Origin: Streptomyces dengpaensis
GTDB lineage: Bacteria; Actinomycetota; Actinomycetes; Streptomycetales; Streptomycetaceae
Reading direction: 5' to 3'
Assembly (NCBI RefSeq): GCF_002946835.1
Contig: NZ_CP026652.1
Coordinates: forward strand, 1,612,001-1,676,000
DNA: 64,000 nt
Shown here piece after piece: positions 1 through 64,000 of this stretch. Position 1 is the first letter of the stretch; each line of letters opens with the position of its first letter. The position numbers were made by a program, and so were the translations under genes. The notes beneath the pieces were generated by a model. That model was not told where the DNA came from. It worked only from the letters and a program-made list of their open reading frames with translations, and ran no database searches.

Positions 1-240
1 GTTCGAGGATCTCAACGCAACGACGACCAGTTCCCCGTTACGAAGAGCTAAGACGGCGTCATAACCAGAAGGGGTTGTAACTGCGACGAATCCCGCGTCG
101 TCCTTCTCCGCGATGCGCTGCACAGCCCGCCGGCTGTTGTGCAGGTGAGCAAACACCGCGGTCACTTCGGCTCTCGGCATGCACCGTACAACCTGCCACG
201 CACCCTTGAGCACTGGAAATCCGTTGAGTTTCACGCTCAA
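1..240 (-). CDS. Small unknown protein coupled to PadR (3' end outside window)
   Basis: This frame stays open from the PadR stop codon to the window edge, so the C-terminus is missing. It probably starts at the TTG at 240, which overlaps the PadR TGA as TTGA. A GTG at 234 and an ATG at 180 are alternatives. About 80 residues are visible; they read as a soluble protein with a stretch FVAVTTPSGYDAVLALRNGE. I do not recognise the family. The overlap suggests translational coupling, so the product may be a partner of the PadR regulator. Codon use is more convincing than in the competing frame that starts at 256. Confidence 0.5.
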   Translation of the reverse strand, partial: MSVKLNGFPVLKGAWQVVRCMPRAEVTAVFAHLHNSRRAVQRIAEKDDAGFVAVTTPSGYDAVLALRNGELVVVALRSSN

Positions 241-551
241 GCCGTGCCCCCGGCAAGACGGAGCCCGAATCGACGAGCCTTTCGCTCTTCCAACGCCGTA
301 GTCGCCTGCTTACGCCCTAGCCCCGTCAGTTCGTAGTAGCGGCGCGCGGGACGGCCCGGGTGAGACTCGGCTTCGGGCCAACTCCGCACCCAGTCCCGCT
401 CTTCCAGACGTTCAAGGATCGGATACACCGTCCCTGGGCCGAGGTCCGCGTCACGGCAGATGCTCAGCCCCCATGCCGGCTCGGCGCTTGTGGAGGCGAG
501 GAGTGCTTCCAAGACTCCGATAGTCGGCTTCGTCAGCCTGATTGTGGCCAT
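237..551 (-). CDS. PadR-family transcriptional regulator
   Basis: A 104-residue winged-helix repressor. The N-terminal motif LTKPTIGVLEALL is followed by a recognition region (DLGPGTVYPILERLEERDWV) and the wing (RPARRYYELTGLG), the classic PadR order. Its short length means it lacks the long C-terminal dimerisation helix of full-size PadR proteins and belongs to the small (subfamily 2) type. PadR proteins usually repress their own operon or a neighbouring transporter. Here the next gene on the same strand overlaps its stop codon and is the obvious co-transcribed partner. No effector can be inferred. Confidence 0.9.
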   Translation of the reverse strand: MATIRLTKPTIGVLEALLASTSAEPAWGLSICRDADLGPGTVYPILERLEERDWVRSWPEAESHPGRPARRYYELTGLGRKQATTALEERKARRFGLRLAGGTA

Positions 552-764
552 GCCTCAAGTAGAGCATGTATCGAGTACGAGCTACAACCCGTTAGTGACC
601 GGCCCTGGTGCAAGGCGACAGCGGGGCCCATGTCCGGCTTTCAACATGGCGGACATCGCCCTGGAGGTTCAGGCGGCAAGCCGTAGCCGCCGGATGCTGG
701 CCCTACCGTGTACGAGCTGGGCCGGACACCTCGCCGGATCCGTTTGTCAGTGCCGTCCGGCACC

Positions 765-1541
765 ATGCCGCTCATGCCGACATTGGATGACCTGCCCCCA
801 TACCGGCGGGCGAAGCTGCTGTGGGACTTCGCCCATTTCGGGGTCTGGGGGGTCGATCAGAAGGTGCGCGAAGCGGTCGGGAAGCCCTGCCACGTGAACG
901 GTCCTGTGCCAGACCCGCCGCGAGTGGCCGTCCTCGGCGACGACGGGCGGTTCCACCTCATGAGCGGCGATCAGATGCACTGCTCGAAGAAGCCGTTCGA
1001 TCAGGGCTGGGAGCACCGGCAGTACTGCTCCTGGTCAGCCAGTGACACCGGGACTGCCCCAGTAGGAGATCCGGGGCAGTCCCAGACCCTTGACCATCGG
1101 TGGTTCGTGAACGCCGAGGGCGAGGGTGTTCCTCTCGAATCGGTGTCCGCCGAGCAGCATTGCGCAGGTGGCGGATACGGGGGCTTCCACTTCTGGCCCC
1201 CACCGCCGGCCAAGACCGCGGTGGTTCGCCGGTTGCGTGCCGCGCTGGTCGAGGCCCTCGGCCCGGACTGCCATCTGTGCGGAGCTCTGCCTGGGGCGAT
1301 GGTGGATCACGACTACTCCACTGGCATGGTGCGTGGTCTCCTGTGCCGGCTGTGCAACCGGACGGTGGAGGAATGTCCGCACGTGGACGGCTGCCCGAAG
1401 GCGGAGTACATGAACAACCCGCCTGCGGCGCATCTGGCACTGGCCTATCCGCCGTACCTGGCGTACGAACCGAAGGAGTCGACGAGGAAGCGCAAGATCG
1501 AGTTGCTCGGATTCGATCCGCTGGCCGAGTGGCGGTCTTGA
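765..1541 (+). CDS. Endonuclease VII-like HNH protein
   Basis: The C-terminal third has the zinc and catalytic pattern of recombination endonuclease VII: CHLCG, then VDHDYSTGMVRGLLC, then RLCN. The paired CxxC motifs bind structural zinc and the DHD segment supplies the active-site His/Asp. The phage T4 enzyme resolves branched DNA, but most actinobacterial relatives are uncharacterised nucleases. The N-terminal 150 residues are rich in Trp and Cys and match nothing I know. Starts at 708, 765 and 774 are possible; 765 or 774 fits the coding bias best. No ribosome binding site is strong. It stands alone between divergent neighbours. Confidence 0.8.
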   Translation: MPLMPTLDDLPPYRRAKLLWDFAHFGVWGVDQKVREAVGKPCHVNGPVPDPPRVAVLGDDGRFHLMSGDQMHCSKKPFDQGWEHRQYCSWSASDTGTAPVGDPGQSQTLDHRWFVNAEGEGVPLESVSAEQHCAGGGYGGFHFWPPPPAKTAVVRRLRAALVEALGPDCHLCGALPGAMVDHDYSTGMVRGLLCRLCNRTVEECPHVDGCPKAEYMNNPPAAHLALAYPPYLAYEPKESTRKRKIELLGFDPLAEWRS

Positions 1542-1603
1542 GGCCAGTTGTCCGCGAGGGCGGCGGGCCTCGTCGATGGTTCTCGTCTCGGCAGCGGCGT
1601 CCG

Positions 1604-2335
1604 TCAGGAGATCGTGGTCCGCCAGGACGCACCGAGTTCCGCGAGGTGCCCACGAAGTACGCCGCGCTGCTCCTCCAGGTCCTGCGAGGCCGGCGACAGG
1701 AGATAGATGTTGTCGCGGTACAGGCGGAACCCGATGCGCTCCCACCCCTGGGCGATCTTGGCGTTCACGCGGTCCCACTCGGATCGGTCCGTCAGACGCT
1801 GACTGCTGAGGTCGGTGATACCGGGTGAGCAGGCGATGGCCCGGCAGCCGGGCATGAGCCGGTGGATCGCCTCGATGCCGAGTACGGCCGCCAGGCCGTG
1901 CCCGCGCCACTGCGGATCCAGCGTCACGCGATCCATGACGAGCAGTGCGGAACCGACGTACTCCAGCAGTTCGCCGACCTCGCTGGTGAAGGAACCCGTC
2001 TGCGGGTCGACGAGGACCTGGGCGGTCTCGTACAGCTCCTCGGACTCCTCTTCCATGGCCCAGTAGGCATTCCGGCCGCGGTCGAGATGCACCCGGTAGA
2101 AGGTCATCTCTCCGACGGCGACATCCTCCGTCGTGCACGACGGGCAGTCCGCGGTGTCGCAGGCGCTGCCCGCCGCCGGTCCTTGAGCCCCGTCATGTGT
2201 ACGTCGGCGGTGCAGGATGGCGACGTTCCACCGCTCCAGGGTGTCGGCCTGCGGGGTATCCCACAGTTCGTCATCGAAGGAGATCCGTAGGTGTAGCTCG
2301 GTGGGATCGCCGGGCAGCGAGGAGGACTCGATCAC
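1604..2335 (-). CDS. GNAT-family N-acetyltransferase
   Basis: A protein of about 243 residues. The acetyl-CoA binding motif A is seen as LDPQWRGHGLAAVLG, preceded by the strand LLVMDRVTL. After it come a segment with conserved Cys (CRAIACSPG) and a C-terminal GFRLYRDNIYLL strand typical of GNAT folds. The substrate is unknown. The frame is open much further upstream, but composition there is not coding. The GTG at 2335 is chosen because it overlaps the stop of a small upstream frame as GTGA. An alternative GTG at 2470 has a good AAAGGAG site and would add 45 Arg-rich residues that look like out-of-frame sequence. Confidence 0.75.
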   Translation of the reverse strand: MIESSSLPGDPTELHLRISFDDELWDTPQADTLERWNVAILHRRRTHDGAQGPAAGSACDTADCPSCTTEDVAVGEMTFYRVHLDRGRNAYWAMEEESEELYETAQVLVDPQTGSFTSEVGELLEYVGSALLVMDRVTLDPQWRGHGLAAVLGIEAIHRLMPGCRAIACSPGITDLSSQRLTDRSEWDRVNAKIAQGWERIGFRLYRDNIYLLSPASQDLEEQRGVLRGHLAELGASWRTTIS

Positions 2336-2460
2336 TGCGGCAGCGTAGCGAGGCACGTGCGGCACGCCTGCCCCTCGGCGAGACCGCAGGAGCTGCCACC
2401 GCCGGCGGGCATGCGCCGGGCGACTTCGGACGGGGCGAGGCGAACGGGCGTACGCGGCAT
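2332..2460 (-). CDS. Possible 42-residue upstream partner of the GNAT gene
   Basis: A short frame beginning MPRTPVRLAPSEVARRM and ending with a Cys-containing stretch (SCGLAEGQACRTC). Third-position G/C is about 86 percent, higher than in the overlapping GNAT frame, which is why it is proposed as coding. Its TGA overlaps the GTG of the acetyltransferase, suggesting coupling. An AAAGGAG lies upstream, but about 17 bases away, which is too far to be ideal. No family recognised. It may instead be untranslated leader. Confidence 0.4.
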   Translation of the reverse strand: MPRTPVRLAPSEVARRMPAGGGSSCGLAEGQACRTCLATLPQ

Positions 2461-2568
2461 GGTCGTTCACAACCGCCGCTCCTTTCACCGGAGCTGTCAA
2501 CCGCAGTCGGTCGCGAGGCTCGTGCGAGTGGTGTGGCGTTCGCCCGCTTGCATTTCTCGCCCAAGGAA

Positions 2569-2584
2569 TCGAACATGTGTTCAT
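2569..2584. promoter_or_regulatory. LexA (SOS) box of the mutasome operon
   Basis: The sequence TCGAACATGTGTTCAT matches the Gram-positive and actinobacterial SOS box, GAAC-N4-GTTC with flanking TC. It lies directly over the start codons of the imuA-like gene, the position expected for LexA repression of a DNA-damage-inducible mutasome operon. The match is read from the sequence; LexA control is known for actinobacterial imuA-imuB/dnaE2 systems. Confidence 0.8.
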
Positions 2585-3242
2585 GCACGTCGTTTCGCCT
2601 GGTGAGCGAGGGACTCCGGAGGCGACCGGAGCCAAGTCCGGCACGCTCTCCAGCCTGCTCCCGGGTGGGAAGCTGCCCCGCGGTGCGGTGGTGAGCGCTG
2701 GGGGCGACCTGCCCCTGCTGATCGCGTTGGCCGCGGAGGCCGCCACCGACGGCGGCGCCTGGGCAGCGGTCGGTCTGCCGCAGCTCGGCGGCCTCGCGGC
2801 GGCGGATGCCGGTTTGGACCTGGCGTGCGGGCTGGCCGTACCTGAGCCGGGAGGGCAGTGGCCCGAGGTGCTGGCTACGGTGTGCGAGGCGGCGCCGGTG
2901 GTCTTGCTCGGCCCCGTGGGGCAGGTGGCCTTGCGTACGAGCCGTCGCATTGCGGCCCGCCTGCGGCGCTCCGGTACGACGTTGCTGACCTGGCAGGACT
3001 GGCCGGACGCACATCTGCGGCTGCGGGTGGCCGAGGCCCGCTGGGACGGGCTCGGGGACGGCTTTGGTCTGCTCGCCGGCCGGCGAGCCCGTCTGGTGGT
3101 GGCTGGTCGGGGTGCTGCGGCGCAGCCGCGGCATGCCGAGGTGTGGCTGCCGGGGCCGGACGGCTCGGTGCAGCTGATCGCCGAGCCCGCGGCCATCGCC
3201 GGCGCGGATGTGGTGCCGCTGCGGCCCGTCACCGCGGGGTGA
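2577..3242 (+). CDS. imuA: ImuA-type accessory protein of the mutasome
   Basis: A 221-residue RecA-like accessory protein that in actinobacteria (ImuA') joins ImuB and DnaE2 for translesion synthesis. Visible are LPGGKLPRGAVVSAGG, a loose relative of the RecA ATP-binding region without a full Walker A GKT, and the sequence PLLIALAAEAATDGG. The gene starts a plus-strand operon and ends 7 bases before imuB. The GTG at 2577 or the ATG at 2583 is the start; both overlap the LexA box, so the message may be leaderless. The call rests on position and weak motifs. Confidence 0.75.
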   Translation: MFMHVVSPGERGTPEATGAKSGTLSSLLPGGKLPRGAVVSAGGDLPLLIALAAEAATDGGAWAAVGLPQLGGLAAADAGLDLACGLAVPEPGGQWPEVLATVCEAAPVVLLGPVGQVALRTSRRIAARLRRSGTTLLTWQDWPDAHLRLRVAEARWDGLGDGFGLLAGRRARLVVAGRGAAAQPRHAEVWLPGPDGSVQLIAEPAAIAGADVVPLRPVTAG

Positions 3243-3249
3243 GCCGGCA

Positions 3250-4770
3250 GTGCGTGCACTAGCGATCTGGATGATGGACTGGCCCGTGGTGGCCGCGGGC
3301 GCGGATCACGACGAGCCCGTGGCGATCATCGCGCGGGAGCGGGTGTTGGCCTGTTCGAGGGAGGCCCGCCGGCAGGGCGTAAGGCGCGGGATGCGGGTAC
3401 GCCAGGCATCCGGACGCTGCCCCCAACTCAGGCTGCTCGACCGGGACCCCGAAGCAGAGACGCGGGCGTTCGAGCCGGTGCTGCGCCTGCTGGAGAAACG
3501 AATCGCTCCGCACATGGAAGTCCTGCGGCCTGGCCTGATCGCCGTGCCCGCTCGCGGACCCGCCCGCTATTTCGGCGGCGAGCAGGCCCTGGTGCAGCAC
3601 ATCACCACCGTGCTCACCGGTGCCGGGGTCGAATCACGTACCGGCGCGGCGGACACCGTGTTCGCTGCCGCCCTGGCGGTGCGGGCAGGGCAGGTCGGGG
3701 TCCTGGTGCCAGCCGGGCAGACCGCGGACTTTCTGGCCCCGTATCCGGTGGGGGTGCTGGGCCGCCCGCGGCTGTCTCAGCTGCTGCCCCGCCTGGGCAT
3801 CACCACCTTGGGGGCGTTCGCGGCGCTGCCGGGTGACCGGGTGCTGGCCCGGTTCGGACACGACGGCGCCGCGGCACAACGCACCGCCCGCGGCCAGGAG
3901 GCCCGGCCGCTCAGCACATCCGGGGCGGATAGTGACTACAGCGTGGCCGAGGCGTTCGAGCCGCCCGAGGACAATCTTGAGCCGGTCGCGTTCATTGCCA
4001 AAGCGCTCGCCGAACAGCTTCACGCCCGCCTCGCGCGGGCCGGGGCGGTGTGCGCCAGGCTGCAGGTCGAGGTGGGCCTCGCGAGCGGGCTGCGCCTGTC
4101 GCGGCTGTGGCGACACGAGGGCCGGCTCTCGGCGCTGGCGGTGGCCGAGCGGGTGCGCTGGCAGATCGCCGCCTGGGCCGAGACCGGGCAGATCGTCGCC
4201 GCCGCGGCGGGGATCACCACACTGCGGCTGGTTCCGGAGGGACTGTCGGCAGCGTCCGGGCGGCAGTCGTTGTTGTTCGGGCCGCGGATCGCGCCGGAGG
4301 AACTGGAGCACGCCGCGGGGCAACTGCAGGCGATGCTCGGACACCGCGCGGTGGTACGTCAGGAACTCGCCGGAGGCCGCGGTCCGGGCGAGCGGATCGT
4401 GGACATCCCGTACGGCGATGCGCGCTCGCGTCCGTTGGTGGAGGGGACGTGGCCAGGGCGGCTGCCGGCCCCGCACCCGGCCGTCGTCTACCCCACCCCG
4501 CGCCCTGCCCAGGTGATCGGGGCAGATGGCGGCCCGGTCGGGGTGAGCGGACGCACCCTGCTCACCCAGGCCCCGGCCGCGCTGTCCATCGACGGCGCCG
4601 CGCCAGTGGCGGTGACCGGGTGGACCGGACCGTGGCCGGTGCTGGAGGACTGGTGGATCCCCGCCCAGGCCCGCCGCCTTGCGCGCCTGCAGGTCGCCTG
4701 CGCGGACGGCCGCGCCTGGCTGCTGCACATCCAAGACGGCCGGTGGGCGGTGGAGGCGCTCTATGGCTGA
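3250..4770 (+). CDS. imuB: ImuB, Y-family polymerase homologue
   Basis: A 506-residue Y-family polymerase-like protein that bridges ImuA', the beta clamp and DnaE2 in damage tolerance. The N-terminus starts RALAIWMMDWPVVAAG, where active Y polymerases have D-x-D in the palm. Here the first acidic residue is moved and the later S-x-D-E palm motif is absent, the known hallmark of catalytically inactive ImuB. A little-finger region and a long C-terminal tail follow; the tail ends with the WWIPAQARRLARLQV type of terminus common in the family. The start is the GTG at 3250, and its end overlaps dnaE2 by 8 bases. Confidence 0.9.
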   Translation: MRALAIWMMDWPVVAAGADHDEPVAIIARERVLACSREARRQGVRRGMRVRQASGRCPQLRLLDRDPEAETRAFEPVLRLLEKRIAPHMEVLRPGLIAVPARGPARYFGGEQALVQHITTVLTGAGVESRTGAADTVFAAALAVRAGQVGVLVPAGQTADFLAPYPVGVLGRPRLSQLLPRLGITTLGAFAALPGDRVLARFGHDGAAAQRTARGQEARPLSTSGADSDYSVAEAFEPPEDNLEPVAFIAKALAEQLHARLARAGAVCARLQVEVGLASGLRLSRLWRHEGRLSALAVAERVRWQIAAWAETGQIVAAAAGITTLRLVPEGLSAASGRQSLLFGPRIAPEELEHAAGQLQAMLGHRAVVRQELAGGRGPGERIVDIPYGDARSRPLVEGTWPGRLPAPHPAVVYPTPRPAQVIGADGGPVGVSGRTLLTQAPAALSIDGAAPVAVTGWTGPWPVLEDWWIPAQARRLARLQVACADGRAWLLHIQDGRWAVEALYG

Positions 4771-7700
4771 CCCTCGCGGGAAGGTGCTGCGCTTCCCCGG
4801 TACGCGCGCCGCGCCGACGCCCGTCGGCGGCGGCTGGGCGGAGTTGCACGTGCACTCCGCCGGCTCGTTCCTCTTCGGCGCCAACCGCGTGGAGGCGTTG
4901 GTCGCCGAGGCCGTCCGCCTCGGTATCGAGGCCCTGGCGATCACCGACACCAACGGGCTCTACGGCGCGAGACGTCTGGCACAGGCCGCGGGCGAGTACG
5001 GCATCGGCACCATCTACGGCGCCGAACTCACCCTGGACCAGGGCCTCGGGTCGATCGTGGTGATCGCCCGCAGCCTGCTGGGCTTCACTCGGCTGTCCGC
5101 GGCGATCAGCGCCGGGCAGCTGGCCGGCGCCAAGGGCGCCCCGGTCTACGACCTCGACGCCCTGTCGGCTGCCGCACACGAGGGCCAGTGGGCGATCCTC
5201 ACCGGCTGCCCCGTCCTCGGCGAGGCCGCGTACGACACTGACGCCATCCACGCCCGGATGGACCGGCTGGTGGACCTCTTCGGCCGCACCCACCTGCACG
5301 CCGAACTCGTCGATCACCGGCTGCCCGAAGACGGCCCGCGCAACGCCGCCGCGCACGCGGCGGCGCAGCGATGGCGACTGCCGGTGGTGGCCACGAACGC
5401 GGTCCGGTACGCGGCCCCGCGTTCTGCGCGGCTGGCGGCGGCGCTGACCGCGCTGCACCGCCGAGAGAACCTCGACACCGCGATCGGGGAGTTGCCGCCG
5501 GCCCCGACGGCGCATCTGCGCACCGCCGAGGAGATGCGCATCCTCATGGCCCGCTATCCGCAGGCCATCGCATCCGCCGTCGATCTCGCCCGCAGCAGCG
5601 TCATCGACCTGAGCAAACTGCGCCCGCAGCTGCCGGACTTCGAGGTGCCCGCCGGGCACACCCCCGGCAGCTATCTGCGCCACCTCGCGGAGGAAGGCTG
5701 CGCCCGCCGGTATGGGCCGCGCACCGATCCGGCAGCCGGGGCTGCGTGGAAACAGCTCGACTACGAACTGTCCGTGATCACCGACATGGGCATGCAGGGC
5801 TACTTCTTGATCTGCTGGGACATCACGCGGTACGCGGCCGAGCGGGGGATCTGGTGCCAGGGGCGCGGCAGCGCCGCCTCCAGCGTGGTCTGCTACGCGC
5901 TGGGCATCACCTCCGTCGACGCACTCAAGCACGGCCTGCACTTCGAACGATTCCTGCACGCCGAAAAGACCGACCCGGACATCGACATCGATTTCGAGAA
6001 CGACCGCCGGGAGGAGGTGATCCAGTACCTGTATGCCAAATACGGCCGGTCGCACTGCGCACAGGTGGCGAACCTCATCACCTACCAACCCCGCCTGAGT
6101 GTGCGGGATTCAGCACGCGCCCTCGGTTATCCCATGGCGCGGATCAATGAGATGACCCGCCATATTCACCACGAGCCACCCGGGCCCGAGGCCGACATCC
6201 CCGCCGATGTACGCTCACTCGCAGGACAACTGCACACCCTGCCACGGCATTTGGGTATCCATGTCGGAGGGATGGTGCTGACCCGTCAGCCCATTGGGGA
6301 AATCATGCCGGTCGAATGGGCAACCCGAGAAGGGCGCTCGGTACTGCAAGGCGATAAAGACGATGTGGCCGCCGCCCATCTTCTGAAAATTGACATCCTG
6401 GGATTGGGCATGTTGGCCGCCTTGCACACCGCATGCGACCTCATTGCAGAACACCACGGAATCAGCCTGGACATGGCCTCAATTCCGCAGGACGACCCGG
6501 ACGTGTACGCCATGATTGCCGCAGGTCAGACCATAGGAGTTTTCCAGGCCGAGTCAAGGGCGCAGGTCTCGACACTGCCGCAGCTGCAGCCACGGTGTTT
6601 CGAGGACCTCGCGGTGGCCGCCTCGATCATTAGGCCGGGCCCAATTCAGGCCGGATCAAAACATCCTTATTTGCGGCGACGGGCCGGCCTGGAGCCCGTA
6701 ACCTACCCGCATCCGCTCGCCGAACCAGCGCTTTCCAAAACTCTCGGGGTCGCTTTGTGGCAAGAGCAGGCCATGGCCCTAGCCATCGACTGTGCAGGTT
6801 TCACCCCGGGCGAGGCGGACCGTCTCCGTAAGGCGATGGCCGCCAAGCACTCTCCCGAAAGGGTGGCACAGCTGCGCGGACGACTGCTTGCCGGGATGGC
6901 CGCCAAGGGCATCGACCAAGCCGCCGCCGAACGCATTGTGGGCATGATAGAAGCGTTTTCGGATTATGGATTCCCGCAGTCTCACGCCCAATCGATGGCA
7001 GGCATCATTTATGCCAGCGCCTGGGTGAAGTACCACTTTCCCCACGCCATGCTTGCGGGGATCATGGCGCATCTCCCGATGGGGTTCTACGACTCCCAGA
7101 CCCTCATCCAAGATGCCAAGCAACACGGCATCGAGGTCCGCAGTGTCGACATCCAGCGCTCCGGTGCGCACGCCACGCTCGAGCCTCACACCGATCAGCC
7201 GGAGCGGCGGCCGGCGATCCGCCGCGGACTGACCTCCGTGACCGGCATCAGCGAGGAGATCGCCAAGCGGATCCTGACCGCGCGCGGCACCGTGGCCTTC
7301 CGCTCGGTGGCCGATGCCGCCCGCCGCACGCGGCTGTCGGCGAAGCTGATGGAGCAGCTGGCCACCGCCGGGGCGTTGGATGGCCTCGGCGTGGATCGGC
7401 GCACCGCCCTGTGGTCGGCCGGCGCCTATACCGGCGAGATCCAGGACGTCCTTCCGGGGTTGGACGACCTGGCGCCCGCACCGGAGTTGCCGGTCATGAC
7501 CGCGGCCGAGGCCACCGCCGCCGACCTCGACGCCTCCGGCGCCAGCGCCACCACCCACCCCGCGCAGCACCTCCGTGCTCTGCTGGCCTCACACGGGGCG
7601 CAGCCTGCGCGCGAGGCCCGTGACCTGGCCGACCAGACCCGGGTGCGGGTCGGCGGACTGGCCAAGTACATCCAAAGGCCCCCGACGGCCAAGGGAGTTG

Positions 7701-7912
7701 CGTTCGGCGCCTTGGAAGATGAGACCGGCATGATCAACCTGGTCTTCTCTCCTCCGGTCTGGGAACGCACGCGAGGGGTAGTCCTCGGCGCCCCTGCGGT
7801 GCTGCTGGAGGGGCACATCGAACGTGACCGCGGCTCGGTCAACATGATCGTGCACCGCGCGCACGCCCTGGCGGGCCCCGGTCGGGTCCATCAGCCGGGG
7901 CGATTCAGGTGA
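4763..7912 (+). CDS. dnaE2: Error-prone DNA polymerase III alpha subunit DnaE2
   Basis: A C-family replicative-type polymerase of 1049 residues that carries out mutagenic translesion synthesis with ImuB. An N-terminal PHP domain starts at ELHVHSAGS (residues 28-36). The catalytic aspartates sit in TDPDIDIDFENDRR near residue 403. The fingers (GFPQSHAQSMAGIIY), an HhH region and a C-terminal OB domain (VRVGGLAKYIQRP) follow. Length fits the DnaE2 class of about 1050-1100 residues. The ATG at 4763 overlaps imuB, so the two are coupled. Base composition falls between about 6.1 and 7.0 kb with more A/T third positions, but the frame is intact. Confidence 0.97.
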   Translation: MADPRGKVLRFPGTRAAPTPVGGGWAELHVHSAGSFLFGANRVEALVAEAVRLGIEALAITDTNGLYGARRLAQAAGEYGIGTIYGAELTLDQGLGSIVVIARSLLGFTRLSAAISAGQLAGAKGAPVYDLDALSAAAHEGQWAILTGCPVLGEAAYDTDAIHARMDRLVDLFGRTHLHAELVDHRLPEDGPRNAAAHAAAQRWRLPVVATNAVRYAAPRSARLAAALTALHRRENLDTAIGELPPAPTAHLRTAEEMRILMARYPQAIASAVDLARSSVIDLSKLRPQLPDFEVPAGHTPGSYLRHLAEEGCARRYGPRTDPAAGAAWKQLDYELSVITDMGMQGYFLICWDITRYAAERGIWCQGRGSAASSVVCYALGITSVDALKHGLHFERFLHAEKTDPDIDIDFENDRREEVIQYLYAKYGRSHCAQVANLITYQPRLSVRDSARALGYPMARINEMTRHIHHEPPGPEADIPADVRSLAGQLHTLPRHLGIHVGGMVLTRQPIGEIMPVEWATREGRSVLQGDKDDVAAAHLLKIDILGLGMLAALHTACDLIAEHHGISLDMASIPQDDPDVYAMIAAGQTIGVFQAESRAQVSTLPQLQPRCFEDLAVAASIIRPGPIQAGSKHPYLRRRAGLEPVTYPHPLAEPALSKTLGVALWQEQAMALAIDCAGFTPGEADRLRKAMAAKHSPERVAQLRGRLLAGMAAKGIDQAAAERIVGMIEAFSDYGFPQSHAQSMAGIIYASAWVKYHFPHAMLAGIMAHLPMGFYDSQTLIQDAKQHGIEVRSVDIQRSGAHATLEPHTDQPERRPAIRRGLTSVTGISEEIAKRILTARGTVAFRSVADAARRTRLSAKLMEQLATAGALDGLGVDRRTALWSAGAYTGEIQDVLPGLDDLAPAPELPVMTAAEATAADLDASGASATTHPAQHLRALLASHGAQPAREARDLADQTRVRVGGLAKYIQRPPTAKGVAFGALEDETGMINLVFSPPVWERTRGVVLGAPAVLLEGHIERDRGSVNMIVHRAHALAGPGRVHQPGRFR

Positions 7913-7979
7913 CGATCTGCGGGAAGCGGAGGTTCGGCCGCTGCGCCCGCGGCAGGATCATCGTGATGCCTGCCGGGCG

Positions 7980-8396
7980 TCACGTGCGGCGCTGCGGGTC
8001 GGGCGCGAGCGTGATGGACATCCAGTGCGCCGCCGCTTCGCGATAGCTGTGTCCGACCGGGGCCAGTTCGCCGCTGCGGGTGAGGCTGAAGATTGTCACC
8101 ATGATCATGTCCGAGCCGTCCGCGACGGAGGTGAGCTGGGTGCGGCAACGGCTGCAGGACCCTCGGTGCAGCGTCGGCCAGGTGGAGAAGTACGTCGGCT
8201 CGCCTGCGGGGCCCGTCCACTTCAGGGCGTCCCTGCGGAACCCGACCCATGCCATCGCCGGCGCCCCGGACAGGCGCGTGCAGTGCTCGCACGAGCACAA
8301 GTGGGGGTCGTCCGGGATGCCGGACGCCTCATACGTGTGGTCGCCGCACTGGCAGCGCCCACTCCACAGGTCAGGGACGACGATCGGCTCGGCCAC
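7980..8396 (-). CDS. GFA-family (glutathione-dependent formaldehyde-activating fold) protein
   Basis: A 138-residue zinc protein of the GFA/CENP-V fold. Zinc ligands are visible as GRCQCGDHTYEASG near the N-terminus, then CSCEHCTRLSG, then CSRCRTQL. The intervening W-x-G-F-R strand pattern fits the family. Members bind S-hydroxymethylglutathione or are of unknown role; since Streptomyces mostly lack glutathione, a mycothiol-related or unrelated substrate is possible. The GTG at 8396 is chosen for its AGAGGAG ribosome site 8 bases upstream; the longer frame to 8546 has noncoding composition. It faces away from dnaE2. Confidence 0.88.
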   Translation of the reverse strand: MAEPIVVPDLWSGRCQCGDHTYEASGIPDDPHLCSCEHCTRLSGAPAMAWVGFRRDALKWTGPAGEPTYFSTWPTLHRGSCSRCRTQLTSVADGSDMIMVTIFSLTRSGELAPVGHSYREAAAHWMSITLAPDPQRRT

Positions 8397-8633
8397 GGAG
8401 ACGGCTCCTCTGGTGCGGGAAAGCTGATTCCGGCGGCAGTGTGCCGTACCGCCGCGACATCGCGCTGATGTTCGGTGCCGCTCGACCCGAACGGGACGGC
8501 GAATCCACTCTTGGAGGCGAATGTCAGTACGAGCCTTTACGGCCACGGCGGCTATCGGCGGTACCGGCCAGTCGGGGCGGTGGCGCGGCCTCCAGCGCCT
8601 CCACCAGCTGGCCCCACGTGAGCGCCCACGACG

Positions 8634-8670
8634 AAGCCCCGGGAATCGAACGATCCGATTCCGGGGGCTT
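8634..8670 (-). terminator. Strong hairpin downstream of the SpaA-like gene
   Basis: Two 15-base arms (8634-8648 and 8656-8670) pair with a single mismatch around a 7-base loop. The hairpin lies 22 bases after the stop codon of the minus-strand gene at 8692. There is no long T run, as is common in Streptomyces. It most likely ends the minus-strand transcript. Confidence 0.75.
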
Positions 8671-8691
8671 TGCGGAGTGAAGCGGGTGAGG

Positions 8692-9690
8692 TCAGCTCGT
8701 GGTGGAGCCGTCGTCGGTGGCGTTGTCCGCGCGTCGGCGACGGGCCGCGAAGAGGGCGCCTCCGCCAGCAGCGATCAGGACTCCGGCGCCGCCGATCAGC
8801 CACGGGGTGGCGTCGGCGCCGGTGTGCGCGAGAGAGCCCCCAGGGGTGGGGGCCGCAGTGCTCGACGCGGTCTCGTCGGAGGTAGGGGTACCCGAGGCGG
8901 ACGGCGCCGGGTTGTCCTCATCCTGGCCGGGCTTGTCCGGGGTCGGCCGGTTGCTTGGCTGATCGGTCGGCTTCTCCGTGGGCGGCGGGGTGGTGACGGT
9001 CTTGGCATTGGTGACGGTCACGGTGACGGGATCGCCCGGCTTGGCCTTGAATGCCTTCACGGACGTGTAGATCTCGTAGCCGGCGGGCGCCTTCACCTGT
9101 TTGACCCAGAAGTCGCTGCCGGTGCGGGAGTTGATGGGCAGCTTGCCGCTGGCCGTGCCGTCGGAGCCGGTGGTCAGCGTCAGGATGGTCTTGTCGCCGC
9201 TACCGATGTTGACCGTGGATCCGGCCAGCAGCTTGCCGGTCTTGTCGTCCTTGGCCTTCAGCCGAACTGAGGCGGGCTTGAACGGGTCGATGATGGTCAG
9301 CGGGGTGTCGGCACCGGGGGTGACGATGACGTCCTGGTCGTCGACGACCTCGTGCAGCGGGCTGCCGCTGGAGACTTCCTTGAGCCGGTAGACACCGGGC
9401 GGGAGGTCCTGGAAGGTCAGCTGGCCCTCGGCGTCGGTGGTGCCGCTGGCGGCCTGCTTGCCGGTGGAGTCGAGCAGGTTGAACGTGGCGCCGGCGACAA
9501 CATCGCCGCCCGGGTCCTTCTTCAGGATGGTGACGCCGCCGTTCCCGGCCGCACTCAGCGGAGTGATGGACGTGGACGGGGTCGGCTCGGGGTTGTTCGC
9601 GGAGGCGGCTGGGGCCAAGGCCACCGCGCCGGTCACTGTGGCAACGGTGATGGCCACGGCGGACAGGCGGCGGGCGGAACGGGTAGGCAA
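8692..9690 (-). CDS. SpaA-like cell-wall surface protein
   Basis: A 332-residue secreted protein. A signal peptide (RSARRLSAVAITVATVTGAV, cleavage near PAASA) is followed by at least two SpaA/Cna-B type immunoglobulin-like repeats. Each opens with a strand such as GGVTILKKDPGG or SVRLKAKDDKTGKLL and contains the DLPPGVYRLKE turn. A Pro/Ser/Thr-rich wall-spanning stretch precedes a sorting signal LAHTGADATPW, a hydrophobic helix and a basic tail (RRRR). LAHTG is close to the LAXTG signal of Streptomyces class E sortases, so cell-wall anchoring is expected. The TTG at 9690 follows AGGAG with 9 bases spacing. Confidence 0.88.
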   Translation of the reverse strand: MPTRSARRLSAVAITVATVTGAVALAPAASANNPEPTPSTSITPLSAAGNGGVTILKKDPGGDVVAGATFNLLDSTGKQAASGTTDAEGQLTFQDLPPGVYRLKEVSSGSPLHEVVDDQDVIVTPGADTPLTIIDPFKPASVRLKAKDDKTGKLLAGSTVNIGSGDKTILTLTTGSDGTASGKLPINSRTGSDFWVKQVKAPAGYEIYTSVKAFKAKPGDPVTVTVTNAKTVTTPPPTEKPTDQPSNRPTPDKPGQDEDNPAPSASGTPTSDETASSTAAPTPGGSLAHTGADATPWLIGGAGVLIAAGGGALFAARRRRADNATDDGSTTS

Positions 9691-9754
9691 GAAGGAACTC
9701 TCCTGGAGGGGACGCGGGCAGGGCTGCCCGTCGGTGCAAGCGGGATAATGCCGG

Positions 9755-10633
9755 TCAGCGGGTATGGGCCGGCGACGGCTGGGGCGGCGGGGCCGGACGG
9801 GCTTGCCCTGGAAGGTGCGCGGGGGCGTCGATCGTGCTTCCGCGGGCGGCGGCCCGGACGAGGTGGTGTTGGTCCTCGACGGGCAACGTCGCGATGTGCG
9901 ATAGGCCCTGCGCGACGGAGGCACCGCGCAGTGTGCCCGCCGGTAGGCCGGCGGCATGCACGATCCGGGCCGCAGCCTCGGCTTCGATCAGGAGGCCGAA
10001 CGCCGGTGGAATTTCGAGCAGTTGGGCAGCGTGCTCGCGGCTGCCGGTCAGTGCTTGAGTGAGGGGAAGTCCGTCGTCGAGGACGCTGTCGACGATGTCC
10101 AGCCAGAGGGGCGTGGCCTGGTGGAGGCGGGTGACGAAGTCGGCGTCTGTGAGCCAGCATCCCCGGGACGGCTCAGGATCCGTATCGAGCTGAGCCGGTC
10201 GCCGCCGTGCGCTGTCGGCGCTGCTGGGCGGGGACGGTTCGGGCGTCCAGACCTTCAGGTAGTCCTGGATGGCATCGCTCAGGGGTATGACGGCGGCGCC
10301 GATCCAGGGTGAGGTGTCGTCGTGGTGCCAGTCCCGTACGACGCCGTAGCCATCATGTCCGGGCTGTTTGCCGAGGCGGGCGTCCCGTACGGCGAACGTG
10401 CCGTGGTCGGCGAAGGACAGGTACGCGTGGTCGAGGGCGCCGCGGTCCGGGTGGAGGATGCTCAGGCGCAGTCCGCCGTACTCACGTTCTCGGATGGTCT
10501 GGGCGAACTCGATGCGCAGTCGCAGCGGGGAGTCGGGCGAGAGGACGGCGTAGCAGGCGTCGCCGATCACTCGTCGTTCGTGGACGGGCAGGTCGAGCAG
10601 GTCGGTGAAGAAGTGCTGGGCGTGCAGGGACAA
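9755..10633 (-). CDS. Unknown 292-residue protein
   Basis: I do not recognise a family. The N-terminal half contains a compact alpha/beta region with several aromatic residues (REYGGLRLSILHPDRG, then AYLSFADHGTFAVRD, then GYGVVRDWHH). The C-terminal half is helical and ends in a Pro-rich tail. It lies between a surface protein and two DUF317-type genes on the same strand, with short gaps. The start is the TTG at 10633 preceded by GAGGAG 11 bases away. Its segment YVVRDWHHDD-like region loosely resembles the SPDGYGVLQHAYVH part of the next gene, so distant DUF317 kinship is possible. Confidence 0.7.
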   Translation of the reverse strand: MSLHAQHFFTDLLDLPVHERRVIGDACYAVLSPDSPLRLRIEFAQTIREREYGGLRLSILHPDRGALDHAYLSFADHGTFAVRDARLGKQPGHDGYGVVRDWHHDDTSPWIGAAVIPLSDAIQDYLKVWTPEPSPPSSADSARRRPAQLDTDPEPSRGCWLTDADFVTRLHQATPLWLDIVDSVLDDGLPLTQALTGSREHAAQLLEIPPAFGLLIEAEAAARIVHAAGLPAGTLRGASVAQGLSHIATLPVEDQHHLVRAAARGSTIDAPAHLPGQARPAPPPQPSPAHTR

Positions 10634-10675
10634 CGGTGGTGGTGCTCCTCGGCAGCGGACGGTTCTGCGGGGCGG

Positions 10676-11548
10676 CTACCTGGGTCGGCCGGCCGACGGG
10701 GCGGGACGGACGGTCGGCGCGGGCCCGGTGCCCGGGGCGCTGACCCTGGCGTGCGCGGACGGCAGAGTCGGCGACGAGGGTGCCGACGCTCGGCTCTGTG
10801 CCGGGGCGCCCTGGCGTGCGGCGGCATCGGTCAGAGCGGCTGGGAGGGTGAGATGGAGGCGGGTGTCGGCCGGAATGTTCCACACAGCGCGGGCGAGCGG
10901 CACGGGTGAGGCCAGGGAGGAAGCGAACGCCGCGACCAGGGAGGCGGGCACGGCGGAGGAGAACGTGGCCTTCCACAGCGGGTGGTCCGGCGGCCCGCCC
11001 CACGCGGACCAGCGGGGTGCGGCCACGTTCTTGTGCACGTAGGCGTGTTGCAGCACGCCGTAGCCGTCCGGGCTGCGGAAATACTGGACCCCGTCCGTCT
11101 TGACCGTGTGTTGCCAGCCAGCGGTGAGCAGCGGCAGGTATACGTCTTGGGGGCGGACGTCGTCTGGGCGCAGCAGGTTGCGTTCGCCCCGTCTGTCCGC
11201 CTCGCACAGCGAGAGCACTTCGGCATACAGGTCGCGAACGAGTTCGACGGGGGTACTGGCGTCGAGCGTGGCCGTCCAGGTGGCCGGCCGGAAGGGGTCC
11301 TTGTGTGCGGCGATCAGCCACTCGCCACCGCGCACGTGGTCCTCGGACGGTACGTGCCCGGCGAGCAGCTGCATGCCGGGACTGATCACGATGGCCGGGC
11401 CGTCTCCGGAGTGGTGGAGGGTCCAGCCCTGATCGAAAGGGAAGGGCCATACGTCGACGAGGTCGTGGATGCCGGGGCCGGCGAGGTGGCGGGGCAGGAC
11501 CTCGACCACGTCGTGGTCGTCGAGATCGTCCAGGGGGCTGAGTGACAC
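10676..11548 (-). CDS. DUF317-type protein (first copy)
   Basis: A 290-residue protein with the DUF317 signature: YFRSPDGYGVLQHAY followed by WSAWGGPPDHPLWKATFSS and a helix (VPASLVAAFASSLASPVP). An earlier copy of the same unit is visible as GWTLHHSGDGPAIVISP with WLIAAHKDPFRPATWTATL. The domain is therefore duplicated, as is usual. DUF317 proteins occur in Streptomyces plasmids and integrative elements; their role is unknown. The GTG at 11548 has AAAGGA just upstream. A Pro/Ala-rich tail ends the protein. Same strand and style as the following copy at 11596. Confidence 0.85.
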   Translation of the reverse strand: MSLSPLDDLDDHDVVEVLPRHLAGPGIHDLVDVWPFPFDQGWTLHHSGDGPAIVISPGMQLLAGHVPSEDHVRGGEWLIAAHKDPFRPATWTATLDASTPVELVRDLYAEVLSLCEADRRGERNLLRPDDVRPQDVYLPLLTAGWQHTVKTDGVQYFRSPDGYGVLQHAYVHKNVAAPRWSAWGGPPDHPLWKATFSSAVPASLVAAFASSLASPVPLARAVWNIPADTRLHLTLPAALTDAAARQGAPAQSRASAPSSPTLPSAHARVSAPGTGPAPTVRPAPSAGRPR

Positions 11549-11595
11549 AAGGTCCTTTCGGCGGGCGGGAATTACTGGTCGTGGGCATCGGCAAA

Positions 11596-12468
11596 TCAGC
11601 GGCGCGCTGCCGTGCGTGGGGCGGCGGGCGCCGGAGGAAGGGTGGCCGTGCTCCAGCGTGGGACGCTGCGGGTGCCGAGTGCCGGCGGTCGGCGGGTGAG
11701 GGAGCGCTGGACGTCGAGCGGGGTCGGAACTGGGGGCGCGGACGGTGTGACGGGAGTGAGCTGTGCGGCCTCGCGCAGCCCAGGGAGCATCGAGTCCCTC
11801 CAGCGTGGCAGGGGCGCAGGGTCGGACACGCTCTGGGTGATGGCCTTCACTAGAGCGGTGGGGGTGTTGGTGGTGGCGGTGGCGTACCAGCGGGCATACC
11901 CGTTCTTCGGTCCGCCCCACAGGTGCCAGCGGGCCTCCAGGGTGGTGAGTTCCTTCTCCGGGTCGAGGCGGCCGGTGGTGTACTCACAGGTGGCCATCCC
12001 GTCCGGGGACTGCAGTTCCATCACGCCCCAGCGCGGGTGCTGGAACTGCCAGCCGTTTTTGATGAGCGGGACGACGGCGTCGAAGGCGCCGAGCTCGGGG
12101 TCCTTGAGGTCGGGCTCGGCGAGGTAGATGTCGGGGCCGGCGGTGTACGCCTGAGCGAGGGCGGTGGTGAAGGCGGTGACGAACTCCGTGGGTGCGGTGT
12201 CGTTGAAACTGACGCCCCACGCGGGCGGGGCGAAGCGGTCGCGGTAGGCGTTGATCCGCCACAGTCCGTCGTCGTCGCCCTCGGGCAGGAATCCGAGTCG
12301 GACGCGGTGGTCGGGCGCAGTGACGTAGGCGTTGGCGAGGTTGTCGTGATGGAGGTCGAAGCCAAGCGCGAGGAGCGGCTCCAGCGCGGGGTCTGCGTCG
12401 CAAGTGCTGCCTGCGAGGTAGCGCGGGGATACGTAGTTGTCGCCGTCGATCTCTTCGGTGTCGGGCAC
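11596..12468 (-). CDS. DUF317-type protein (second copy)
   Basis: A 290-residue paralogue of the preceding gene product. The N-terminus has the phrase YVSPRYLAGS, also found as LISPRYLAAS in the protein at 51943 and as VEPRHLAGGG at 62873, which seems to mark the family. Two units are seen: RLGFLPEGDDDGLWRINAY, then MELQSPDGMATCEYTTG with ARWHLWGGPKNGYARWYATA. Function unknown. It begins with an ATG at 12468 and ends 47 bases before the next gene in the same direction. Such chromosomal copies could be remnants of a past element. Confidence 0.85.
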   Translation of the reverse strand: MPDTEEIDGDNYVSPRYLAGSTCDADPALEPLLALGFDLHHDNLANAYVTAPDHRVRLGFLPEGDDDGLWRINAYRDRFAPPAWGVSFNDTAPTEFVTAFTTALAQAYTAGPDIYLAEPDLKDPELGAFDAVVPLIKNGWQFQHPRWGVMELQSPDGMATCEYTTGRLDPEKELTTLEARWHLWGGPKNGYARWYATATTNTPTALVKAITQSVSDPAPLPRWRDSMLPGLREAAQLTPVTPSAPPVPTPLDVQRSLTRRPPALGTRSVPRWSTATLPPAPAAPRTAARR

Positions 12469-12513
12469 GAGAGTCCTGAGGTTGAGGCTGGGGGGATGAG
12501 CACGCGGTTCTGG

Positions 12514-13137
12514 TCAGGTACGCGTGCTGTTCGCAAGTGCGGGCAGCAGCTGGTGTTCCAGGTCTGCGGGTTGGCCGGCGTAGTGCAGGGCGCGCAGGCC
12601 CAACTCGGCGGCGGCCCTGCAGTTGTCCTCGCGGTCGTCGACGAACAGCACGCGTCCCGGGTCGGCGACGCCGGTGGCCGCCAGGGCGTGCTCGTACGCG
12701 GCCGAATCGGGCTTGCACCGGCCCAGGCGGGCGGAGTACAGGGCGTCAATCACCAGATCGCGCCGCCAGTCGGTGGCGTCCAGGACGTCGCTGAGATGGG
12801 CCGGGGCGTTGGAGAGCAGCACCAGAGGCAGCCCCGCGGCCCGGGCGCGGTACAGGATGTCGAGGACTCTGGGGTCGGTACGGGTCCACATGGCGGTATC
12901 GGCGGCCCGCAGCGTGCGCAGCCACCGCGCGCCGGGATGGTGCCCGAGCACCTTCGCCCAGTAGGCGAGATCGCTCAGTTCGCCTGCGTCGTACGCGTTC
13001 CGGGGGGCCCAGAAGGCTTCTTGGAAGGAGGGGAGGTGTCGGTCGGGCCACTCGGCGAGGTCGGCGAGGCGGGTCCACATGCCGGTGCTGGGCTGGAGTC
13101 CGAGGACTCCGTTGTTAGGCAGAGTTCTTTGTCTCAC
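12514..13137 (-). CDS. HAD-superfamily hydrolase-like protein without its nucleophile
   Basis: A 207-residue HAD subfamily IA-like protein. Motif II is LVLLSNAP, motif III is in LGRCKPDSAAYEHAL, and motif IV is VLFVDDREDN. Motif I, normally D-x-x-G-V-L with Asp as nucleophile, reads LPNNGVLGLQP, so Pro replaces the catalytic Asp. The GTG at 13137 is the only start; a stop lies four codons upstream. The protein is probably inactive as a phosphatase, or the N-terminus carries an unseen error. It heads the minus-strand DUF317 cluster. Confidence 0.8.
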   Translation of the reverse strand: MRQRTLPNNGVLGLQPSTGMWTRLADLAEWPDRHLPSFQEAFWAPRNAYDAGELSDLAYWAKVLGHHPGARWLRTLRAADTAMWTRTDPRVLDILYRARAAGLPLVLLSNAPAHLSDVLDATDWRRDLVIDALYSARLGRCKPDSAAYEHALAATGVADPGRVLFVDDREDNCRAAAELGLRALHYAGQPADLEHQLLPALANSTRT

Positions 13138-13565
13138 CGAGGCAATGGCTCACAGACGGCAACCACCCATACGTGTCCATTCCTACCACCGCGGGAACGA
13201 GAAGGCTTCCCTGTGCGCGGGGCGGCGGTGGAAGACCCCAATGTCGGGGTCGAGCGCCAGGACTGGGGGCCGTCCAGCAACGTGCACGCCACCGCCAGCA
13301 CCCCGGCGGGGTGGCCGGTCTCTACGTTTAGCAGGTGCGTTACCTCGTCGCGCAGTACGGCGCCGACGCAACTGAGGAGAGCGTCCGGGCGGCCACCCTC
13401 GATGGGACCTCCGGCCAGTGCCGCGGACGGGGAGGCCGATCGGGCGGAGCAGGAGCGTGCCGGATTGCGCGTCCATGCCACCAGGTGAACACTCTGAGTG
13501 TGGATCAAAACGCGAGGGGTTACCAACGCCCGGTGGGGGACGACCCGAGGAAGCGGAGGCAGCTC
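13138..13565. other. 428-base gap with a possible minus-strand gene remnant
   Basis: No intact gene is seen. On the minus strand around 13290-13440 one frame reads ALLSCVGAVLRDEVTHLL and then VLAVACTLLDG, with coding-like third positions but no sensible start or end. This looks like the remains of a gene. The last 70 bases should hold the promoter of the plus-strand operon that starts at 13566. Confidence 0.35.
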
Positions 13566-13943
13566 ATGCCCGAACATGATGACGACGCGGGGATCCCCGT
13601 CACCAGCGAGGAGATCAGTTCCTTCGCCAGCCGCCTGTCGGACTGGAGCGAGTCCCTCGCTCCGGCCGAACGCTCGCTCGCCCAGGTGCTGCTCCAGTAC
13701 ACACGGGATCTCCGACCCGAGGACGTCCGCCGTCAGCAGCTGGCCAGCGACCTGGACGCAGCCACGCGCGACGTCATCGCCTCCGTCAAGGAACGGTGGA
13801 GCTTGGCGACCGAGGCGAGCGCCGCGTGGGTCGAGGTCGGGCCGATCTGGCAGAAGGCCAATCCCCGCGAAGGCCGCGAGGAGTGGGAGATCGTCCAGTG
13901 GACCTACACGCGACCGGAGAAGTGGACGCCGCCCTATGCGTGA
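13566..13943 (+). CDS. Candidate RiPP precursor or partner protein, aromatic C-terminus
   Basis: A 125-residue protein that opens the radical SAM operon. The start ATG has GGAGG six bases before it. Residues about 18-46 (SSFASRLSDWSESLAPAER and beyond) match the helical segment in the next gene product: F-A-x-x-L-S-x-W/F-x-x-x-L-x-P-x-x-x-S. The last 16 residues are dense in aromatics (IVQWTYTRPEKWTPPYA), including an aromatic-x-aromatic triplet (WTY). Such a tail next to a SPASM enzyme suggests a peptide substrate with a leader and a modified core. This is inference; it could also be a binding partner. It overlaps the next gene by 8 bases. Confidence 0.6.
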   Translation: MPEHDDDAGIPVTSEEISSFASRLSDWSESLAPAERSLAQVLLQYTRDLRPEDVRRQQLASDLDAATRDVIASVKERWSLATEASAAWVEVGPIWQKANPREGREEWEIVQWTYTRPEKWTPPYA

Positions 13944-14211
13944 CGACACCGCCAGCCGCGGCGGAGTCGACCGCCCCACGGGCGGCGGTCCCGCGGGCGA
14001 CGACCCCTCCGACGCCGCCTTCGCCGCGGCCCTGAGCGGCTTCGCCGCCGGGCTGTCCCCCACGGACCATTCCATTCTCCTCGCGGCGCTCGACGCCGCG
14101 ACGGGGCCGTGGGAGCGCATGGCGGCACGTCCCGCGGAGGAACTCCTGGCCCCGCACGACGCCCGCCTGGTGGAGCAGCTGGCCGAACGAGCTCACTCGA
14201 AGGAGCGCTAG
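13936..14211 (+). CDS. Small protein related to the upstream gene product
   Basis: A 91-residue protein with a Gly/Asp-rich start and the helical segment AAFAAALSGFAAGLSPTDHS that aligns with the one in the 13566 product. No aromatic tail is present; it ends in LAERAHSKER. It overlaps the upstream gene by 8 bases, and its TAG overlaps the GTG of the radical SAM gene by one base, so all are coupled. It may be a second precursor, a leader-binding chaperone or an enzyme subunit. No named family recognised. Confidence 0.6.
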   Translation: MRDDTASRGGVDRPTGGGPAGDDPSDAAFAAALSGFAAGLSPTDHSILLAALDAATGPWERMAARPAEELLAPHDARLVEQLAERAHSKER

Positions 14212-15347
14212 TGGGGCGATACCTCGGCCTGATCGTCAAGGCGACGCGGCTGTGCAACCTGCGTTGCGAGTACTGCCACGACTGGCGGAGCGGACCGAAC
14301 CAGAAGATGAGCTTCCCGGTGCTCGCCCGGCTGACCGCCCGGGCACTCGCCGACCCCTCCCACGATGCGGTCGAGTTCATCTGGCACGGCGGTGAGCCGA
14401 CCGTGCTGCCGCGTCTCTTCTACGAACGCGCCGTTTACGTGCAGGCACGGCTGCGCCGCCCGGGGCAGGTGATCCGGAATTCGCTGCAGACCAACGGCAC
14501 ACGGCTCGACCGGGAGTGGGCCCGGTTCTTCCGTGACTTCCAGTTCCGGGTGAGTGTAAGCCTGGACGGACCGCCGGCGGTCCACGACCGGTACCGCCGC
14601 TACGCCTCCGGGCGCCCCTCGTTTGACGACGTACGGCGCGGCCTCGACGTCCTGCGCGACAACGGCGTGCCACTCAGCGTGCTGATGGTGATCGACAGAT
14701 CGGCGCTCGAACTGGGACCCGACGAGATCTTCGACTTCTTCCTCCGTGAGGGGATCACCAACTACGGTCTGCTGGCCGCCAAACCGACGAACCAGCCGGA
14801 CGCGCCGCCCGGCACGTTGACGTCGCACTATGTAACGCCGGCGGAGATGAGCCGATTCCTGCAGGCGTACTTCGACCGCTGGCTCGCCCATGGCGACCGC
14901 TCCATCCGCGTCCGGGAGTTCGAGGGCCTGCTGGACCGGCTGTCGGGACGGAGCGCCAGGGTCTGCACCCTCGCCGGCGACTGTTTTGGCCGCTACTACC
15001 TGGTGGAGCCGGACGGCGAGGTGGCGCACTGCGATCTATTCCTCGGGGATCCTGGGTACACGTTGGGTAACGTTCTCAGCGACTCGTTCGCCTCCTTCCG
15101 GGAAGGGCCGACTCTGGTCAGGCTACGGGGCTCGAACGAGCGTGCGCTCACCTCGCTCCGGGACTGCCCCGACTTTGGCGTGTGCAACGGGTGGTGCCCG
15201 CACGAGCGGTACATCGCGTCCCGGCACGACCCTGAATTCACCTCGGATTGCTGCGGACTGAGCCGCCTCATCGCGCACATGCGTGAGCGTCTCGGGGTCG
15301 CGCCGCCGGTTCCAGCTCCCTCTCCGGCTCCGGTTACGACGCCGTGA
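14211..15347 (+). CDS. Radical SAM/SPASM peptide-modifying enzyme
   Basis: A 378-residue radical SAM enzyme. The [4Fe-4S]-SAM motif is CNLRCEYCHDW near residue 15, followed by the GGEPT motif (WHGGEPTVLP). The C-terminal SPASM domain supplies extra cluster ligands: CTLAGDCFGRYYLVEPDGEV, then AHCDLF, CPDFGVCNGWCPHERY and SDCCGL. Enzymes of this build mature sulfatases, mycofactocin or RiPP peptides, often by Cys- or aromatic-linked crosslinks. Coupling to two small proteins upstream and a glycosyltransferase downstream argues for a peptide substrate. The GTG start has AAGGAG five bases before it. Confidence 0.9.
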   Translation: MGRYLGLIVKATRLCNLRCEYCHDWRSGPNQKMSFPVLARLTARALADPSHDAVEFIWHGGEPTVLPRLFYERAVYVQARLRRPGQVIRNSLQTNGTRLDREWARFFRDFQFRVSVSLDGPPAVHDRYRRYASGRPSFDDVRRGLDVLRDNGVPLSVLMVIDRSALELGPDEIFDFFLREGITNYGLLAAKPTNQPDAPPGTLTSHYVTPAEMSRFLQAYFDRWLAHGDRSIRVREFEGLLDRLSGRSARVCTLAGDCFGRYYLVEPDGEVAHCDLFLGDPGYTLGNVLSDSFASFREGPTLVRLRGSNERALTSLRDCPDFGVCNGWCPHERYIASRHDPEFTSDCCGLSRLIAHMRERLGVAPPVPAPSPAPVTTP

Positions 15348-16603
15348 AAGTCCTCCTCGGACCGGCGCATGAACTACACGTTGGGGTGCACGGATCGCTG
15401 CTTGCCCGGCCACCCACCGGCGTCTCGTACGTCCAGTGCGCGTATACGCTTCACTTCTGTCCCGACCGCGAGGCCCGGCGCCCGTTCTCCCCCCTGCACG
15501 ATCCGGCGGTCTCGGAGTGGGTGCAGTTCGCCGGTGTGCCCGAAGGGGTGGCGGTCGTGCACTCGTCCCGGCTGCCGGTCCGGTCTCCGCTGCCGTGGGT
15601 CGTCGACGCAGACTCCCTGATGACTCCGCTCAGGGTCGGGCGGTTCTTCGCCCTGGGGGCCGCTGCCCGCGGGGAACCGCCGTTCCCAGGCCCGCGCGCG
15701 GTAGCGCGCCGGGAGGCCGCGATGGCGGCGCGGTACGCCGACGGGCGTTGCGCCCGGCTGCTGTTCCGCACCGACTACGCCCGCCGTATGTTCATCGACC
15801 ACCTGTCCTGCGGCGTGCACCGGCCGGAGATCGTGGAGATGTTGGCGGCCAAGTCCGAGGTGGTCCATCCCGCCGTGCCTGCGACAGCCCCGCACGCACG
15901 GAGCACAGGCCGCGTGTGCGTGCTGTACATGGGCAGGACCGCACAGGACAAGGGGGCCGCGGTGGCAGCCGAGGTCTTCGTACGTCTACGAGAACGCCAC
16001 GGCTCCACAGTGCGGTTGGTCTTCCTCGGGCCCTGCCCCGCCGAACTCGTCGGCCGACTGGTTGCGGCCGGGGTGGAGCTGGTGCCGGTGCTGCCGCGTA
16101 CGGACTACCTGGAGCGGCTGCGTCGAGCCGATGTGTTCCTCTCCCCCACCGCGTTCGAGAGTTTCGGCATGGGTCTGCTGGAGGCCGCAGCCGCGGGCTT
16201 GGCCGTCGTGTGCCCGGCCGGCCCGGGCATGGAGCACATCGACGAACTGTTCGCCGACGGTGAGAACGCCTTGTTCGTGCGGGACACGATCCCGCAGGCG
16301 CGGCGGGTAGCCGACTTCACCGCCGCCGCGTCGGCCCTGATCGAGGATGAGTCGCTGCGGCGGCACTTGTCCATGAACAATCATGCGCTCACCAGCCGAG
16401 GAAAGCTGTCGGTCCGGCGGCGTGATGAACGGCTCGGCGCGGTGTACGCGCAGGCTGTCGCGCTTGGCGACGGTCCTGTCGGTGACGCGGATGCGTATCC
16501 GGCGGAGAGCGACCGACCGGTCACGACCTGGGCGGAGGAGGTCTGCCACTGGGCGGGACGCCACTGTGCCGCACGCCTCGGCGGCCGGGTCGTCGCGAGG
16601 TGA
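15344..16603 (+). CDS. GT4-family glycosyltransferase
   Basis: A 419-residue GT-B fold glycosyltransferase. The C-terminal nucleotide-sugar domain has VCVLYMGRTAQDKGAAVAAE, the LPRTDYLERLRRADVFLSPT strand-loop, and the acidic E-x7-E type motif (FESFGMGLLEAAAAGLAVV). The N-terminal domain begins MKVLLGPAHELHVG and has several histidines. GTGA overlap with the radical SAM gene places it in the same operon, so its acceptor may be the modified peptide. The sugar donor cannot be told from sequence. The start is the GTG at 15344. Confidence 0.85.
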   Translation: MKVLLGPAHELHVGVHGSLLARPPTGVSYVQCAYTLHFCPDREARRPFSPLHDPAVSEWVQFAGVPEGVAVVHSSRLPVRSPLPWVVDADSLMTPLRVGRFFALGAAARGEPPFPGPRAVARREAAMAARYADGRCARLLFRTDYARRMFIDHLSCGVHRPEIVEMLAAKSEVVHPAVPATAPHARSTGRVCVLYMGRTAQDKGAAVAAEVFVRLRERHGSTVRLVFLGPCPAELVGRLVAAGVELVPVLPRTDYLERLRRADVFLSPTAFESFGMGLLEAAAAGLAVVCPAGPGMEHIDELFADGENALFVRDTIPQARRVADFTAAASALIEDESLRRHLSMNNHALTSRGKLSVRRRDERLGAVYAQAVALGDGPVGDADAYPAESDRPVTTWAEEVCHWAGRHCAARLGGRVVAR

Positions 16604-16701
16604 GTGCGCTCGCCCAGGCCGTGACGGCAGGACCGAGGCGGCTTCGCATGGCCCGGTGATGTCGCTCCTTCGCCCCGTCACGTCACGGCAGGGGGGTGAG
16701 A

Positions 16702-18246
16702 CTATTCCCGAACGCCGAAGCCGGTGAACCTGATCAGGTCGGCCATGGTGAACTCACCAGGTCGGGCGCTCGGCAAGACCGGCTGCCAGCCCGGTGCGTT
16801 GTGCAGGTACGACGAGGGATCGGCCGCGAGCATGCCGGCGAAGACCTCCGCGACGATCCTAGAGCCAACGGCGCCCAGCGTGCGGCCCGCGTCGTGCAGT
16901 TCCGCCTCGCGCAACACGTAGTACCACAGGGGCGCGGGTCCCCCGTCTGGCAGGTCCAGCTCCTCGTCGTCGAGCGGCTCGAGGCCCATGGCCAGTGCGA
17001 CGTGCTGCCCGCAAGGCAGGCCGAGCCGGGCACCGCGGGTCAGGTTGCGCCGCGCGAGATCGGTGATCTCACCGCCGGCCAGAGCCGGGGGCAGGGCCAG
17101 GAGCGGCAGGGCCAGGTACCGGTCGATCCTGCGGGCGTGCTGGAGGCTGCCGGTGTCGGTTAGGGGGAAGAAGCGGCCCCAGTCGATCTGCCAGCCTGCG
17201 GGGAGCCGCCGGAATCCGCCGAGGTTTCTGAGTTCGTCCCGGGGGCTGGCCGGCAGGCCGGGGCTGACGACCGGCAGGGGGCCGACTGCCGCGTTCAGCC
17301 GATACCCGGGGCGTACGAGCGAGTGCCCGAATCGGTAGGCCGCCACGGCGAACTCGACCGGCATGAAGATCTGATGCCGCCAGGCGAAGAAGCGGAGCCT
17401 GACCTGCTCGACCGGATCGCCCTGCGGGACCAAAGGCTCCTGGCGCAACACGTCCCTGTAGGTGACCGGGTCGGTGATCCGCTTGAGGAAGTCATGGACC
17501 ACGATCCACTGGTAGTGCCACCGCACGAGCCGCCGGGCGCAGTCGAAGACCCCCTCGTCGGCCCGGCGCTGCCGCGCGTGCTCCGTCCCGCCGTCGGCCG
17601 TCAGCCAGTCGCACACCCTGTTGTGGAACAGCAGGAAGGTGAGCTGGAGCTGGCTGATGATGACGTTCTCGTCGTTCCGTGGATCGCCGATGAGCGCGAC
17701 GCCGCGCGAGTCGCGCGGCAGATCGAGCTCTCCGCGGGTTTTGCCCTTCGAGGCGCCGATGACGAACCTGGACTGGCCAGTGCCCGGCGTCCGCTCGTAG
17801 AGGTAGGGCTGGTCCGCCGGCCCTCGTCCGTAGAGCGAGTCCAGATCGAATCGCGGGGTGCGGAAGTTGACGAGTGCGTCGGGGTCGTTCTGCCGCTGGA
17901 GGCTGGAGGTGGGGTCGAACGTGATGTCGTGGTCGATGAACTGGCCCAGGTAGGTGTAGCCAGCCGGGAGCCTCCCGTCAAGCACGGCGTCGGACGGCTC
18001 CGCCATGCGAGCGGCGATGGCGTCGATGCGCGCACTGTCCGGGAGGTACGGGTCGAGTGAGCGGAACATCCGGCCGAACAGCCCGGTGGGGAGACTGGAT
18101 TCCGGTACGTAGCCCAGGCCGCGTGTCACATGGGCATGATTGCGGGTCGGCGAGGCGGGCGGGCCGAGGCCCTCGCCTCCCCCAGCCATATCGACGGCGG
18201 TCTGGCCCGGATCGTGCACGTCCCCGGCCCCGGGTGGTCGTGTCAT
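16702..18246 (-). CDS. Heme peroxidase, animal type
   Basis: A 514-residue heme-dependent peroxidase of the myeloperoxidase/cyclooxygenase superfamily. The distal site is YLGQFIDHDITFDPTS, giving the catalytic His plus the Asp/Glu that can link to heme. The proximal heme His lies in AAYRFGHSLVRPGYRLN, and the catalytic Arg is probably in FFAWRHQIF. No signal peptide is seen, in contrast to animal enzymes. Bacterial members are peroxidases or dioxygenases of unclear substrate. It begins with an ATG at 18246 and is convergent with the glycosyltransferase gene. Confidence 0.92.
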   Translation of the reverse strand: MTRPPGAGDVHDPGQTAVDMAGGGEGLGPPASPTRNHAHVTRGLGYVPESSLPTGLFGRMFRSLDPYLPDSARIDAIAARMAEPSDAVLDGRLPAGYTYLGQFIDHDITFDPTSSLQRQNDPDALVNFRTPRFDLDSLYGRGPADQPYLYERTPGTGQSRFVIGASKGKTRGELDLPRDSRGVALIGDPRNDENVIISQLQLTFLLFHNRVCDWLTADGGTEHARQRRADEGVFDCARRLVRWHYQWIVVHDFLKRITDPVTYRDVLRQEPLVPQGDPVEQVRLRFFAWRHQIFMPVEFAVAAYRFGHSLVRPGYRLNAAVGPLPVVSPGLPASPRDELRNLGGFRRLPAGWQIDWGRFFPLTDTGSLQHARRIDRYLALPLLALPPALAGGEITDLARRNLTRGARLGLPCGQHVALAMGLEPLDDEELDLPDGGPAPLWYYVLREAELHDAGRTLGAVGSRIVAEVFAGMLAADPSSYLHNAPGWQPVLPSARPGEFTMADLIRFTGFGVRE

Positions 18247-18841
18247 GCAGAAACCTCCGCGGGTATGGCATCACTGTGGGTCAGAGGATGCTATGTCGTG
18301 AGCGGGTCCGGCCCGCGTCCGGCGCGACAGGCACCGGCGTGCCGTCGCCCGGGTGGAGGCACCAACGGCGGAACTGGTGGGGCATCACGGGCGCGGTCGA
18401 GCCGCAGCGTTCGGAGTACTGCAGAGAGTGTCGTTCGGCCTTCCCGGGCCTGCTCGGCAGGCTTCGATCCCTTGCTCGACTCACCCGCGGGACAAGAGAG
18501 CTCCGCGGGGCATGTTCGCGCTGGTCATGACCCGGCAGGTCGGCGAAGTGCGGAGTAGACGTCAGCAGACTTGAAACGCAGGGCCCCGCAGTGTGCCCCT
18601 CCTCCGCTGGCGAAGTCGACCATGGAAGACGGGCGTTGTAGAGCCGAAAGCGACACAGGTCGAAGGCCGATCTGGCCAGGTCATCGAACAGGCGAGCGGC
18701 GCCAAGAATGCCTACGCAGTACGCAAGCGTCGGAACCACCACCCGGCGGCCCAACTCAACCGCTGTTGGGCCGAAGATCGGCCCCAACTTGCGCGGCGTT
18801 TAGCAGCTCATCAACCTGGTCACGCCAGGGCGTTGACATCG
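18247..18841. other. 595-base gap between peroxidase gene and recombinase module
   Basis: No intact gene is supported. A minus-strand frame at 18281-18787 contains a hydrophobic stretch (LAYCVGILGAARLFDDL), but its remainder lacks protein-like composition. Near the recombinase end there is a short inverted repeat CCTGG-N5-CCAGG and a 13-base palindrome TTGACATCGTCAA at 18833-18845. The gap probably holds one boundary of the recombination module, but no direct repeat is evident by eye. Confidence 0.4.
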
Positions 18842-18845
18842 TCAA
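18833..18845. repeat. 13-base palindrome at the distal end of the recombinase module
   Basis: TTGACATCGTCAA is a perfect 5-3-5 palindrome overlapping the stop codon of the TnpC-like gene. A palindrome of the same geometry with different sequence lies upstream of the first recombinase at 25143-25155. A part in recombination or termination is possible but unproven. Confidence 0.35.
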
Positions 18846-19228
18846 GCGGCTGGGGCGGGATTGCGGCCGTGCAGGCGTCTGCGCAGGGCGAGATTCTCGG
18901 CGTAGAGGTTCGCCGTGACAGTGGCCAGGGCGTCGAGCTGGCCTTGGAGTTCGCGTGCTTGGCCGCGGGCTTGGGCCAGCCGGGTGCGCAGTGCGGTCAT
19001 GGCGTCGTCGCGCGCATGCTCGCCGGGTGTGCGGCGGACGGGATGGGGGACTTGAAAGTTCCATTCGGCGAGGACGTCGGTGGCGCGGTGGACGGTGGCG
19101 TGGCTGACGCCGGCTTCACGGGCGAGGTTTTCCTTGGTCAGGGCTCCGTCGGTGTGCTGGGGCTGTCCGGCCAAGAGGCGGGTCATTGCGGCGCGGAGTT
19201 TGGCTTGGGTGGCTGGGGAGACGGCCAT
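18842..19228 (-). CDS. TnpC-like recombination helper (helix-turn-helix plus coiled coil)
   Basis: A 128-residue protein. Residues about 28-60 form a helix-turn-helix (LTKENLAREAGVSHATVHRA), followed by a long coiled coil (LAQARGQARELQGQLDALA) that ends LYAENLALRRRL. This matches the size and layout of the TnpC/DUF6262-type proteins that accompany tandem tyrosine recombinases in Tn554-family elements, where TnpC influences orientation and efficiency of transposition. It is the last gene of the recombinase operon, 9 bases after the preceding stop. The ATG at 19228 is clear. Confidence 0.8.
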   Translation of the reverse strand: MAVSPATQAKLRAAMTRLLAGQPQHTDGALTKENLAREAGVSHATVHRATDVLAEWNFQVPHPVRRTPGEHARDDAMTALRTRLAQARGQARELQGQLDALATVTANLYAENLALRRRLHGRNPAPAA

Positions 19229-19237
19229 TTACTGGTC

Positions 19238-21727
19238 CTAGGTGAGGGCGGTGGTGATGGTCTCGACGTCGTCGAGGCGGGCTTGGAGGGCGGCTCGGCG
19301 GGCGGGTGGAAGGCGGCGGTCGCGTAGCTGCTGGGTGAGGTCGTGTTGTTCGGCCAGCCAGGTGGGGGCATGGTCGGCGGTGACTGCGGAGTTGCGGCAG
19401 CGGGCCGGCTGGCAGGCCCCGATGAGTGGCGCACCGCCCTCGTTGTCCGGGAGGTGCTTGGTGCATTCGGCCCATTCCGGCTGCCACAGGCAGTGGTTGA
19501 GGGTGCCGAAGTGCAGCTCGGGCAGTTCACTGCGGATGAGATCGGCCGCTGCGCGGGGATCAGCGGCGAGTGCTTGGAGGCCGGGCGGCGTCCCTTGCGG
19601 GTCTGCGACGGCGGGGAGTTGGGCGGCGGCGCGGTCGAGGCCGGCGTGCAGACGGGTGGCTGCGGGTCCGACGGCGACGGTGGCACCGGTGGTGCGGCTG
19701 GTCAGCAGCCCGGTGAGTTTGGCGGCTGCGGCGGTGGCGAGCCGGTCGTCGAACTCGCGCATCCAGGCGCCGTCGGGGGCGGCGTAGGAGTGGGTGGTGG
19801 GGTTGGCCAGGATGCGGCGGGCGGCGTGCTTGAGCTGGATGCCGAGCGCGATCTCGCCGTCGGGTTCCTGGGCGCAGATGACGGACATGGTCTTGCGGAA
19901 CTGGTGCGGCCGGACCCGCGCGTCGGGGATGGGTCCAAGGCCGGTGGTGTGGCGGTGCGCGTTGATATGGGCGATGAAGGTGTCGATGACGTACGGGGCG
20001 CTGAGGCCACGTCGGCCTGTTCCCCGGCCGTGGCCCGAGGTGCCGGGCGTGGCCAGGGTGGTGAACAGGTGGGTGGGGTGTTGTGAGAGGCGTTCGAGGA
20101 CGGTCAGTGCGGTGGCGACGGGCTGGATGATCCACCACTTCTCTTCGACGGGCGTAGGCTCGTTCTTCAGCTTGTGCGAGCGCAGGGCGGGTGAGCCGTA
20201 GTGGTGGGTGAGGGCTCCGCGGCGGATCTCCTGGATTTCGGAATCGCGCATCATCGACAGCGCTGCCACGAAGCAGTACACGGCGCCTTGCAGGGCCCGC
20301 AGTTCCTCGCCGAGGTCGCGGTCGCTCAGCTGAGTGCGCCACGGGCCTTCGGTGCCGTCGGCGCGTCGTACGACGGTGAAGTGCGGTGTGGGGCGAGGCA
20401 GGTCGGCGGCGCGGGCCTGCCCTGCCAGGACCTGGTACTGGCCTGCGTCAACGGCGGCCTGGGCGATCGCGCGGCGTCGGCGGGAGGCCGCCGAGCTCGG
20501 AGAGATGGTGCGCGGGCCGCCGGGGCCGTAGACGAGGCTGGCCAGCAGCGACCAGCGAGGGGTGCGGACAACCTGGTCTCCATGGGCGGTGGTGCGGGTC
20601 GTCTCCTGGACCGGCACGAGGTGGCCGGGTTCGGCGAGCCATGTCTTCAGGGCGGCGTCGCGTTCGGCCTGTGAGCGCTGAGACGTCTGCGTGGACGGGG
20701 CGTTGGGTTGGCGGGTGAGGCCGAGCATCTGCTCGGCCTGGCCGGGAGTGAGGGCGATGGTGCGTCCGCGGGCGGTTTCGGCCAGGACGCGGCGGCGGCG
20801 TGAGGCGGCGGATGGGCGCGAGGCGCCCAGGGCGTGCTCGTTGGTGCCGTCGGTGATCAGCAGGCTGATCACCGACCACATCGGGGTGCCTGCCGGGCTG
20901 GTGCGGAATGCGTCGGCGTGCACGGGAATTCGGGTCGCGGGGTCGGCGAGCCAGGCGGCCAGCCGTTCATCGATGCTCGGCCGCGCCCGTGACGGACCGG
21001 CCGGGGCGGCGCGTGCGGGCCGGGCGAGAGCCTCCTCCCGGGCGGTGAGGATGTCGTCGGCGAAGGAGTCGATGTAGGTCCAGGCGGCCCGCAGCAGCGG
21101 CCACCATACGGCCGGTTCGACCGTGGGGGTCGGTGTGGTGCAGGCCGCGCCCACGGCGGCGGATCGTGTCGGGTCGGCGAGGAGTCCGCCGCCGGTCAGC
21201 ACGGGATGCAGGTCGTGCAGGGCGGTGAGCATGGACCGGTAGGGGATCAGGGACCGCTCCCGGGTCACGCCGGCCTGCAGGAGGGAGGCCAGAAACGCGG
21301 TGAGCGAGTCATCGGTCCAGCGCAGGAGGTGGCTGGGCTGATTCTGGGCGATGGCCCAGCGGCCCAGTACGCCGAGGCGCTCGATCAGCTGTCGCACCGT
21401 GGACAGGTGGGCCGGCTGGGCGGGACGGAAGACGCCGACGGTCCGCAGGACGGGGTGGGTCGGGTTGAGCAGGGCGAAGGCGACCTCCCTGGCCCGCAAG
21501 TTCCATGCCACGTCGAAGGTGGGGAAGACGATCCGCCAGTTGCCCGGAATGACGTTGCTCGGCCGGCGCAGGCAGGAGCCGCTCCAGCGTTCCCGCTCGC
21601 CGAAGCGGGGCACTGGATCCTGGTGATGTTCGAGCAGTCCATTGGCGACGGTGAAGACCGGCTGGTCGTCGCGGAACGCCGCCCGGGGAGTCCGCAGACC
21701 TGGTTCGTCGCGGGCGGGGGCGCTCAC
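19238..21727 (-). CDS. Tyrosine recombinase, third of trio (829 residues)
   Basis: A large tyrosine recombinase. The catalytic domain lies in the C-terminal third: Arg I in LSMMRDSEIQEIRRG, the H-x-x-R box in VRPHQFRKTMSVI, and a candidate nucleophile Tyr in THSYAAPDG. The long N-terminal region includes two similar stretches (EHALGASRPSAASRRRRVLA and GPRTISPSSAASRRRRAIA), suggesting an internal duplication. The C-terminus has a Cys/His cluster (HFGTLNHCLW, then CTKHL, then GACQPARC) that may bind zinc, as in Tn554 TnpB relatives. The GTG start overlaps the second recombinase stop. Confidence 0.85.
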   Translation of the reverse strand: MSAPARDEPGLRTPRAAFRDDQPVFTVANGLLEHHQDPVPRFGERERWSGSCLRRPSNVIPGNWRIVFPTFDVAWNLRAREVAFALLNPTHPVLRTVGVFRPAQPAHLSTVRQLIERLGVLGRWAIAQNQPSHLLRWTDDSLTAFLASLLQAGVTRERSLIPYRSMLTALHDLHPVLTGGGLLADPTRSAAVGAACTTPTPTVEPAVWWPLLRAAWTYIDSFADDILTAREEALARPARAAPAGPSRARPSIDERLAAWLADPATRIPVHADAFRTSPAGTPMWSVISLLITDGTNEHALGASRPSAASRRRRVLAETARGRTIALTPGQAEQMLGLTRQPNAPSTQTSQRSQAERDAALKTWLAEPGHLVPVQETTRTTAHGDQVVRTPRWSLLASLVYGPGGPRTISPSSAASRRRRAIAQAAVDAGQYQVLAGQARAADLPRPTPHFTVVRRADGTEGPWRTQLSDRDLGEELRALQGAVYCFVAALSMMRDSEIQEIRRGALTHHYGSPALRSHKLKNEPTPVEEKWWIIQPVATALTVLERLSQHPTHLFTTLATPGTSGHGRGTGRRGLSAPYVIDTFIAHINAHRHTTGLGPIPDARVRPHQFRKTMSVICAQEPDGEIALGIQLKHAARRILANPTTHSYAAPDGAWMREFDDRLATAAAAKLTGLLTSRTTGATVAVGPAATRLHAGLDRAAAQLPAVADPQGTPPGLQALAADPRAAADLIRSELPELHFGTLNHCLWQPEWAECTKHLPDNEGGAPLIGACQPARCRNSAVTADHAPTWLAEQHDLTQQLRDRRLPPARRAALQARLDDVETITTALT

Positions 21728-23670
21728 CGGTCGTACTCCGTTCGCATGCCGAGGGGGAGGTCAAGCCGGGCTCGGCCCTGCTGGGCCGCGCGGCGGGCGT
21801 CGGGCATCGACGCGGCGCATTCGTCGAACAACTGGGCCAGTGCGGCGGCCTGGCGGCCCCAGAGGGCCTGCCACTGGGGCGGGGTGAGCCGGTTACGCAT
21901 CCGCTCGATGTGCTCGGCCAGCAGCACCAGGCGGGGCAGGTGGGAGGGGAAGACGACCGCGTTGCGGCACAGCATGCACATCGCCGGCGCGACATGGCAC
22001 ACCGAGCCCGTGGGCGTGTGCGGGGAGGCATAGGGGTCGCGGCAGTTGACCAGGCCCATGTCCAGCTGCCCGTCCCGCATCGCCTCGGCGGTGTCTACAT
22101 CCATGCCCAGCGCGGCACTCACCTCGGGCTCTGTCAGGTCGGCCACGGCTTCCTCGTCGGTGAAGACCGGTCGGGTCAGCGACGCGAACACCCTCTGCTG
22201 GGCCGCGGTGACGGCCCGTCCCGCCAGGACGTGCGCGGTGGTGCCGTGCGCGTAGTGGCGGCGGAAGACCTCCACGTGGTGGTCGTCGCCCGCCAGGTCG
22301 GCGACCGTGCCGCCCAGCGCGACCACCCTTCCGATCTTGGCTGTCTTGCGCAGTCTCCGGGCATCGTGCGGCGCCGTGATCTCCAGCGGACGTCCGTTGG
22401 GCCGGCGCTGACGGGTGATCCAGTCGGTCAGTCGGCGCCCCGAAAGGACGAACTCGGCCCGCCGCCCGCGTACCCGCGCCCGGCCGGCGCCGGAAGGCTC
22501 CACCGCCACCCACAGCCAGTTGGCGACGTCCGGGTAGGCGTGCCGGACCGGGCTTGTGACCGCGAACATGCGACGCAGCAGCCCCGGTACGTCCCAGCGG
22601 CCCTCCCCGTCGAACGTGGACCCGTCACCATCGTCGGCCGCCGCACTACCGGAGTGCAGGCGGCGTCGGATCCGTCCGGCGCGGCGCTTGGTCTGTGCAA
22701 GGCGCACTCCGCCGTCGGTGAATTCGACGTCGTCCACGGCGAGATCGAGGAGTTCCTCCGGTGTGCATTCGTCCATGGCCAGGAGCAGCAACACGCGAAA
22801 CGGCTGCAGATCCAGCTCACGCGGGAACACCATCGCCGCAAGGCCCGCCAGCAGCGCCTGCGGGGCCCATGTCGCACCTGCGTCCCCGGCGATCTGCCGG
22901 ATCTCGGTGGGCCAGTGTCCGGGTGACGTTGGCAGATGGGCACGCAGCACCGTCGTGTCCAGCAGTCCCTGATGCACCGCCCAGACCAGGTTCGCCACAC
23001 TCTCCCAGCCGCCGCACCGGGGATCGCACCCCGTCTCCAGCAAGTCCCGGCCGGCCGCCAGACGACCTTCGAGGGCCCGGATATCGTGGCGGGCGGCATC
23101 CCGCAGCGCAACGCGCTCGGCCTGGCTGAACTCCTCCAGCGGAGGCCCCTCAGCCGGTTTCCCAAACAGCGGCGCCGCCTGCGCCCGGGCGGCGAGCCTG
23201 GGCGGCAGGTCCCCCTCCCGTACGGACCGCTGCTCGATCAGCGCCAGCAGATTCGACGCCAACTCGTAGCCACGTTTGGACGGATAAGGGTGAACGCGGC
23301 GTAGTTCGTGCTCCCACTCATAGACGATCTCCGTGAGGTCTGTCGGTCCTCCGGTCAGGCGCACGAGCTGCGGATCGATCCCACGCTCGGCCAGCCATGC
23401 GTCGGCGAAAGCGGCGAAGGACCGCACCGCCCGCGCGGCCCGGTCAGGCCCCCGCAGGGCACGCGCCCGGCAGTACAGCACCCACTCGTCGGCCAACTCC
23501 GCCGCCAGAGCCCGACAGGCGAACCGGCCGGGATCCACCCGGCACACCGCACCGTCCCGGCGGGACGCACGCTCCACCTCCCGCACCCCCACTCGCGCGG
23601 GCTCCGCCACCACCGCCACGGGCTCGACCCGCTGCCCCGGCACCTGACTCCGCTCCCCACGCCGCGGCAT
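21724..23670 (-). CDS. Tyrosine recombinase, second of trio, Arg I replaced
   Basis: A 648-residue tyrosine recombinase. Conserved parts are the beta-strand Lys (RLAQTKRRAGR), the H-x-x-R box (TAPHDARRLRKTAK) and a Tyr in VFRRHYAHGT. The Arg I position, normally in TGLRPSELL, reads DECTPEELLDL (near residue 303), so Thr takes the place of the first catalytic Arg. This may reduce or abolish strand cleavage and suggests a supporting role in the trio. A C-terminal Cys-rich stretch (CRDPYASPH, CHVAPAMCMLC) could bind zinc. The ATG at 23670 shares one base with the first recombinase stop. Confidence 0.85.
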   Translation of the reverse strand: MPRRGERSQVPGQRVEPVAVVAEPARVGVREVERASRRDGAVCRVDPGRFACRALAAELADEWVLYCRARALRGPDRAARAVRSFAAFADAWLAERGIDPQLVRLTGGPTDLTEIVYEWEHELRRVHPYPSKRGYELASNLLALIEQRSVREGDLPPRLAARAQAAPLFGKPAEGPPLEEFSQAERVALRDAARHDIRALEGRLAAGRDLLETGCDPRCGGWESVANLVWAVHQGLLDTTVLRAHLPTSPGHWPTEIRQIAGDAGATWAPQALLAGLAAMVFPRELDLQPFRVLLLLAMDECTPEELLDLAVDDVEFTDGGVRLAQTKRRAGRIRRRLHSGSAAADDGDGSTFDGEGRWDVPGLLRRMFAVTSPVRHAYPDVANWLWVAVEPSGAGRARVRGRRAEFVLSGRRLTDWITRQRRPNGRPLEITAPHDARRLRKTAKIGRVVALGGTVADLAGDDHHVEVFRRHYAHGTTAHVLAGRAVTAAQQRVFASLTRPVFTDEEAVADLTEPEVSAALGMDVDTAEAMRDGQLDMGLVNCRDPYASPHTPTGSVCHVAPAMCMLCRNAVVFPSHLPRLVLLAEHIERMRNRLTPPQWQALWGRQAAALAQLFDECAASMPDARRAAQQGRARLDLPLGMRTEYDR

Positions 23671-25127
23671 CACACACCACCGCCGTCCCGGCCGGCACAC
23701 AACAAGGCGTAGTCGGCGAACGTGCGGTCCTCCCGCGTCCACTCCTCCACCGCCCGCGCCACGATCGCGCTCACGTCCTCCAGGTAGCGCAGATACTTCA
23801 TCGTGGACCGCGGATCACGATGCCCCAGCAGCCGCTGCAGAATCAGCAGCGGCGACCGGGCCACGTGCTGCATGAGCCACACCCCTGATCCGCCCGCTTC
23901 CCGGCGGCGCCGCTCGTCCTCAACGACCTGCTCCGTCAACAGCCGCAGTATGAACACCGCGAACGTATGGCGTAGATCGTGCAGCCGGACCCTGCGCGGC
24001 ATCTCCACCCCGCCCCACGCCTCCGACAGCACGCGGGCACGCTTGGCCGCCGCATCGAACACCTGCTGCCAGCGCGACGCCGACAGCACCCCACCGCCCC
24101 GGCCCACGAACAACCCCAGCGGCTCCAGCCCGCGCTCCCCCGCCAGCACCGCGATCCGCCGCAGCGGCGCCGGCATCGCCACCACCTCGAACGACCGCCG
24201 ACGACCATGGAGCAGCCCGGACACCCGCATCCGCCGTTCATCTACGTCGTCCACCACGAACAGTTCCGCGCGCCGTCGCCACAGCACCCTATGACTGCGC
24301 GCCACCTGGGCGGCACGCTCAGTACGGCGGTACAGCTCCAACGACCGCAACACCGCCTGCTGCACCATCACCACCCGGGCAAAGCCGTACTTCGCGATCG
24401 CCCCCAGGGCCACCGGAACCGCCCCAGCCCCCGGGCACGGGCGCGGCACCTCCATGTCCAGCAGGCAGCTGAACTCCCGCAACCGCATCCCCGTCGTCAC
24501 CGCCAGGTCCGCGCCCGCCATGTTCCGCAGCCGCCCCGCACGCCGGAAACCCGGATCCGCACTGCCGTCCGGGAGATCACCCCCGAGACCGACCCGGTGC
24601 AGCATCACGTACTGCGCCCGCGACAGATGCCGCACATCCAGATCGGCAGCCGCTCCCCACGACAAGGCATCCCGCCCACTGCGACGCCGAGCGTACGGTC
24701 GCCGCTCCAGCAGACCCGTACCGACCGCCCAGTCATAGAACCCGTTGATCGCCGTACGGTTGCGCCGCCACGTCGCTGGCCCGACCGGCACCGGAGCCAA
24801 CTGCGTACGCCACCGCCGGAAGGCCACCAGGTCCGCCTCGGTCGCCGACAACAGATCCGACGGCGGATCCAGCACCCGGGCCAGGAAGTCCTCCAGCCCC
24901 ATCAGGTCGTACGCGTAGTCCCGAAGGCTCTCCGAGCCCACGTGCCGGGCGAGATCAAAGAAGTACGAGCACATCGGCTCGACCGGACGCATGTTCTCGT
25001 CCACGAAGAACGGCGTGCCCTCCGGCACCGCTGGCCCGGACAGCAGCTGAGACACATCGAAGCCGAGCTTGCCCAGCGCCTTCTGGTGCCGGGCCAGATG
25101 GCTGGACGAGGTGAAGAAGTAAGGCAT
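23670..25127 (-). CDS. Tyrosine recombinase, first of trio (485 residues)
   Basis: A phage-integrase-type recombinase with all core residues visible: Arg I in TTGMRLREF (about 215), H-x-x-R in RLHDLRHTF (His 383, Arg 386), the second His in LLGHRDPRS (436) and the nucleophile Tyr in TMKYLRY (445 or 448). An N-terminal SAM-like core-binding domain covers about residues 55-145. It probably cuts and joins DNA for the module together with the two downstream paralogues. It is the promoter-proximal gene, and its upstream region holds a 13-base palindrome. Confidence 0.92.
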   Translation of the reverse strand: MPYFFTSSSHLARHQKALGKLGFDVSQLLSGPAVPEGTPFFVDENMRPVEPMCSYFFDLARHVGSESLRDYAYDLMGLEDFLARVLDPPSDLLSATEADLVAFRRWRTQLAPVPVGPATWRRNRTAINGFYDWAVGTGLLERRPYARRRSGRDALSWGAAADLDVRHLSRAQYVMLHRVGLGGDLPDGSADPGFRRAGRLRNMAGADLAVTTGMRLREFSCLLDMEVPRPCPGAGAVPVALGAIAKYGFARVVMVQQAVLRSLELYRRTERAAQVARSHRVLWRRRAELFVVDDVDERRMRVSGLLHGRRRSFEVVAMPAPLRRIAVLAGERGLEPLGLFVGRGGGVLSASRWQQVFDAAAKRARVLSEAWGGVEMPRRVRLHDLRHTFAVFILRLLTEQVVEDERRRREAGGSGVWLMQHVARSPLLILQRLLGHRDPRSTMKYLRYLEDVSAIVARAVEEWTREDRTFADYALLCAGRDGGGV

Positions 25128-25142
25128 CGCACTCCCGCGGCT

Positions 25143-25155
25143 GGTCGTAACGACC
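25143..25155. promoter_or_regulatory. Palindrome upstream of the recombinase operon
   Basis: GGTCGTAACGACC is a perfect palindrome 16 bases before the first recombinase start. A TTGACA hexamer on the minus strand at 25195-25200 is a candidate -35 element, though no good -10 follows at standard spacing. The palindrome could be an operator or part of the crossover site. Confidence 0.4.
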
Positions 25156-25287
25156 GCGGAACCTAACAGCCCAGCAGTACCTCGTCGTTCATGCTGTCAA
25201 CGAGCTGAGACAGGTAGAGACACTGGACCTAACCGTTGTAGTCGAGGAGTAGGGCGTCCACGCCGTTCGGGGAGACGGAGGTGCGGG

Positions 25288-26451
25288 TCAAGGGGTGGGT
25301 TTCTCCAGGGCTTTGGGAGCGAGGGCGGCGACGGCGGCGGCGAGGAGGGCGGGCAGCAGCAGCGCGTGCGGCAGGGCGGTGACGGTGGCGAGGGCGCCGA
25401 TGAGGGCGGGTCCGGCGAGCAGGCCGACGTAGCCGGTGACCGCGACGGTGGCGACCGCGCGGGGGCCGCCGATGCCTGCGGCGGTGATCAGGCTGGGGAT
25501 GGTGACGGACAACCCCAGGCCGAAGGCCGCCCACCCCAGGAGGGCAAAGGCGATGGTGGAGCCAGCAAGCCCGGTTGCGAGGCCGAGCGCGGCCAGGGCG
25601 GCGCCGGCCCGGACAACAGCGGGAGCGCCGAAGCGGGCGGTGAGCCGGTCTCCGGCGAGGCGACCGGCGGCCATGGCGGCGCTGTAGACGCCGTACGCCA
25701 CGGCGCTGGTCGCGGCGGTCGCACCGAGGTCGTGCAGGTGGACGGCAGCCCAGTCGGCAGCGGCCCCCTCGCCCAGCAGGGTTCCGGCCGCCAGTGCGCC
25801 CAGCAGCCACAACCGGGGCCGCGACAGACTCCCGCGCTCGTCCAAGCCCGGTGCCACACGGTTGTGGACGGGCTCGAGTCCAGGGCTGGCAAGACAGCAG
25901 GTAAGGCGCGTCGCTGCACCTGCCGCCGTGGCGGCGATGGCTGCGACGCCGGCGAACAGGACGGTGTGCGGGGTGTGGGCGGTGGCTGAGGCCAGCACGG
26001 CGCCTGCGAGGCCGCCGAGGCTGAAACTCGCGTGCAACCGGCCCATGATCGGGCGGCCGTGAGCGTTCTGGCAGCGGACCGCAGCGGCATTGACTGCGAC
26101 GTCGAGGACGCCGTGTGCGGCGCCGAAGACGAACGCCGCCACCAGGAGGCTCTCCAGGCTGCGGCATACCCCGAGGACGGCAAGGCAGACGGCGAGAGCG
26201 ATGGCACCGCCGGTCAGCAGTGCGGGCAGGCGGGCCGGGTGGGCGAGGCGTCCGCCGGTCTGGAGTCCAGCGACCATGCCGAGGGCAGCGGCCAGCAGGA
26301 CCAGGGCGAGCCCGGCGGTGCTCACCTCGGCGGTGTTCTGAACGGCCGGCATGCGTGCGCCCCAGACGGCCATCACCACACCCAAGCCGGCAAAGTACCC
26401 GGTCAGCAGACGGCGGCTGCGCGCCAGCTCGGGCCCCGCGGTCTGGTTCAC
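25288..26451 (-). CDS. MFS transporter
   Basis: A 387-residue major facilitator with about 12 hydrophobic segments, opening RSRRLLTGYFAGLGVVMAVW and with an inter-domain loop near residue 190. The motif A region is degenerate. Such proteins export or import small molecules; the adjoining ATP-grasp ligase suggests a peptide or amino-acid derivative as cargo. The GTG at 26451 overlaps the ATP-grasp stop (GTGA). The frame is open far upstream on the ligase region, but that part is out of frame with a real gene. It is the last gene of the operon. Confidence 0.88.
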   Translation of the reverse strand: MNQTAGPELARSRRLLTGYFAGLGVVMAVWGARMPAVQNTAEVSTAGLALVLLAAALGMVAGLQTGGRLAHPARLPALLTGGAIALAVCLAVLGVCRSLESLLVAAFVFGAAHGVLDVAVNAAAVRCQNAHGRPIMGRLHASFSLGGLAGAVLASATAHTPHTVLFAGVAAIAATAAGAATRLTCCLASPGLEPVHNRVAPGLDERGSLSRPRLWLLGALAAGTLLGEGAAADWAAVHLHDLGATAATSAVAYGVYSAAMAAGRLAGDRLTARFGAPAVVRAGAALAALGLATGLAGSTIAFALLGWAAFGLGLSVTIPSLITAAGIGGPRAVATVAVTGYVGLLAGPALIGALATVTALPHALLLPALLAAAVAALAPKALEKPTP

Positions 26452-27713
26452 GCGGCGTGCTCCCGGGTGACCGGGGCCGCCTGCGCGACCGCAGCCACCT
26501 GGACGTCGAGGTTGCGGTACGCCTCCTGGGCGCGGGCTTGGGCGATGGTGGCGGTCTGCCCGGTGGTGATCAGGTAGCCGATGCGAGCGGTGAACAGATC
26601 GCCCCCGTCCTGCGGCAGCACGAGCTGGTCGCCGGCCTGCCGCTGGAAGCGCACGCGCTCCACTCCCCTGGTGGGTTTCGTGACACAGCGGGCGGTGAGG
26701 GTGCCGGAGTAGGCCGGGTAGATGAAGCGGATCGCCGCGGCCTGGTGGCGAGTCGGCGTCAGGTCGGGAGTATGTCCGCAGGCGATGTCTGCGGCGGCAC
26801 GGGCGAGGTCGACGCCGGTGGCCAGGTGGACGAGGTGGCCGATCATGTCGCCGGCGATCCGGGCGTTGACCTCGATGAGGCGGGGGCGGCCGTCGACCAC
26901 GCGGATCTCGACGTGGCTGACGCCGTCGGTGACACCGAGGGCGTCGATGGCCGCGACGGCGGCCGGGGCCACGGTGGCAATGAGCGGGTCGTTCGCGTCG
27001 ACCATGTGCGCCAGTTCCTCGAAGTGGGGCGGCATGCCGACGGTCTTGCGGGTGACAGCGGCGACAGTGGTCTGTCCCTGGTGGGTGACGCACTCGACAC
27101 TCACCTCCGGGCCGTCGAGGTATTCCTCGACCAGGACCTGAGTGCTCTCCACTCCGTGGCTGGCGGTCTTGGCGGCGAAGGCGTACGCGGCCTGCAGCTG
27201 GTCGGCGGTGTCGACGCGGATGACGCCCATGCTCGCGGCGTGCGCGGCGGGTTTGAGGACGACGGGGAAGCCGATGCGCCGGGCGGCATCTGTCGCCTCG
27301 TGCTCGGTGCGCACGCTGACGGAGGCGGCGGAGGGCACCCCGTGGCGGGCGAACAGGCTGCGGCTCGTGTGCTTGTTGCGGCAGCCCTGGAGGGCCTCCG
27401 GAGCGGTGGTGGGCAGGCCGAGCCGGCGGGCCAGGCGGGCGACGGGGATGAGATACCACTCGGTCCACGTCATCACGCCGGCCAGCGCGTGCCGATCGGC
27501 GAGCGCGTGCCCGGCCGCGGTCAGCGCCGCCTGATCGGCGGGGTCGGCGACCTCGTAGTCGAGGAGGAACTCCTTCTCCCAGGTCGGCGCGGCGCCGGAG
27601 ATCAGGACGACGTCGTAGTGGGCGGCAACGCTCTGAAGGCAGGTGCCGCGATACGCCTGGGCCTCCATGTCGGAGGCGGCAACGACCAGGACGACGGGGC
27701 GAGAGGACAACAA
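26448..27713 (-). CDS. ATP-grasp carboxylate-amine ligase
   Basis: A 421-residue ATP-grasp ligase. Domain A carries VVLVVAASD; the central ATP-binding part shows FPVVLKPAAHAASMGVIRV (Lys binding ATP phosphates and a Ser/Gly loop), then VLVEEYLDGPEVSVECV, and the metal site HVEIRVVDGRPRLIEVNAR with Glu and Asn. This pattern is that of L-amino acid ligases and related peptide-forming enzymes, which join carboxylates to amines by acyl phosphate. Substrates are unknown. Two TTG codons in a row at 27713/27710 are possible starts after GGAG. Both neighbours suggest a small product that is exported by MFS pumps. Confidence 0.88.
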   Translation of the reverse strand: MLSSRPVVLVVAASDMEAQAYRGTCLQSVAAHYDVVLISGAAPTWEKEFLLDYEVADPADQAALTAAGHALADRHALAGVMTWTEWYLIPVARLARRLGLPTTAPEALQGCRNKHTSRSLFARHGVPSAASVSVRTEHEATDAARRIGFPVVLKPAAHAASMGVIRVDTADQLQAAYAFAAKTASHGVESTQVLVEEYLDGPEVSVECVTHQGQTTVAAVTRKTVGMPPHFEELAHMVDANDPLIATVAPAAVAAIDALGVTDGVSHVEIRVVDGRPRLIEVNARIAGDMIGHLVHLATGVDLARAAADIACGHTPDLTPTRHQAAAIRFIYPAYSGTLTARCVTKPTRGVERVRFQRQAGDQLVLPQDGGDLFTARIGYLITTGQTATIAQARAQEAYRNLDVQVAAVAQAAPVTREHAA

Positions 27714-27761
27714 GGCTCCAAACAGTGCGGGGGAACGAAGAGCTGAGGCAGGGCGCCTGGG

Positions 27762-28100
27762 TCAGGGGGTGCGGCGGCGTCGCAGCTCGAAGGCAGACGC
27801 CCACTGGGGGTGGTCCTCGATCAACTTGCGGGCGTACAGGGCGGTGAAGGAGTTGTTCAGTCCACGCACGCCCGCGGGCAGCTGCCAGCGCAGGTCCTCG
27901 AACAACGCCTTGAGCCCGACCCGGGTGGCGCCGGCGGCAAGTCGGTCGGCCGTCAGGCGCTCCAGGGCGCTGTAGACGTACGGATGCTCAGCATCGAAGG
28001 CCACGAACCGGTCGGTCAGCGTCGGGCGCGAGCCCGCTCGAAACGACGCTCGGGCTACCGGCAGGGCGTAGGGGTCGGCAAGAGTGTGGGACGTGGGCAT
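27762..28100 (-). CDS. Unknown 112-residue helical protein
   Basis: I do not name this family with confidence. The central part reads VYSALERLTADRLAAGATRV and LFEDLRWQLPAGVRGLNNSF, ending TALYARKLIEDHPQWASAFE. That resembles small phage and element proteins seen near HNH or repressor genes. The protein is soluble and alpha-helical with a Pro/Arg-rich tail. It starts at an ATG at 28100 and lies in the gap between an MFS gene and the ligase gene, all in the same direction. Confidence 0.7.
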   Translation of the reverse strand: MPTSHTLADPYALPVARASFRAGSRPTLTDRFVAFDAEHPYVYSALERLTADRLAAGATRVGLKALFEDLRWQLPAGVRGLNNSFTALYARKLIEDHPQWASAFELRRRRTP

Positions 28101-28142
28101 GGCGGCGGTCTCCGGTGGTGAGCGGGAGGGTGACCGGGCGGG

Positions 28143-29381
28143 TCAGGCGCAGGAGGTGCGCAGGGCGGGGGTGGTGCGCAGCCGGGCGAAGGCGGCGACT
28201 AGGCCCAGCGCCTGCAGTGCGGCGCAGATGGTGATCACGTGGCCGAGCTGGGCGGGCGGCACAGTGGCGACGAGGACACCGGCGAAGGGGAAGGGCAGCA
28301 GGAGCAGCAGGATGGTCAGCGACAGGGTGGCGCCGAACACCGGTGCGGGGATGAGGCGGGAGCGCAGCGTGCGCAGCACGACGGTCATGCCGCCCTCGCC
28401 GGCCATGAGGAAGGCGATCAGGGTGAGATAGCTGCCGTAGGTGTCGGCGAAGGAGACGGCCAGGCACGCCAAGGCGGCGATCGTGGCGGACACGGCGCCG
28501 ACCGGCCACAGGCCGAAGCGGTCGATCGCCCGGCGGCACAGGGCGACCGCGAGGAGAGAGGCGACGGCGGCTGCCGACCAGATGAGCCCGACGTCGGCCG
28601 TGGAGTGTCCGAGCTGTTTGACGATGATCACTGGGGTGGCGGCCTGCAGCAGGCCGACGGTCAGGTTGGAGACGGTCAGTCCGGTCACCAGCCAGCCGAG
28701 GGCCGGTAGCGCGCGGAGGGTCGACCAGCCGGTGTGTAGCCCCTTAAGGACGGGCTGCGGCGCGGTGGGCTTGCTCCGGTGGCGCTGGCGCGGGGCCAAG
28801 ACGCTGGTGAGCAGCGAGAAGACGGCGATCACGATCAGCATTCCGGTGGCGCCGGCCCGCTGCAGGAGCAGCCCGGCGAGTGCGGGGCCGACCAGCGTGG
28901 CGAACTGGTCGATGCCGAGCAGCACCGACTGAACGCGGTGGGCGCGGGCGCCGGCCTCGCGGCCGGCGACTCCGCCCGCGGTCTCGGCCGCGATGTAGGA
29001 GCATTCAGTGAGGATCCCGGTGGACGCGGCGAGCAGCATGACGGTGACCGTCGCGCTGAGGCCCGCCTGCGTTGGCAAGATGAACGCGGTGGCCAGGACA
29101 ACCACGGCCCGGCCCGCAGAGGCGAAACGGAGCACGGCGGTGGTCCCGTGGCGGTCGACCAGAACCCCTGCGAAGGCGAACGAACCCAGTCTCGGCACCC
29201 ATTCCAGCGCGAACGCGAGGCCGGTCAGGGCGGCCGAGTTGGTGGTGGCCAGTACCAGCAGCGGGATGCCGTAGGTGGCCATGGCGAACGCGGCAGCGTC
29301 CGTGCTGCGCGGCAGGTAGATGCCGCGCAGCAGAGTGGGGACCGGGCGACGGGCATGCCAGGGTCCGACACGGGATCTCAC
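28143..29381 (-). CDS. MFS transporter (enterobactin exporter-like type)
   Basis: A 412-residue major facilitator with about 12 membrane segments; TM1 contains STDAAAFAMATYGIPLLVLA and the loop 2-3 motif is AGVLVDRHGTTAVLRFAS (close to motif A, G-x-L-x-D-R). It resembles EntS/TetV-like drug or siderophore exporters. Together with the second MFS protein and the ligase it implies synthesis and release of a small molecule. The GTG at 29381 overlaps the upstream stop as GTGA. Regulation is probably by the HxlR protein two genes upstream. Confidence 0.88.
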   Translation of the reverse strand: MRSRVGPWHARRPVPTLLRGIYLPRSTDAAAFAMATYGIPLLVLATTNSAALTGLAFALEWVPRLGSFAFAGVLVDRHGTTAVLRFASAGRAVVVLATAFILPTQAGLSATVTVMLLAASTGILTECSYIAAETAGGVAGREAGARAHRVQSVLLGIDQFATLVGPALAGLLLQRAGATGMLIVIAVFSLLTSVLAPRQRHRSKPTAPQPVLKGLHTGWSTLRALPALGWLVTGLTVSNLTVGLLQAATPVIIVKQLGHSTADVGLIWSAAAVASLLAVALCRRAIDRFGLWPVGAVSATIAALACLAVSFADTYGSYLTLIAFLMAGEGGMTVVLRTLRSRLIPAPVFGATLSLTILLLLLPFPFAGVLVATVPPAQLGHVITICAALQALGLVAAFARLRTTPALRTSCA

Positions 29382-29893
29382 GCAGCGTGCCCCGATTCCT
29401 CCGCCGCACAGGAGGAGCGGGCGATGTCCTGGTGCAGGACGCGGGGGTACGCCGTAAGCCACTCGGACAGCGCCGCGCGCGGAGCCGACGGTTCGGTCGC
29501 TGCGCCGGATTGCCCCGGGCCGCCGTCCTGCATCTGGAAGGCGTGCTGGACGCGCGCGACGAAGTCACTGGTGCGGCTGGGAAGTTGGTTGGTTCGGGCC
29601 CAGCGTGCTGCGGTGTCGTACACCTCGGCCAGGTCCTTGCCGCTCGTAGTGAGCTGGTAGCGGGCCAAGGCGTGTCCGCGGGCGTGGATGAGGCCGAGGT
29701 CGCGTGCGGTGTCGATGGCGTGGCGCAGTTGTCCGGTGGTGAGGTCGCCGAGGGCGCCCTGCAGGCTGCCGCGTTGGCGACTGATAGGGCCGTTGTCGTC
29801 GATCTCGGTGATCAGGCGTATCAGGCCGGGCAGGGACAGGGTCCGGATCGCGCGGCGTTCACGCAAGACGCTGGTGGGCAGGGCGGCTGTCAT
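29378..29893 (-). CDS. Small winged-helix-like protein
   Basis: A 171-residue soluble protein. The N-terminal two thirds look like a winged helix: SLPGLIRLITEIDDNGPISR, then GALGDLTTGQLRHAIDTARD, LGLIHARGHALARYQLTTSG. That order (helix, recognition helix, wing ending in L-T-x-x-G) resembles the C-terminal half of the HxlR protein upstream, so the two may be related. The C-terminus is polar. The ATG at 29893 overlaps the HxlR stop. Likely a transcription factor or anti-activator of this operon. Confidence 0.7.
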   Translation of the reverse strand: MTAALPTSVLRERRAIRTLSLPGLIRLITEIDDNGPISRQRGSLQGALGDLTTGQLRHAIDTARDLGLIHARGHALARYQLTTSGKDLAEVYDTAARWARTNQLPSRTSDFVARVQHAFQMQDGGPGQSGAATEPSAPRAALSEWLTAYPRVLHQDIARSSCAAEESGHAA

Positions 29894-30780
29894 CGACGCG
29901 GGCCTCCTGCCGGGGTGATGGGGCGGGCGGGTATCTGGTGGGAGAAGAGGTCGCTGGACTTCCACGCCGGGCCGTCCGGCGGCGGGGTGGTGGCCAGGGC
30001 AGGGCCAGCAGACGATGCGGCCGGAATGGCGGGTGCCGGAAGGCGCGTCGGGGTGGTCGCCCACGTGCCGGAGCGGGTCTTGGACGGGGCGGTCCCCGGT
30101 CGGCGAAGCGGGTCGGTCCCGGCGGACGGGAGGACAGCCCACGTAGTGATGGCCTGGAAGACGGGGGCGAGTGCCTGGCCGCTGGCGGACAGCTGGAAGT
30201 CGTCGCTGCCTGTGACCGTGACGAGGCCGTCGGCCACCAGTCGGTCCAGGGGCTTGTAGACAGCAGTCAGCCCGTATCCAGGCATAGCCTCGGTGGCCAG
30301 GGCCTTGGCGCTCGCACGGCCCCGGGCCTGCAGGGTCATAAGGATCGGGGTGGCGTGCCGCGGGGCGATCAGAGTGATCGTGTCGTCGATGTTCTGGGCC
30401 GGGGGGATCCGCTCGGGCTCCAGCTCACCGGTGGCCTTGCTCGTGACGAGCTGCTTCTCCAGGTAGGTGTCGCCCCAAGAGGCGATCACGGCCAGGACGG
30501 GGAGCAGCTCGGCACCCCGGCCAGTGAGGCCGTAAGTGACGTGGCGCGGGGCGTACTCCGTGCGTTCGACCACGCCGGCGTTGGTGAGGTGGCGCAGCCG
30601 GGGGTGGAGCTGGCCGTCGGCGAGCCACGGCAGCCGGGGTTTGATCTCGGCATAGCGCAGCGGCTGGGAGGAGAGGGTCATCAGCACCCACACGCTCCAG
30701 CGCGGGGCGAGCAGATCCAGCGTCTTGGTGACGCTGGAGTAGTCGTTCGGGGTGGTGGGGGGCTGAGCGGTGGTGGCCAA
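29890..30780 (-). CDS. HxlR-type regulator with two DNA-binding domains
   Basis: A 296-residue protein. Residues about 15-100 are a full HxlR domain (LDLLAPRWSVWVLMTLSSQP, RYAEIKPRLPWLADGQLHPR, LRHLTNAGVVERTEYA). Residues about 130-215 form a second winged helix in the same order (ITLIAPRHATPILMTLQARG through LDRLVADGLVTVTG). HxlR proteins are normally single-domain dimers, so this tandem form may act as a monomer. A Pro-rich tail of 80 residues follows. The TTG at 30780 has GAGGAG eight bases before it. Confidence 0.85.
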   Translation of the reverse strand: MATTAQPPTTPNDYSSVTKTLDLLAPRWSVWVLMTLSSQPLRYAEIKPRLPWLADGQLHPRLRHLTNAGVVERTEYAPRHVTYGLTGRGAELLPVLAVIASWGDTYLEKQLVTSKATGELEPERIPPAQNIDDTITLIAPRHATPILMTLQARGRASAKALATEAMPGYGLTAVYKPLDRLVADGLVTVTGSDDFQLSASGQALAPVFQAITTWAVLPSAGTDPLRRPGTAPSKTRSGTWATTPTRLPAPAIPAASSAGPALATTPPPDGPAWKSSDLFSHQIPARPITPAGGPRR

Positions 30781-30810
30781 GGATGGGGCTCCTCAAGCAG
30801 TGCGGGCAGA

Positions 30811-31233
30811 TCAGCGGGTGCGGGAGGCGGCGGCCTGCGGGGAGGCGGGTACGGGCACAGCCGGCGGTGGGGTGTCGGGGGCCGGTGCGCGGCGCAGTCC
30901 CGCCAGGACCGCGCCGGTGTTCTTGGCGTAGGCGTCACGGGCGGCGACGGACTCGGCGATGCGGCGGGCGCAGTCGACGATGTGACCGGCGGCAAAACGG
31001 CCGATCTCCCGCTCAGGGGCGATGAGTTCGCGCAGCCTCTCCAGCTGGAAGGCGATGTTGCGCTCAGCGAGCGCCAGGTCGCTGTGACTGCCGGTTAGCG
31101 CGGCGAGCAGGGTGGCATCGGGGGTGGTGTCGGCGAGGGCTTCGAGTTCGGCGAGCGGCTGTCCGAACAGTGCCTCGATGCGCTGGGCGATGATCTCGGA
31201 GATGGCGTGGGCGGTGGCGTCGGGCTGGGGCAA
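30811..31233 (-). CDS. Helical protein, family A (first)
   Basis: About 140 residues, almost entirely alpha-helical: IAQRIEALFGQPLAELEALA, then LALAERNIAFQLERLRELIA, then IVDCARRIAESVAARDAYAK. It shares this plan with the products at 31685 and 33560: R-I-E-x-x-F/L at the start, an A-E-R/D helix, and a late A-x-x-A-R/E-D motif. No named domain. A Pro/Ala tail ends it. The TTG at 31233 is the best start; a CTG at 31248 would overlap the previous stop. The overlap with its neighbours suggests assembly into one complex. Confidence 0.65.
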   Translation of the reverse strand: MPQPDATAHAISEIIAQRIEALFGQPLAELEALADTTPDATLLAALTGSHSDLALAERNIAFQLERLRELIAPEREIGRFAAGHIVDCARRIAESVAARDAYAKNTGAVLAGLRRAPAPDTPPPAVPVPASPQAAASRTR

Positions 31234-31244
31234 TCGGCGGGCTT

Positions 31245-31688
31245 TCAGGGGCGGTGGGTCCGCACCGCCCCGGCACGGCCGGTTGCCGGGGCGGGCGGAG
31301 CAGTGGCGGTGATCTTCGGTTGAGCGAACTGCACCGGCTGCGCGGGGCGTTGATCGGGAGCGGGCATGGTCCGCAGGAGGTCGTCGAGGGCGGCGACGTA
31401 GCCGTCCCGGCCGGCCAGCGCAGCCTCCAGCCACTGGGCGTCCCAGCGCAGGTCCTCGGCGGACAGGTCGCCCAGGTCGCGGTCACAGGACATCGAGGCG
31501 TGGACGCGATCACGTACGCAGACGACCTGTTCCTCGGCGACCGCGAGAAAGCTGCGCAGTTCCAGCGCACGGTGGAGGGCGGCGCAGACCTCAAGATGGG
31601 CTGCCTGCGCATACAGCTCGGCGACGGAGGCACCGAACGCCTCCTCCAGCGCGGTGTCGCGGCTGGTGGACTTGTCGATGACGCTCAT
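31245..31688 (-). CDS. Helical protein, family A (second, divergent)
   Basis: A 147-residue helical protein with a Cys-containing middle (HLEVCAALHRALELRSFLAV, EEQVVCVRDRVHASMSCDRD) and a late AALAGRDGYVAALDDLL segment that matches the C-terminal helix of its neighbours. No domain name known. The ATG at 31688 overlaps the preceding stop as ATGA. Pro-rich tail. Similar length and gene order argue for duplication within the operon. Confidence 0.65.
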   Translation of the reverse strand: MSVIDKSTSRDTALEEAFGASVAELYAQAAHLEVCAALHRALELRSFLAVAEEQVVCVRDRVHASMSCDRDLGDLSAEDLRWDAQWLEAALAGRDGYVAALDDLLRTMPAPDQRPAQPVQFAQPKITATAPPAPATGRAGAVRTHRP

Positions 31689-32140
31689 CGCGTCACCCCG
31701 CGCGTCGGGATACCCCGCTCGCCGGGCAGTGCGGGCGCCGCGGTGGGCAGCGCCGGAGCGCGGCGCGCGGCGGGGCCGGCACCACGCCAGGCGCCAGGCC
31801 CGCGCTTGCCAGGGGCGAGGGGGTCGAGGAGGTAGTTCACGACCATCACGCGACCGTCACGTGCAGTGACAGCGGCGTTGACCCGGTGCGCCAACTCCAT
31901 GACAGCGTCGTCGAGTTCGCCCGGGTGCGTGCCGAGCGCCTCGACGAGCGCGTCCTCCGCGGTGTCGAGTGCGTCCTGGGTTTCGGCGAGCAGGCCGTAC
32001 CAGTGCACGACACTGGTGGCCTCGGGGTTGGCCTGTGGTGCCGCCTGAACCGCCCGGCGCAGATCGGCGAGAGGCATCTGGAAGCGGTCCTCGATCCGCT
32101 CAGTGACGACGCCCATCACGTCCTCGCTGAACTCGGGCAC
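31685..32140 (-). CDS. Helical protein, family A (third)
   Basis: A 151-residue protein beginning MPEFSEDVMGVVTERIEDRF with QMPLADLRRAVQAAP next, parallel to the RIEALFGQPLAELEALA of the 30811 product. A helical centre (LDTAEDALVEALGTHPGELD) and NAAVTARDGRVMVVNYLLDP follow, then a Pro-rich tail. Function unknown. The GTG at 32140 has AAAGGAG seven bases away, the best ribosome site of the three related genes. It is separated by 114 bases from the secreted protein gene upstream. Confidence 0.7.
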   Translation of the reverse strand: MPEFSEDVMGVVTERIEDRFQMPLADLRRAVQAAPQANPEATSVVHWYGLLAETQDALDTAEDALVEALGTHPGELDDAVMELAHRVNAAVTARDGRVMVVNYLLDPLAPGKRGPGAWRGAGPAARRAPALPTAAPALPGERGIPTRGVTR

Positions 32141-32254
32141 GGAGAAGCTCCTTTCATTCGCTTTTCGGGGGCGGGAAAATACACTGAAAATCCGGTCCGT
32201 GCGGGAGCGGTCCGCGAACCCGGATGCCGAAGAGGGGAATTGCGGGCCGGTCTG

Positions 32255-32581
32255 CTAGTCCAGGCACATGGCGGTGTCGCGGTAGACGTACGTTCCGGAC
32301 ACCCACCCCTTTACGCCGGTGGTCTTGTCCGTGATGTAGCGCCAGTTCCCGCTGCTCTTGTGGACGGTGAACTTGTGGCTGCGGTAGAGCACGCCGAGCG
32401 CCGTGGACTTGGAGGACGCCTTGGAGCGGATCGTTACAGCCTTCGCGTGCACCTTGTACGGGAGCGGCTTTGCCGAGCAGCTGCTGACGGTGGTTGCGGC
32501 ACTGGCGGTGGGGATGGAGACGAGCGGGAGAGCGAGCGCGCCGAGAACGGCGGCGGAGACGGCTATGCGGCTGGTGCGCAT
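32255..32581 (-). CDS. Secreted SH3-like protein
   Basis: A 108-residue protein with a signal peptide (SRIAVSAAVLGALALPLVSI, cleavage after ASA). The mature part resembles a bacterial SH3 domain: VHAKAVTIRSKASSKSTALG, then FTVHKSSGNWRYITDK and GWVSGTYVY. Two cysteines probably form a disulfide. SH3-like domains bind peptidoglycan or peptides outside the cell. It is the first gene after palindrome 1 and has GGAGG ten bases before its ATG. A paralogous secreted protein is encoded at 39566 in the conjugation operon. Confidence 0.85.
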   Translation of the reverse strand: MRTSRIAVSAAVLGALALPLVSIPTASAATTVSSCSAKPLPYKVHAKAVTIRSKASSKSTALGVLYRSHKFTVHKSSGNWRYITDKTTGVKGWVSGTYVYRDTAMCLD

Positions 32582-32668
32582 GGGGAATTGACCTCCACGA
32601 GAATAGGGAAGGGAATGCGGAAACGGACCCGGGCTGATGCCGTGCGGGCCGAGAACAAGAGTCCGGAG

Positions 32669-32695
32669 AATCCCCGGTTTCGGTAACCGGGGATT
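32669..32695. promoter_or_regulatory. Element palindrome 1 (upstream of the 32581-25288 operon)
   Basis: Perfect inverted repeat with 11-base arms, AATCCCCGGTT and AACCGGGGATT, around the 5-base spacer TCGGT. On the gene strand the order is GGTTACCGAAACC followed by CTCCGGA, the same as at sites 2 and 4. It lies 88 bases before the start codon. A CATAGC hexamer sits just upstream of the repeat on the gene strand, so the repeat may overlap the transcription start. It is a likely operator. Confidence 0.75.
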
Positions 32696-32780
32696 GCGTG
32701 CTATGTTCCGCGCCGCCTAGCTCAGGGCAGACGGCATTTCACCGGACGGGGAAGGGGAAAGCCGGTGGGTAGCCGCGAAT

Positions 32781-33503
32781 TCAGCGGCTGGGACCGCGCG
32801 GTGGAGCGGGGTGCGCGGGCAGTGCGGGGACACCCGGAGCGGTGGTGTGGCTGGCTGGCGGTGACGCGGCCGGCAGCGGGATCGCCTCGCCGTTCCAGTG
32901 CGCTTCCCACCACTGGGTGGCTGCCTCGAAGGTGGCGAAGGCGCCCTCGCGCAGGGTGTGCGTCCACGCGTCGGTGTCGACCTCTTCGAGCAGTACCCGG
33001 AACGGCAGTGGCGCCTTCTCGTCGATGGCGCGCAGCAGCACGGTGGTCTCGATCGGCTCGGCGTCGTGCGTGTAGCTGGTCAGCAGGGCGAAATGGTCGC
33101 CGTCGCTGCGCAGTCGCTTCTCCAGGGCGCGGGTGGCCTGGTTGGCGGGTGTGGTGCCCATGCCGTCGGGCAGGAGGATCTTGTCCTCGGGGCAGCCGCG
33201 GGCGATCAGCCAGGACTGGGCAATGGACGGCAGCGGCAGTTCCTTGTGCGTGAAGCGGAAGGTGCGCGCCGCCGAGTCGCGTTTGAGGTGCAGGGCGACG
33301 ATCTGTGGTTCCCCGGGGATGCCCCAGGTGACGGCGCGGTTGTGCATCACGTAGAAGCTGTGCCCGCCGTCCTCGGTGTGGTGCTCGGCCAGCAGGGTGA
33401 GCATGTCCTGCTCGATGGTGATGTGCTGCCAGAACTGGTCGGCGACGTGGTCGTTGACGGCCTCATATCCGTCGAGGCGGAAATCCGGTTCGTGGGTGGG
33501 CAT
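32781..33503 (-). CDS. Unknown 240-residue alpha/beta protein
   Basis: I do not recognise the family. The N-terminal half reads QFWQHITIEQDMLTLLAEHH, SFYVMHNRAVTWGIPGEPQI, VALHLKRDSAARTFRFTHKE, with alternating hydrophobic strands and a long helical linker. The C-terminal half includes an ATFEAATQWWEAHWNGEA helix and a Pro-rich tail. It is the last gene of the unit B operon. The ATG at 33503 is chosen by composition; the longer frame upstream is Arg/Pro-rich noise. No catalytic signature is visible. Confidence 0.7.
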   Translation of the reverse strand: MPTHEPDFRLDGYEAVNDHVADQFWQHITIEQDMLTLLAEHHTEDGGHSFYVMHNRAVTWGIPGEPQIVALHLKRDSAARTFRFTHKELPLPSIAQSWLIARGCPEDKILLPDGMGTTPANQATRALEKRLRSDGDHFALLTSYTHDAEPIETTVLLRAIDEKAPLPFRVLLEEVDTDAWTHTLREGAFATFEAATQWWEAHWNGEAIPLPAASPPASHTTAPGVPALPAHPAPPRGPSR

Positions 33504-33559
33504 CGGTGCTTTCGGTGCGACGACGCCATGGGCGCCGTGGGCTGGGCGTGTTGAGCTGT

Positions 33560-34249
33560 TCAGCGACGCAAGTGTGCGGGAGCGCGTGATGACGCTGGCC
33601 GGGGCGACGGCGTGGTGCCGGGCGGGCCTGCGGGGCGCGGGGCGGCAAGGACGGCCCGGCCGGCGTCGGTGAGGGTGACGGGCTGGCCGGCGTGCACTGG
33701 GTGGGAGGTGTCGCGGTCCACGAGGCCGCTCGCCTGCAGGCGCTGCAGCTGGGCGTAGGAGATGCGGGTGCGGGAGGGGGTGGCCACGGCGAGCCGGTGG
33801 GTGAGGAGGTTCTCGTGGAGCTTGGCGCCCTGGGCGATGGCGAGCAGGGCCGCGAAGTCCTTCGTCGGCACCTGCTGTGGCGCCTGCCGCGGGGCGGCCG
33901 CTTCGATCGGCTCCAGCGCGGCGGTGGCCTTGGCCTGCTCGGTGTCGCGCTCGTCGATGGCGTGCGCGAGCTGGTCGACCGTGCGCTCGATTCGGGCCAA
34001 CAGCGCCTGATCGACGGGGAACTCGCCGGACACCAGGCGGGCGAGAAGGGCACGGTGGAAGGTGACGTCCCGCTCGGCCCGGACGAGGTCGCGGTGGGCG
34101 TCCGCCAGGGCCGAGTGCGGTGCGTCGAGGAGACCGGCCTCGCGGTGCCGCCACAGCTTCTCGATGCTGCAACCTGCGGCCGTCTCGATCCGGTGGTCGA
34201 GCACGGTGCGCGGGTGGCGGTCGGGCGAGGGTGCGGGGGGTGAGCTCAT
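33560..34249 (-). CDS. Helical protein with winged-helix-like C-terminus, family A relative
   Basis: A 229-residue protein. The first part (HRDLVRAERDVTFHRALLAR, then LARIERTVDQLAHAIDERDT) matches the helical family at 30811-32140. Residues about 150-215 then look like a winged helix (TRISYAQLQRLQASGLVDRD, PVTLTDAGRAVL). It could link the helical family to DNA binding. Function unknown. The ATG at 34249 overlaps the stop of the acetyltransferase gene. It lies in the middle of the unit B operon. Confidence 0.65.
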   Translation of the reverse strand: MSSPPAPSPDRHPRTVLDHRIETAAGCSIEKLWRHREAGLLDAPHSALADAHRDLVRAERDVTFHRALLARLVSGEFPVDQALLARIERTVDQLAHAIDERDTEQAKATAALEPIEAAAPRQAPQQVPTKDFAALLAIAQGAKLHENLLTHRLAVATPSRTRISYAQLQRLQASGLVDRDTSHPVHAGQPVTLTDAGRAVLAAPRPAGPPGTTPSPRPASSRAPAHLRR

Positions 34250-34719
34250 GTCGGAGCGGTTCTTGTGTGCGGGAGAGTGTCCGAGGCGCACGCGTCCAGG
34301 GCGATGCGGACCTCGACGTAGGGGCCGTCGCGGGTGCGCCGGGTGGGCCCCAGACGCTCCAGGAGCCGGAGCATCGGCGCGTTGGACGCCTGCGTGAACG
34401 CGGTGAGGGTGTGTGCCCCGCGCGTGCGGGCGATCCGGGCCGCCTGCCGGGCCAGGGCCGTTCCGATGCCGCGGCGGTGGTGGTCGTCGGCGACTTGCAG
34501 TCCGAGGTCGACGACGCCCGGCTCCCGGCTGACGGGCCCGACGCAGAGGAGGGCCAGTGGCCGCTCGTGAGCGTCGAGTCCGATCCAGCACTGCGCCTGG
34601 GCGAGCAGCCGCGTCAGGTCGCGGGGCGTGAGGCGGGTTCGGCCCCAGCGGCGCAGCAGGTTCTGTTCGGAACACTGCGCGTGGAAGGCGGCGACCAGGT
34701 CCCAGTCCGCCGCCGTCAC
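34246..34719 (-). CDS. GNAT-family N-acetyltransferase
   Basis: A 157-residue single-domain GNAT protein. Acetyl-CoA motif A is DDHHRRGIGTALARQAARIA, preceded by the strand VVDLGLQVA and followed by ASNAPMLRLLERLG, the classic motif B. The acceptor substrate is unknown. Its place inside a plasmid-like operon suggests protein or toxin modification, but there is no direct sign. The GTG at 34719 is the start of the coding frame. Confidence 0.88.
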   Translation of the reverse strand: MTAADWDLVAAFHAQCSEQNLLRRWGRTRLTPRDLTRLLAQAQCWIGLDAHERPLALLCVGPVSREPGVVDLGLQVADDHHRRGIGTALARQAARIARTRGAHTLTAFTQASNAPMLRLLERLGPTRRTRDGPYVEVRIALDACASDTLPHTRTAPT

Positions 34720-34748
34720 CGGGCGCGTACGCGCGACGGCGGGGTGGG

Positions 34749-35483
34749 TCAGCAGGAGCAGTCCGGGCGGGCGGCCTGCAGGTCGCCGCGCCGGTAGGCC
34801 CGGTAGCGGCTGCCGTCGACGTTGCGCGGCTTGCGGGACTGGACTCCGTAGGGGCGCAGGAGCAGAGCGAGGCGGACCGGGGTGAGGTCGGCGTAGCGCC
34901 AGCGTCCATCGGCCTCGCCGGGCAGCTCGCGCAGGCGCGCGACCAGCTCCGCGGTGCTCACATACTCCGCTGCACCCAGGACGTCGAAGATGTCAAGGCA
35001 GGCGTGGACAATCGTCCTCGGCCGACTCGGGCAGGTCAGGAACTCCTCGCACGTGGCCTCGTGGAGGCCGTCGAAGCCGTCGAGGTCGTCGGGACCCTCC
35101 AGATCCTCGAAGTCGTCGAAGCCCTCGAAGTCGGGATCGAGGTCCGGATCGAAGTCGGGCTCTTCGTCCTCCACCGGCTCGTACTCGCTGGGCGGTGCGG
35201 GCTCGTACGCAGCCTCACAGCAGCAGGAGGTGGACAGCAGCGCGCTCAACTCGGCTCCGGCTGCCATGCGTTCGATCAGCAGGTCGGTGAGCGTGTCGAG
35301 CTGCTCGGTGGCACTGACGCCGGCGGGACGGTCGGCGCCGGACAGGGCGGCGAGCTGCCGGTCGAGGTCCTGGATCTCGACGAACACATCGACGATGGCG
35401 CGGTGGTGCGGGTTCTCGGTGACCTCGGCCGGCGCCAGTACCGCGGCGGCGACCTGGTCAATCAGGGTGGGGAACTGCGTCAA
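34749..35483 (-). CDS. Acidic-linker protein with DUF3631-like C-terminus
   Basis: A 244-residue protein in three parts. The N-terminus is helical and ends in a Cys cluster (STSCCCEAAY). The middle is an extreme acidic run of about 45 residues (EDEEPDFDPDLDPDFEGFDD, repeated E/D-F units). The C-terminal 90 residues read RLALLLRPYGVQSRKPRNVD, then RYRAYRRGDLQAA, matching the C-terminal end of DUF3631 proteins of actinobacterial plasmids, which lies after their ATPase region. The ATPase itself is missing. The acidic tract could mimic DNA. The TTG at 35483 overlaps the previous stop. Confidence 0.7.
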   Translation of the reverse strand: MTQFPTLIDQVAAAVLAPAEVTENPHHRAIVDVFVEIQDLDRQLAALSGADRPAGVSATEQLDTLTDLLIERMAAGAELSALLSTSCCCEAAYEPAPPSEYEPVEDEEPDFDPDLDPDFEGFDDFEDLEGPDDLDGFDGLHEATCEEFLTCPSRPRTIVHACLDIFDVLGAAEYVSTAELVARLRELPGEADGRWRYADLTPVRLALLLRPYGVQSRKPRNVDGSRYRAYRRGDLQAARPDCSC

Positions 35484-35965
35484 CGAATGGGGCCCTTCAG
35501 GGTCGGGGGCAGTGCGGGTCGGGGAAGGCCGGGCATCGCGTAGGGCGGTGGTCCTGGCTTGGGGATGGGCTGGCGCGCTCCCAGCTGCGGCGAGCGGGTG
35601 CGGGCCGCGTGGGTGCGCTCGCCCAGGGGCCGTCGGGTGATGCCGAGGCGGGCGCGGGCGGTGTCGTACACGTCGTGCGCGTCCCGCGGGCGTACGGCCA
35701 CGACGTGGATCTCGGTGGTGTGCGTGGAGTTGGCAGGCGCCGGCCGCTGGGCGTAAACGATGCGCCACGCATTGCGGTGATCGACGTAGACCTTGCGGCA
35801 TCCGGCGAGATCGCGGGTGAGTTTGGCGCCGAACAGGCGGGCGTTGACGACGTCCTGGAGCTGGGCGAGCGCCAGGTCGCGGATGTCGCTGGGGGCCTGG
35901 AGAAGGTCGGTCAGGGCGCGCGGGTCGAAGGAGAGACCGAAGGCGGGCCGGTCGTGGCCGCTCAT
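35480..35965 (-). CDS. RelE/ParE-fold protein without a recognisable antitoxin
   Basis: A 161-residue protein whose middle reads RDLALAQLQDVVNARLFGAK, VYVDHRNAWRIVYAQRP, EIHVVAVRPRDAHDVYDTAR. The helix-helix-strand-strand order and the W-R-I-V-Y strand match the RelE/ParE ribonuclease or gyrase toxin fold. Usual antitoxins lie just upstream; here the upstream gene encodes a DUF4913 protein, which is not a known antitoxin. Start ATG at 35965 overlaps that stop. It may act as a toxin or have been recruited as a DNA-linked factor. Confidence 0.65.
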   Translation of the reverse strand: MSGHDRPAFGLSFDPRALTDLLQAPSDIRDLALAQLQDVVNARLFGAKLTRDLAGCRKVYVDHRNAWRIVYAQRPAPANSTHTTEIHVVAVRPRDAHDVYDTARARLGITRRPLGERTHAARTRSPQLGARQPIPKPGPPPYAMPGLPRPALPPTLKGPIR

Positions 35966-36612
35966 CCGGCCCCCTGGCCGGGTGCGCCGTTCTCCTTGGA
36001 CTCTGCGGTTTCGGCGGTGGTCCGGCTCGAGGGCGGCGGGCCGGGCAGCAGGCGGTGGGCGGGTCGGTCCGGATCGGTCATGCACGCGGACAGCGGCCCG
36101 CCGGCAGCCCGGACGGTGGCCATGGCGTGGGTGAGGAAGTCCCGGTGCCAGACGAACAGGCCGGACAAACCGGCCTCGGGATCCTTGTGCTGCTGGTAGG
36201 CCAGCCACAGGGCGTGGAGCCAGGCGACGACGTCGGCGTGTTCCTGCCACTGCTCGCACCACGGGGCGGCGGTGGTGACCTCCGCCCCGTAGACCCGGAC
36301 GAGGAAGTCATCCACCCAGTCCGACAGCGCGTCGAGTTCGTCTTCGTACTCCTCGCCCTCCAGTTCCAGGATCGGGCGGGGCTCCGGCGGGGCGCTCCGC
36401 GGCGGCAGGCCCGCGAACCCCGGCATGCCGAAGGCGCCGAACGGTGAGTCCGTGGGCAGCGGTGCGGAGGCGAGGCTGTCGAGCTGGCGGGCCTGCTCGG
36501 CAGATTGGTCCAGCAGTTTGCGAACGCTCGCCTCAATGCTCTCCAGATCGGACTCCGGCAGCCGGACCGGTTCCGTCTCCCCGTCCTCCGGGGGGTCTAT
36601 GGATTCAGGCAC
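35962..36612 (-). CDS. DUF4913-family protein
   Basis: A 216-residue protein with the DUF4913 pattern: DWVDDFLVRVYGAEV, then CEQWQEHADVVAWLHALWLA, GLSGLFVWHRDFLTHAMATV, GPLSACM. This domain is found in actinobacterial plasmids and integrative elements; its role is unknown, though association with replication or transfer is common. The N-terminus (about 75 residues) is acidic and Pro-rich. It is the first gene of unit B, with AAGGAGG nine bases before the GTG and palindrome 2 about 62 bases upstream. Confidence 0.85.
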   Translation of the reverse strand: MPESIDPPEDGETEPVRLPESDLESIEASVRKLLDQSAEQARQLDSLASAPLPTDSPFGAFGMPGFAGLPPRSAPPEPRPILELEGEEYEDELDALSDWVDDFLVRVYGAEVTTAAPWCEQWQEHADVVAWLHALWLAYQQHKDPEAGLSGLFVWHRDFLTHAMATVRAAGGPLSACMTDPDRPAHRLLPGPPPSSRTTAETAESKENGAPGQGAG

Positions 36613-36673
36613 GAAAAGGGGCCTCCTTGAGCCGCGGCCGTTGGGTGTGAATTGCGGCTCAAACCATCCGGAG

Positions 36674-36700
36674 AATCCCCGGTTTCGGTAACCGGGACTT
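36674..36700. promoter_or_regulatory. Element palindrome 2 (upstream of the DUF4913 operon)
   Basis: Left arm AATCCCCGGTT is identical to site 1 and the right arm is AACCGGGACTT, a slightly imperfect copy, with the same spacer TCGGT. The identity to site 1 extends to the left (TCCGGAGAATCCCCGG). On the gene strand a TATAGC hexamer lies just before the repeat, a good candidate -10 element. A shared regulator for both minus-strand operons is likely. Confidence 0.75.
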
Positions 36701-36782
36701 TGCTGCTATAACGCCCCGCGCGGCACGGCCATGGTGTGACGGGCCACGCACCACAGGCCGTGCCCGCGCTGCACGACAGGGC

Positions 36783-37583
36783 TCAGGACGTGAGGGTCAA
36801 GTCGTCCTGGGACAAAGTCTGTTGCAGCGTTTCGGTGAGCCGGTCGGCGGCTATCTCGGCGTAGTGCTTGGTCTTCTCGACGCCGATGAAATCACGGCCC
36901 TCCAGCAGGGCCGCGACTCCCGTCGAGCCCGAGCCGCAGGTGAAGTCGAGCACCGTGCCGCCGGGCGGGGAGATCTGCACCAGCTCACGCATGACGGAGA
37001 CGGGCTTCTGCGTGATGTGCTGCCGGCTCTTGCCCGACGGCTGCGAGGCGCTGTACAGGCCGGGCAGGTAGACCGGGTTCCTGGAGGCGTCGATCGGTCC
37101 GTTGCTGGCCCAGACGACGAATTCGCAGTTCTGGGTGAAACGGCCCTTCTGGGGGCGGGCCTGCGGCTTGTGCCAGGCGAGCACGCCCCGCCAGAGCCAG
37201 CCGGCGGCCTGGATGGCATCCGTGGTGATCGGCAGCTGCCGCCAGTCGGTGAACAGCAGCGCCGTGCCGCCGACCTTGGTGAGCCGGTGTGCCTCGGTCA
37301 TGATCTGGGTCAGCCAGAAGCCGTAGCTCCGCTGATCCATGTTCTCGCCGGTGAAGTCCGGCAGTTCATGCCCGGCGTCGGCGGAGGTGTACTTCTGCTT
37401 CGCGCTGCGGGACGTGCGCTCCTTCGCCGTCCGCCCGCCGCTGTTGTACGGCGGGTCGGTGATGACGGAGTCGACACAGTCATCCGGCAGTCCGGCGAGG
37501 ACGCCGAGCGCGTCGCCCTGGTGCAGGGAAAAAGGCAAAGAGATACCCCAATTCGGGTCGGGTGGGATGAGGGATTGAGACAC
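36783..37583 (-). CDS. DNA methyltransferase (DPPY, beta class)
   Basis: A 266-residue amino-methyltransferase. The catalytic motif IV is ITDPPYNSGG near residue 43; the SAM motif I is LDFTCGSGSTGVAA near residue 215, after a specificity region. This order (IV before I) defines the beta class, whose members make N6-methyladenine or N4-methylcytosine. No restriction endonuclease gene lies beside it, so it is an orphan or epigenetic enzyme, and mobile elements often carry one to survive host restriction. The GTG at 37583 is followed by the natural N-terminus; no ATG alternative is better. It diverges from the conjugation operon. Confidence 0.92.
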   Translation of the reverse strand: MSQSLIPPDPNWGISLPFSLHQGDALGVLAGLPDDCVDSVITDPPYNSGGRTAKERTSRSAKQKYTSADAGHELPDFTGENMDQRSYGFWLTQIMTEAHRLTKVGGTALLFTDWRQLPITTDAIQAAGWLWRGVLAWHKPQARPQKGRFTQNCEFVVWASNGPIDASRNPVYLPGLYSASQPSGKSRQHITQKPVSVMRELVQISPPGGTVLDFTCGSGSTGVAALLEGRDFIGVEKTKHYAEIAADRLTETLQQTLSQDDLTLTS

Positions 37584-37667
37584 TCCGGCCCGCCCGGATA
37601 ACCCGCGGGACCGAATGCGGGCAGGAAGGCACCGCGGGTCCGCGCAGCGAGAGGGCGAGGGGAGGAG

Positions 37668-37781
37668 TCAAAACTGTAGGGCACGATCCCCGGTTGAGCG
37701 CTATCACCGCCGAAATCCCCGAGACAGAGCCTTGACCGAACACGATTTCGGCAACCGGGGATCCGCCCTTACTGTTTTGGA
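37668..37781. promoter_or_regulatory. Element palindrome 3, split divergent form
   Basis: Two identical 12-base half-sites in opposite orientation, GATCCCCGGTTG at 37685-37696 and CAACCGGGGATC at 37752-37763, are 55 bases apart. The similarity runs on outwards on both sides to a TGTTTT/AAAACT block (37668-37680 and 37770-37780). Both arms point toward the genes they precede: the methyltransferase on the minus strand and the conjugation operon on the plus strand. This fits one regulator acting on both divergent promoters. Confidence 0.7.
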
Positions 37782-37842
37782 ACTGCCCGGCCAACACCGC
37801 CGGTGGCACATCCCCCGCCCCTGCCCTCGTGGAGGTATACCC

Positions 37843-37860
37843 ATGTCCTGGCACACCTGA
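37843..37860 (+). CDS. Possible five-residue leader peptide
   Basis: An ATG with a perfect GGAGG eight bases away is followed by four codons and TGA (MSWHT). Similar GTGGAGG ribosome sites precede the first genes at 32581 and, less strongly, 56584. The peptide could be a leader for translation control or the start of a lost gene. Nothing else supports expression. Confidence 0.35.
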   Translation: MSWHT

Positions 37861-37990
37861 CCCGACGCCCGTGCCGGTGCGAGCGGCAACTCGCGCACAT
37901 GCACCCGGGCCCCGATTTACCCACCACCCGGCCGTCGCGCCCTTTCCTCAACGACGCACGCGCCGCCGGGACTTCACCAAGGACCTCGTT

Positions 37991-38068
37991 GTGACATCGC
38001 CCTACCCGCCCCTGCCCGCACACCGGTCCCCGGACCGTGACCGCCTGCCGGGAGGCGTCCCCGATTGA
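37991..38068 (+). CDS. Possible 25-residue protein coupled to the transglycosylase gene
   Basis: The GTG at 37991 follows AAGGA by seven bases. The frame encodes 25 residues (TSPYPPLPAHRSPDRDRLPG core) and its TGA overlaps the TTG of the next gene as TTGA. This is the overlap style used throughout the element, so coupling is plausible. The peptide is Pro-rich and unlike any family I know. Confidence 0.45.
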   Translation: MTSPYPPLPAHRSPDRDRLPGGVPD

Positions 38069-39180
38069 AGGGCGTGGCCGCCGGCATCGGCGTCTTCGTC
38101 CTCTCCCCACTCCTCCTCGCCGGCACGGCCATGCTGATGGCCACCAGCAGCGAGGCCGCCCAGACCACCTACTCCTCCCTCACGTGTGTGGGCGACGTCG
38201 ACACGGACGCCGTCGTCGAGCAGGTCACCAAGATCCTCAACGGCGCGGACGCCAAGACCGTCCGTGTCGAGGGCCTGTCCCTGCCCGAGGAGCAGATCCC
38301 CAACGCCCGCACGATCGTGGCCACCGGGATCAGCATGAACGTGCCGAAGAAGGGGCAGATCATCGCGCTCGCCACCGCGATGCAGGAATCGCGGCTGCGC
38401 AACCTGAACTCCGGCGACCGCGACAGCCTCGGGCTCTTCCAGCAACGGCCGAGCCAAGGCTGGGGCACCGCCACGGAGATCCACGACCCCGTCTACGCCG
38501 CCACCCAGTTCTACAAGCATCTGCTCGCGGTGGACGGCTGGCAGCAGCTGACCGTCACCCAGGCCGCACAGGCAGTCCAGCGCTCCGCCTACCGCGATGC
38601 CTACGCACAGTGGGAGGACCTGGCGACTGCCCTGCAGAAGGCGATCGCCGCGACGTTCCCCGACGCCGACCAGGACACCAGCGAGACGGACACCGCCTCC
38701 AGCACCACGTCCTGCGCGGCGACCGAGGACGGCTCGGGGTACGGCATCATCCCGGAAGGGTCGGTGCCGAAGGGCTACTCGATCCCGAAGGACGCGGATC
38801 CGAAGGCGCGCAAGGCCATCGCCTGGGCAATGGCGCAGCTCGGCACGATGTACCAGTGGGGCGGCACCTGCACCGCGCCGCACGGCCCCGACCCGATGGG
38901 CCGCTGCGACTGCAGCTCGCTGACCCAGCAGGCGTACAAGCACGCCGGCATCACCCTCACCCGCACCACGTACACGCAGATCAACGAGGGCAAGGCCGTC
39001 TCCACCAAGCACCTTCAGCCGGGCGACCTGATCTTCTCCCGCGGCAGTGCCGCCCGCCCCGAACACGTCGGCATGTACATCGGCTCGGGACTCGCGATCG
39101 AGGCACCAAGGACTGGAAAACCAGTTCGCATCACGCCCCTCGCGGACTGGGACATCCTCGCCGCCCGCCGGGTCATCTGA
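38065..39180 (+). CDS. Bifunctional lytic transglycosylase / NlpC-P60 peptidase
   Basis: A 371-residue cell-wall hydrolase that opens peptidoglycan for the conjugation channel. Residues 1-25 form a signal or anchor helix. A lysozyme-like domain (ATAMQESRLRNLNSGD with the catalytic Glu, then LGLFQQRPSQGW) is followed by a C40 domain with catalytic Cys in GRCDCSSLTQQAYK and His in RPEHVGMYIGSG. This two-domain protein is typical of actinobacterial conjugative operons. The TTG start has GGGAGG seven bases before it. Confidence 0.92.
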   Translation: MKGVAAGIGVFVLSPLLLAGTAMLMATSSEAAQTTYSSLTCVGDVDTDAVVEQVTKILNGADAKTVRVEGLSLPEEQIPNARTIVATGISMNVPKKGQIIALATAMQESRLRNLNSGDRDSLGLFQQRPSQGWGTATEIHDPVYAATQFYKHLLAVDGWQQLTVTQAAQAVQRSAYRDAYAQWEDLATALQKAIAATFPDADQDTSETDTASSTTSCAATEDGSGYGIIPEGSVPKGYSIPKDADPKARKAIAWAMAQLGTMYQWGGTCTAPHGPDPMGRCDCSSLTQQAYKHAGITLTRTTYTQINEGKAVSTKHLQPGDLIFSRGSAARPEHVGMYIGSGLAIEAPRTGKPVRITPLADWDILAARRVI

Positions 39181-39195
39181 CCCCCGACCGGGGTA

Positions 39196-39426
39196 TAGGT
39201 TCCGAAATGAGTTGTCGGTGTCCGACCGATCTGTCGTCGGACTGTCGGCGTGGTGCGGAAAGCCGCAGGTCAGCTGCCCTAGCGACCTGTCGGTGCCGCC
39301 TCACCGGAGTGTTCCGCCCGAAGAATCCGACAGATCGGCCGGACGAATCTGCCGACAAATTGTCCGGACAGCCCTCCGAAGCCGCAGGTCAACGCAGCGC
39401 CGGACGACAAGTCCGATCGGAACCTA
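39196..39426. other. Repeat-rich intergenic region, candidate transfer origin
   Basis: This 231-base stretch has no gene and is packed with inverted and direct repeats. The outer arms TAGGTTCCGA (39196-39205) and TCGGAACCTA (39417-39426) pair perfectly. Inside lie CCGATCTGTCG (39226-39236) with CGACAGATCGG (39328-39338), two copies of AGCCGCAGGTCA (39261, 39380), and several TGTCGG or CCGACA hexamers. Nested inverted repeats in a conjugation operon suggest an oriT or a multi-site binding region. No relaxase gene is adjacent, which weakens the oriT reading. Confidence 0.5.
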
Positions 39427-39565
39427 CACGGGGCTCGGCAGCCCCGGCGCACCACCCCTGACCGGGATACCCCCTGGGCCTCTTCCGCACCCCCCGCGGA
39501 CAACCCCCGCAGGACCCGCCGCCCTGCCCCCCACTCCCCTTCCCCTGACAGTACGGAGCGTCTAC

Positions 39566-39934
39566 TTGATAACCCGCCATCGCGCCCAGCGCGCCCTCGC
39601 GGCAGCCTCGTTGGGCCTGACCGTCGCCGCCGGCGGCCTGGCCACCGCCACCTCGGCACAGGCGTACGACACCAGCACCACCACCATCAGCTGCAGTGCG
39701 GTCAAGGTCCGCAAGGCCCCGTCGAAGACGTCCACCGTCTTGGGCATCGGCTACCGCCACGACAAGGTCGTCTACGACCAGTGGGTCTACAAGAAGTCCG
39801 AGCGCACCTGGTACACGCGCGGCACCGTCACCCGGAAGTCGGACGGCAAGAAGATCGGCCGCGGTTACATGATCTACAACTGCGCGAACCCGTACCAGAC
39901 CAACCCGGCGCCGAAGCCGTCGATCCCGAAGTAG
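39566..39934 (+). CDS. Secreted SH3-like protein of the conjugation operon
   Basis: A 122-residue protein with a signal peptide (HRAQRALAAASLGLTVAAGG, cleavage after AQA). The mature part reads ISCSAVKVRKAPSKTSTVLG, VVYDQWVYKKSERTWYTRGT, RGYMIYNC, a bacterial SH3-like layout with a Cys pair. It resembles the 32255 product, pointing to a duplicated extracellular factor. The TTG at 39566 is preceded by weak GGAG. It follows the candidate transfer origin and may be exported to the surface or mating site. Confidence 0.8.
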   Translation: MITRHRAQRALAAASLGLTVAAGGLATATSAQAYDTSTTTISCSAVKVRKAPSKTSTVLGIGYRHDKVVYDQWVYKKSERTWYTRGTVTRKSDGKKIGRGYMIYNCANPYQTNPAPKPSIPK

Positions 39935-40180
39935 GCGACACCGGCAGCCTGTTCGGAGTCTGAGCCACAGCGCCGTCGGCAGCAGCAGCGCCCCATTCGC
40001 GGCCTCGCCCCCAGCTTCGGCGCGACATCTTCCGTGTCCGCTCCGCCCCCTCGCGGAGGCCGACCGGGCCAGCTGTCTTCCGCCCCGCTGGTCGGCCCTC
40101 CGTCTCAAGGCAGTCGCCTCGTCCCTCCTCTCTTTCTGTGATTCCCGCGCGCCGGGTTTCGGCGTGCCCAAGGAGCCTTG

Positions 40181-40489
40181 TTGCACCTGCTCTCAACCGT
40201 GCAGTATCTGGCCTACGACCCCGGCATCACGCCCTCCGGCGGCGGGCTGCCCGGCCTCGCGGTGTTGAAGAACGTCGTCAACTCGATCAACCTGTTCGCG
40301 ATCGTCGCCGTCGTCGGCGCGCTCGCCGTCTCCCTCGGCGTGTGGGCCTGGGGCCATCACACCGGCGGCCACCAGGCCGAAGCCAACGGCAAGAAGGGCG
40401 CGGTCGTCGCGGCGGGCGCCGCCCTCGGTCTCGGCGCCGCGAACGGCATCGTCGCCTTCTTCTCCGCCCTGGGGTCGCAAGTCCACTGA
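40181..40489 (+). CDS. Small VirB2/pilin-like membrane protein (DUF6112 type)
   Basis: A 102-residue protein with two hydrophobic helices (INLFAIVAVVGALAVSLGVW and AVVAAGAALGLGAANGIVAF) separated by a short polar loop. This build is that of pilin-like VirB2/TrbC subunits and of the DUF6112 proteins found upstream of the SCO6880-type genes. It may form the transfer channel or a short pilus. The TTG at 40181 has AGGAG five bases upstream; the TTG three bases earlier is less well placed. It shares one base with the next gene (TGATG). Confidence 0.85.
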   Translation: MHLLSTVQYLAYDPGITPSGGGLPGLAVLKNVVNSINLFAIVAVVGALAVSLGVWAWGHHTGGHQAEANGKKGAVVAAGAALGLGAANGIVAFFSALGSQVH

Positions 40490-41175
40490 TGCCGAAACGA
40501 TTCCCCTCCCTGTCCGGCTACGGCATCGGCTGGTCGACCCGGCAGCGCATCACGGTCATCGCGACCGGCCTCGCCGTCCTGCTGGCCCTCGCCGCCGTCG
40601 TCGCCCTGCTCACCAGCCGCACCACAGCCGACGAAAGCCAGGCCGCCGCTCCGTCCTCCGGACCGAGCAGCAGCACCTCCTCATCCACCGGCCCGACGGC
40701 GTCGGCCGGGGCCGGTTCGGTGGCCAAACCCCCGCAGCTGGCGGACCCGGTCGCCTACGCCAAGGCCGCCGCAGCAACGCTGTGGTCGTACGACACCCGC
40801 ACCACCAGCCGTGACCAGCAGCTCGCCGGGATGAAGGCGTGGCTGACGTCGGAGACGAAGTACGCCGACTGGTCCTCGATCGCCGCACAGGTGCCGGATC
40901 CGGTGCTGTGGTCGCGGATGGCCGACCAGGCCCAGTACGCCACCACCACCGTCACGGAGGCCCACTACCCCTCGGCGTTCAAGCAGGCCCTGGCGGACGA
41001 TCCGTCGGCGATCACGGAGGCGTACATCTACGCCGTCACCGTCACCGGCAAGCAGCAGATCGCCTGGAAGAAGGGCGGAGCCGGCGCCGAGGACCGCTCC
41101 ATCACCCTCGCCGTGCAGTGCCGCCCCAACGCGAACTGCTCGCTGGTCTCCATCGCCCCCCGCGTCGTGCCCTGA
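40489..41175 (+). CDS. VirB8/TcpC-like bitopic transfer protein
   Basis: A 228-residue protein with one transmembrane helix (ITVIATGLAVLLALAAVVAL) after a basic N-terminus, a Ser/Pro linker, and a periplasmic-type domain that has the NTF2-like order seen in VirB8/TcpC (YAKAAAATLWSYDTRTTSRD, LTSETKYADW, TITEAYIYAVTVTG). Such proteins scaffold the inner part of the conjugation channel. The ATG overlaps the upstream stop by one base, in the same operon as VirB2- and VirB6-like genes. The call rests on topology and context. Confidence 0.75.
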   Translation: MPKRFPSLSGYGIGWSTRQRITVIATGLAVLLALAAVVALLTSRTTADESQAAAPSSGPSSSTSSSTGPTASAGAGSVAKPPQLADPVAYAKAAAATLWSYDTRTTSRDQQLAGMKAWLTSETKYADWSSIAAQVPDPVLWSRMADQAQYATTTVTEAHYPSAFKQALADDPSAITEAYIYAVTVTGKQQIAWKKGGAGAEDRSITLAVQCRPNANCSLVSIAPRVVP

Positions 41176-41215
41176 CCCGCCCCCAGCCCACCTGAGAAAG
41201 GAGGGGACTCCCCCT

Positions 41216-42580
41216 TTGGGCTTCTGCGACCTCCCCCTCGCGGACAAACTCTGCACCGTCGGCGACGCCGTGGATTTCGCCTCCGACCCCGGCGCGGCCA
41301 TCGGCAACTGGATGGCCAAGTCAGCGGGTGAACTCGCCGCAGCCGCAGCCGACTTGGCCGCCGAAGCGGTCAACACCACCACCAAGGTCGACCTCAACGC
41401 CGGATGGTTCCGCGACAACTACGAGATGATCCTGCCGATCGGCCTGATCGTCCTCGTCGCCACCTTCTGCGCCCAGCTCGTACGCGCCGCGATCCGCCGC
41501 GACGGCCAAGCGCTCACCCAGGCATTCACCGGCACCGCCACCGGCGTGCTGTTCGCGTTCACCGCGATCGCCTTCACCACCGTCGCCATCGAAGTCGTCG
41601 ACGCACTCTCCGACGGACTCTTCAAGGCCGCCAATCTCGACATCGCCACAGCGGTGCGGCGCATCGTCAAGGTGGGCCAGATCGCCTCCCTGTCCGGCCT
41701 GGGCTGGCTGGTCACCGTCTTCGTCGGCGTCGGCGCCGCCATCGGAGCATTCCTCTACTGGTGCGTGATGATGGTCCGCAAGGTCGGCATCCTCGTCATG
41801 GTCACCCTCGCCGTCTTCACCGGAGCCGGCGGCGGCTGGGAAGTCGCCCGGCGCTGGCGCAAAGGCTGGATCGAAGCCACTGCAACCCTCGTGGTCAGCA
41901 AGCTCCTCATGACCGTGATCTTCGTCCTGGGGATCGCCGCGATGGGCAAGACCGAGGCCAAGGACGGCATCGCCGCCCTCGCCGACGTCATGGCCGGCAT
42001 CGTCATCCTCGCGCTGGTCCTGCTGTGCCCGTACGCGACGTTCAAGTTCGTGCACTGGGCGGCCTCCGAGGGCTCGGATGCCGAGACCCTGCACCGCTCC
42101 GGCGGAGCCGGTGCGCAGATGGCCCGTCAGCATGCCGAGCGCGCCGGACGCAAGGCCGCTGCCGCAGTCGCCACCGCCGGAACCGGCGGTGCCGCGGCCG
42201 GAGCAAGCGCCGCTCCCCAGGGCCCGGACTCCGTGCCGGGCGGCTTCCCCGGCGACATCGCCACCAACCCCACGCCGGACACCGGCAAGGAAGGCGGCAG
42301 CTCAAGCACGCCGTCGTCCGGGGGCGAGGGGATCAAGAGCGGTCTGGAGAAGGCCGTCCAGCCCCCGCCGACCAGCCCCCGTGACGACACCAGTGGTCAG
42401 TTCGGCGGTGCACCCGGGCAGGGGGGCGCTTCCGGATCGCCCTCCAGCGGCGGCGGCTTCATGTCGCAGCCCGGCGCCGGCACCTCGACCGCACCGCCGC
42501 AGGGCGCCCCGCCGGCACCGAACTCGGCCGACACCTCCAGCGGAACCGGGGCTCCGCCGCCCCCGCCCACCGGCCTGTGA
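41216..42580 (+). CDS. VirB6/TrbL-like polytopic membrane protein
   Basis: A 454-residue protein with about six transmembrane helices between residues 70 and 280 (MILPIGLIVLVATFCAQLVR, GWLVTVFVGVGAAIGAFLYW, and others) and a long Gly/Pro/Ser-rich cytosolic tail. It matches the SCO6881-type VirB6/TrbL proteins of actinobacterial transfer systems, part of the inner-membrane pore. The TTG at 41216 follows GGAGGGG. The gene order after a VirB8-like and before an SCO6880-like gene agrees with this role. Confidence 0.87.
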   Translation: MGFCDLPLADKLCTVGDAVDFASDPGAAIGNWMAKSAGELAAAAADLAAEAVNTTTKVDLNAGWFRDNYEMILPIGLIVLVATFCAQLVRAAIRRDGQALTQAFTGTATGVLFAFTAIAFTTVAIEVVDALSDGLFKAANLDIATAVRRIVKVGQIASLSGLGWLVTVFVGVGAAIGAFLYWCVMMVRKVGILVMVTLAVFTGAGGGWEVARRWRKGWIEATATLVVSKLLMTVIFVLGIAAMGKTEAKDGIAALADVMAGIVILALVLLCPYATFKFVHWAASEGSDAETLHRSGGAGAQMARQHAERAGRKAAAAVATAGTGGAAAGASAAPQGPDSVPGGFPGDIATNPTPDTGKEGGSSSTPSSGGEGIKSGLEKAVQPPPTSPRDDTSGQFGGAPGQGGASGSPSSGGGFMSQPGAGTSTAPPQGAPPAPNSADTSSGTGAPPPPPTGL

Positions 42581-42667
42581 CCTTGCCCGACTCCGGGGCG
42601 GCACGCGCTGCGCATTCCTCGCCGCGCGCCGCCCCGGCCACCGCCCCGCGCACCATCGGAACGGCCA

Positions 42668-44140
42668 TTGTCTGATCTCACCGTCACACCACTCACCGTC
42701 AAATTCCCCCACCGGTCCAGGCGCGGCATCCTGCTCGGCCTCTCCCTGCCCCAACTCGTGCTCGTGTCCTGCGCGTTGACACTGCTGCTGGTCACGGTGG
42801 TATCCACCGGGCTGCTCGGCGCCATCGCCCTGACGCCGCTGTGGGCCGCGGTCGCCGCCCTGGTCGTCGTCCGGCGGCACGGCCGCTCGCTGATCGACTG
42901 GGCGCCGATCGTCCTGCGCTTCGCCCGGCGGCGGCGCACCGGCCAGACCCTGTGGCTCGCCCGGCCCGTCACCCGGCCCCGCCAAGACGGCATCCTGCAC
43001 CTGCCCGGCACCGCCGCCTCACTGTGCGTCGTCACCCCCGGCGACTCCGCCAACCAGGCCGCCGCCGTGCACGACCCGCACTGCCAGACCCTGACCGCCG
43101 TCGCCCGCGTTTCCAGCAGGGCCTTCGCGCTCCTCGATCCGGCGAATCAGAACCACAACGTCGCCGGGTGGGGGCGGGCTCTGGCGGGCATCGCCCGCAC
43201 CGGACACGTCGCCACCGTGCAGGTCCTGGAGCGCACCGTGCCCGACAGCGGCAACACCCTCGCCCGCCACTGGGCTCGGCAGGGCCATCCCGAAACCCCG
43301 GTCTCCGGACAGGTCTACAGCGAACTGGTCGCCTCCGCAGGACCTGCCGCCGCCCCGCACGAGTCGTACCTGGCGATCTCCCTCGACCTCAAGGCCGCCA
43401 AGCGCGTCATCAGCCAGGCCGGCGGCGGCCTGCCCGGCGCCTTCACCGTGATGGAACAGACCACGTCCGCCATCGCCCAGGCCGCACGCAGCGCCGGACT
43501 GATGGTGACCGGCTGGCTCACGGCCCGCGAGATCGCCGCCGTCATCCGCACCGCCTACGACCCGGGGGCGCTGTCCGCGCTGCAGCAGTGGTCCGACTCC
43601 GGCCGCGCCGAAGCCGACCCGGCCGCCGCCGGGCCCGTGGTCCAGGTCGAGGAGTACGACCGGCTCGCCACCGACTCCGCCCGGCACGCCACCTACTGGG
43701 TCGAGGACTGGCCCCGCACTGAAACCTCGGCGGGCTTCTTGCACGGCTTGATGTTCACCGCCGGGGTCCGGCGCGCCCTCTCCCTTATATATGTGCCGCA
43801 GGGGCTCGAGTCCGCGATGCGCGACGTGCAGCGCAAGAAGGCCGCGATCATCGCGGACGCCAACGAGCGCTCTCGCCGCGGGCAGGTCGACTCCGAAGCC
43901 GACTCCGTCGAATACGCCGACGTCAAGGTCCGCGAGCGGCAGCTGATCGCCGGGCACGCCGATGTGGCGCTGACCGGGCTGCTCACCGTGTCCGCCGAGA
44001 CCGACGCCCTGCTCGATGCCGCGTGCGCGCAGATCGAGACCGCCGCCGTCACCGCACAGGTCGACCTGCGGCGCCTGCTCTTCCAGCAGCCCGACGCCTT
44101 CACCCTCGGCGCCCTCCCCCTCGCCCGCACGGCTCTGTAG
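42668..44140 (+). CDS. SCO6880-family conjugation protein
   Basis: A 490-residue protein. Two hydrophobic segments near the N-terminus (LPQLVLVSCALTLLLVTVVS and ALTPLWAAVAALVVV) resemble PrgI/VirB3, then a large soluble domain (LDPANQNHNVAGWGRALAGI, then AISLDLKAAKRVISQAGGG, TYWVEDWPRTETSAGFLHGL) typical of the SCO6880 family of actinobacterial integrative elements. These proteins carry the VirB3 part and the non-ATPase portion of VirB4. The VirB4-like motor is encoded at 45282. Start TTG at 42668. Confidence 0.87.
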   Translation: MSDLTVTPLTVKFPHRSRRGILLGLSLPQLVLVSCALTLLLVTVVSTGLLGAIALTPLWAAVAALVVVRRHGRSLIDWAPIVLRFARRRRTGQTLWLARPVTRPRQDGILHLPGTAASLCVVTPGDSANQAAAVHDPHCQTLTAVARVSSRAFALLDPANQNHNVAGWGRALAGIARTGHVATVQVLERTVPDSGNTLARHWARQGHPETPVSGQVYSELVASAGPAAAPHESYLAISLDLKAAKRVISQAGGGLPGAFTVMEQTTSAIAQAARSAGLMVTGWLTAREIAAVIRTAYDPGALSALQQWSDSGRAEADPAAAGPVVQVEEYDRLATDSARHATYWVEDWPRTETSAGFLHGLMFTAGVRRALSLIYVPQGLESAMRDVQRKKAAIIADANERSRRGQVDSEADSVEYADVKVRERQLIAGHADVALTGLLTVSAETDALLDAACAQIETAAVTAQVDLRRLLFQQPDAFTLGALPLARTAL

Positions 44141-44196
44141 CCCCACCCCGGCACTAGCCGGCGTCCTGCCCCCATGGCAGGAAGGAACTCACCCCT

Positions 44197-44670
44197 TTGA
44201 CCTCTGCCATCCCCGTCGGCGACGCGTACCCGTACCTGCGGGCCGCCAGCGCGGGTATCCGCCACCACGCCCGCACCCTCAGCCCACGCACCCAGCACAC
44301 TGTTTCACCCGCGGACCGCGTGCACCTCGACGTGCTGCACGCCCATCTGACCGCACTGCACCAGCTACTCGACCAGCTCGCCGAATCCACCCGGCCCCCG
44401 CATCCCGCCGCCGGCCGCCACCTCGCCACCTCGCACACCCGGCTGTTCCAGGCCGCCGCCGCGGTCCACGACGCCTTCCACCTCCTGCCCGTCGCGGACG
44501 AGACCCCAACGGACACGGGCTGCCATCCCGAGCGGCTGCCCGAGGGGCCACCCGTCCTGACCATCTGCCAGCGCCATCTCGCCGCAGGTCACGTCGTCCG
44601 CCGCAAGACCACCCCGAGCGACCTCCTCAACGCCCCGCTGCACGGCCACACCACCACCTGCAGCCAGTAA
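44197..44670 (+). CDS. Unknown helical 157-residue protein in the conjugation operon
   Basis: No family recognised. The protein is helical and His-rich in its first 110 residues (DRVHLDVLHAHLTALHQLLD, GRHLATSHTRLFQAAAAVHD). Three cysteines sit near the C-terminus (TGCH, TICQRHLAAGH, TTCSQ), raising the chance of metal binding. It shares style with the 48311 protein. The TTG start at 44197 has AAGGAA upstream. Its position between the SCO6880-like and ATPase genes suggests a link to transfer. Confidence 0.7.
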   Translation: MTSAIPVGDAYPYLRAASAGIRHHARTLSPRTQHTVSPADRVHLDVLHAHLTALHQLLDQLAESTRPPHPAAGRHLATSHTRLFQAAAAVHDAFHLLPVADETPTDTGCHPERLPEGPPVLTICQRHLAAGHVVRRKTTPSDLLNAPLHGHTTTCSQ

Positions 44671-44695
44671 CCCCGCACCACCGAAAGGCCCTGAA

Positions 44696-45235
44696 ATGCG
44701 CGCCCTGAAGCGCTCCACCTCCGCCGCCGTCGTTCTCGCCGCGCTCGCCGGTACCGCCGCCCTGGCCACCGCCGCCCCGGCATCCGCCGCCAGCTACCAC
44801 TGCAAGACCAGCAGCCACTCGGTCGACGACCCGAGCTATAACGGACCCGATTCCGACAACTGGGACTTCGACGTGACGCTCTGCGCCATGCGGTCCGGCG
44901 GCTACATCTACACCACCGCCACCGTGTACTGGGACGGCCCGTACACGGCCAAGAACCGCAGTACCTACACCTTCAACAAGGCCAAGTTCCAGCTCCAGAC
45001 CAAGCGCAGCGTCAGCGGCACCGACCCGGTCGTGAAGTCCGGCGCCTACACCGGCCTGGAGCACGCGCTCGAACACAGCAGCGGCAACGGCAACGGCTCC
45101 TACTCGACCGGAACCCTCAAGACCAAGGCGGGCTCCGGCCGCTACCTCGCCGACGGCTACATCCAGCTGGACTGGAGCGGCGACGGCAAGAGCTATCGCA
45201 GCCCGATTCTGTTCACCGCCTCGCCGGTCGTCTGA
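44696..45235 (+). CDS. Secreted protein of unknown function
   Basis: A 179-residue protein with a clear signal peptide (ALKRSTSAAVVLAALAGTAA, cleavage after ASA). The mature part has a Cys pair (YHCKTSSH and VTLCAMRSGG) and many aromatic and Thr/Ser residues (YIYTTATVYWDGPYTAKNRS), suggesting a beta-rich fold. No named domain. It could be a mating-pair surface factor. The ATG has GAAAGG seven bases upstream. Confidence 0.8.
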   Translation: MRALKRSTSAAVVLAALAGTAALATAAPASAASYHCKTSSHSVDDPSYNGPDSDNWDFDVTLCAMRSGGYIYTTATVYWDGPYTAKNRSTYTFNKAKFQLQTKRSVSGTDPVVKSGAYTGLEHALEHSSGNGNGSYSTGTLKTKAGSGRYLADGYIQLDWSGDGKSYRSPILFTASPVV

Positions 45236-45281
45236 CCCCCGCACCGCGTCCAGACCGCCGTCCCGTGAAAGCCGCCCCGTC

Positions 45282-46796
45282 ATGAGCCACCAGCCCGCGC
45301 GCCGAGCCCGCCGCGCCAGCGCCAGCCCCCTGTTCACCCCGCACCACGCCGACCGCGCCTCCCGCAAAGCCGCCCGCCAGCAGCTCGCCGAGGCTGCCGC
45401 GAAGGCCCGCGTCGAAGCAGCCGCCCCCACTGGCAGTGCCGGCGTAGAGGAACGGGAGATGCCGCCGCCCCTCTTCCCGCCCACCGGGCGTCCTGGCCCC
45501 GCGTCCTCCCGCAACAACAGGTTCAAGCTGCCCGCCCACCGCATGACCACCGCCACCGCGAGCGGGGCCTACCCGTTTCTCGCCGAAGGCGGCCTCGGCG
45601 CCGAGGGCATCTACATCGGCCGCGACGTCCACGCCGAAGCCTCCTTCTGCTTCGATCCGTTCGCGCTGTACGGCAAGGTCGAGGGCTTCACCAACCCCAA
45701 CGTGCTGTTGGCCGGGGTGATCGGACAGGGCAAGTCGGCGTTGGCCAAGAGCTTCGCGCTGCGGTCGATCGCCTTCGGATACCGGGTCTACGTGCCGTGT
45801 GACCCGAAGGGGGAATGGACGCCAGTGTCACAGACACTGGGCGGCACCTCCATCGCACTCGGGCCGGGCCTGCCCGGAAAGCTGAACCCTCTGGACGCGG
45901 CGCCGCGGCCCAACAGCGTCTCCGAGGCCGACTGGGCGGGCGAGATCCGCAAGCGCCGTCTGCTGCTGCTCGGCTCACTGGCCCGCACCGTGCTTGGGCG
46001 GGACCTGCTGCCGATGGAGCACACCGGCCTCGACGTCGCCCTGGATGCTGTCGTCACCCGCGCCGCCGCGACCGGTCGCACCCCGCTGCTCGGCGACATC
46101 GCCGCCACCCTCAACAACCCCGACGAACTCGACGTGGCCGGCGGCATCATGTCCGGTCGCCTCGGCGACGCCTCCCGCGACCTCGCCCACGCCATGCGCC
46201 GGCTGGTCCACGGTGATCTCGCCGGGATGTTCGACGCCCCGAGCACCGTCACGTTCGATCCCAACTCGCCGATGCTCACCATCGACCTGTCCCGCCTGGG
46301 CGGATCCGGCGACGACACCGCCTTGGTCTTGGCGATGACCTGTGCGTCCGCGTGGATGGAATCCGCGCTCTCCGACCCGAACGGCGGGCGGCGCTGGATC
46401 GTCTACGACGAAGCCTGGCGCCTGATGCGCCACCCCGGCCTCCTCCAGCGCATGCAATCCCAGTGGAAGCTGAGCCGCGGCCTGGGCATCGCCAACCTGA
46501 TGGTGATCCACCGGCTGTCCGACCTGCTCACCGCCGGCGACGCCGGATCACGTGGCCGGGCACTGGCCGAAGGACTGCTCGCCGACTGCTCCACCCGCAT
46601 CATCTACCGGCAGGAGACCGACCAACTCCCTGCGGCAGCAGCCCTGTTGGGACTGACCTCGGTGGAGACCGACGCGATCTCCCATCTCAACCGGGGCCGA
46701 GGCTTGTGGAAAGTGGCGGGGCGCAGCTTCATCGTGCAGCACCTCCTGCACCCCCACGAGCTGGCGCTCTTCGACACCGACGCCCGCTTGCGCTAA
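45282..46796 (+). CDS. VirB4/TraC-like conjugative ATPase
   Basis: A 504-residue motor ATPase. Walker A is GVIGQGKSALAKSF near residue 149; Walker B is RRWIVYDEAWRLM near residue 375, the usual D-E-A-x-x-L/M signature; further VirB4/TraC motifs are LMVIHRLSDLLTAG and IIYRQETDQL. The N-terminal half of full VirB4 is supplied by the SCO6880-like protein. It powers assembly of the transfer channel. The first 80 residues are Arg/Ala/Pro-rich. No coupling protein (VirD4) is seen in the window. Confidence 0.92.
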   Translation: MSHQPARRARRASASPLFTPHHADRASRKAARQQLAEAAAKARVEAAAPTGSAGVEEREMPPPLFPPTGRPGPASSRNNRFKLPAHRMTTATASGAYPFLAEGGLGAEGIYIGRDVHAEASFCFDPFALYGKVEGFTNPNVLLAGVIGQGKSALAKSFALRSIAFGYRVYVPCDPKGEWTPVSQTLGGTSIALGPGLPGKLNPLDAAPRPNSVSEADWAGEIRKRRLLLLGSLARTVLGRDLLPMEHTGLDVALDAVVTRAAATGRTPLLGDIAATLNNPDELDVAGGIMSGRLGDASRDLAHAMRRLVHGDLAGMFDAPSTVTFDPNSPMLTIDLSRLGGSGDDTALVLAMTCASAWMESALSDPNGGRRWIVYDEAWRLMRHPGLLQRMQSQWKLSRGLGIANLMVIHRLSDLLTAGDAGSRGRALAEGLLADCSTRIIYRQETDQLPAAAALLGLTSVETDAISHLNRGRGLWKVAGRSFIVQHLLHPHELALFDTDARLR

Positions 46797-46819
46797 AACC
46801 CCACAAGCCGCTGCCGCAC

Positions 46820-47447
46820 GTGCAGTACCGGCCCTCCCCAACACCCGCCCCGTCCAACAGCCCTCGCCCGACGGCATCTCCGACACGCGAGACCTGGAGC
46901 CCCCTGCACAACCCCGACTTCGAGCTGTACGACAACGTCGGCCGCACCGCCGACCAGATCCACGCGTACCACACCCGCTCCGTCACGAAGGCAGACATGC
47001 ACCGCTGGGCCGATCGCGATGCCGAAGCCTTCCGCACCCAGCACCCCCTGCCGCCCAAGCCCTTCCCCGCCCCCGACCTGAGCCCCCTACGGCACGGCCC
47101 TGGACGCGGCCGCGACACCGGCCGGGTTCAGCACCGCGCTCAACGCCCTGCTGGACGCCGTCGTGCCGTTCCTCAACGAGGTCATCGATCACCTGGCCGC
47201 CACCGCCAAGTGGAAGGGCCAAAACCGCGGAGCCGAACCAGAGTCACCGCCCTGGCTGCTCCGCGGCGCAGCCAGCAGCATTGCTTCAGCCGTGGCCATG
47301 ACCACCGAAGCGGATCTCAAGATCCTCCGCGCGCGCTACGACCCGCCCCCGGACCTGGACGCGCTCCTGAAGCAGACACGCACAACACCCGGCACGCCCC
47401 CGGTCCCGCCCGGCCCGCAGCCCGGGTCCGGAGGACCACGGCGCTGA
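46820..47447 (+). pseudogene. Frameshifted copy of the 49973-type cargo protein
   Basis: The first frame encodes HNPDFELYDNVGRTADQIHA and DMHRWADRDAEAF, nearly the same as the start of the intact protein at 49973. The matching continuation (ALDAAATPAGFSTALNALLD, then VVPFLNEVIDHLAATAKW) is in another frame. The change falls in the run of five C at 47083-47087; removing one C gives a single protein. It may be a real pseudogene or a sequence error. The start is uncertain: GTG at 46820 or a CTG at about 46912. Confidence 0.75.
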
Positions 47448-47489
47448 CCGCCGATTCACCAACCACCCGCCGCAGCACCTCAGGAATCG

Positions 47490-48281
47490 ATGCCCACGCC
47501 CCGCACAACCTTCTTGTCCGCCTTCGCCGCCGCGCTCGCTGACCGCCTGCCCGGCGCCTGGACGAGCGAGTACCACCGCCACCCCACCTACGAGGACCAG
47601 TTCCCCACCATCGAACGGCTCTGGGACGCCGGCCACGTCCACTACATCGTCAGCCAGTACGTCCTCGGCCATGACGCCATCCTGCACGGCCCCGGCGGAG
47701 AGCAGCTCTACGTCACCGACCGCCCCCTGTACCGCCACCAGTTCGTGGTGGCGGCGCTGGAGCCCGAGGGCTTCAAGCCCCACCAGATGTCCCCGGTGCG
47801 GGAGCCGGACGGCATCGCCGTCCCCAACGATCCGGTCCGCGCCGCCGCGGCAGTCACCCGACGCCTGCTGCCCCGCTACCGGGCCGCCCTCGGTGAAGTC
47901 CGCGACAAGGCCCTGCTCCAGCCCGAGCCGCCGCACCGACAGCCCGCGCCCGAGGTCGCGCAGACTCTCACGCTTGTCTGGTACCCGGACGGCGTGGTGG
48001 GCGCACCGTACGACTCGGTGCCCGAAGAGGCGCGCATGACGCTGTTCGGCTGCAACTTCCAGTACCGGCCGAATGAGTTCGCCTTCGTGCTGCCGGCCGC
48101 CTACAGCGCCAAGGAGCGCGCCCTGCTGGTCCAGCTGGCCGCCCAGCGGCTCACGCTCCAGGGCATCGGGGTCAACTTCCGCCGCGCCGCTCCCCTCCCG
48201 CCTCCCACTGCGGCATCCGCAGCCGCGAGCAAGACGCTGCCGACGGTCTCCGCCTCCCCGAAATCCACCTTCCGGCGGTAG
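47490..48281 (+). CDS. Cargo protein with LPGAW domain and GF/YxV module
   Basis: A 263-residue protein. The N-terminal domain begins AFAAALADRLPGAWTSEYHR and has VREPDGIAV then LLPRYRAALGEVRD; it is shared with the 59433 product (same phrases) and in part with the 52805 product. The C-terminal part (LFGCNFQYRPNEFAFVLPAA, AAQRLTLQGIGVNF) is one copy of the recurrent GF/YxV module. No known domain. ATG at 47490 with AGGAAT upstream. It appears to be a mobile-element-specific family. Confidence 0.75.
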   Translation: MPTPRTTFLSAFAAALADRLPGAWTSEYHRHPTYEDQFPTIERLWDAGHVHYIVSQYVLGHDAILHGPGGEQLYVTDRPLYRHQFVVAALEPEGFKPHQMSPVREPDGIAVPNDPVRAAAAVTRRLLPRYRAALGEVRDKALLQPEPPHRQPAPEVAQTLTLVWYPDGVVGAPYDSVPEEARMTLFGCNFQYRPNEFAFVLPAAYSAKERALLVQLAAQRLTLQGIGVNFRRAAPLPPPTAASAAASKTLPTVSASPKSTFRR

Positions 48282-48310
48282 AACCCGGTACCCATATCAA
48301 GGAGTTGCCG

Positions 48311-48841
48311 CTGTCCGACCCCGACCAGCGGATGCTGCTGCACGACGTGGCCGACCGGCTCAACACCATCGCCGACTACCTTCCGCTCCCCGAGCAGATC
48401 CGCCCGGATCCGGCGCTGAGCGAGATCCTGGACGACGAAGTCCGTCAGCTGGCCCGCCTGCTGGGATTCCTGGCCGGCGAGAGCGCCTTCCGCCACCGGG
48501 CCGCCGCCCGCTCCCCTGCCCGGCCCACGGCCACGGTGCGCTGCACGACGCTCGCGCTCGCGAGCGCCGCCGAACCCACCGGGCTCGCGCTCGCCGCCCT
48601 CAGCGCCGCAGTTCATCACCTCGGCCATCTCGCCGACCTCGCTCACCAAGCTCCTGGCCCCGCCCGCGACCGGGCGATCACCACCGAGCACCAACAGCTC
48701 GAAGACCGCCTCGGCGACAGCCGCATCTACCTCGCCCGCGCCGCGAAGCACCTGCGCGCCGCTGCCGACACCCGCACGCCGCCGACCGCGACCGCCGTGC
48801 CCTCCCCGTCGGCCACCACAACCCCATCCCGTTCCCGCTGA
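48311..48841 (+). CDS. Unknown helical protein, probable CTG start
   Basis: About 176 residues, helical throughout (MLLHDVADRLNTIADYLPLP, DDEVRQLARLLGFLAGE, LAALSAAVHHLGHLADLAHQ). No named domain; it has the feel of a helical-bundle partner. An AAGGAG ends at 48304, so the CTG at 48311 (six bases spacing) is the best start, while the TTG at 48305 touches the ribosome site. An ATG at 48332 is a third option. The same CTG-TCC start context appears at 50517, 51123 and 54007. Confidence 0.65.
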   Translation: MSDPDQRMLLHDVADRLNTIADYLPLPEQIRPDPALSEILDDEVRQLARLLGFLAGESAFRHRAAARSPARPTATVRCTTLALASAAEPTGLALAALSAAVHHLGHLADLAHQAPGPARDRAITTEHQQLEDRLGDSRIYLARAAKHLRAAADTRTPPTATAVPSPSATTTPSRSR

Positions 48842-48863
48842 TCCCGTCTCCCGGAGCGCCCGC

Positions 48864-49940
48864 ATCCCCTCGCACACCCCCGCCCGCCGCGCCGCCCTGC
48901 TGCTCACCATGCTCGCGACCGTCACGCTCACCGCGTCCGCCTGCACGACCTCCGACACCAGCAGCCACGACGCCGCGGCGACGGCCACCCGCACCGCCTC
49001 CCCCGCGCCGGCCGCCGTCCCGGCGCTGACGAAGCAGGAGGCCCTCGCCCAGATCACCCACTACTCGAAGATCAACAATGAGGCCAACGCCGACAACGAC
49101 CGCACGCTCCTCGACAGCATCGAGGACGGCCCGCTGTACGCCATGTCCGTCGCGGACTACAAGGAGGACGAGGGCCTGCCCCAGGCCGACCGCAAGCCGT
49201 ACAAGCCGTGGTCGTACGACACCGCCAACGCCAAGCTGTACATTCCGCGCTTCACCGCCGGCCAGGAACGCTGGTTCGCCGCCGCGCTCTCCGGCCAGAA
49301 GGGCAAGGATCCGAGCCGACTTGCGGTCTTCGCCGAGCAGCCGGAGCACAAGCGGTGGGAACTGGTCTCCGTCGTCGACCTCGACGACAAGCCACTGCCG
49401 GACATCGCCCTCGACCAGCACGGCTACGCCACCGCGGTCGCCGCCAACGGCAACAACCAGCTCGCCGCCGATGCCCACCTGCTGCGCACCGCGGTGATCG
49501 ACAACTTCGCGACCGGCGGGGTGAACACCGGCACCAAGGTCTTCACCCCGACCACGGCGAGCAAGCAGCAGATCAAGGTCCACGACAAGACGAGCAAGAA
49601 GTACGGGAAGTTGGGCACCACCGTCTTCGCCGGGGCAGCCAACCGCTACAAGGACGCCTACGCGCTCAAGACCACCGACGGTGGGGCGCTGATCCTTTTC
49701 ACCCACACCCACACGCAGACCGACGTCGTCGCGCACTCCGGGCTGCAGATCAACCCCGGCAAGGACGACCGCGCCTGGCTCCACGACATCCCTCGCACCT
49801 CGGTCAAGTACACGTTCGTCTGCTCCGACGCCGCCACCGTGCCGGCCAAGGCCGCCCCGTCCCGCCTCATCGGCTACACGTGCGCCCGCACCGACGCCTC
49901 CGGACCGCCCGTCGCCTCCGGACTGACGACCCGCGCGTAG
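48864..49940 (+). CDS. Secreted lipoprotein of the transfer operon
   Basis: A lipoprotein with the lipobox region VTLTASACTTSD. Counting from the ATG at 48909 the signal peptide would be too short and lack positive residues. The same frame continues upstream through TPARRAALLLTM, which supplies the Arg pair and hydrophobic core. The best ribosome site (GGAG at 48853) then points to an ATC start at 48864, an unusual codon. The mature part (about 320 residues) has a Tyr/Lys-rich domain (YKEDEGLPQADRKPYKPWSY, KVHDKTSKKYGKLGTTVFAG). Function unknown; it may be exposed at the mating surface. Confidence 0.75.
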   Translation: MPSHTPARRAALLLTMLATVTLTASACTTSDTSSHDAAATATRTASPAPAAVPALTKQEALAQITHYSKINNEANADNDRTLLDSIEDGPLYAMSVADYKEDEGLPQADRKPYKPWSYDTANAKLYIPRFTAGQERWFAAALSGQKGKDPSRLAVFAEQPEHKRWELVSVVDLDDKPLPDIALDQHGYATAVAANGNNQLAADAHLLRTAVIDNFATGGVNTGTKVFTPTTASKQQIKVHDKTSKKYGKLGTTVFAGAANRYKDAYALKTTDGGALILFTHTHTQTDVVAHSGLQINPGKDDRAWLHDIPRTSVKYTFVCSDAATVPAKAAPSRLIGYTCARTDASGPPVASGLTTRA

Positions 49941-49972
49941 CACCGCGGCCCGGCCACGCCCCGAGGAGTTCC

Positions 49973-50491
49973 TTGTCCCTGTCCCACCCCGACTTCGAGC
50001 TGTACGACAACGTCGGTCGTACCGGCAAGCAGATCAAAGACCACCGCGGCAAACGGCCCACCACCGACGACCTGCACCGCTGGGCCGCCCACGACGCCAA
50101 GCAGTTCACCGACGGCCTCACGATCGAGGACGCCGGGCAGAGCGTCATCGCCTGGACGCGCCAGCTGTACCAAGTGGGCACGACCGCCGAGTTCCAGGCC
50201 GTCGCCACCGCCGTCCTCGGCGACGGACACAGCGCCGTGAGCGAGCTGCACCAGTTCCTGGAGACGGCCGCCGAGTGGTGCGAGCGCAACCACGAGCCGA
50301 AGATCGCCGAACGGTACCGCCAGCACGCCGAGCAGCTGTCCGAACTCGGAGACCAGCTCAGCTACTTGACCGACGACCACCTCGCCGACACCTACCGGCG
50401 CACATACCCGTCGGCACCGGCACAGCCCACGAGCGGCCCCGCGGCGGCACCCGCGCCACCGGCCGCGCCCGCACGCCGCTCCTCACGCTGA
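49973..50491 (+). CDS. Cargo protein starting SHPDFELYDNVGRT
   Basis: A 172-residue helical protein with no recognised domain. The N-terminal 45 residues (SHPDFELYDNVGRTGKQIKD) are shared with the broken gene at 46820. The centre (AEFQAVATAVLGDGHSAVSE, LHQFLETAAEWCERNHEPKI) is helical. Pro/Ala tail. The TTG at 49973 has GAGGAG four bases before it. The conserved N-terminus suggests an interaction or targeting segment. Confidence 0.7.
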   Translation: MSLSHPDFELYDNVGRTGKQIKDHRGKRPTTDDLHRWAAHDAKQFTDGLTIEDAGQSVIAWTRQLYQVGTTAEFQAVATAVLGDGHSAVSELHQFLETAAEWCERNHEPKIAERYRQHAEQLSELGDQLSYLTDDHLADTYRRTYPSAPAQPTSGPAAAPAPPAAPARRSSR

Positions 50492-50516
50492 CCCGCCCCG
50501 TCGACAGGAAGATTCT

Positions 50517-51078
50517 CTGTCCAGTCGTTCTGTCATCGCCCGCCCCACCGCCACCGGCTACGCCGGGACGTACGTCCACTGGGACGGCTACCCCAGCCAT
50601 CACCTGCCGCTGCTGCTCGCCGCGCACCAGCACCGTTTCGCCGGCGACACCGAGGCCCTGGCCGCGTACCTCATCGACGACGCGCCAGAAGGCTGGTCCT
50701 CCCTCGGCACCGACCTCCTCGACGGAGCCCCCGAGGCCCTGCGCCAGCAACTCGCCGCCGGCCGACGATCGCGGCAAGCGCTACCCGGCCCACCCGACCC
50801 AGCCACCACTGATCTACACGGAGCGGACGGCGTCCCGGCTGAACTGGGGCTACGTCCTGCACCCGCACGGCATCGAAGTGATCGCCCTGCAGGCGTATGA
50901 CCGCGGCCCTGTCGTCGCGTGGGACACCGACCCGCGCAGCCGCATCCGTGCCGACCCGGGCGTATGGCATCCGGATTCCCGGGCCCCGATCGTCCCGCCG
51001 CGCACCAGCCCGCGCCTGTCCACTACCGCGTTCGCGTCCGCGCCGGCGCCGACGCCCCGCAAGGCCGCCCGCCGCTAG
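50517..51078 (+). pseudogene. CTG-started gene with a frame break near 50760
   Basis: The first frame encodes SRSVIARPTATGYAGTYVHW and ends near LRQQLAAG; the rest (DDRGKRYPAHPTQPPLIYTE, RLNWGYVLHPHGIEVIALQA) is in another frame. Dropping one base in the GC run at about 50756-50766 joins them into one protein of about 185 residues. The first frame has no ATG, GTG or TTG anywhere, so the CTG at 50517, with AGGAAG seven bases before it, is the only reasonable start. No function known. Confidence 0.7.
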
Positions 51079-51122
51079 CCCCGGCAGCCCCGTCCCCGAC
51101 CGACGCCCGCCCGGAGAACCCT

Positions 51123-51890
51123 CTGTCCTCGTACACCCGCCCGAAGATCACCGTGGTCATCGCCACCCAACTCCGCCCGGACCGCCTTGCATTCCTCGCG
51201 GCCATGCATGCCAGCCTGTGCCGGCAGAGCGTCCCGTGGGAGGCCATCGTCGCCCTCGATGGCGCCGACCCCGCCCGGCTTCCCGCCGCCCTTGCCGCCG
51301 ACGCCCGCGTCCGCGTCCTCGCCCTGCCGCGCCCGGTCGGTGCGGCCTGCGCGAGGAATCTGGCGCTCAATGAGGTGCGTACCGAGTACGTCAACTGGGC
51401 CGATGACGATGACGAGTTCACCGACTGGGCCATGGCACTGCGCCTGCACACCCTGGAGCAGACCGGGGTGGGCTGGTGCGCCGGATACAGCCAGGACCTG
51501 CACGAGGACGGTGCCACGACCCTGTGGCGGTGCCCGACGCCGCCGGGCCGGCACGAGGCCGGCGACGTCTGGCGGTACTGGAAGGACCCGGCCGACACCA
51601 TCCCGCTCGGCCCCACCACCCTGTTGGCCCGCACCGACCTGGTGCGCGCGGCCCCCATGGGCGGACTCGTGCAGGGCGAGGACTACTGCGCCCTGGCGAT
51701 CACCTGTCTCGCTCCGGGAGTCCTGCTGCCCGTTCCGGTCTACCGCTACCGCAAGCACGCCGGCCAGATGACCGCGCAGGACTCGTACGACCAGTTGGAA
51801 GCGAGCGCGCGGGTCTTCGCCCATCGGTTCGGCACCAGCCTGCGCGCCGCATCGCTCTCGCTGCGCGATTCCGCCTCCTCCACCGCGTAG
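51123..51890 (+). CDS. GT2-family glycosyltransferase-like protein
   Basis: A family 2 glycosyltransferase (GT-A fold) of about 255 residues. The N-terminal strand KITVVIATQLRPDRLAFLAA is followed by VPWEAIVALDGADPARL and ACARNLALNEVRTEYVNWAD, then DDDDEFTDWA (the D-x-D-like metal site, here WADDDDEF). Later LGPTTLLARTDLVRAAPMGG and GEDYCALAITCLAPG fit the family. The acceptor is unknown. The CTG at 51123 with GGAG six bases before it is the probable start; the alternative GTG would remove the first beta strand. Confidence 0.8.
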   Translation: MSSYTRPKITVVIATQLRPDRLAFLAAMHASLCRQSVPWEAIVALDGADPARLPAALAADARVRVLALPRPVGAACARNLALNEVRTEYVNWADDDDEFTDWAMALRLHTLEQTGVGWCAGYSQDLHEDGATTLWRCPTPPGRHEAGDVWRYWKDPADTIPLGPTTLLARTDLVRAAPMGGLVQGEDYCALAITCLAPGVLLPVPVYRYRKHAGQMTAQDSYDQLEASARVFAHRFGTSLRAASLSLRDSASSTA

Positions 51891-51942
51891 TTGAGGCTCC
51901 CCCCTTCCCTGCTCCGCTCCCTCCCCGACCACCGGAAGGCCC

Positions 51943-52752
51943 ATGCCCACCGACCCCGCCCAGGACAGGCCGCGAGAGAAGATCCTCATCTCTCCCCGCT
52001 ATCTGGCCGCCAGCCTCCCCAACGACCACCGACAGCTCCTGGACGTCTTCGCCGAGGACTCCACATGGAGCGCACACACCGACGAGTCGTCGGTGACCGT
52101 CACCAGCCCGTGCCAGCGCATCACGATCCGCCACGACCAGTCAGCCGTCGGCCAAGGCGCCCACCTGGTGATCTCAGCCCGCACCGACGAGGAAGCACCC
52201 GAGCGCTGGCGGACGGACGTCTCCGGCAACGTGCCGATCGAACTCGTCGCCCGACTCATCAGCACCCTGGCACACGAACTGGCCAGCGACCCGGATCACG
52301 TCGTCTACGGCATCGGCACCGAACACGGCCTGCTGGAGCTCTACGTCGACGCCGACGTCTGGAACTACTTCGAGGACTCCGGGCTCTCCGGATTCATCTC
52401 GCACGACGGTCACGCTGCCGTGGTCAACCGGGCCGTGGACTCGCCGACGCCACCCATCCACGGGGACGCATCCATCACCTGGCACCTGGCGGCCTCCCCG
52501 GAAGACCTCGGTCACCTGTGGGACATCTCGCTCACGGACAAGACGCCGCCCTTCCTCATGCACGCGGTCGTCGCCGAGGCCCTCGATCCCCGGCCCACCC
52601 TGCGCTCCACGACCTTTCCGGTCCCCGCGGTCGTCGCCCCCCTGGTCACCATTCAACGGGCTCCGTCGCCCTCTCCTCGCCCCTCGGCGCAGCCTCCCCA
52701 CGACGGACCACCGCGCAGCCCCGAGCCCAAGCGCACCCCGAAGACCCGCTGA
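51943..52752 (+). CDS. DUF317-like cargo protein
   Basis: A 269-residue protein beginning ILISPRYLAASLPNDHRQLL, the same opening as the DUF317-type gene at 11596. Visible blocks are HLVISARTDEEAPERWRTDV, VPIELVARLISTLAHELASD and ASITWHLAASPEDLGHLWDI. These match the unit pattern of the 11596 and 62873 products, though diverged. Function unknown. It begins at an ATG at 51943. Pro-rich tail ends with KRTPKTR. Confidence 0.75.
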   Translation: MPTDPAQDRPREKILISPRYLAASLPNDHRQLLDVFAEDSTWSAHTDESSVTVTSPCQRITIRHDQSAVGQGAHLVISARTDEEAPERWRTDVSGNVPIELVARLISTLAHELASDPDHVVYGIGTEHGLLELYVDADVWNYFEDSGLSGFISHDGHAAVVNRAVDSPTPPIHGDASITWHLAASPEDLGHLWDISLTDKTPPFLMHAVVAEALDPRPTLRSTTFPVPAVVAPLVTIQRAPSPSPRPSAQPPHDGPPRSPEPKRTPKTR

Positions 52753-52804
52753 GCCCCGTCCCTCTCGACGAACTCGCCCGCGGGCTCGACCCACCTGGAC
52801 CTTG

Positions 52805-53983
52805 ATGCCCACCCCCTCCGCCGAGATCATCCTCACCACCAGCCACACCCTGGGCCTTGTCGCCATCACGCACGGCGAGAAGTACCCGCAGGCCAACCAG
52901 GCACTGGAAGAAGCCGGATTCAGCCGCCTGTCCAACGGTGCGTTCGTCTCCCCGCTGACCGATCCGCAGGCCGCCCGGCACACCGCCAGCGCCCTGGTGC
53001 ACCACGCTCACGAGCACGGCGCCACCATCACCACCAGCAGCCGGCCCTACCTCGGCGACATCGGCACCGAGATCGCCGCCAAGCTGCCCGGCACGTGGAG
53101 CGCCGAACTGGAGATCTACTCCCACCCGCTGTGGCAGGAAGACCTCTGGCCCATGTTGTGGGAAGCCGGTGCCATCTACCGGGCCCTGGAAGAGGGCCGC
53201 ATCCCGTTCGCGTCCGTGCTGAAGAACAGCACCGGCACCGGACTGCTGCTGATCGAACGCCCCGGCCACCGCAGCGGCTACCTCCTCGGCGCTCTCACCG
53301 ACCGAGAGCAGGAAGACCCGCACGATGACCCCACCACGCCGCGCAGCATCGTGCTGCCCGCCGATCCCGGCCTGGCCGCACACGCGATTGCGCACACGTT
53401 CCTACCGGCCTACCGTCGCGCACTGCACAACCAGGACCTGAACACCGTCCTGAGATCGCTGGACCGCATCCGGGAAGAACACCAGACTCTCCAGGCGATC
53501 AAGGACTCCGGCCGTTACAGCGACGGTATGCCGCTCAGCGACTCGCGCCTGATCGTGGGAATGGAACGGGACTTCGCCGACCACGCCTGGCTGTCCTACC
53601 GCGAGGTTCTCGAGCACTCGCCGGTCCTGCTCGCCCGATGCCGTCCCACCGCCACCCCCTGGCCCCAGGACGCCGCAGCACTGACCCGCCTACGCGAGGC
53701 GCTCGCCAACAGCCAGGGCGCCTGGAACGAGTGGAACGACATGCGGCACGAGCTGTACTCGATCCCCCGGACGCTGCCGGCCCACGAATGGCGCCAGGTC
53801 CGCGGGCAGCTCGGTCTCGCCGTCCTGCCGGCCATCGAGACGTGGCTCGCCGACAGCGAAGCCTTCGAGCGTCAGGCCCGCGCCGCCGTACCGGGCGGGC
53901 CGGCGGCTCTGTCCGCGCCCAGCCCGCGGCTGCTCACCGCCCGGCCCACGCCACCGCCCTCGCCCCGCGCAGCAATCCGCTGA
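52805..53983 (+). CDS. Large cargo protein with GF module and LPGTW domain
   Basis: A 392-residue protein of three parts. Residues about 25-75 carry one GF module (ANQALEEAGFSRLSNGAFVS then ALVHHAHEHGATITTS). Then comes the LPGxW domain shared with the 47490 and 59433 products (IAAKLPGTWSAELEIYSHP, LLIERPGHRSGYLLGALTDR, HTFLPAYRRAL). The last 170 residues are helical with Trp (GAWNEWNDMRHELYSIPRTL). No known domain. The ATG at 52805 directly follows a TTG. It ties the two cargo families together in one protein. Confidence 0.75.
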   Translation: MPTPSAEIILTTSHTLGLVAITHGEKYPQANQALEEAGFSRLSNGAFVSPLTDPQAARHTASALVHHAHEHGATITTSSRPYLGDIGTEIAAKLPGTWSAELEIYSHPLWQEDLWPMLWEAGAIYRALEEGRIPFASVLKNSTGTGLLLIERPGHRSGYLLGALTDREQEDPHDDPTTPRSIVLPADPGLAAHAIAHTFLPAYRRALHNQDLNTVLRSLDRIREEHQTLQAIKDSGRYSDGMPLSDSRLIVGMERDFADHAWLSYREVLEHSPVLLARCRPTATPWPQDAAALTRLREALANSQGAWNEWNDMRHELYSIPRTLPAHEWRQVRGQLGLAVLPAIETWLADSEAFERQARAAVPGGPAALSAPSPRLLTARPTPPPSPRAAIR

Positions 53984-54006
53984 CCCCGCACAGAAGGGAT
54001 TCGTCT

Positions 54007-54453
54007 CTGTCCGACCACTTCCGCTTCGGCGCCCACCCCGACCACGGCTTCGTGGCCACCGCCACCGCGAACATCCCCGCGCACCTCGCCGACTGGTTCC
54101 TCGTCCATGAACAGTTCGAGCCCGTCCCCGACACTCCGGGCCTGTACCGGCTCACCCACCCCGAACAGGACGGCATCCGTCGTACCCGCCAGGCCGTCCT
54201 CGACCTGCGCCGACAGGGCTACGAGGTGCAGGCCGACCTCCCCCTCGACCCCGCCCGCACCGCCGGCCCGCCGCAACCGGCCGTGCGCAACGGCCTGATG
54301 GAGCGACGCAACCGCATCGCGCAGGCGGCGGCCACCCGCTCCCCGCAGCGGCCCACCGCCCCGGCACCCACGCTCCCCGAGTTTCTCCCGCAGTCCGCCG
54401 CCATACCCGTGGGCGGCCGAGCCCAGGCAGCCGGAAAGGGGCGGAGCCGATGA
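54007..54453 (+). CDS. Small GF-module protein, probable CTG start
   Basis: A 148-residue protein. The GF/YxV module is visible as ADWFLVHEQFEPVPDTPGLY, RLTHPEQDGIRRTRQAVLDL, RRQGYEVQADL. A Pro-rich tail ends with AAGKGRSR. The frame has no ATG, GTG or TTG near the start; the CTG at 54007 follows GAAGGG by 8 bases and gives the natural N-terminus (SDHFRFGAHPDHGFVATATA). Function unknown. The stop overlaps the next ATG (ATGA at 54450). Confidence 0.65.
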   Translation: MSDHFRFGAHPDHGFVATATANIPAHLADWFLVHEQFEPVPDTPGLYRLTHPEQDGIRRTRQAVLDLRRQGYEVQADLPLDPARTAGPPQPAVRNGLMERRNRIAQAAATRSPQRPTAPAPTLPEFLPQSAAIPVGGRAQAAGKGRSR

Positions 54454-54801
54454 GCGACCCAGCGATCCGCATCACCCGTGGCCAGGGCGGCGAAGTCGAA
54501 GTTGACGGCCCGGTCGACGCCCTCGCCGCGAGCCTCCTGGCCCGGGCCGGGTTCGACACCTATCCCACACTGCGCGGGCGTATGGATCCGGCTGCCGTTC
54601 GACCTGGGCCGCCGCTGGGAGAACGAACACGCCACCTGGGCGGCGGAGATGCTCACCGCAGCCCGGTACACCGTCGACCTCGATTCAGACCTGCGTAACG
54701 CGCCGCCGTCTGCTCCCGCCGCGCCGTCGGCACCACACCGCGCGACGGCGATAACAACCCAGCCTCCGCCACCCACCACCCCGAGACGGTCCGGGCGCTG
54801 A
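54450..54801 (+). pseudogene. GF-module gene with a frame break near 54583
   Basis: The first frame encodes SDPAIRITRGQGGEVEVDGP, then LAASLLARAGFDTYPTLRG. The natural continuation, VWIRLPFDLGRRWENEHATW then AAEMLTAARYTVDLDSDLR, is in another frame. Removing one base at about 54580-54586 restores one protein of about 116 residues with the complete GF/YxV module. It overlaps the upstream gene as ATGA. It is the last cargo gene of the first operon. Confidence 0.75.
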
Positions 54802-55398
54802 ACCCCTACCGCCGGTACGCACTGCCACGCAGGAACGACGGTGATGCATATGCCCACGCCAGCCCCGGATGCAGTCGTTTCAGCAGGTCAGGGACGAAAA
54901 CCCCGCACCCTGGGCGGAATTGAATGACCACCACCCAAATGGGTGATCACCGCTCTACGGCCGCGCCAGGCTCCGCGAGCCGACCCGGCCGCGCGGCCAC
55001 CAGCCGGACCTGCGGACATCCGCAGGATCTCTCCCTCGCCACAGCACGCTCCGTGGTGAGCGACGCAAGCCGTCACGAAATACCGGCGCCGAGCATTACC
55101 CGTCACGCATTTGAGCGACCGAGGCAAAAAGTCCAGCCCCCGCCTCCAGCATTTGACGCCCCGCAAAGCAAAATACAGGGACACCCGCACAAAATCGCAT
55201 CGCCCATTTCGGTGACACGGCGGGAAATTCCGAGCCGTATTTCCACTCCCGCGAAATCGCTTCAGTGGTAGAGTCTTAAGAGTCATCCACAATGACGGCG
55301 GGGCCTGCCCGGCCTCCAACCAGTACAGACCCCGCCAGGGTTGACGTGGATGCCGCGTAGGAGTCCGCTGCGTGCGGGCTCCTACGCGGGCACCCTGG
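54802..55398. other. 597-base gene-poor region, lower GC
   Basis: No coding frame is convincing. The stretch 55070-55290 is richer in A/T than its neighbours and has short A-tracts (CGAGGCAAAAAG, GCAAAATACAGG). Around 55275 the sequence TAGAGTCTTAAGAG could contain promoter hexamers. The right end holds the hairpin described separately. The region separates the first cargo operon from the second and could hold replication or control sites. Confidence 0.4.
55335..55397 (-). terminator. Nested hairpin downstream of the tiny basic peptide gene
   Basis: Arms at 55355-55368 and 55374-55387 pair over 14 bases with one mismatch and a 5-base loop. An outer pair, CCAGGGT at 55335 and ACCCTGG at 55391, can extend the structure. 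It lies immediately after the stop codon of the minus-strand small gene, so it is probably its terminator. A structured RNA is the alternative. Confidence 0.6.
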
Positions 55399-55548
55399 TT
55401 ACAGCAGCCAAGACTTGACCACTTGCGCGAAGCGCACAGTGATCAGCCCGAGTTGCGCCATGAGGACCACAGCCCTCAAGCGTCGAAGCCGGCGCAGGCT
55501 GCGCCGGGTCCTCGACCTCTCGCTCGACTCCTCGTTGTCCAGGGTCAC
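55399..55548 (-). CDS. 49-residue basic peptide with hydrophobic C-terminus
   Basis: The GTG at 55548 has GGAAGGGG nine bases before it. The N-terminal half is strongly charged (TLDNEESSERSRTRRSLRRL), then RRLRAVVLMAQLGLITVRFA makes a hydrophobic helix that ends at VVKSWLL and TAA. The hairpin right after it supports an independent transcription unit. This charged-then-hydrophobic plan resembles small membrane peptides, some of which are toxic or regulatory. No family recognised. Confidence 0.5.
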   Translation of the reverse strand: MTLDNEESSERSRTRRSLRRLRRLRAVVLMAQLGLITVRFAQVVKSWLL

Positions 55549-55980
55549 GTCTATCACCCCCTTCCGATTCATGCCCGGAAAAGGGCTTATCCAGGGATCA
55601 ACTTACCATCCCGAGGGGTGGCCGACTCGCCGCTAGACACGCGAGCTCTAACCGCGCCGTAGACGGTTGAGTAAATTAGTGAATGGGCCACCCACCGCCC
55701 CCACCGGCGAAATCAATACCAGCTTTAGACCGGACCCGCAGGTCACCCAAGGTTTCCTGCAAGTCTTAAGCGTCAATCACCGGTCCGGACGCCCGCGCAT
55801 CCAGTTTCGGGACCCCTTCCGCGACCTGTCACAGGTCACAGTCCTTGAGTTCTTGCACCCTTCGCCCGAGGCACCTCGACCGCCGCTGTCCTCATCACAC
55901 CTGTGCCGGGCCTGGTGCCGTCCGCCACGTTCGACGGCACCCGTGCACCGCCCCGATTCCCCACAACTACCTGGAGTTTT
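55549..55980. other. 432-base gap between opposing small genes
   Basis: This stretch should hold the promoters of the tiny minus-strand gene and of the plus-strand gene at 55981. A plus-strand frame from a TTG at 55667 to 55984 overlaps the next ATG as ATGA, but its second half (PPRSTAPVHRPDSPQLPGVL) is not protein-like and there is no ribosome site. A low-GC patch with TAAATTAGTG lies at 55673-55682. Confidence 0.4.
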
Positions 55981-56478
55981 ATGACCGTCCGTATGAAGTG
56001 GACCGTTCAGCACACCTGTGGTCACGAGATCACGCACGACCTGTCCGACCGGCCTGCCGACCGGCGCGCCTCCTTCGCCCGTTGGCTGGAGGGACGCGAC
56101 TGCACCGACTGCTGGCAGGCCGCCCGCGACCAGGACAGCGCCGGCAAGGAGGAGTGGCTGGCCACCAAGCGCGCCAAGGAGCAGCAGGCCGCCGCCGAGT
56201 GGGCCGAGAAGTTCGACATGCCGCCGCTCGAAGGACCCGCGAAGGCCCTCGCCTGGGGGGAGCGCTCCCGCCACGAACTGGTGACCGCCGCGTACAGCGC
56301 GCTGGTGACTGAGGGCAGCTGGGGTGAGGCCGACTGGGCTGTCCTGGAGGACACCATCCGCACCGTCACCCGCGCCGGGTGGTGGCTCGATCAGCGTGAC
56401 GCCGAGGGCTCTGACCTGCCCGAACTCCTGGACGCCGCCACCAGTGACGACGTCGGAACGGAGAACCCGTTCCGGTAG
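55981..56478 (+). CDS. Unknown 165-residue protein with a Cys/His N-terminus
   Basis: The N-terminal segment MKWTVQHTCGHEITHDL and CTDCWQAARDQDS carries a C-x-H / C-x-x-C set that could bind one zinc. A long helical region follows (KEEWLATKRAKEQQAAAEWA), then a second helix-rich part (GSWGEADWAVLEDTIRTVTR) ending in ENPFR. No named family. The ATG at 55981 has TGGAG four bases upstream. It is a lone gene just before palindrome 4, and so outside unit D. Confidence 0.75.
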   Translation: MTVRMKWTVQHTCGHEITHDLSDRPADRRASFARWLEGRDCTDCWQAARDQDSAGKEEWLATKRAKEQQAAAEWAEKFDMPPLEGPAKALAWGERSRHELVTAAYSALVTEGSWGEADWAVLEDTIRTVTRAGWWLDQRDAEGSDLPELLDAATSDDVGTENPFR

Positions 56479-56492
56479 AGACGAGGTCTATA

Positions 56493-56531
56493 CCGGACGA
56501 TCCCCGGTTACCGAAACCGGGGATCGTCCGG
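56493..56531. promoter_or_regulatory. Element palindrome 4 (upstream of the second cargo operon)
   Basis: A perfect inverted repeat with 17-base arms, CCGGACGATCCCCGGTT and AACCGGGGATCGTCCGG, and the spacer ACCGA. It is the best copy of the element palindrome. The gene-strand orientation is the same as at sites 1 and 2. TATACC lies just before it and could be the -10 element. The first gene of unit D starts 53 bases further on. Confidence 0.8.
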
Positions 56532-56583
56532 ATCCTTGTTCCTCCCACCGCCTCCCTGCGCCTCGTGGAAGGAACCTCCTGCT

Positions 56584-57000
56584 GTGCCCGTTTCCCGCCA
56601 TTCGCATGCCCCTGGTGACATCGTCACCCCCGAACGGGACGTCACCCACGCCCACTTCTGGCCCGGCGACCAGGTCGTGATCCTCAAGGGCACCTCCGGC
56701 AGCGAGCTGTGGGGAGACGCCTTCAAGGTCGTCACGCCCTCGTGGCACACGCCGACCGACGAGGACGGGTGGCGGCTGTACGACCCGGCCGGCGGCGAGC
56801 GCACGTACCTCACGGCTCACCCGCGCTACCTCGTCCATCTCTCCAGCCGCTGCCCGGACTGCCTCATCTACCGGCAGGCGCTGCGGACTTATCTCGTGCC
56901 GCGCCTGGCCGGCGCCGAAGAGGATGTGGACTGCGGCTGGTACTCGGTCAACCACCTCAATCAGGTGGTGCACGTCGCCGACGCCCGAGTGGGGCGGTGA
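56584..57000 (+). CDS. Unknown 138-residue protein, first gene of unit D
   Basis: A soluble alpha/beta protein: THAHFWPGDQVVILKGTSGS, ELWGDAFKVVTPSWHTPTDE, GERTYLTAHPRYLVHLSSRC. The C-terminus carries a C-x-x-C (SSRCPDCLIYRQ) that may bind metal. No named family. The GTG at 56584 has GGAAGGA about nine bases upstream. Its end overlaps the next start as GTGA. The beta-rich N-terminal half resembles a small SH3-like or Tudor-like barrel, but this is only an impression. Confidence 0.7.
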   Translation: MPVSRHSHAPGDIVTPERDVTHAHFWPGDQVVILKGTSGSELWGDAFKVVTPSWHTPTDEDGWRLYDPAGGERTYLTAHPRYLVHLSSRCPDCLIYRQALRTYLVPRLAGAEEDVDCGWYSVNHLNQVVHVADARVGR

Positions 57001-57773
57001 ACCGCACCGTCAGCCCGGAGCGCACCGCGGACCTGTCCCGTGTGGCGTCGGTCGCCATCGAGGCGATCTCCGGGACCCAGTGGCCGGCACGCCTGGCTGA
57101 GGCCCTCCGTGAGCTGGACGCGACGTGGCAGGAGTCGGCCGAGGTGTGTGCCGATGTCGCCTGGCAGGCCCGCGCCGCCGGGAACAGTGCGCTGGTACTG
57201 CTCGCCCCCGAGGACGTCACCGACCCCGGGCCCGGCCCGGTCATCTGGCGGACGCACCGACACCTCTACCTGAGCGCACTGCGTTACGACTTCCGCTGCC
57301 GCTCCATCGAATCCCTGGTGAACCAGGTGCTGCTGCCGGAGCTGAATGCGGACCCGTACAGCTGGGCCTTGTACGCCTTCGCGCGCCTGGGTCAGTCCCG
57401 CTCGGATGGTCTGGCCGTGATGGAGCGAGTCCTCAACACGGCAGCGGATCACCCCAAGACGCTGCACGTCCTGCTGCACGGGGTGTGGCTGGGCGGTCTG
57501 CTTCCCGGCCGCGCGGACGCGCTGCTCGCGCTCGTGGACCGACTGCCGCACGGTGGCGAGGACGATCCGATCGCGCAGTTCCGAAAGGCGTCAGCGCTGC
57601 GCGCGCTGGGCCGCTTCCGCCAGGCGCACAGGGCCATCGAGCGGGCCCTGGAACTCCTTCCGTCCGGCGAACTCGCTGTCCACGCCGACCTGGTGCGCGA
57701 ACACGCACTGATCACCGCCGCGTACGACCTGACCCAACTCCCGCATCCGGGCGGGAAGCCCACCTCACAATGA
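56997..57773 (+). CDS. Helical-repeat (TPR-like) protein before the relaxase-like gene
   Basis: A 258-residue protein of repeated helices: WPARLAEALRELDATWQESA, LVNQVLLPELNADPYSWALY, RSDGLAVMERVLNTAADHPK, FRQAHRAIERALELLPSGEL. The last units follow the TPR-type A/G-L-Y spacing loosely, so it probably binds a partner protein. Stop-start overlaps on both sides (GTGA, ATGA) couple it to the relaxase-like gene. Function unknown; a scaffold or accessory role is plausible. Confidence 0.7.
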   Translation: MNRTVSPERTADLSRVASVAIEAISGTQWPARLAEALRELDATWQESAEVCADVAWQARAAGNSALVLLAPEDVTDPGPGPVIWRTHRHLYLSALRYDFRCRSIESLVNQVLLPELNADPYSWALYAFARLGQSRSDGLAVMERVLNTAADHPKTLHVLLHGVWLGGLLPGRADALLALVDRLPHGGEDDPIAQFRKASALRALGRFRQAHRAIERALELLPSGELAVHADLVREHALITAAYDLTQLPHPGGKPTSQ

Positions 57774-58669
57774 TCATCCGTATCCATCCACGCGACATCA
57801 GCCCCAACGAGCCGCTTACCGAAGCCCTCGGCCGACCGGTCAGCGACCAAGAAGGGCTGACCGATCAAACAGTGGTCGCCCACTGGCCGGGGCTGGACTA
57901 CTACACCCTCGATGACGAGCAGAAGACCTGGACGTCCGCCGAGTGGGCCGAGCATCTGGACGACCCCAACTGGCAGCACCCCTTCGTGGCCAGTCCGCAG
58001 AACGACCGCCGTGCCATCTGGCACGCGGACGTGCTCCTGCACCCCGACGACCGCGACCTCACCGGATCCGAGTGGGCCGAGATCGCCCACCGCATCGCCC
58101 GCGTCGCAGGCATCCAGCGGCCCGGGGGCGAGAACGGCTGCCGCTGGATCGCCGTGCAGGCACAGCCCGGTCGTCTCGATCTCCTCGCCAACCTCATCCG
58201 GCCGGACGACACCTGGACCGCGCAGCACCACCAGCTGCCCGCGCTCCTGGCCACCGAGAGCCGGCGCATCGAGGCCGAGCTGAACCTCCGCTCTCCCCAG
58301 GGCGGCGGCCCGGATCCCGAGCAGCGTGCCCGGTTCGCGCAGCGCTCCACCGCGTCGGCCAACGACGCTTCACCCGGCGCGGCCGACGCCACCACGCAAC
58401 TCGCCGGGCTGCTGCGGCAGCTCTCCGACGAGAACACGGGACCGCTGGCCACCGTGCGCGGCCTCGTCGAGCACACGGCCCACCGACTCGACCATCTCCC
58501 GCACGCCTACGGCCCGGCCGCAGCACACCAACTGGAGCTGATCGCCCGCCGCTTGCACAGCATCCAGCAGGACCTCGACGCCACCGCCGCCGCCCTGCCC
58601 GCCACGCCACGGCCCACGCCCCCTTCGACCGGATGGCTGCCGCGCCTCCCACGCCCGGCGCCCGGCTGA
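57770..58669 (+). CDS. Relaxase-like protein that has lost the HUH histidines
   Basis: A 299-residue protein whose residues about 85-170 follow the actinobacterial MobA-type relaxase fold: WHADVLLHPDDRDLTGSEWA, EIAHRIARVAGI, CRWIAVQAQPGRLDLLANLI, RPDDTW. In active relaxases the segment after V-R/Q is a HUH motif (H-x-D-x-H-I-H); here it is AQPGRLDLL, with no His pair. The N-terminal Tyr/Asp region is also changed (MIIRIHPRDISPNEP). It therefore probably cannot nick DNA, but could bind the transfer origin or control the true relaxase, which lies outside the window. Confidence 0.75.
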   Translation: MIIRIHPRDISPNEPLTEALGRPVSDQEGLTDQTVVAHWPGLDYYTLDDEQKTWTSAEWAEHLDDPNWQHPFVASPQNDRRAIWHADVLLHPDDRDLTGSEWAEIAHRIARVAGIQRPGGENGCRWIAVQAQPGRLDLLANLIRPDDTWTAQHHQLPALLATESRRIEAELNLRSPQGGGPDPEQRARFAQRSTASANDASPGAADATTQLAGLLRQLSDENTGPLATVRGLVEHTAHRLDHLPHAYGPAAAHQLELIARRLHSIQQDLDATAAALPATPRPTPPSTGWLPRLPRPAPG

Positions 58670-58699
58670 CCCACTGACCCGACTGAAGGAACCGTCTTC

Positions 58700-59295
58700 T
58701 TGGCCCTTGCCGATCGCTTCCTGACCCTGGGGCGCGACGTGCACTCCGGAGAAGTCCTCGCCCGCGGCGGCGATCCGGAAGCCCACAGCATCCTTCAGCG
58801 CACCGGCTTCGTCCCCGTCGTCCGCCTCCACGAGACCTATCACCGCCTGCCCACCGGTCTCGACGCCGCCGAGGAGAAACATCTCGCCATCCGTGCGGTG
58901 GCCCGGCTGCGCGCCGTCAGCTACCACGTCGATACCGACGACGCCTTCGACACCGCGACGCGCGAAGCGCACTACCTGCCGCTCGGCTCGCAAGTCGCGC
59001 ACCTCGCCGAACGAATCCGTGAAGCCACCACGAGCGACGAGGTCGCCGACGCACTGGCCGAACTGATCGCCGCCCACGACGGAGTGCTCATCGCCCTGGG
59101 CGAAGTCCTCACCGCGACCACCGCCTTCTACCTGGGCCAGGCCCCGGACCCGCACACCGCGAAACGGCTGCAGTACCTCACCGAACACCGGCTCGGCGTC
59201 ATCCGGTCCGACCTCACCCACATGCGCAACGACCTCGCCGACCGGCACCAGGACCATCCCCAGCGCCGAGCGTGCACCGCCGAAGTCGGTCCTGA
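58700..59295 (+). pseudogene. GF-module protein with a damaged C-terminus
   Basis: The first 170 residues are well formed: a full GF/YxV module (EAHSILQRTGFVPVVRLHET, YHRLPTGLDAAEEKHLAIRA, VARLRAVSYHVDTDD) and a helical part (RIREATTSDEVADALAELIA). After DLADRHQDHPQ the open frame runs 460 bases into the next gene, which is out of frame. In another frame the sequence ends naturally as APSVHRRSRS. A single-base change at about 59260-59275 would explain this. TTG start at 58700 with GAAGGA upstream. Confidence 0.7.
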
Positions 59296-59432
59296 CGAAC
59301 GCGAAGCCTCCGCCGTCTGCGCCTGTCCACCGCCCCCGCCGCGACTGGCCACCACTTCCGCCGCCGCACCCGCCCCAGCAGCCCCCGCACACCGGCGGCG
59401 CTATCCCCGCTCCCTTCCCCACCGAGGAGACC

Positions 59433-60191
59433 ATGCACGCCCCCACCCCCGACACCTCTCTCGGCTCGTTCGCCGCTGTCCTCGCCGACGAACTGCCCGG
59501 CGCCTGGACCAGCACGTACCACCTGGACCGCGGCGGCAACAACGTCCACCACACCCTCACCGACCGCGTATGGGACATGAACGAGGTCGCCGACGCCCTG
59601 GCCAAGCGCACCGTGGAACACTGCGCCGTGCTGACCCGCGACGACGGCACCCGCCTGTTCGTCACGGACCCGCTGGGGCAGGGCGAGGGCTACCTGATCG
59701 CCGCCATGGCCCCCACCGACGTACCGGACGAAGCATTCCGTGGCGTCCGTGAGCCCGACGGAATCGCGGTGGCCGCCGACCCGTTCAGCGCCGCCGAGGA
59801 CATCCACTACGACCTGCTGCCCCGCTACGACAAGGCCCTCGCCCACGTCCGCAACAACGCCGCCCGCCTCGCGGCACGAACGGCCGCCGAGCCGGAACGC
59901 GTGGTGATGACCTGGTCCGGCGACGCCCTCGTCGTCGACAAGCCCGACCGCGCCGACGTCGCCCAGGCTCTGACCGACTACGGCTTCGCCTTCGACTCGG
60001 AAAGCGACGCCTTCGTCCTGTCCGGCGACAACTCCGCACGCCAGGCCGCGTCCGTACAGGCCGCCAGCCACCGCCTGTCCGAGCTGGGCATCGGCGTCGT
60101 GCTGCCCACCCGGAAGGCCCGGCCTGCGCTGGGCACCACCGCGGTCGCGCCGCCGAGCCCGCCGGTCACTTCCCCGCACCGGAGCCGGTGA
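59433..60191 (+). CDS. Cargo protein with LPGAW domain and GF module
   Basis: A 252-residue paralogue of the 47490 product. The N-terminus has SFAAVLADELPGAWTSTYHL, then LFVTDPLGQGEGYLIAAMAP, GVREPDGIAVAADPF and LLPRYDKALAHVRN. The C-terminal part is a GF module (VAQALTDYGFAFDSESDAFV, HRLSELGIGVVLPT). About 40 percent of the sites agree between the two by eye. No known domain. ATG at 59433 with GAGGAG three bases away. Ends SPHRSR, the Arg-rich tail style of this element. Confidence 0.78.
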   Translation: MHAPTPDTSLGSFAAVLADELPGAWTSTYHLDRGGNNVHHTLTDRVWDMNEVADALAKRTVEHCAVLTRDDGTRLFVTDPLGQGEGYLIAAMAPTDVPDEAFRGVREPDGIAVAADPFSAAEDIHYDLLPRYDKALAHVRNNAARLAARTAAEPERVVMTWSGDALVVDKPDRADVAQALTDYGFAFDSESDAFVLSGDNSARQAASVQAASHRLSELGIGVVLPTRKARPALGTTAVAPPSPPVTSPHRSR

Positions 60192-60378
60192 CCCGCCCGC
60201 ACGAGGACGAGCCAGTCTTCCTCGTCCTGAAGTACGTCACCATCACCCGGGACCCGAAGTCTTCTGTTGGGGTGCCAAGCACGTCGTGCACTGTCGCAGT
60301 TCGCAGGTCCACTCACCCGAGTGAGACAGCCGCTGTAGGGGTGTCGTGCACGTCAGGGCGGGACAGAATGACCGCGCG

Positions 60379-60687
60379 TCAGTCCTGGTCGGGGTCATAC
60401 TCGAACACGTACTTGAGGGAGTCGAAGGTGCGTGCCGTGATGCCCTCAGCATCGCTCGGGTTGATAGGCCGAGTGCTTGCGGCGGCTCCTGCGGTGTAGT
60501 TCGCGATGGTGCGACCGGTCCCGTCTTCCACGGCAAGCAGTGCCGGAACCGCAGTGCCTCCATGGGCAATGAGCACCGCGACGCCGTCCCTGTAGTGCAG
60601 GGAGAGCATCCCCACATCTGCGGGGTCGACATCCTCCACCGGCCTGATGAGTCCGCCGTCTTCCGACGAAGTCTGCTTGTCGGTCAT
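60379..60687 (-). CDS. Unknown 102-residue protein on the opposite strand
   Basis: A soluble alpha/beta protein: DVGMLSLHYRDGVAVLIAHG, GTAVPALLAVEDGTGRTIAN, TFDSLKYVFEYDPDQD. No named family. The ATG at 60687 has AAAGGGGAAG nearby. It is the only minus-strand gene in this stretch of unit D, so it has its own promoter and may be a separate insertion or a control gene. Third-position G/C is lower than in its neighbours. Confidence 0.7.
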   Translation of the reverse strand: MTDKQTSSEDGGLIRPVEDVDPADVGMLSLHYRDGVAVLIAHGGTAVPALLAVEDGTGRTIANYTAGAAASTRPINPSDAEGITARTFDSLKYVFEYDPDQD

Positions 60688-60840
60688 GGTCTTCCCCTTT
60701 GTCGTCGGGATCTCACAGGCTGTAACTGATCCTGCCACGCCCTGACCGGCCCCAAGCAGCGAACTGGGCGATGATCCAAACGAAACGGCCTAGACGGCGC
60801 GGCCACCCGGAGCCTTCCAGCTGTCCCGGCAACCGCGCGA

Positions 60841-61584
60841 TACAAGGGAAGCAAGAACGCAACGTCGAATACGTGCGCGACACCTGTCGCGCTGCGCGCG
60901 GGCACCTCCGCCTTTCTGGTCAGCCACAACCCGCGCAACGCCAACGACTACGGGCCAGTAGCCATACAGAAGGGCACCACGCTGGTCGTCGCCATCGGGG
61001 GCGACCAACGCGCGGCCGGCCTCCTGCAGACCGCCGGCGGCTTCCATTCCGCCCCCGGCCCCCGCGGCGACTACCACCGTCTGTCTCACACCCTGCCCGT
61101 CGAGGAGCAGCGGCAGGGTGCCACCGCCGCAGCCCATGCCCTGCTGCTGGCCGGATACAGCGTCCACCTCGCCCCGACGCTCAACACCCTCACCACCCAG
61201 GGAAGCGACCGGCACGCCGCCCACCGCCATCTCGAAAAGCTCACCCAACTCGGCAGTGACGCCGCCGACGACCGCCAGGTCGCGGCGGTCCTGACCGAGA
61301 TAGCGGCACCCAATGACGGCCTGCTGCCCCGCCTCGCGCAGTCGTTGATAGCGACCTCGGCGTCGTGGAGCCGGCGCCTTCACGACACCGGCGCGACCCT
61401 CAGATGGCGATCCAGCTGGGGGACATCGTCAACAACCTGTCCGTCCTCACCTGGCAGACCGAGCAGGTCCGCAACCACGCCGACCGCTCGGGGCCCGCGC
61501 CGCAGACCCACCCCGGTCCAGTGTCCACAGCGCCCTCGCCACTGCCCGCACCCGCCGTTCGACGGCGCTGGCCCAACCCCCTGA
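60841..61584 (+). pseudogene. Broken GF-module gene
   Basis: One frame carries a GF module (AAGLLQTAGGFHSAPGPRGD, YHRLSHTLPVEEQRQGATAA, HALLLAGYSVHLAPTLNTL) and helical parts as far as RLHDTGATL. At about 61400 the coding sense moves to another frame (QMAIQLGDIVNNLSVLTWQT). A second shift, in the C run at about 61577, would be needed to reach the stop at 61582. The start is unclear; no good codon or ribosome site is found near 60841. Confidence 0.6.
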
Positions 61585-61601
61585 ACAGGAGCACCCCGTA
61601 C

Positions 61602-62020
61602 GTGGGAAACCGTGCCGCCGACGAAGGCACCGACGTCGAGATCTACATCAAACCGCTGACCGACACGGTCCACGCCGACACCCCCACCGGTGCACCCGAA
61701 CAACTCCTGGCCCTGCTCGACAGCCTCGGCTTCGAACGCAAGACCCTGGTGACGGTCGGCCCCGTCTATGTCTGGCACGAGGTCCCCGCCCACCTCACGG
61801 AGAACGAGAAGAAGCAGCTCGCCGCCAGCGCCGTGCCCTCGCTGCTCGTCGCCGGATACCTCGTCAACATCACCAACGCCGTCTGGAACGCCGCCGCCTA
61901 TCAGCAGGCCGCACAGGCGGTGCGCAGCCAGCCCAGCACCGCAGCCGCACCGAACACCGCAACCGCGTCCGCTGCCCGCCCCGCCCTCACGGCAGTCCGG
62001 CCGTATCCCGTCGGCGGTGA
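61602..62020 (+). CDS. Small GF-module protein, end uncertain
   Basis: The GTG at 61602 lies 11 bases after AGGAG. The protein has a complete module: LLALLDSLGFERKTLVTVGP, VYVWHEVPAHLTENEKKQLA, LLVAGYLVNITNAVW. Its frame stays open to 62459, but composition after about 62000 suggests it should end at the TGA at 62018 in a neighbouring frame, with another small frame (AGVSIDAGLFGGTAYRAALA) and a final gene piece (FRRYLRAITTGSRTRTNPLA to 62459) beyond. Single-base changes again explain the pattern. Confidence 0.55.
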
Positions 62021-62229
62021 GCCCCGATCGAGAGGAGCCCCGCTGGTGTCTCCATCGATGCGGGCCTCTTCGGCGGCACCGCCTACCGCGCCGCCCTCGC
62101 CGCATCCTCAGCCCGAGCACCGGCATCCGCGCCCGTGGTGGCTGCCCCGCCCGCGCCGCGCCCTCGCCGTACGCACTGACCACCCACCGCACCGGCTCTT
62201 TCCTACGGGGCCGGCCCCGCCCTCGCCTG

Positions 62230-62459
62230 GAGTTCCCGTCACCCACGACACCGACCGCAGACCGCCACCCATAACCGCCGACCGCAAACCCCGCCTGGCC
62301 ACCGCCCTGTTCCGCCGCTACCTGCGCGCCATCACCACCGGCAGCCGCACCCGGACCAACCCGCTGGCCGGCGGGCACCCCGAGGCCGCCCTCGACGAAG
62401 CCCGACGCCGGGACATGTTCCTGCTCGTCGACAGTTACCGCATCTGCCACCACGACTAG
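62230..62459 (+). CDS. Small helical protein, start unclear
   Basis: The last part of the long open frame, VTHDTDRRPPPITADRKPRL, then ATALFRRYLRAITTGSRTRT, ALDEARRRDMFLLVDSYRIC, has good coding composition and a natural end at the TAG at 62457. A GGAG lies just before GTT/GTC codons near 62230 but no standard start codon is there. It may be an independent small gene of about 75 residues whose start has been lost or misread. Confidence 0.4.
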
Positions 62460-62488
62460 CAACCAAATCCGGCCTGTTCAGGAGGCTC

Positions 62489-62876
62489 ATGCCCAACCCG
62501 TCCCTCTCCTCGGTACGGCTCGCCGACGACATCTGGCGCCAACTCGACCGACTCACACAGCTCTTGGACCTGTCGCCCGCACGAGACTGCACAGATTCTC
62601 GGCAGGGTGCTCGACTACGACGCGGGCGTGCTCGGACGAGTCACCGAACTGGTCGCCGCCGCATCCCGCTACGCCCAGGACCACTCTCAGCGGGGCAACC
62701 TGCCTCCCGAGGTGTGGCTGGCCCTGGGCCGCGCGGCCAATGAACTCGACAACATCAACGAGGACCTCAACGAGCACACCGGCACGATGAAACAGCTCGC
62801 CACGCCCGCCGTCCCGTCCACCGGCCCGGTGGCGCCGCCCGCCGGATCGGCGATGGTCGTCAGGCGGCACCGGTGA
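62489..62876 (+). pseudogene. Helical gene with a frame break near 62577
   Basis: The first frame encodes PSLSSVRLADDIWRQLDRLT then QLLDLSP. The continuation in another frame is HETAQILGRVLDYDAGVLGR, VTELVAAASRYAQDHSQRGN, LPPEVWLALGRAANELDNIN. Removing one base in the GC run at about 62576-62580 gives a single protein of about 128 residues. No named family. The ATG has AGGAGG just upstream. Its end overlaps the next start as GTGA. Confidence 0.72.
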
Positions 62877-63679
62877 GACAGAACAGGCAGTGGGCCGGCC
62901 GGGGCTCCGCCGATCAGCAGGCCCAGCAGCACTACCTCGTCGAGCCCCGTCATCTCGCAGGTGGCGGCGACCTGCGCTACGTCACCGAGTACCTGCGCGC
63001 CTCCGGATGGAAGGACAAGTCCAAGAGCGGCCGACCGGCCGTCTTCGACAGCCCAGACAAGTCCGTGCGCATCGGATATGACCCGTTCACCCAGCCCGGC
63101 GGCTGGACGATCAGCGGGAAGCAGACCGCGCACCAGGAAGCGTGGCACGCCACCTTCGGCCGGCAGACTCCCGTCGAAATCGTCGCCGGTGTCACCGACG
63201 CCCTGTTCAAGGAACGCAAGGCGCACGCCCCCAACGTGTGGGAGCCCCTGCAGCAACAGGGCTGGGTTACCGAGCGAGGCCAGCACTTCACCGCCCACAG
63301 CCCGGACGGAGATGCCTTCGTCCGCTTCCACCAGTCCGGCCCCGGCCAAGCACACTGGTGGGCCGGCGCCCGCAATGAACACGGCCGGGTGTGGGAGGCG
63401 ACGTTCACGCCGACCACCCCGATGCACTTGGTGCAGGCGTTCAGCACGGCGCTCGCGGATCCGCAGCCGGTGATGCGGCCGCTTGGCCACGTCCCGCTCT
63501 CCCAGCGGATCCGCACCACCTCCGTGTCCGTCCTGCCGTCCCAGCTCGGCGCGTGGCAGCAGGCCCGGATCGCTGCGGCCCGTGCCGCTACCTGGGCGGG
63601 CAACGCCTTCGCCACCAACAAGGCCCGCACGCCTGGACCGGGCGCACGCCCGTACGCCAAGTCGGGGCGGATGCGGTGA
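62873..63679 (+). CDS. DUF317-type protein
   Basis: A 268-residue protein with the DUF317 pattern in two units. The first begins YLVEPRHLAGGGDLRYVTEY and contains AVFDSPDKSVRIGYDPF and QEAWHATFGRQTPVEIVAGV. The second has HFTAHSPDGDAFVRFHQSGP then AHWWAGARNEHGRVWEATFT and a helix. Function unknown; typical of Streptomyces plasmids and integrative elements. The GTG at 62873 overlaps the previous stop. It continues as the next gene in the same style. Confidence 0.85.
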   Translation: MRQNRQWAGRGSADQQAQQHYLVEPRHLAGGGDLRYVTEYLRASGWKDKSKSGRPAVFDSPDKSVRIGYDPFTQPGGWTISGKQTAHQEAWHATFGRQTPVEIVAGVTDALFKERKAHAPNVWEPLQQQGWVTERGQHFTAHSPDGDAFVRFHQSGPGQAHWWAGARNEHGRVWEATFTPTTPMHLVQAFSTALADPQPVMRPLGHVPLSQRIRTTSVSVLPSQLGAWQQARIAAARAATWAGNAFATNKARTPGPGARPYAKSGRMR

Positions 63680-64000
63680 GCCACGAACGCTTCTACTCCC
63701 GCGTCAACGGCCCGACCCTTCACCAGTTCAACCACGTCCGATGGCTGGACGAGGTCACACCACGGCATCTGGCCGGTGGCGGCGACCCGCGGCACGTGAC
63801 CGAGTACCTGCTCGCTTCCGGGTGGAGCAACCATTCGGTGCCTGGCTATCCGCATGTCCTGCTGGACAGTCCCGACCACCGGCTGCACCTCACGCTGGAA
63901 CCCGAGGCCGACGAGTTCATGGCCTCCTGGCGCATCCACCCGGCAGAGGACCGTGCGTGGTCTGCCCAGTTCGGCGGCAACACGCCTGTGGAGATCATCG
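63676..64000 (+). CDS. DUF317-type protein, 3' end outside window
   Basis: A paralogue of the upstream gene product, cut by the window edge. It begins at the GTG at 63676, which overlaps the previous TGA, and shows EVTPRHLAGGGDPRHVTEYL, LLDSPDHRLHLTLEPEADEF and RAWSAQFGGNTPVEII. About 108 residues are visible. Function unknown. Its close match to the 62873 product suggests recent duplication. Confidence 0.82.
   Translation, partial: MSHERFYSRVNGPTLHQFNHVRWLDEVTPRHLAGGGDPRHVTEYLLASGWSNHSVPGYPHVLLDSPDHRLHLTLEPEADEFMASWRIHPAEDRAWSAQFGGNTPVEII

Follow-up and report, generated by a model that had tools for sequence, protein, structure and literature searches.

A palindrome recurs upstream of several operons in a mobile element of Streptomyces dengpaensis and, across the genus, marks regulatory sites that stand before operons for excision, transfer and accessory functions in a family of mobile elements. 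From sequence comparison we consider it fairly probable that the palindrome forms the inner portion of an operator, and that this operator is read by a master regulator encoded by the element itself, most likely the winged-helix protein HxlR2, throughout a family of T4SS-type integrative and conjugative elements (ICEs).

Sites in the window and their composite structure

In the 64,000-nucleotide stretch analysed here (the window), exact copies of CCCCGGTT-TCGGT-AACCGGGG start at 32672 and 56502, and a third copy, at 36677-36697, has one mismatch, which bears out the three positions given in a preliminary description. On the plus strand the palindrome reads as written at 32672-32692 and with its spacer reversed at 56502-56522. 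With up to three mismatches the window contains four matches, compared to 0.90 expected, and one of 100 shuffles reached four; a filter that also scores flanks retains three sites, and none in each of 20 dinucleotide shuffles. A search of the whole 8.7-Mb genome for the N5 pattern, allowing one mismatch, returned sites 1-3, C1:1499507 and 409308. The last has an unrelated spacer (CCCGG); C1:1499507 is the sole further genome copy with the palindrome spacer, and it precedes an integrase gene 145 kb to the left of site 1. The regulon is thus larger than earlier stated, including as it does int, outside the window. At sites 1-3 and at the integrase-side copy the gene strand reads ACCGA in the spacer, so the orientation relative to the gene is indeed constant, as first described. 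The sites and the genes behind them are as follows.

32656..32707, minus strand, site 1, full composite (palindrome 32672-32692), heading the gene row from SH3 to HxlR2
32255..32581, minus strand, first gene after site 1, encoding a bacterial SH3 domain (PF08239)
31685..32140, minus strand, second gene behind site 1, no Pfam match
31245..31688, minus strand, third gene behind site 1, no Pfam match
30811..31233, minus strand, fourth gene behind site 1, TTG start assigned by eye, filling the gap before HxlR2
29890..30780, minus strand, HxlR2, fifth gene behind site 1, encoding a winged-helix protein with two HxlR domains in tandem, proposed reader of the sites
36661..36712, minus strand, site 2 (palindrome 36677-36697, one mismatch), before the DUF4913 gene
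35962..36612, minus strand, DUF4913 gene behind site 2
37673..37695, minus strand, half-site A, CCCCGGTT at 37688-37695 with outward TACAGT box, methyltransferase side
36783..37583, minus strand, N6/N4 DNA methyltransferase behind half-site A
37753..37775, plus strand, half-site B, AACCGGGG at 37753-37760 with outward TACTGT box, transfer-operon side
38065..39180, plus strand, NlpC/P60 gene, first called gene of at least 300 nt behind half-site B
45282..46796, plus strand, VirB4-like ATPase of the transfer region
56487..56538, plus strand, site 3 (palindrome 56502-56522), before the gene at 56536-57000
56536..57000, plus strand, gene following site 3, without a Pfam match, its GTG start placed by eye near 56584

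The genes behind site 1 are separated, up to HxlR2, by 114 nt, an overlap, 11 nt and 30 nt. Small plus-strand open reading frames to the right of site 1 (32842-33672) were considered as a divergent operon and rejected, as they resemble shadow frames of a conserved gene on the minus strand. A search for attachment sites, comparing a 500-base stretch at the int end with C1:1676001-1710000, gave a 15-mer only.

The palindrome is the core of a composite site of about 51 bp with conserved flanks. Flank and placement analysis drew on 90 of 106 listed sites (the 16 left out include the three of the window), and flank conservation was measured on 47 site clusters chosen without regard to flanks. The preliminary description was wrong to confine a TATAGC- or TATACC-like hexamer to two cases: its T occupies -11 in 43 and its A occupies -10 in 42 of the 47 clusters. 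The best conserved letters of this hexamer differ from the Streptomyces -10 box, TANNNT, and because conservation is lowest at its first two positions and 44 of 47 clusters have C at position 6, TATAGC was set aside as a -10 box for the gene that follows. Other letters are promoter-like: TT at p7p8 (75 of 77 clusters) and C at p11 (66 of 77), in a set whose flank percentages are inflated by having passed the flank filter, followed by A at +10 (41 of 47) and T at +14 (44 of 47). The site would overlap a putative promoter with a -35 TTNNC inside the palindrome, 17 bp of spacing, and a -10 of the form xAnnnT at +9 to +14, in which T1 is replaced by G or C; transcription would start near +21. The flanks outside the palindrome are asymmetric, and spacer conservation is confined to one strand.

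The split form reported between the methyltransferase and the conjugation operon is real: two conserved half-sites lie between the promoters of the methyltransferase and of the transfer operon, which diverge. In the window the half-sites start at 37686 and 37753, and the distance of 67 bp recurs in seven of eight same-spelling elements examined (G000, G013, G177, G057, G193, G284, G116); the eighth stretch (G267, L141) lacks half-sites and gave no methyltransferase match. In a count made relative to the methyltransferase start, the spelling of the transfer-side half-site follows arm class: all 25 of 25 C-arm loci have G as its seventh letter, and 44 of 46 G-arm loci have C, the half-site there being mostly AACCGCCG and not AACCGGCG. 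In G-arm elements the methyltransferase-side half-site is degenerate or unrecognisable.

Distribution and spelling among Streptomyces elements

The motif occurs in 45 of 295 Streptomyces genomes, and a sister form, CGCCGGTT-N5-AACCGGCG, in 115. A shared operator had been called unlikely should the repeat prove to be scattered at random, or to lie inside genes in related elements; in such elements the same operons again have the site in front of them, and the shared operator survived the comparison. A single element carries the same site before several of its operons, as in an operator regulon. Among 162 distinct collected sites (those with a flank score below 5 and exact duplicates having been removed), 104 precede a recognised gene (int, xis, SH3, DUF4913 and others) and 33 have no recognised gene downstream.

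Sites of one element mostly share their arm and spacer spelling (ACCGA, AGCGA/AGCAA, TCSGA, CGCC/GGCG arms), and different elements are spelled differently, also where they reside in a single genome (G093, G247). There are exceptions: spacers are mixed in G163, G377, G403 and G506, and a single site of the other type lies at the right end of the window's own element (L114:9984). Smaller mobilizable elements without HxlR2 also carry sites, some in both spellings; the sites lie before xis/int in elements with int, some of which have MobC/NikA and a MobB-like relaxase. The spelling of the mob or xis site differs from that of the resident ICE in all four of four genomes (G033, G110, G289, G093). 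We raise, as a tentative and rather doubtful reading, that these are operator dialects, each ICE lineage having its own spelling and its own HxlR2, and that small mobilizable elements, through sites in one or two dialects, would sense and answer more than one kind of incoming conjugative helper. Example sites for such dialects are CCCC-ACCGA before mob or xis genes and a CGCC-type site before an XRE gene.

HxlR2 as candidate reader

HxlR2 matches the HxlR-type winged-helix domain PF01638 at 70.6 bits (cut-off 20.8). It shares this domain with the HxlR/YodB/HypR family, and its PDB sequence and fold matches include HxlR, YodB and HypR (YybR), with E-values of 3.2e-12 for YodB and 1.4e-8 for HxlR. 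Unlike these proteins it has two domains per chain, a C-terminal tail and a location in a mobile element; solved HxlR-type chains (107-168 aa) have one winged helix each. The two domains are related to one another (hhalign probability 96.7, E 4.7e-10) and the structure model shows two winged-helix units.

In 75 of 80 relatives (the best 80 of 106, of which at least six loci, L240, L244, L251, L255, L265 and L293, duplicate elements under G handles) a site passing the flank filter lies 1.4-2.9 kb upstream, and 97 of 97 sites point in the same direction; shuffling gave 1, 0, 0, 0 and 3 loci with a site over five rounds. Recurrence before the same operons and this uniform direction support the earlier proposal of a shared operator.

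Site and protein also diverge together. Over 43 loci with all 13 genes (genes 41216 and 42668 were dropped, being found in too few loci), operator distance correlates best with HxlR2 distance (r 0.876, partial 0.684), and HxlR2 ranked first in 475 of 500 resamplings, in a comparison that only partly removes shared ancestry and linkage. Second is g32.8, adjoining site 1 (r 0.840; first in 25 of 500). The D1-D3/D1-D4 identity ratio is highest for HxlR2 among 23 genes (1.10; next 1.06). L120, at 23% identity, was left out of A2, and the G163 and G012 rows in one HxlR2 comparison are not HxlR2. SPDY matches within the 20-kb correlation loci are probably family members other than the core SPDY proteins.

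Residue 34 of HxlR2 is M in 27 of 27 C-arm loci and L in 48 of 48 G-arm loci; residues 170-171 adjoin the predicted second recognition helix (H171-183) at its start and likewise split the arm classes. Since perfect separation of the classes is seen at 21 of 195 positions, of which 11 fall in a single linker deletion, these separators may reflect ancestry. Sites occur with no listed HxlR2 match spanning both domains in G007, G021 and G122, which rules out HxlR2 as obligatory partner of every site; in G183 the match is at 28% only. Plasmid and phage collections gave no HxlR2 match.

From the linked change of spelling we infer that one protein reads all sites. An HxlR2 dimer would present four DNA-reading domains, to an inner half-site pair (arms and spacer, variable between elements) and a more constant outer pair (the TAGC side and the ATT side). 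As the fifth gene behind site 1, HxlR2 would control its own synthesis. Because the site overlaps a plausible promoter, repression is expected: our guess is that HxlR2 is a repressor of the site-headed operons, and that int/xis, transfer and accessory operons would stay repressed until some inducing signal released it.

Alternative readings and related systems

It is possible, if less probable, that HxlR2 reads the same operator at an activator-dependent promoter, the fixed-distance flanks forming part of an activator-RNA polymerase site. The fixed spacing of the flanks in 47 clusters chosen without regard to them, and the weak -10 without T1, would suit an activator; the operator centre, however, would fall near -31, where repressors bind more commonly. 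That HxlR2 merely co-travels with a different element-encoded reader, such as g32.8, wHTH_33.7 or an SPDY protein, we regard as unlikely. The second rank of g32.8 (0.840) and the smaller elements that have sites without HxlR2, many of which encode a small XRE protein beside the site, argue for it, but wHTH_33.7 correlates at 0.768, core SPDY proteins have D1-D3/D1-D4 identity ratios of 0.90-0.99, and the XRE protein has no tblastn match in the window or other ICE core stretches. A chromosomal host factor reading all sites would explain the same flanks in different kinds of elements, but is very improbable: the sites of an element mostly agree in spelling, and elements that share a genome differ in theirs.

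The evidence supports a shared operator, and we find most unlikely the earlier alternative, in which every message would carry a 5'-terminal RNA hairpin. Three of four genome sites do fold strongly (z -4.13, -7.93, -4.15), group 3 position 5 pairs in 15 of 22 cases with four pair types (6.0 when shuffled), and positions 1, 3 and 4 pair above shuffling in the other 113 sites (P 0.004, 0.003, 0.005). Site 2, however, folds no better than shuffles (z 0.03), positions 5-9 of the 113 sites pair near the shuffled level (smallest P 0.051), folding energies predicted for the four genome sites span -12.0 to -36.5 kcal/mol, the window has no Rfam match, and flank asymmetry and one-strand spacer conservation do not favor a hairpin. 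An extended RNA stem, as in a structured leader or riboswitch, is unsupported: beyond the palindrome and its nearest bases, covariation is clear only at position 5 of group 3, one site class.

The preferred reading, an element-wide operator read by HxlR2, resembles KorSA of pSAM2 and KorA/KorB of RK2, where one element-encoded regulator has several operators before integration or transfer genes. These proteins belong to families other than that of HxlR2, and we know of no four-part 51-bp site or operator spellings for them. AcaCD, master regulator of conjugative IncC plasmids, is also used by the mobilizable element SGI1 to start excision (PMC4605294, PMC5058578); AcaCD is an activator complex, whereas in the Streptomyces elements cross-talk is only suggested. 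Another conserved palindrome in mobile DNA of Streptomyces is sps of pIJ101, to which SpdA2, a protein of the element itself, binds (PMC4170104); sps is located within spdA2, however, and its effect is on segregational stability. The T4SS ICEs and IMEs of Streptomyces, the class to which the window's element belongs, are covered, as far as the accessible text goes, in PMC9513070, which mentions an HTH-nudix, cI-like gene on ICE01 and in that portion has no occurrence of 'palindrom', and in PMC10711302, the corresponding portion of which does not mention 'HxlR'. A literature search found nothing joining HxlR, integrative and conjugative element and Streptomyces, in a corpus outside which most subscription journals fall, so that absence from print is not implied.

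The sites provide a sequence handle on when some large Streptomyces mobile elements may excise and transfer, and they name a testable candidate, HxlR2, for the master regulator. The regulon of such an element, or the elements able to cross-regulate one another, would then be predictable from sequence alone.

Distribution and anatomy of the palindrome

All three palindromes of the preliminary description were found where it placed them, as was its split form; the coordinates of the parts are:

32672-32692, palindrome (site 1), heading the gene row from SH3 to HxlR2
36677-36697, palindrome (site 2, one mismatch)
56502-56522, palindrome (site 3)
37686/37753, split form, between the methyltransferase gene (36783-37583, minus strand) and the transfer operon (plus strand)
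29890-30780, minus strand, HxlR2, a two-domain HxlR protein and proposed reader of the sites

A whole-genome search (8.71 Mb) revealed one further exact copy at C1:1499507 (chromosome coordinates), roughly 100-145 bp upstream of where an integrase gene (Phage_integrase with Arm-DNA-bind_4) probably starts. The longest ORF called for this integrase, L005:6708-8033, overlaps the palindrome; where the gene truly begins is uncertain. Across 295 Streptomyces genomes the motif with a TCGGT spacer (ACCGA on the opposite strand) was found, with up to one mismatch, at 106 sites in 45 genomes; the reversed control pattern had no matches in the same search. A form with CGCC/GGCG arms (N5, exact) occurs in 115 of the 295 genomes, and its control pattern in 1. 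In genomes sampled across the order, the N5 pattern with AT at its ends (up to one mismatch) was present in 44 of 293 genomes, every one of the same genus, and in none of 20 genomes from other genera.

The palindrome is the core of a conserved unit of ~51 bp, as defined on 90 of those 106 sites, which form 47 flank clusters and were not selected by their flanks. On the gene strand its order is TAGC, six bases, AT, palindrome, AT, seven bases, A, three bases, TT. Conservation over the 47 clusters is 43, 42, 38 and 44 for T, A, G and C of TAGC, 41 for the downstream A, and 44 and 38 for TT. When all spellings were pooled (210 distinct sites in 77 flank-filtered clusters), GGTT/AACC was near-invariant, C predominated over G at p2 (71% vs 29%) and G over C at p20 (69% vs 30%); the spacer is variable, yet 66 of 77 clusters have C at p11 and 88% have A at p13. 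The flanks are partial mirror images, suggesting a dimeric protein each half of which may make two contacts; their differences suggest the direction of the promoter. A putative promoter would combine a -35 TTNNC (p7-p11), 17 bp spacing and a -10 xAnnnT (+9 to +14); judged by eye, it would leave a leader of ~40 nt upstream of many start codons.

Genes behind the sites

Downstream genes were assigned by a 450-nt window together with simple leader patterns; on this basis 104 of 162 distinct sites lie upstream of recognised gene families.

Gene families headed by a site (number of the 162 sites)
site-3 gene: 20
SH3: 17
DUF4913: 16
int (leaders included): 16
xis: 16
c14: 11
other int: 3
lipoprotein: 2
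c15: 2
XRE: 1

A further 25 sites (group 3) precede a conserved leader that reaches into the 3' end of an opposing gene; 33 were unclassified by downstream gene. Group 3 leaders (loci L012, L032, L040, L090 and others) carry a Shine-Dalgarno-like GAAAGGC without a clear ATG, and a small RNA or peptide is possible. Seeming ATC/ATT start codons were seen behind the site in L010, L011, L019, L031, L071 (downstream of the site), L045 and L069, and perhaps for int in L041 and L093 too; their relatives L008, L027 and L033 have ATG there, and no in-frame ATG, GTG or TTG was found by eye 3' of the L010 palindrome.

The conserved core of the element spans ~26-64 kb of the window and C1:1676-1701 kb, and encodes VirB4-like, VirD4/TraG, SCO6880/6881-family and NlpC/P60 proteins, two DNA methyltransferases and several SPDY proteins. 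Separately, three adjoining large ORFs at 19238-25127 (829, 672 and 485 aa) are possibly a recombinase trio: the third has a weak phage-integrase match, the others none in Pfam.

The split form is a pair of opposed half-sites in the gap separating the methyltransferase gene from the divergently oriented transfer genes, their starts 67 bp apart in seven of eight stretches with the same spelling; outward of each, at equal distance, is TAnnnT (TACAGT, TACTGT). Half-sites were tallied at HxlR2 loci possessing both methyltransferase and operator. All 25 C-arm loci pair a CCC-type half-site on the methyltransferase side with one of GG[GA] type next to the transfer genes; the two are usually 63-68 bp apart, with three loci at 35 bp and one at 52. 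In G-arm loci, the p20-equivalent letter of the transfer-side half-site is C in 44 of 46 (AACCGCCG in 28); its methyltransferase-side partner shows 7-9 mismatches in 21 of the 46 and was not found in 25. Half-site letters thus track arm class: a separate promoter region varies with the full site, although spelling is not identical.

A candidate reader of the sites

Spacers are mostly common to the sites of one element, both with CCCC arms (ACCGA, AGCGA/AGCAA, TCSGA) and with CGCC arms (AGCCA/GGCCA), the exceptions being four genomes with mixed spacers (G163, G377, G403, G506); in two others (G093, G247) distant sites are spelled differently. Spelling per element, differing within one genome, argues for a reader encoded by the element itself. 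One right-end site of the window's element (L114:9984-10004; C1:1699984) is TGCC-AGCCA-GGCA, CGCC-like and different from its other sites, raising the question of a hybrid.

Four genes lie between site 1 and HxlR2 (296 aa, PF01638); the junctions from SH3 onward are a gap of 114 nt, an overlap, and gaps of 11 and 30 nt. Its second domain is related to the first (hhalign probability 96.7, E 4.7e-10). In an AlphaFold2 model (mean pLDDT 71; by ten-residue blocks, 80-92 over 91-220 and 62-82 over 11-90) two winged helices follow one another, and Foldseek ranks structures of the YodB/HxlR type highest, at weak E-values (0.01). A profile scan of species genomes returned 106 relatives; the best 80, which include at least 6 elements from genomes already searched, were taken. 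A full site is present at 75 of the 80 loci, the nearest 1.4-2.9 kb upstream of HxlR2, and all 97 sites are oriented as HxlR2. Five rounds of shuffling gave 1, 0, 0, 0 and 3 loci with a site. One of the five site-less loci (L287) has less than 0.5 kb of upstream sequence. Two loci with CGCC-type sites (L285, L289) are from Streptomyces scabiei 87.22.

Operator Hamming distance was compared with protein distance across 43 loci possessing all 13 genes. The correlation is highest for HxlR2 (0.876), followed by g32.8 (0.840), DUF4913 (0.816), 31685 (0.799), wHTH_33.7 (0.768), 31245 (0.729), MTase (0.705), NlpC (0.684), 40138 (0.657), SH3 (0.553) and the SPDY matches (0.28-0.56), the last probably other family members than the core SPDY genes, which are over 20 kb distant in the window. 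HxlR2 remained best once the mean of the other genes was removed (0.684; g32.8 0.540), and resampling the loci 500 times put it first 475 times. Linkage alone is insufficient as an explanation, because correlations are weaker for the genes that separate HxlR2 from site 1. The D1-D3/D1-D4 identity ratio (23 core genes, 10 elements) is likewise highest for HxlR2 (1.10), then site3g (1.06), with all remaining genes below 1.

Alternative roles and orphan sites

The preliminary description also allowed for a hairpin at the 5' end of each message. The four genome sites fold at -20.2, -12.0, -36.5 and -24.0 kcal/mol (z -4.13, 0.03, -7.93 and -4.15). By shuffles that ignore the relatedness of sites, position 5 covaries in group 3 (15 of 22 vs 6.0 shuffled), and pairing at the other 113 sites exceeds shuffled values at positions 1, 3 and 4 (P 0.003-0.005), not at positions 5-9 (P 0.05-0.41). 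An Rfam search matched no family. A structural role of RNA is possible in group 3.

Of 11 examined genomes with a TCGGT-spacer site, 7 match HxlR2 strongly (E below 1e-50). Among the matches listed, none spans both domains in G007, G021 or G122; G183 has a match of 28% over residues 14-257. Orphan sites sit in other elements with an integrase, several with MobC/NikA, a MobB-like relaxase and SPDY, and HxlR2 was not found in the surrounding 20-kb stretches. Many encode an XRE protein of ~90 aa directly 3' of a CGCC-type site, their xis or mob site being of CCCC type, mostly ACCGA; the two types are 383 bp apart in G033 and G252 and ~6 kb apart in G093 and G022. As SGI1 listens to AcaCD, such elements could respond to regulators of integrative conjugative elements (ICEs). 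Coupling to a resident ICE is not favoured, since the mob or xis site is spelled unlike the ICE's in each of four genomes examined that have both. One mobilizable element's tyrosine integrase (L126:1705-3237) carries a LacI-type HTH (PF00356, residues 302-344) inside its catalytic part. Cargo of the window's element (L113:7828-14641) includes relatives of the small elements' MobC/NikA, MobB-like relaxase and neighbouring genes; no site was found there.

The sites point to an element-wide operator regulon, with a double-HxlR protein as its probable master regulator, a reading that yields testable predictions.
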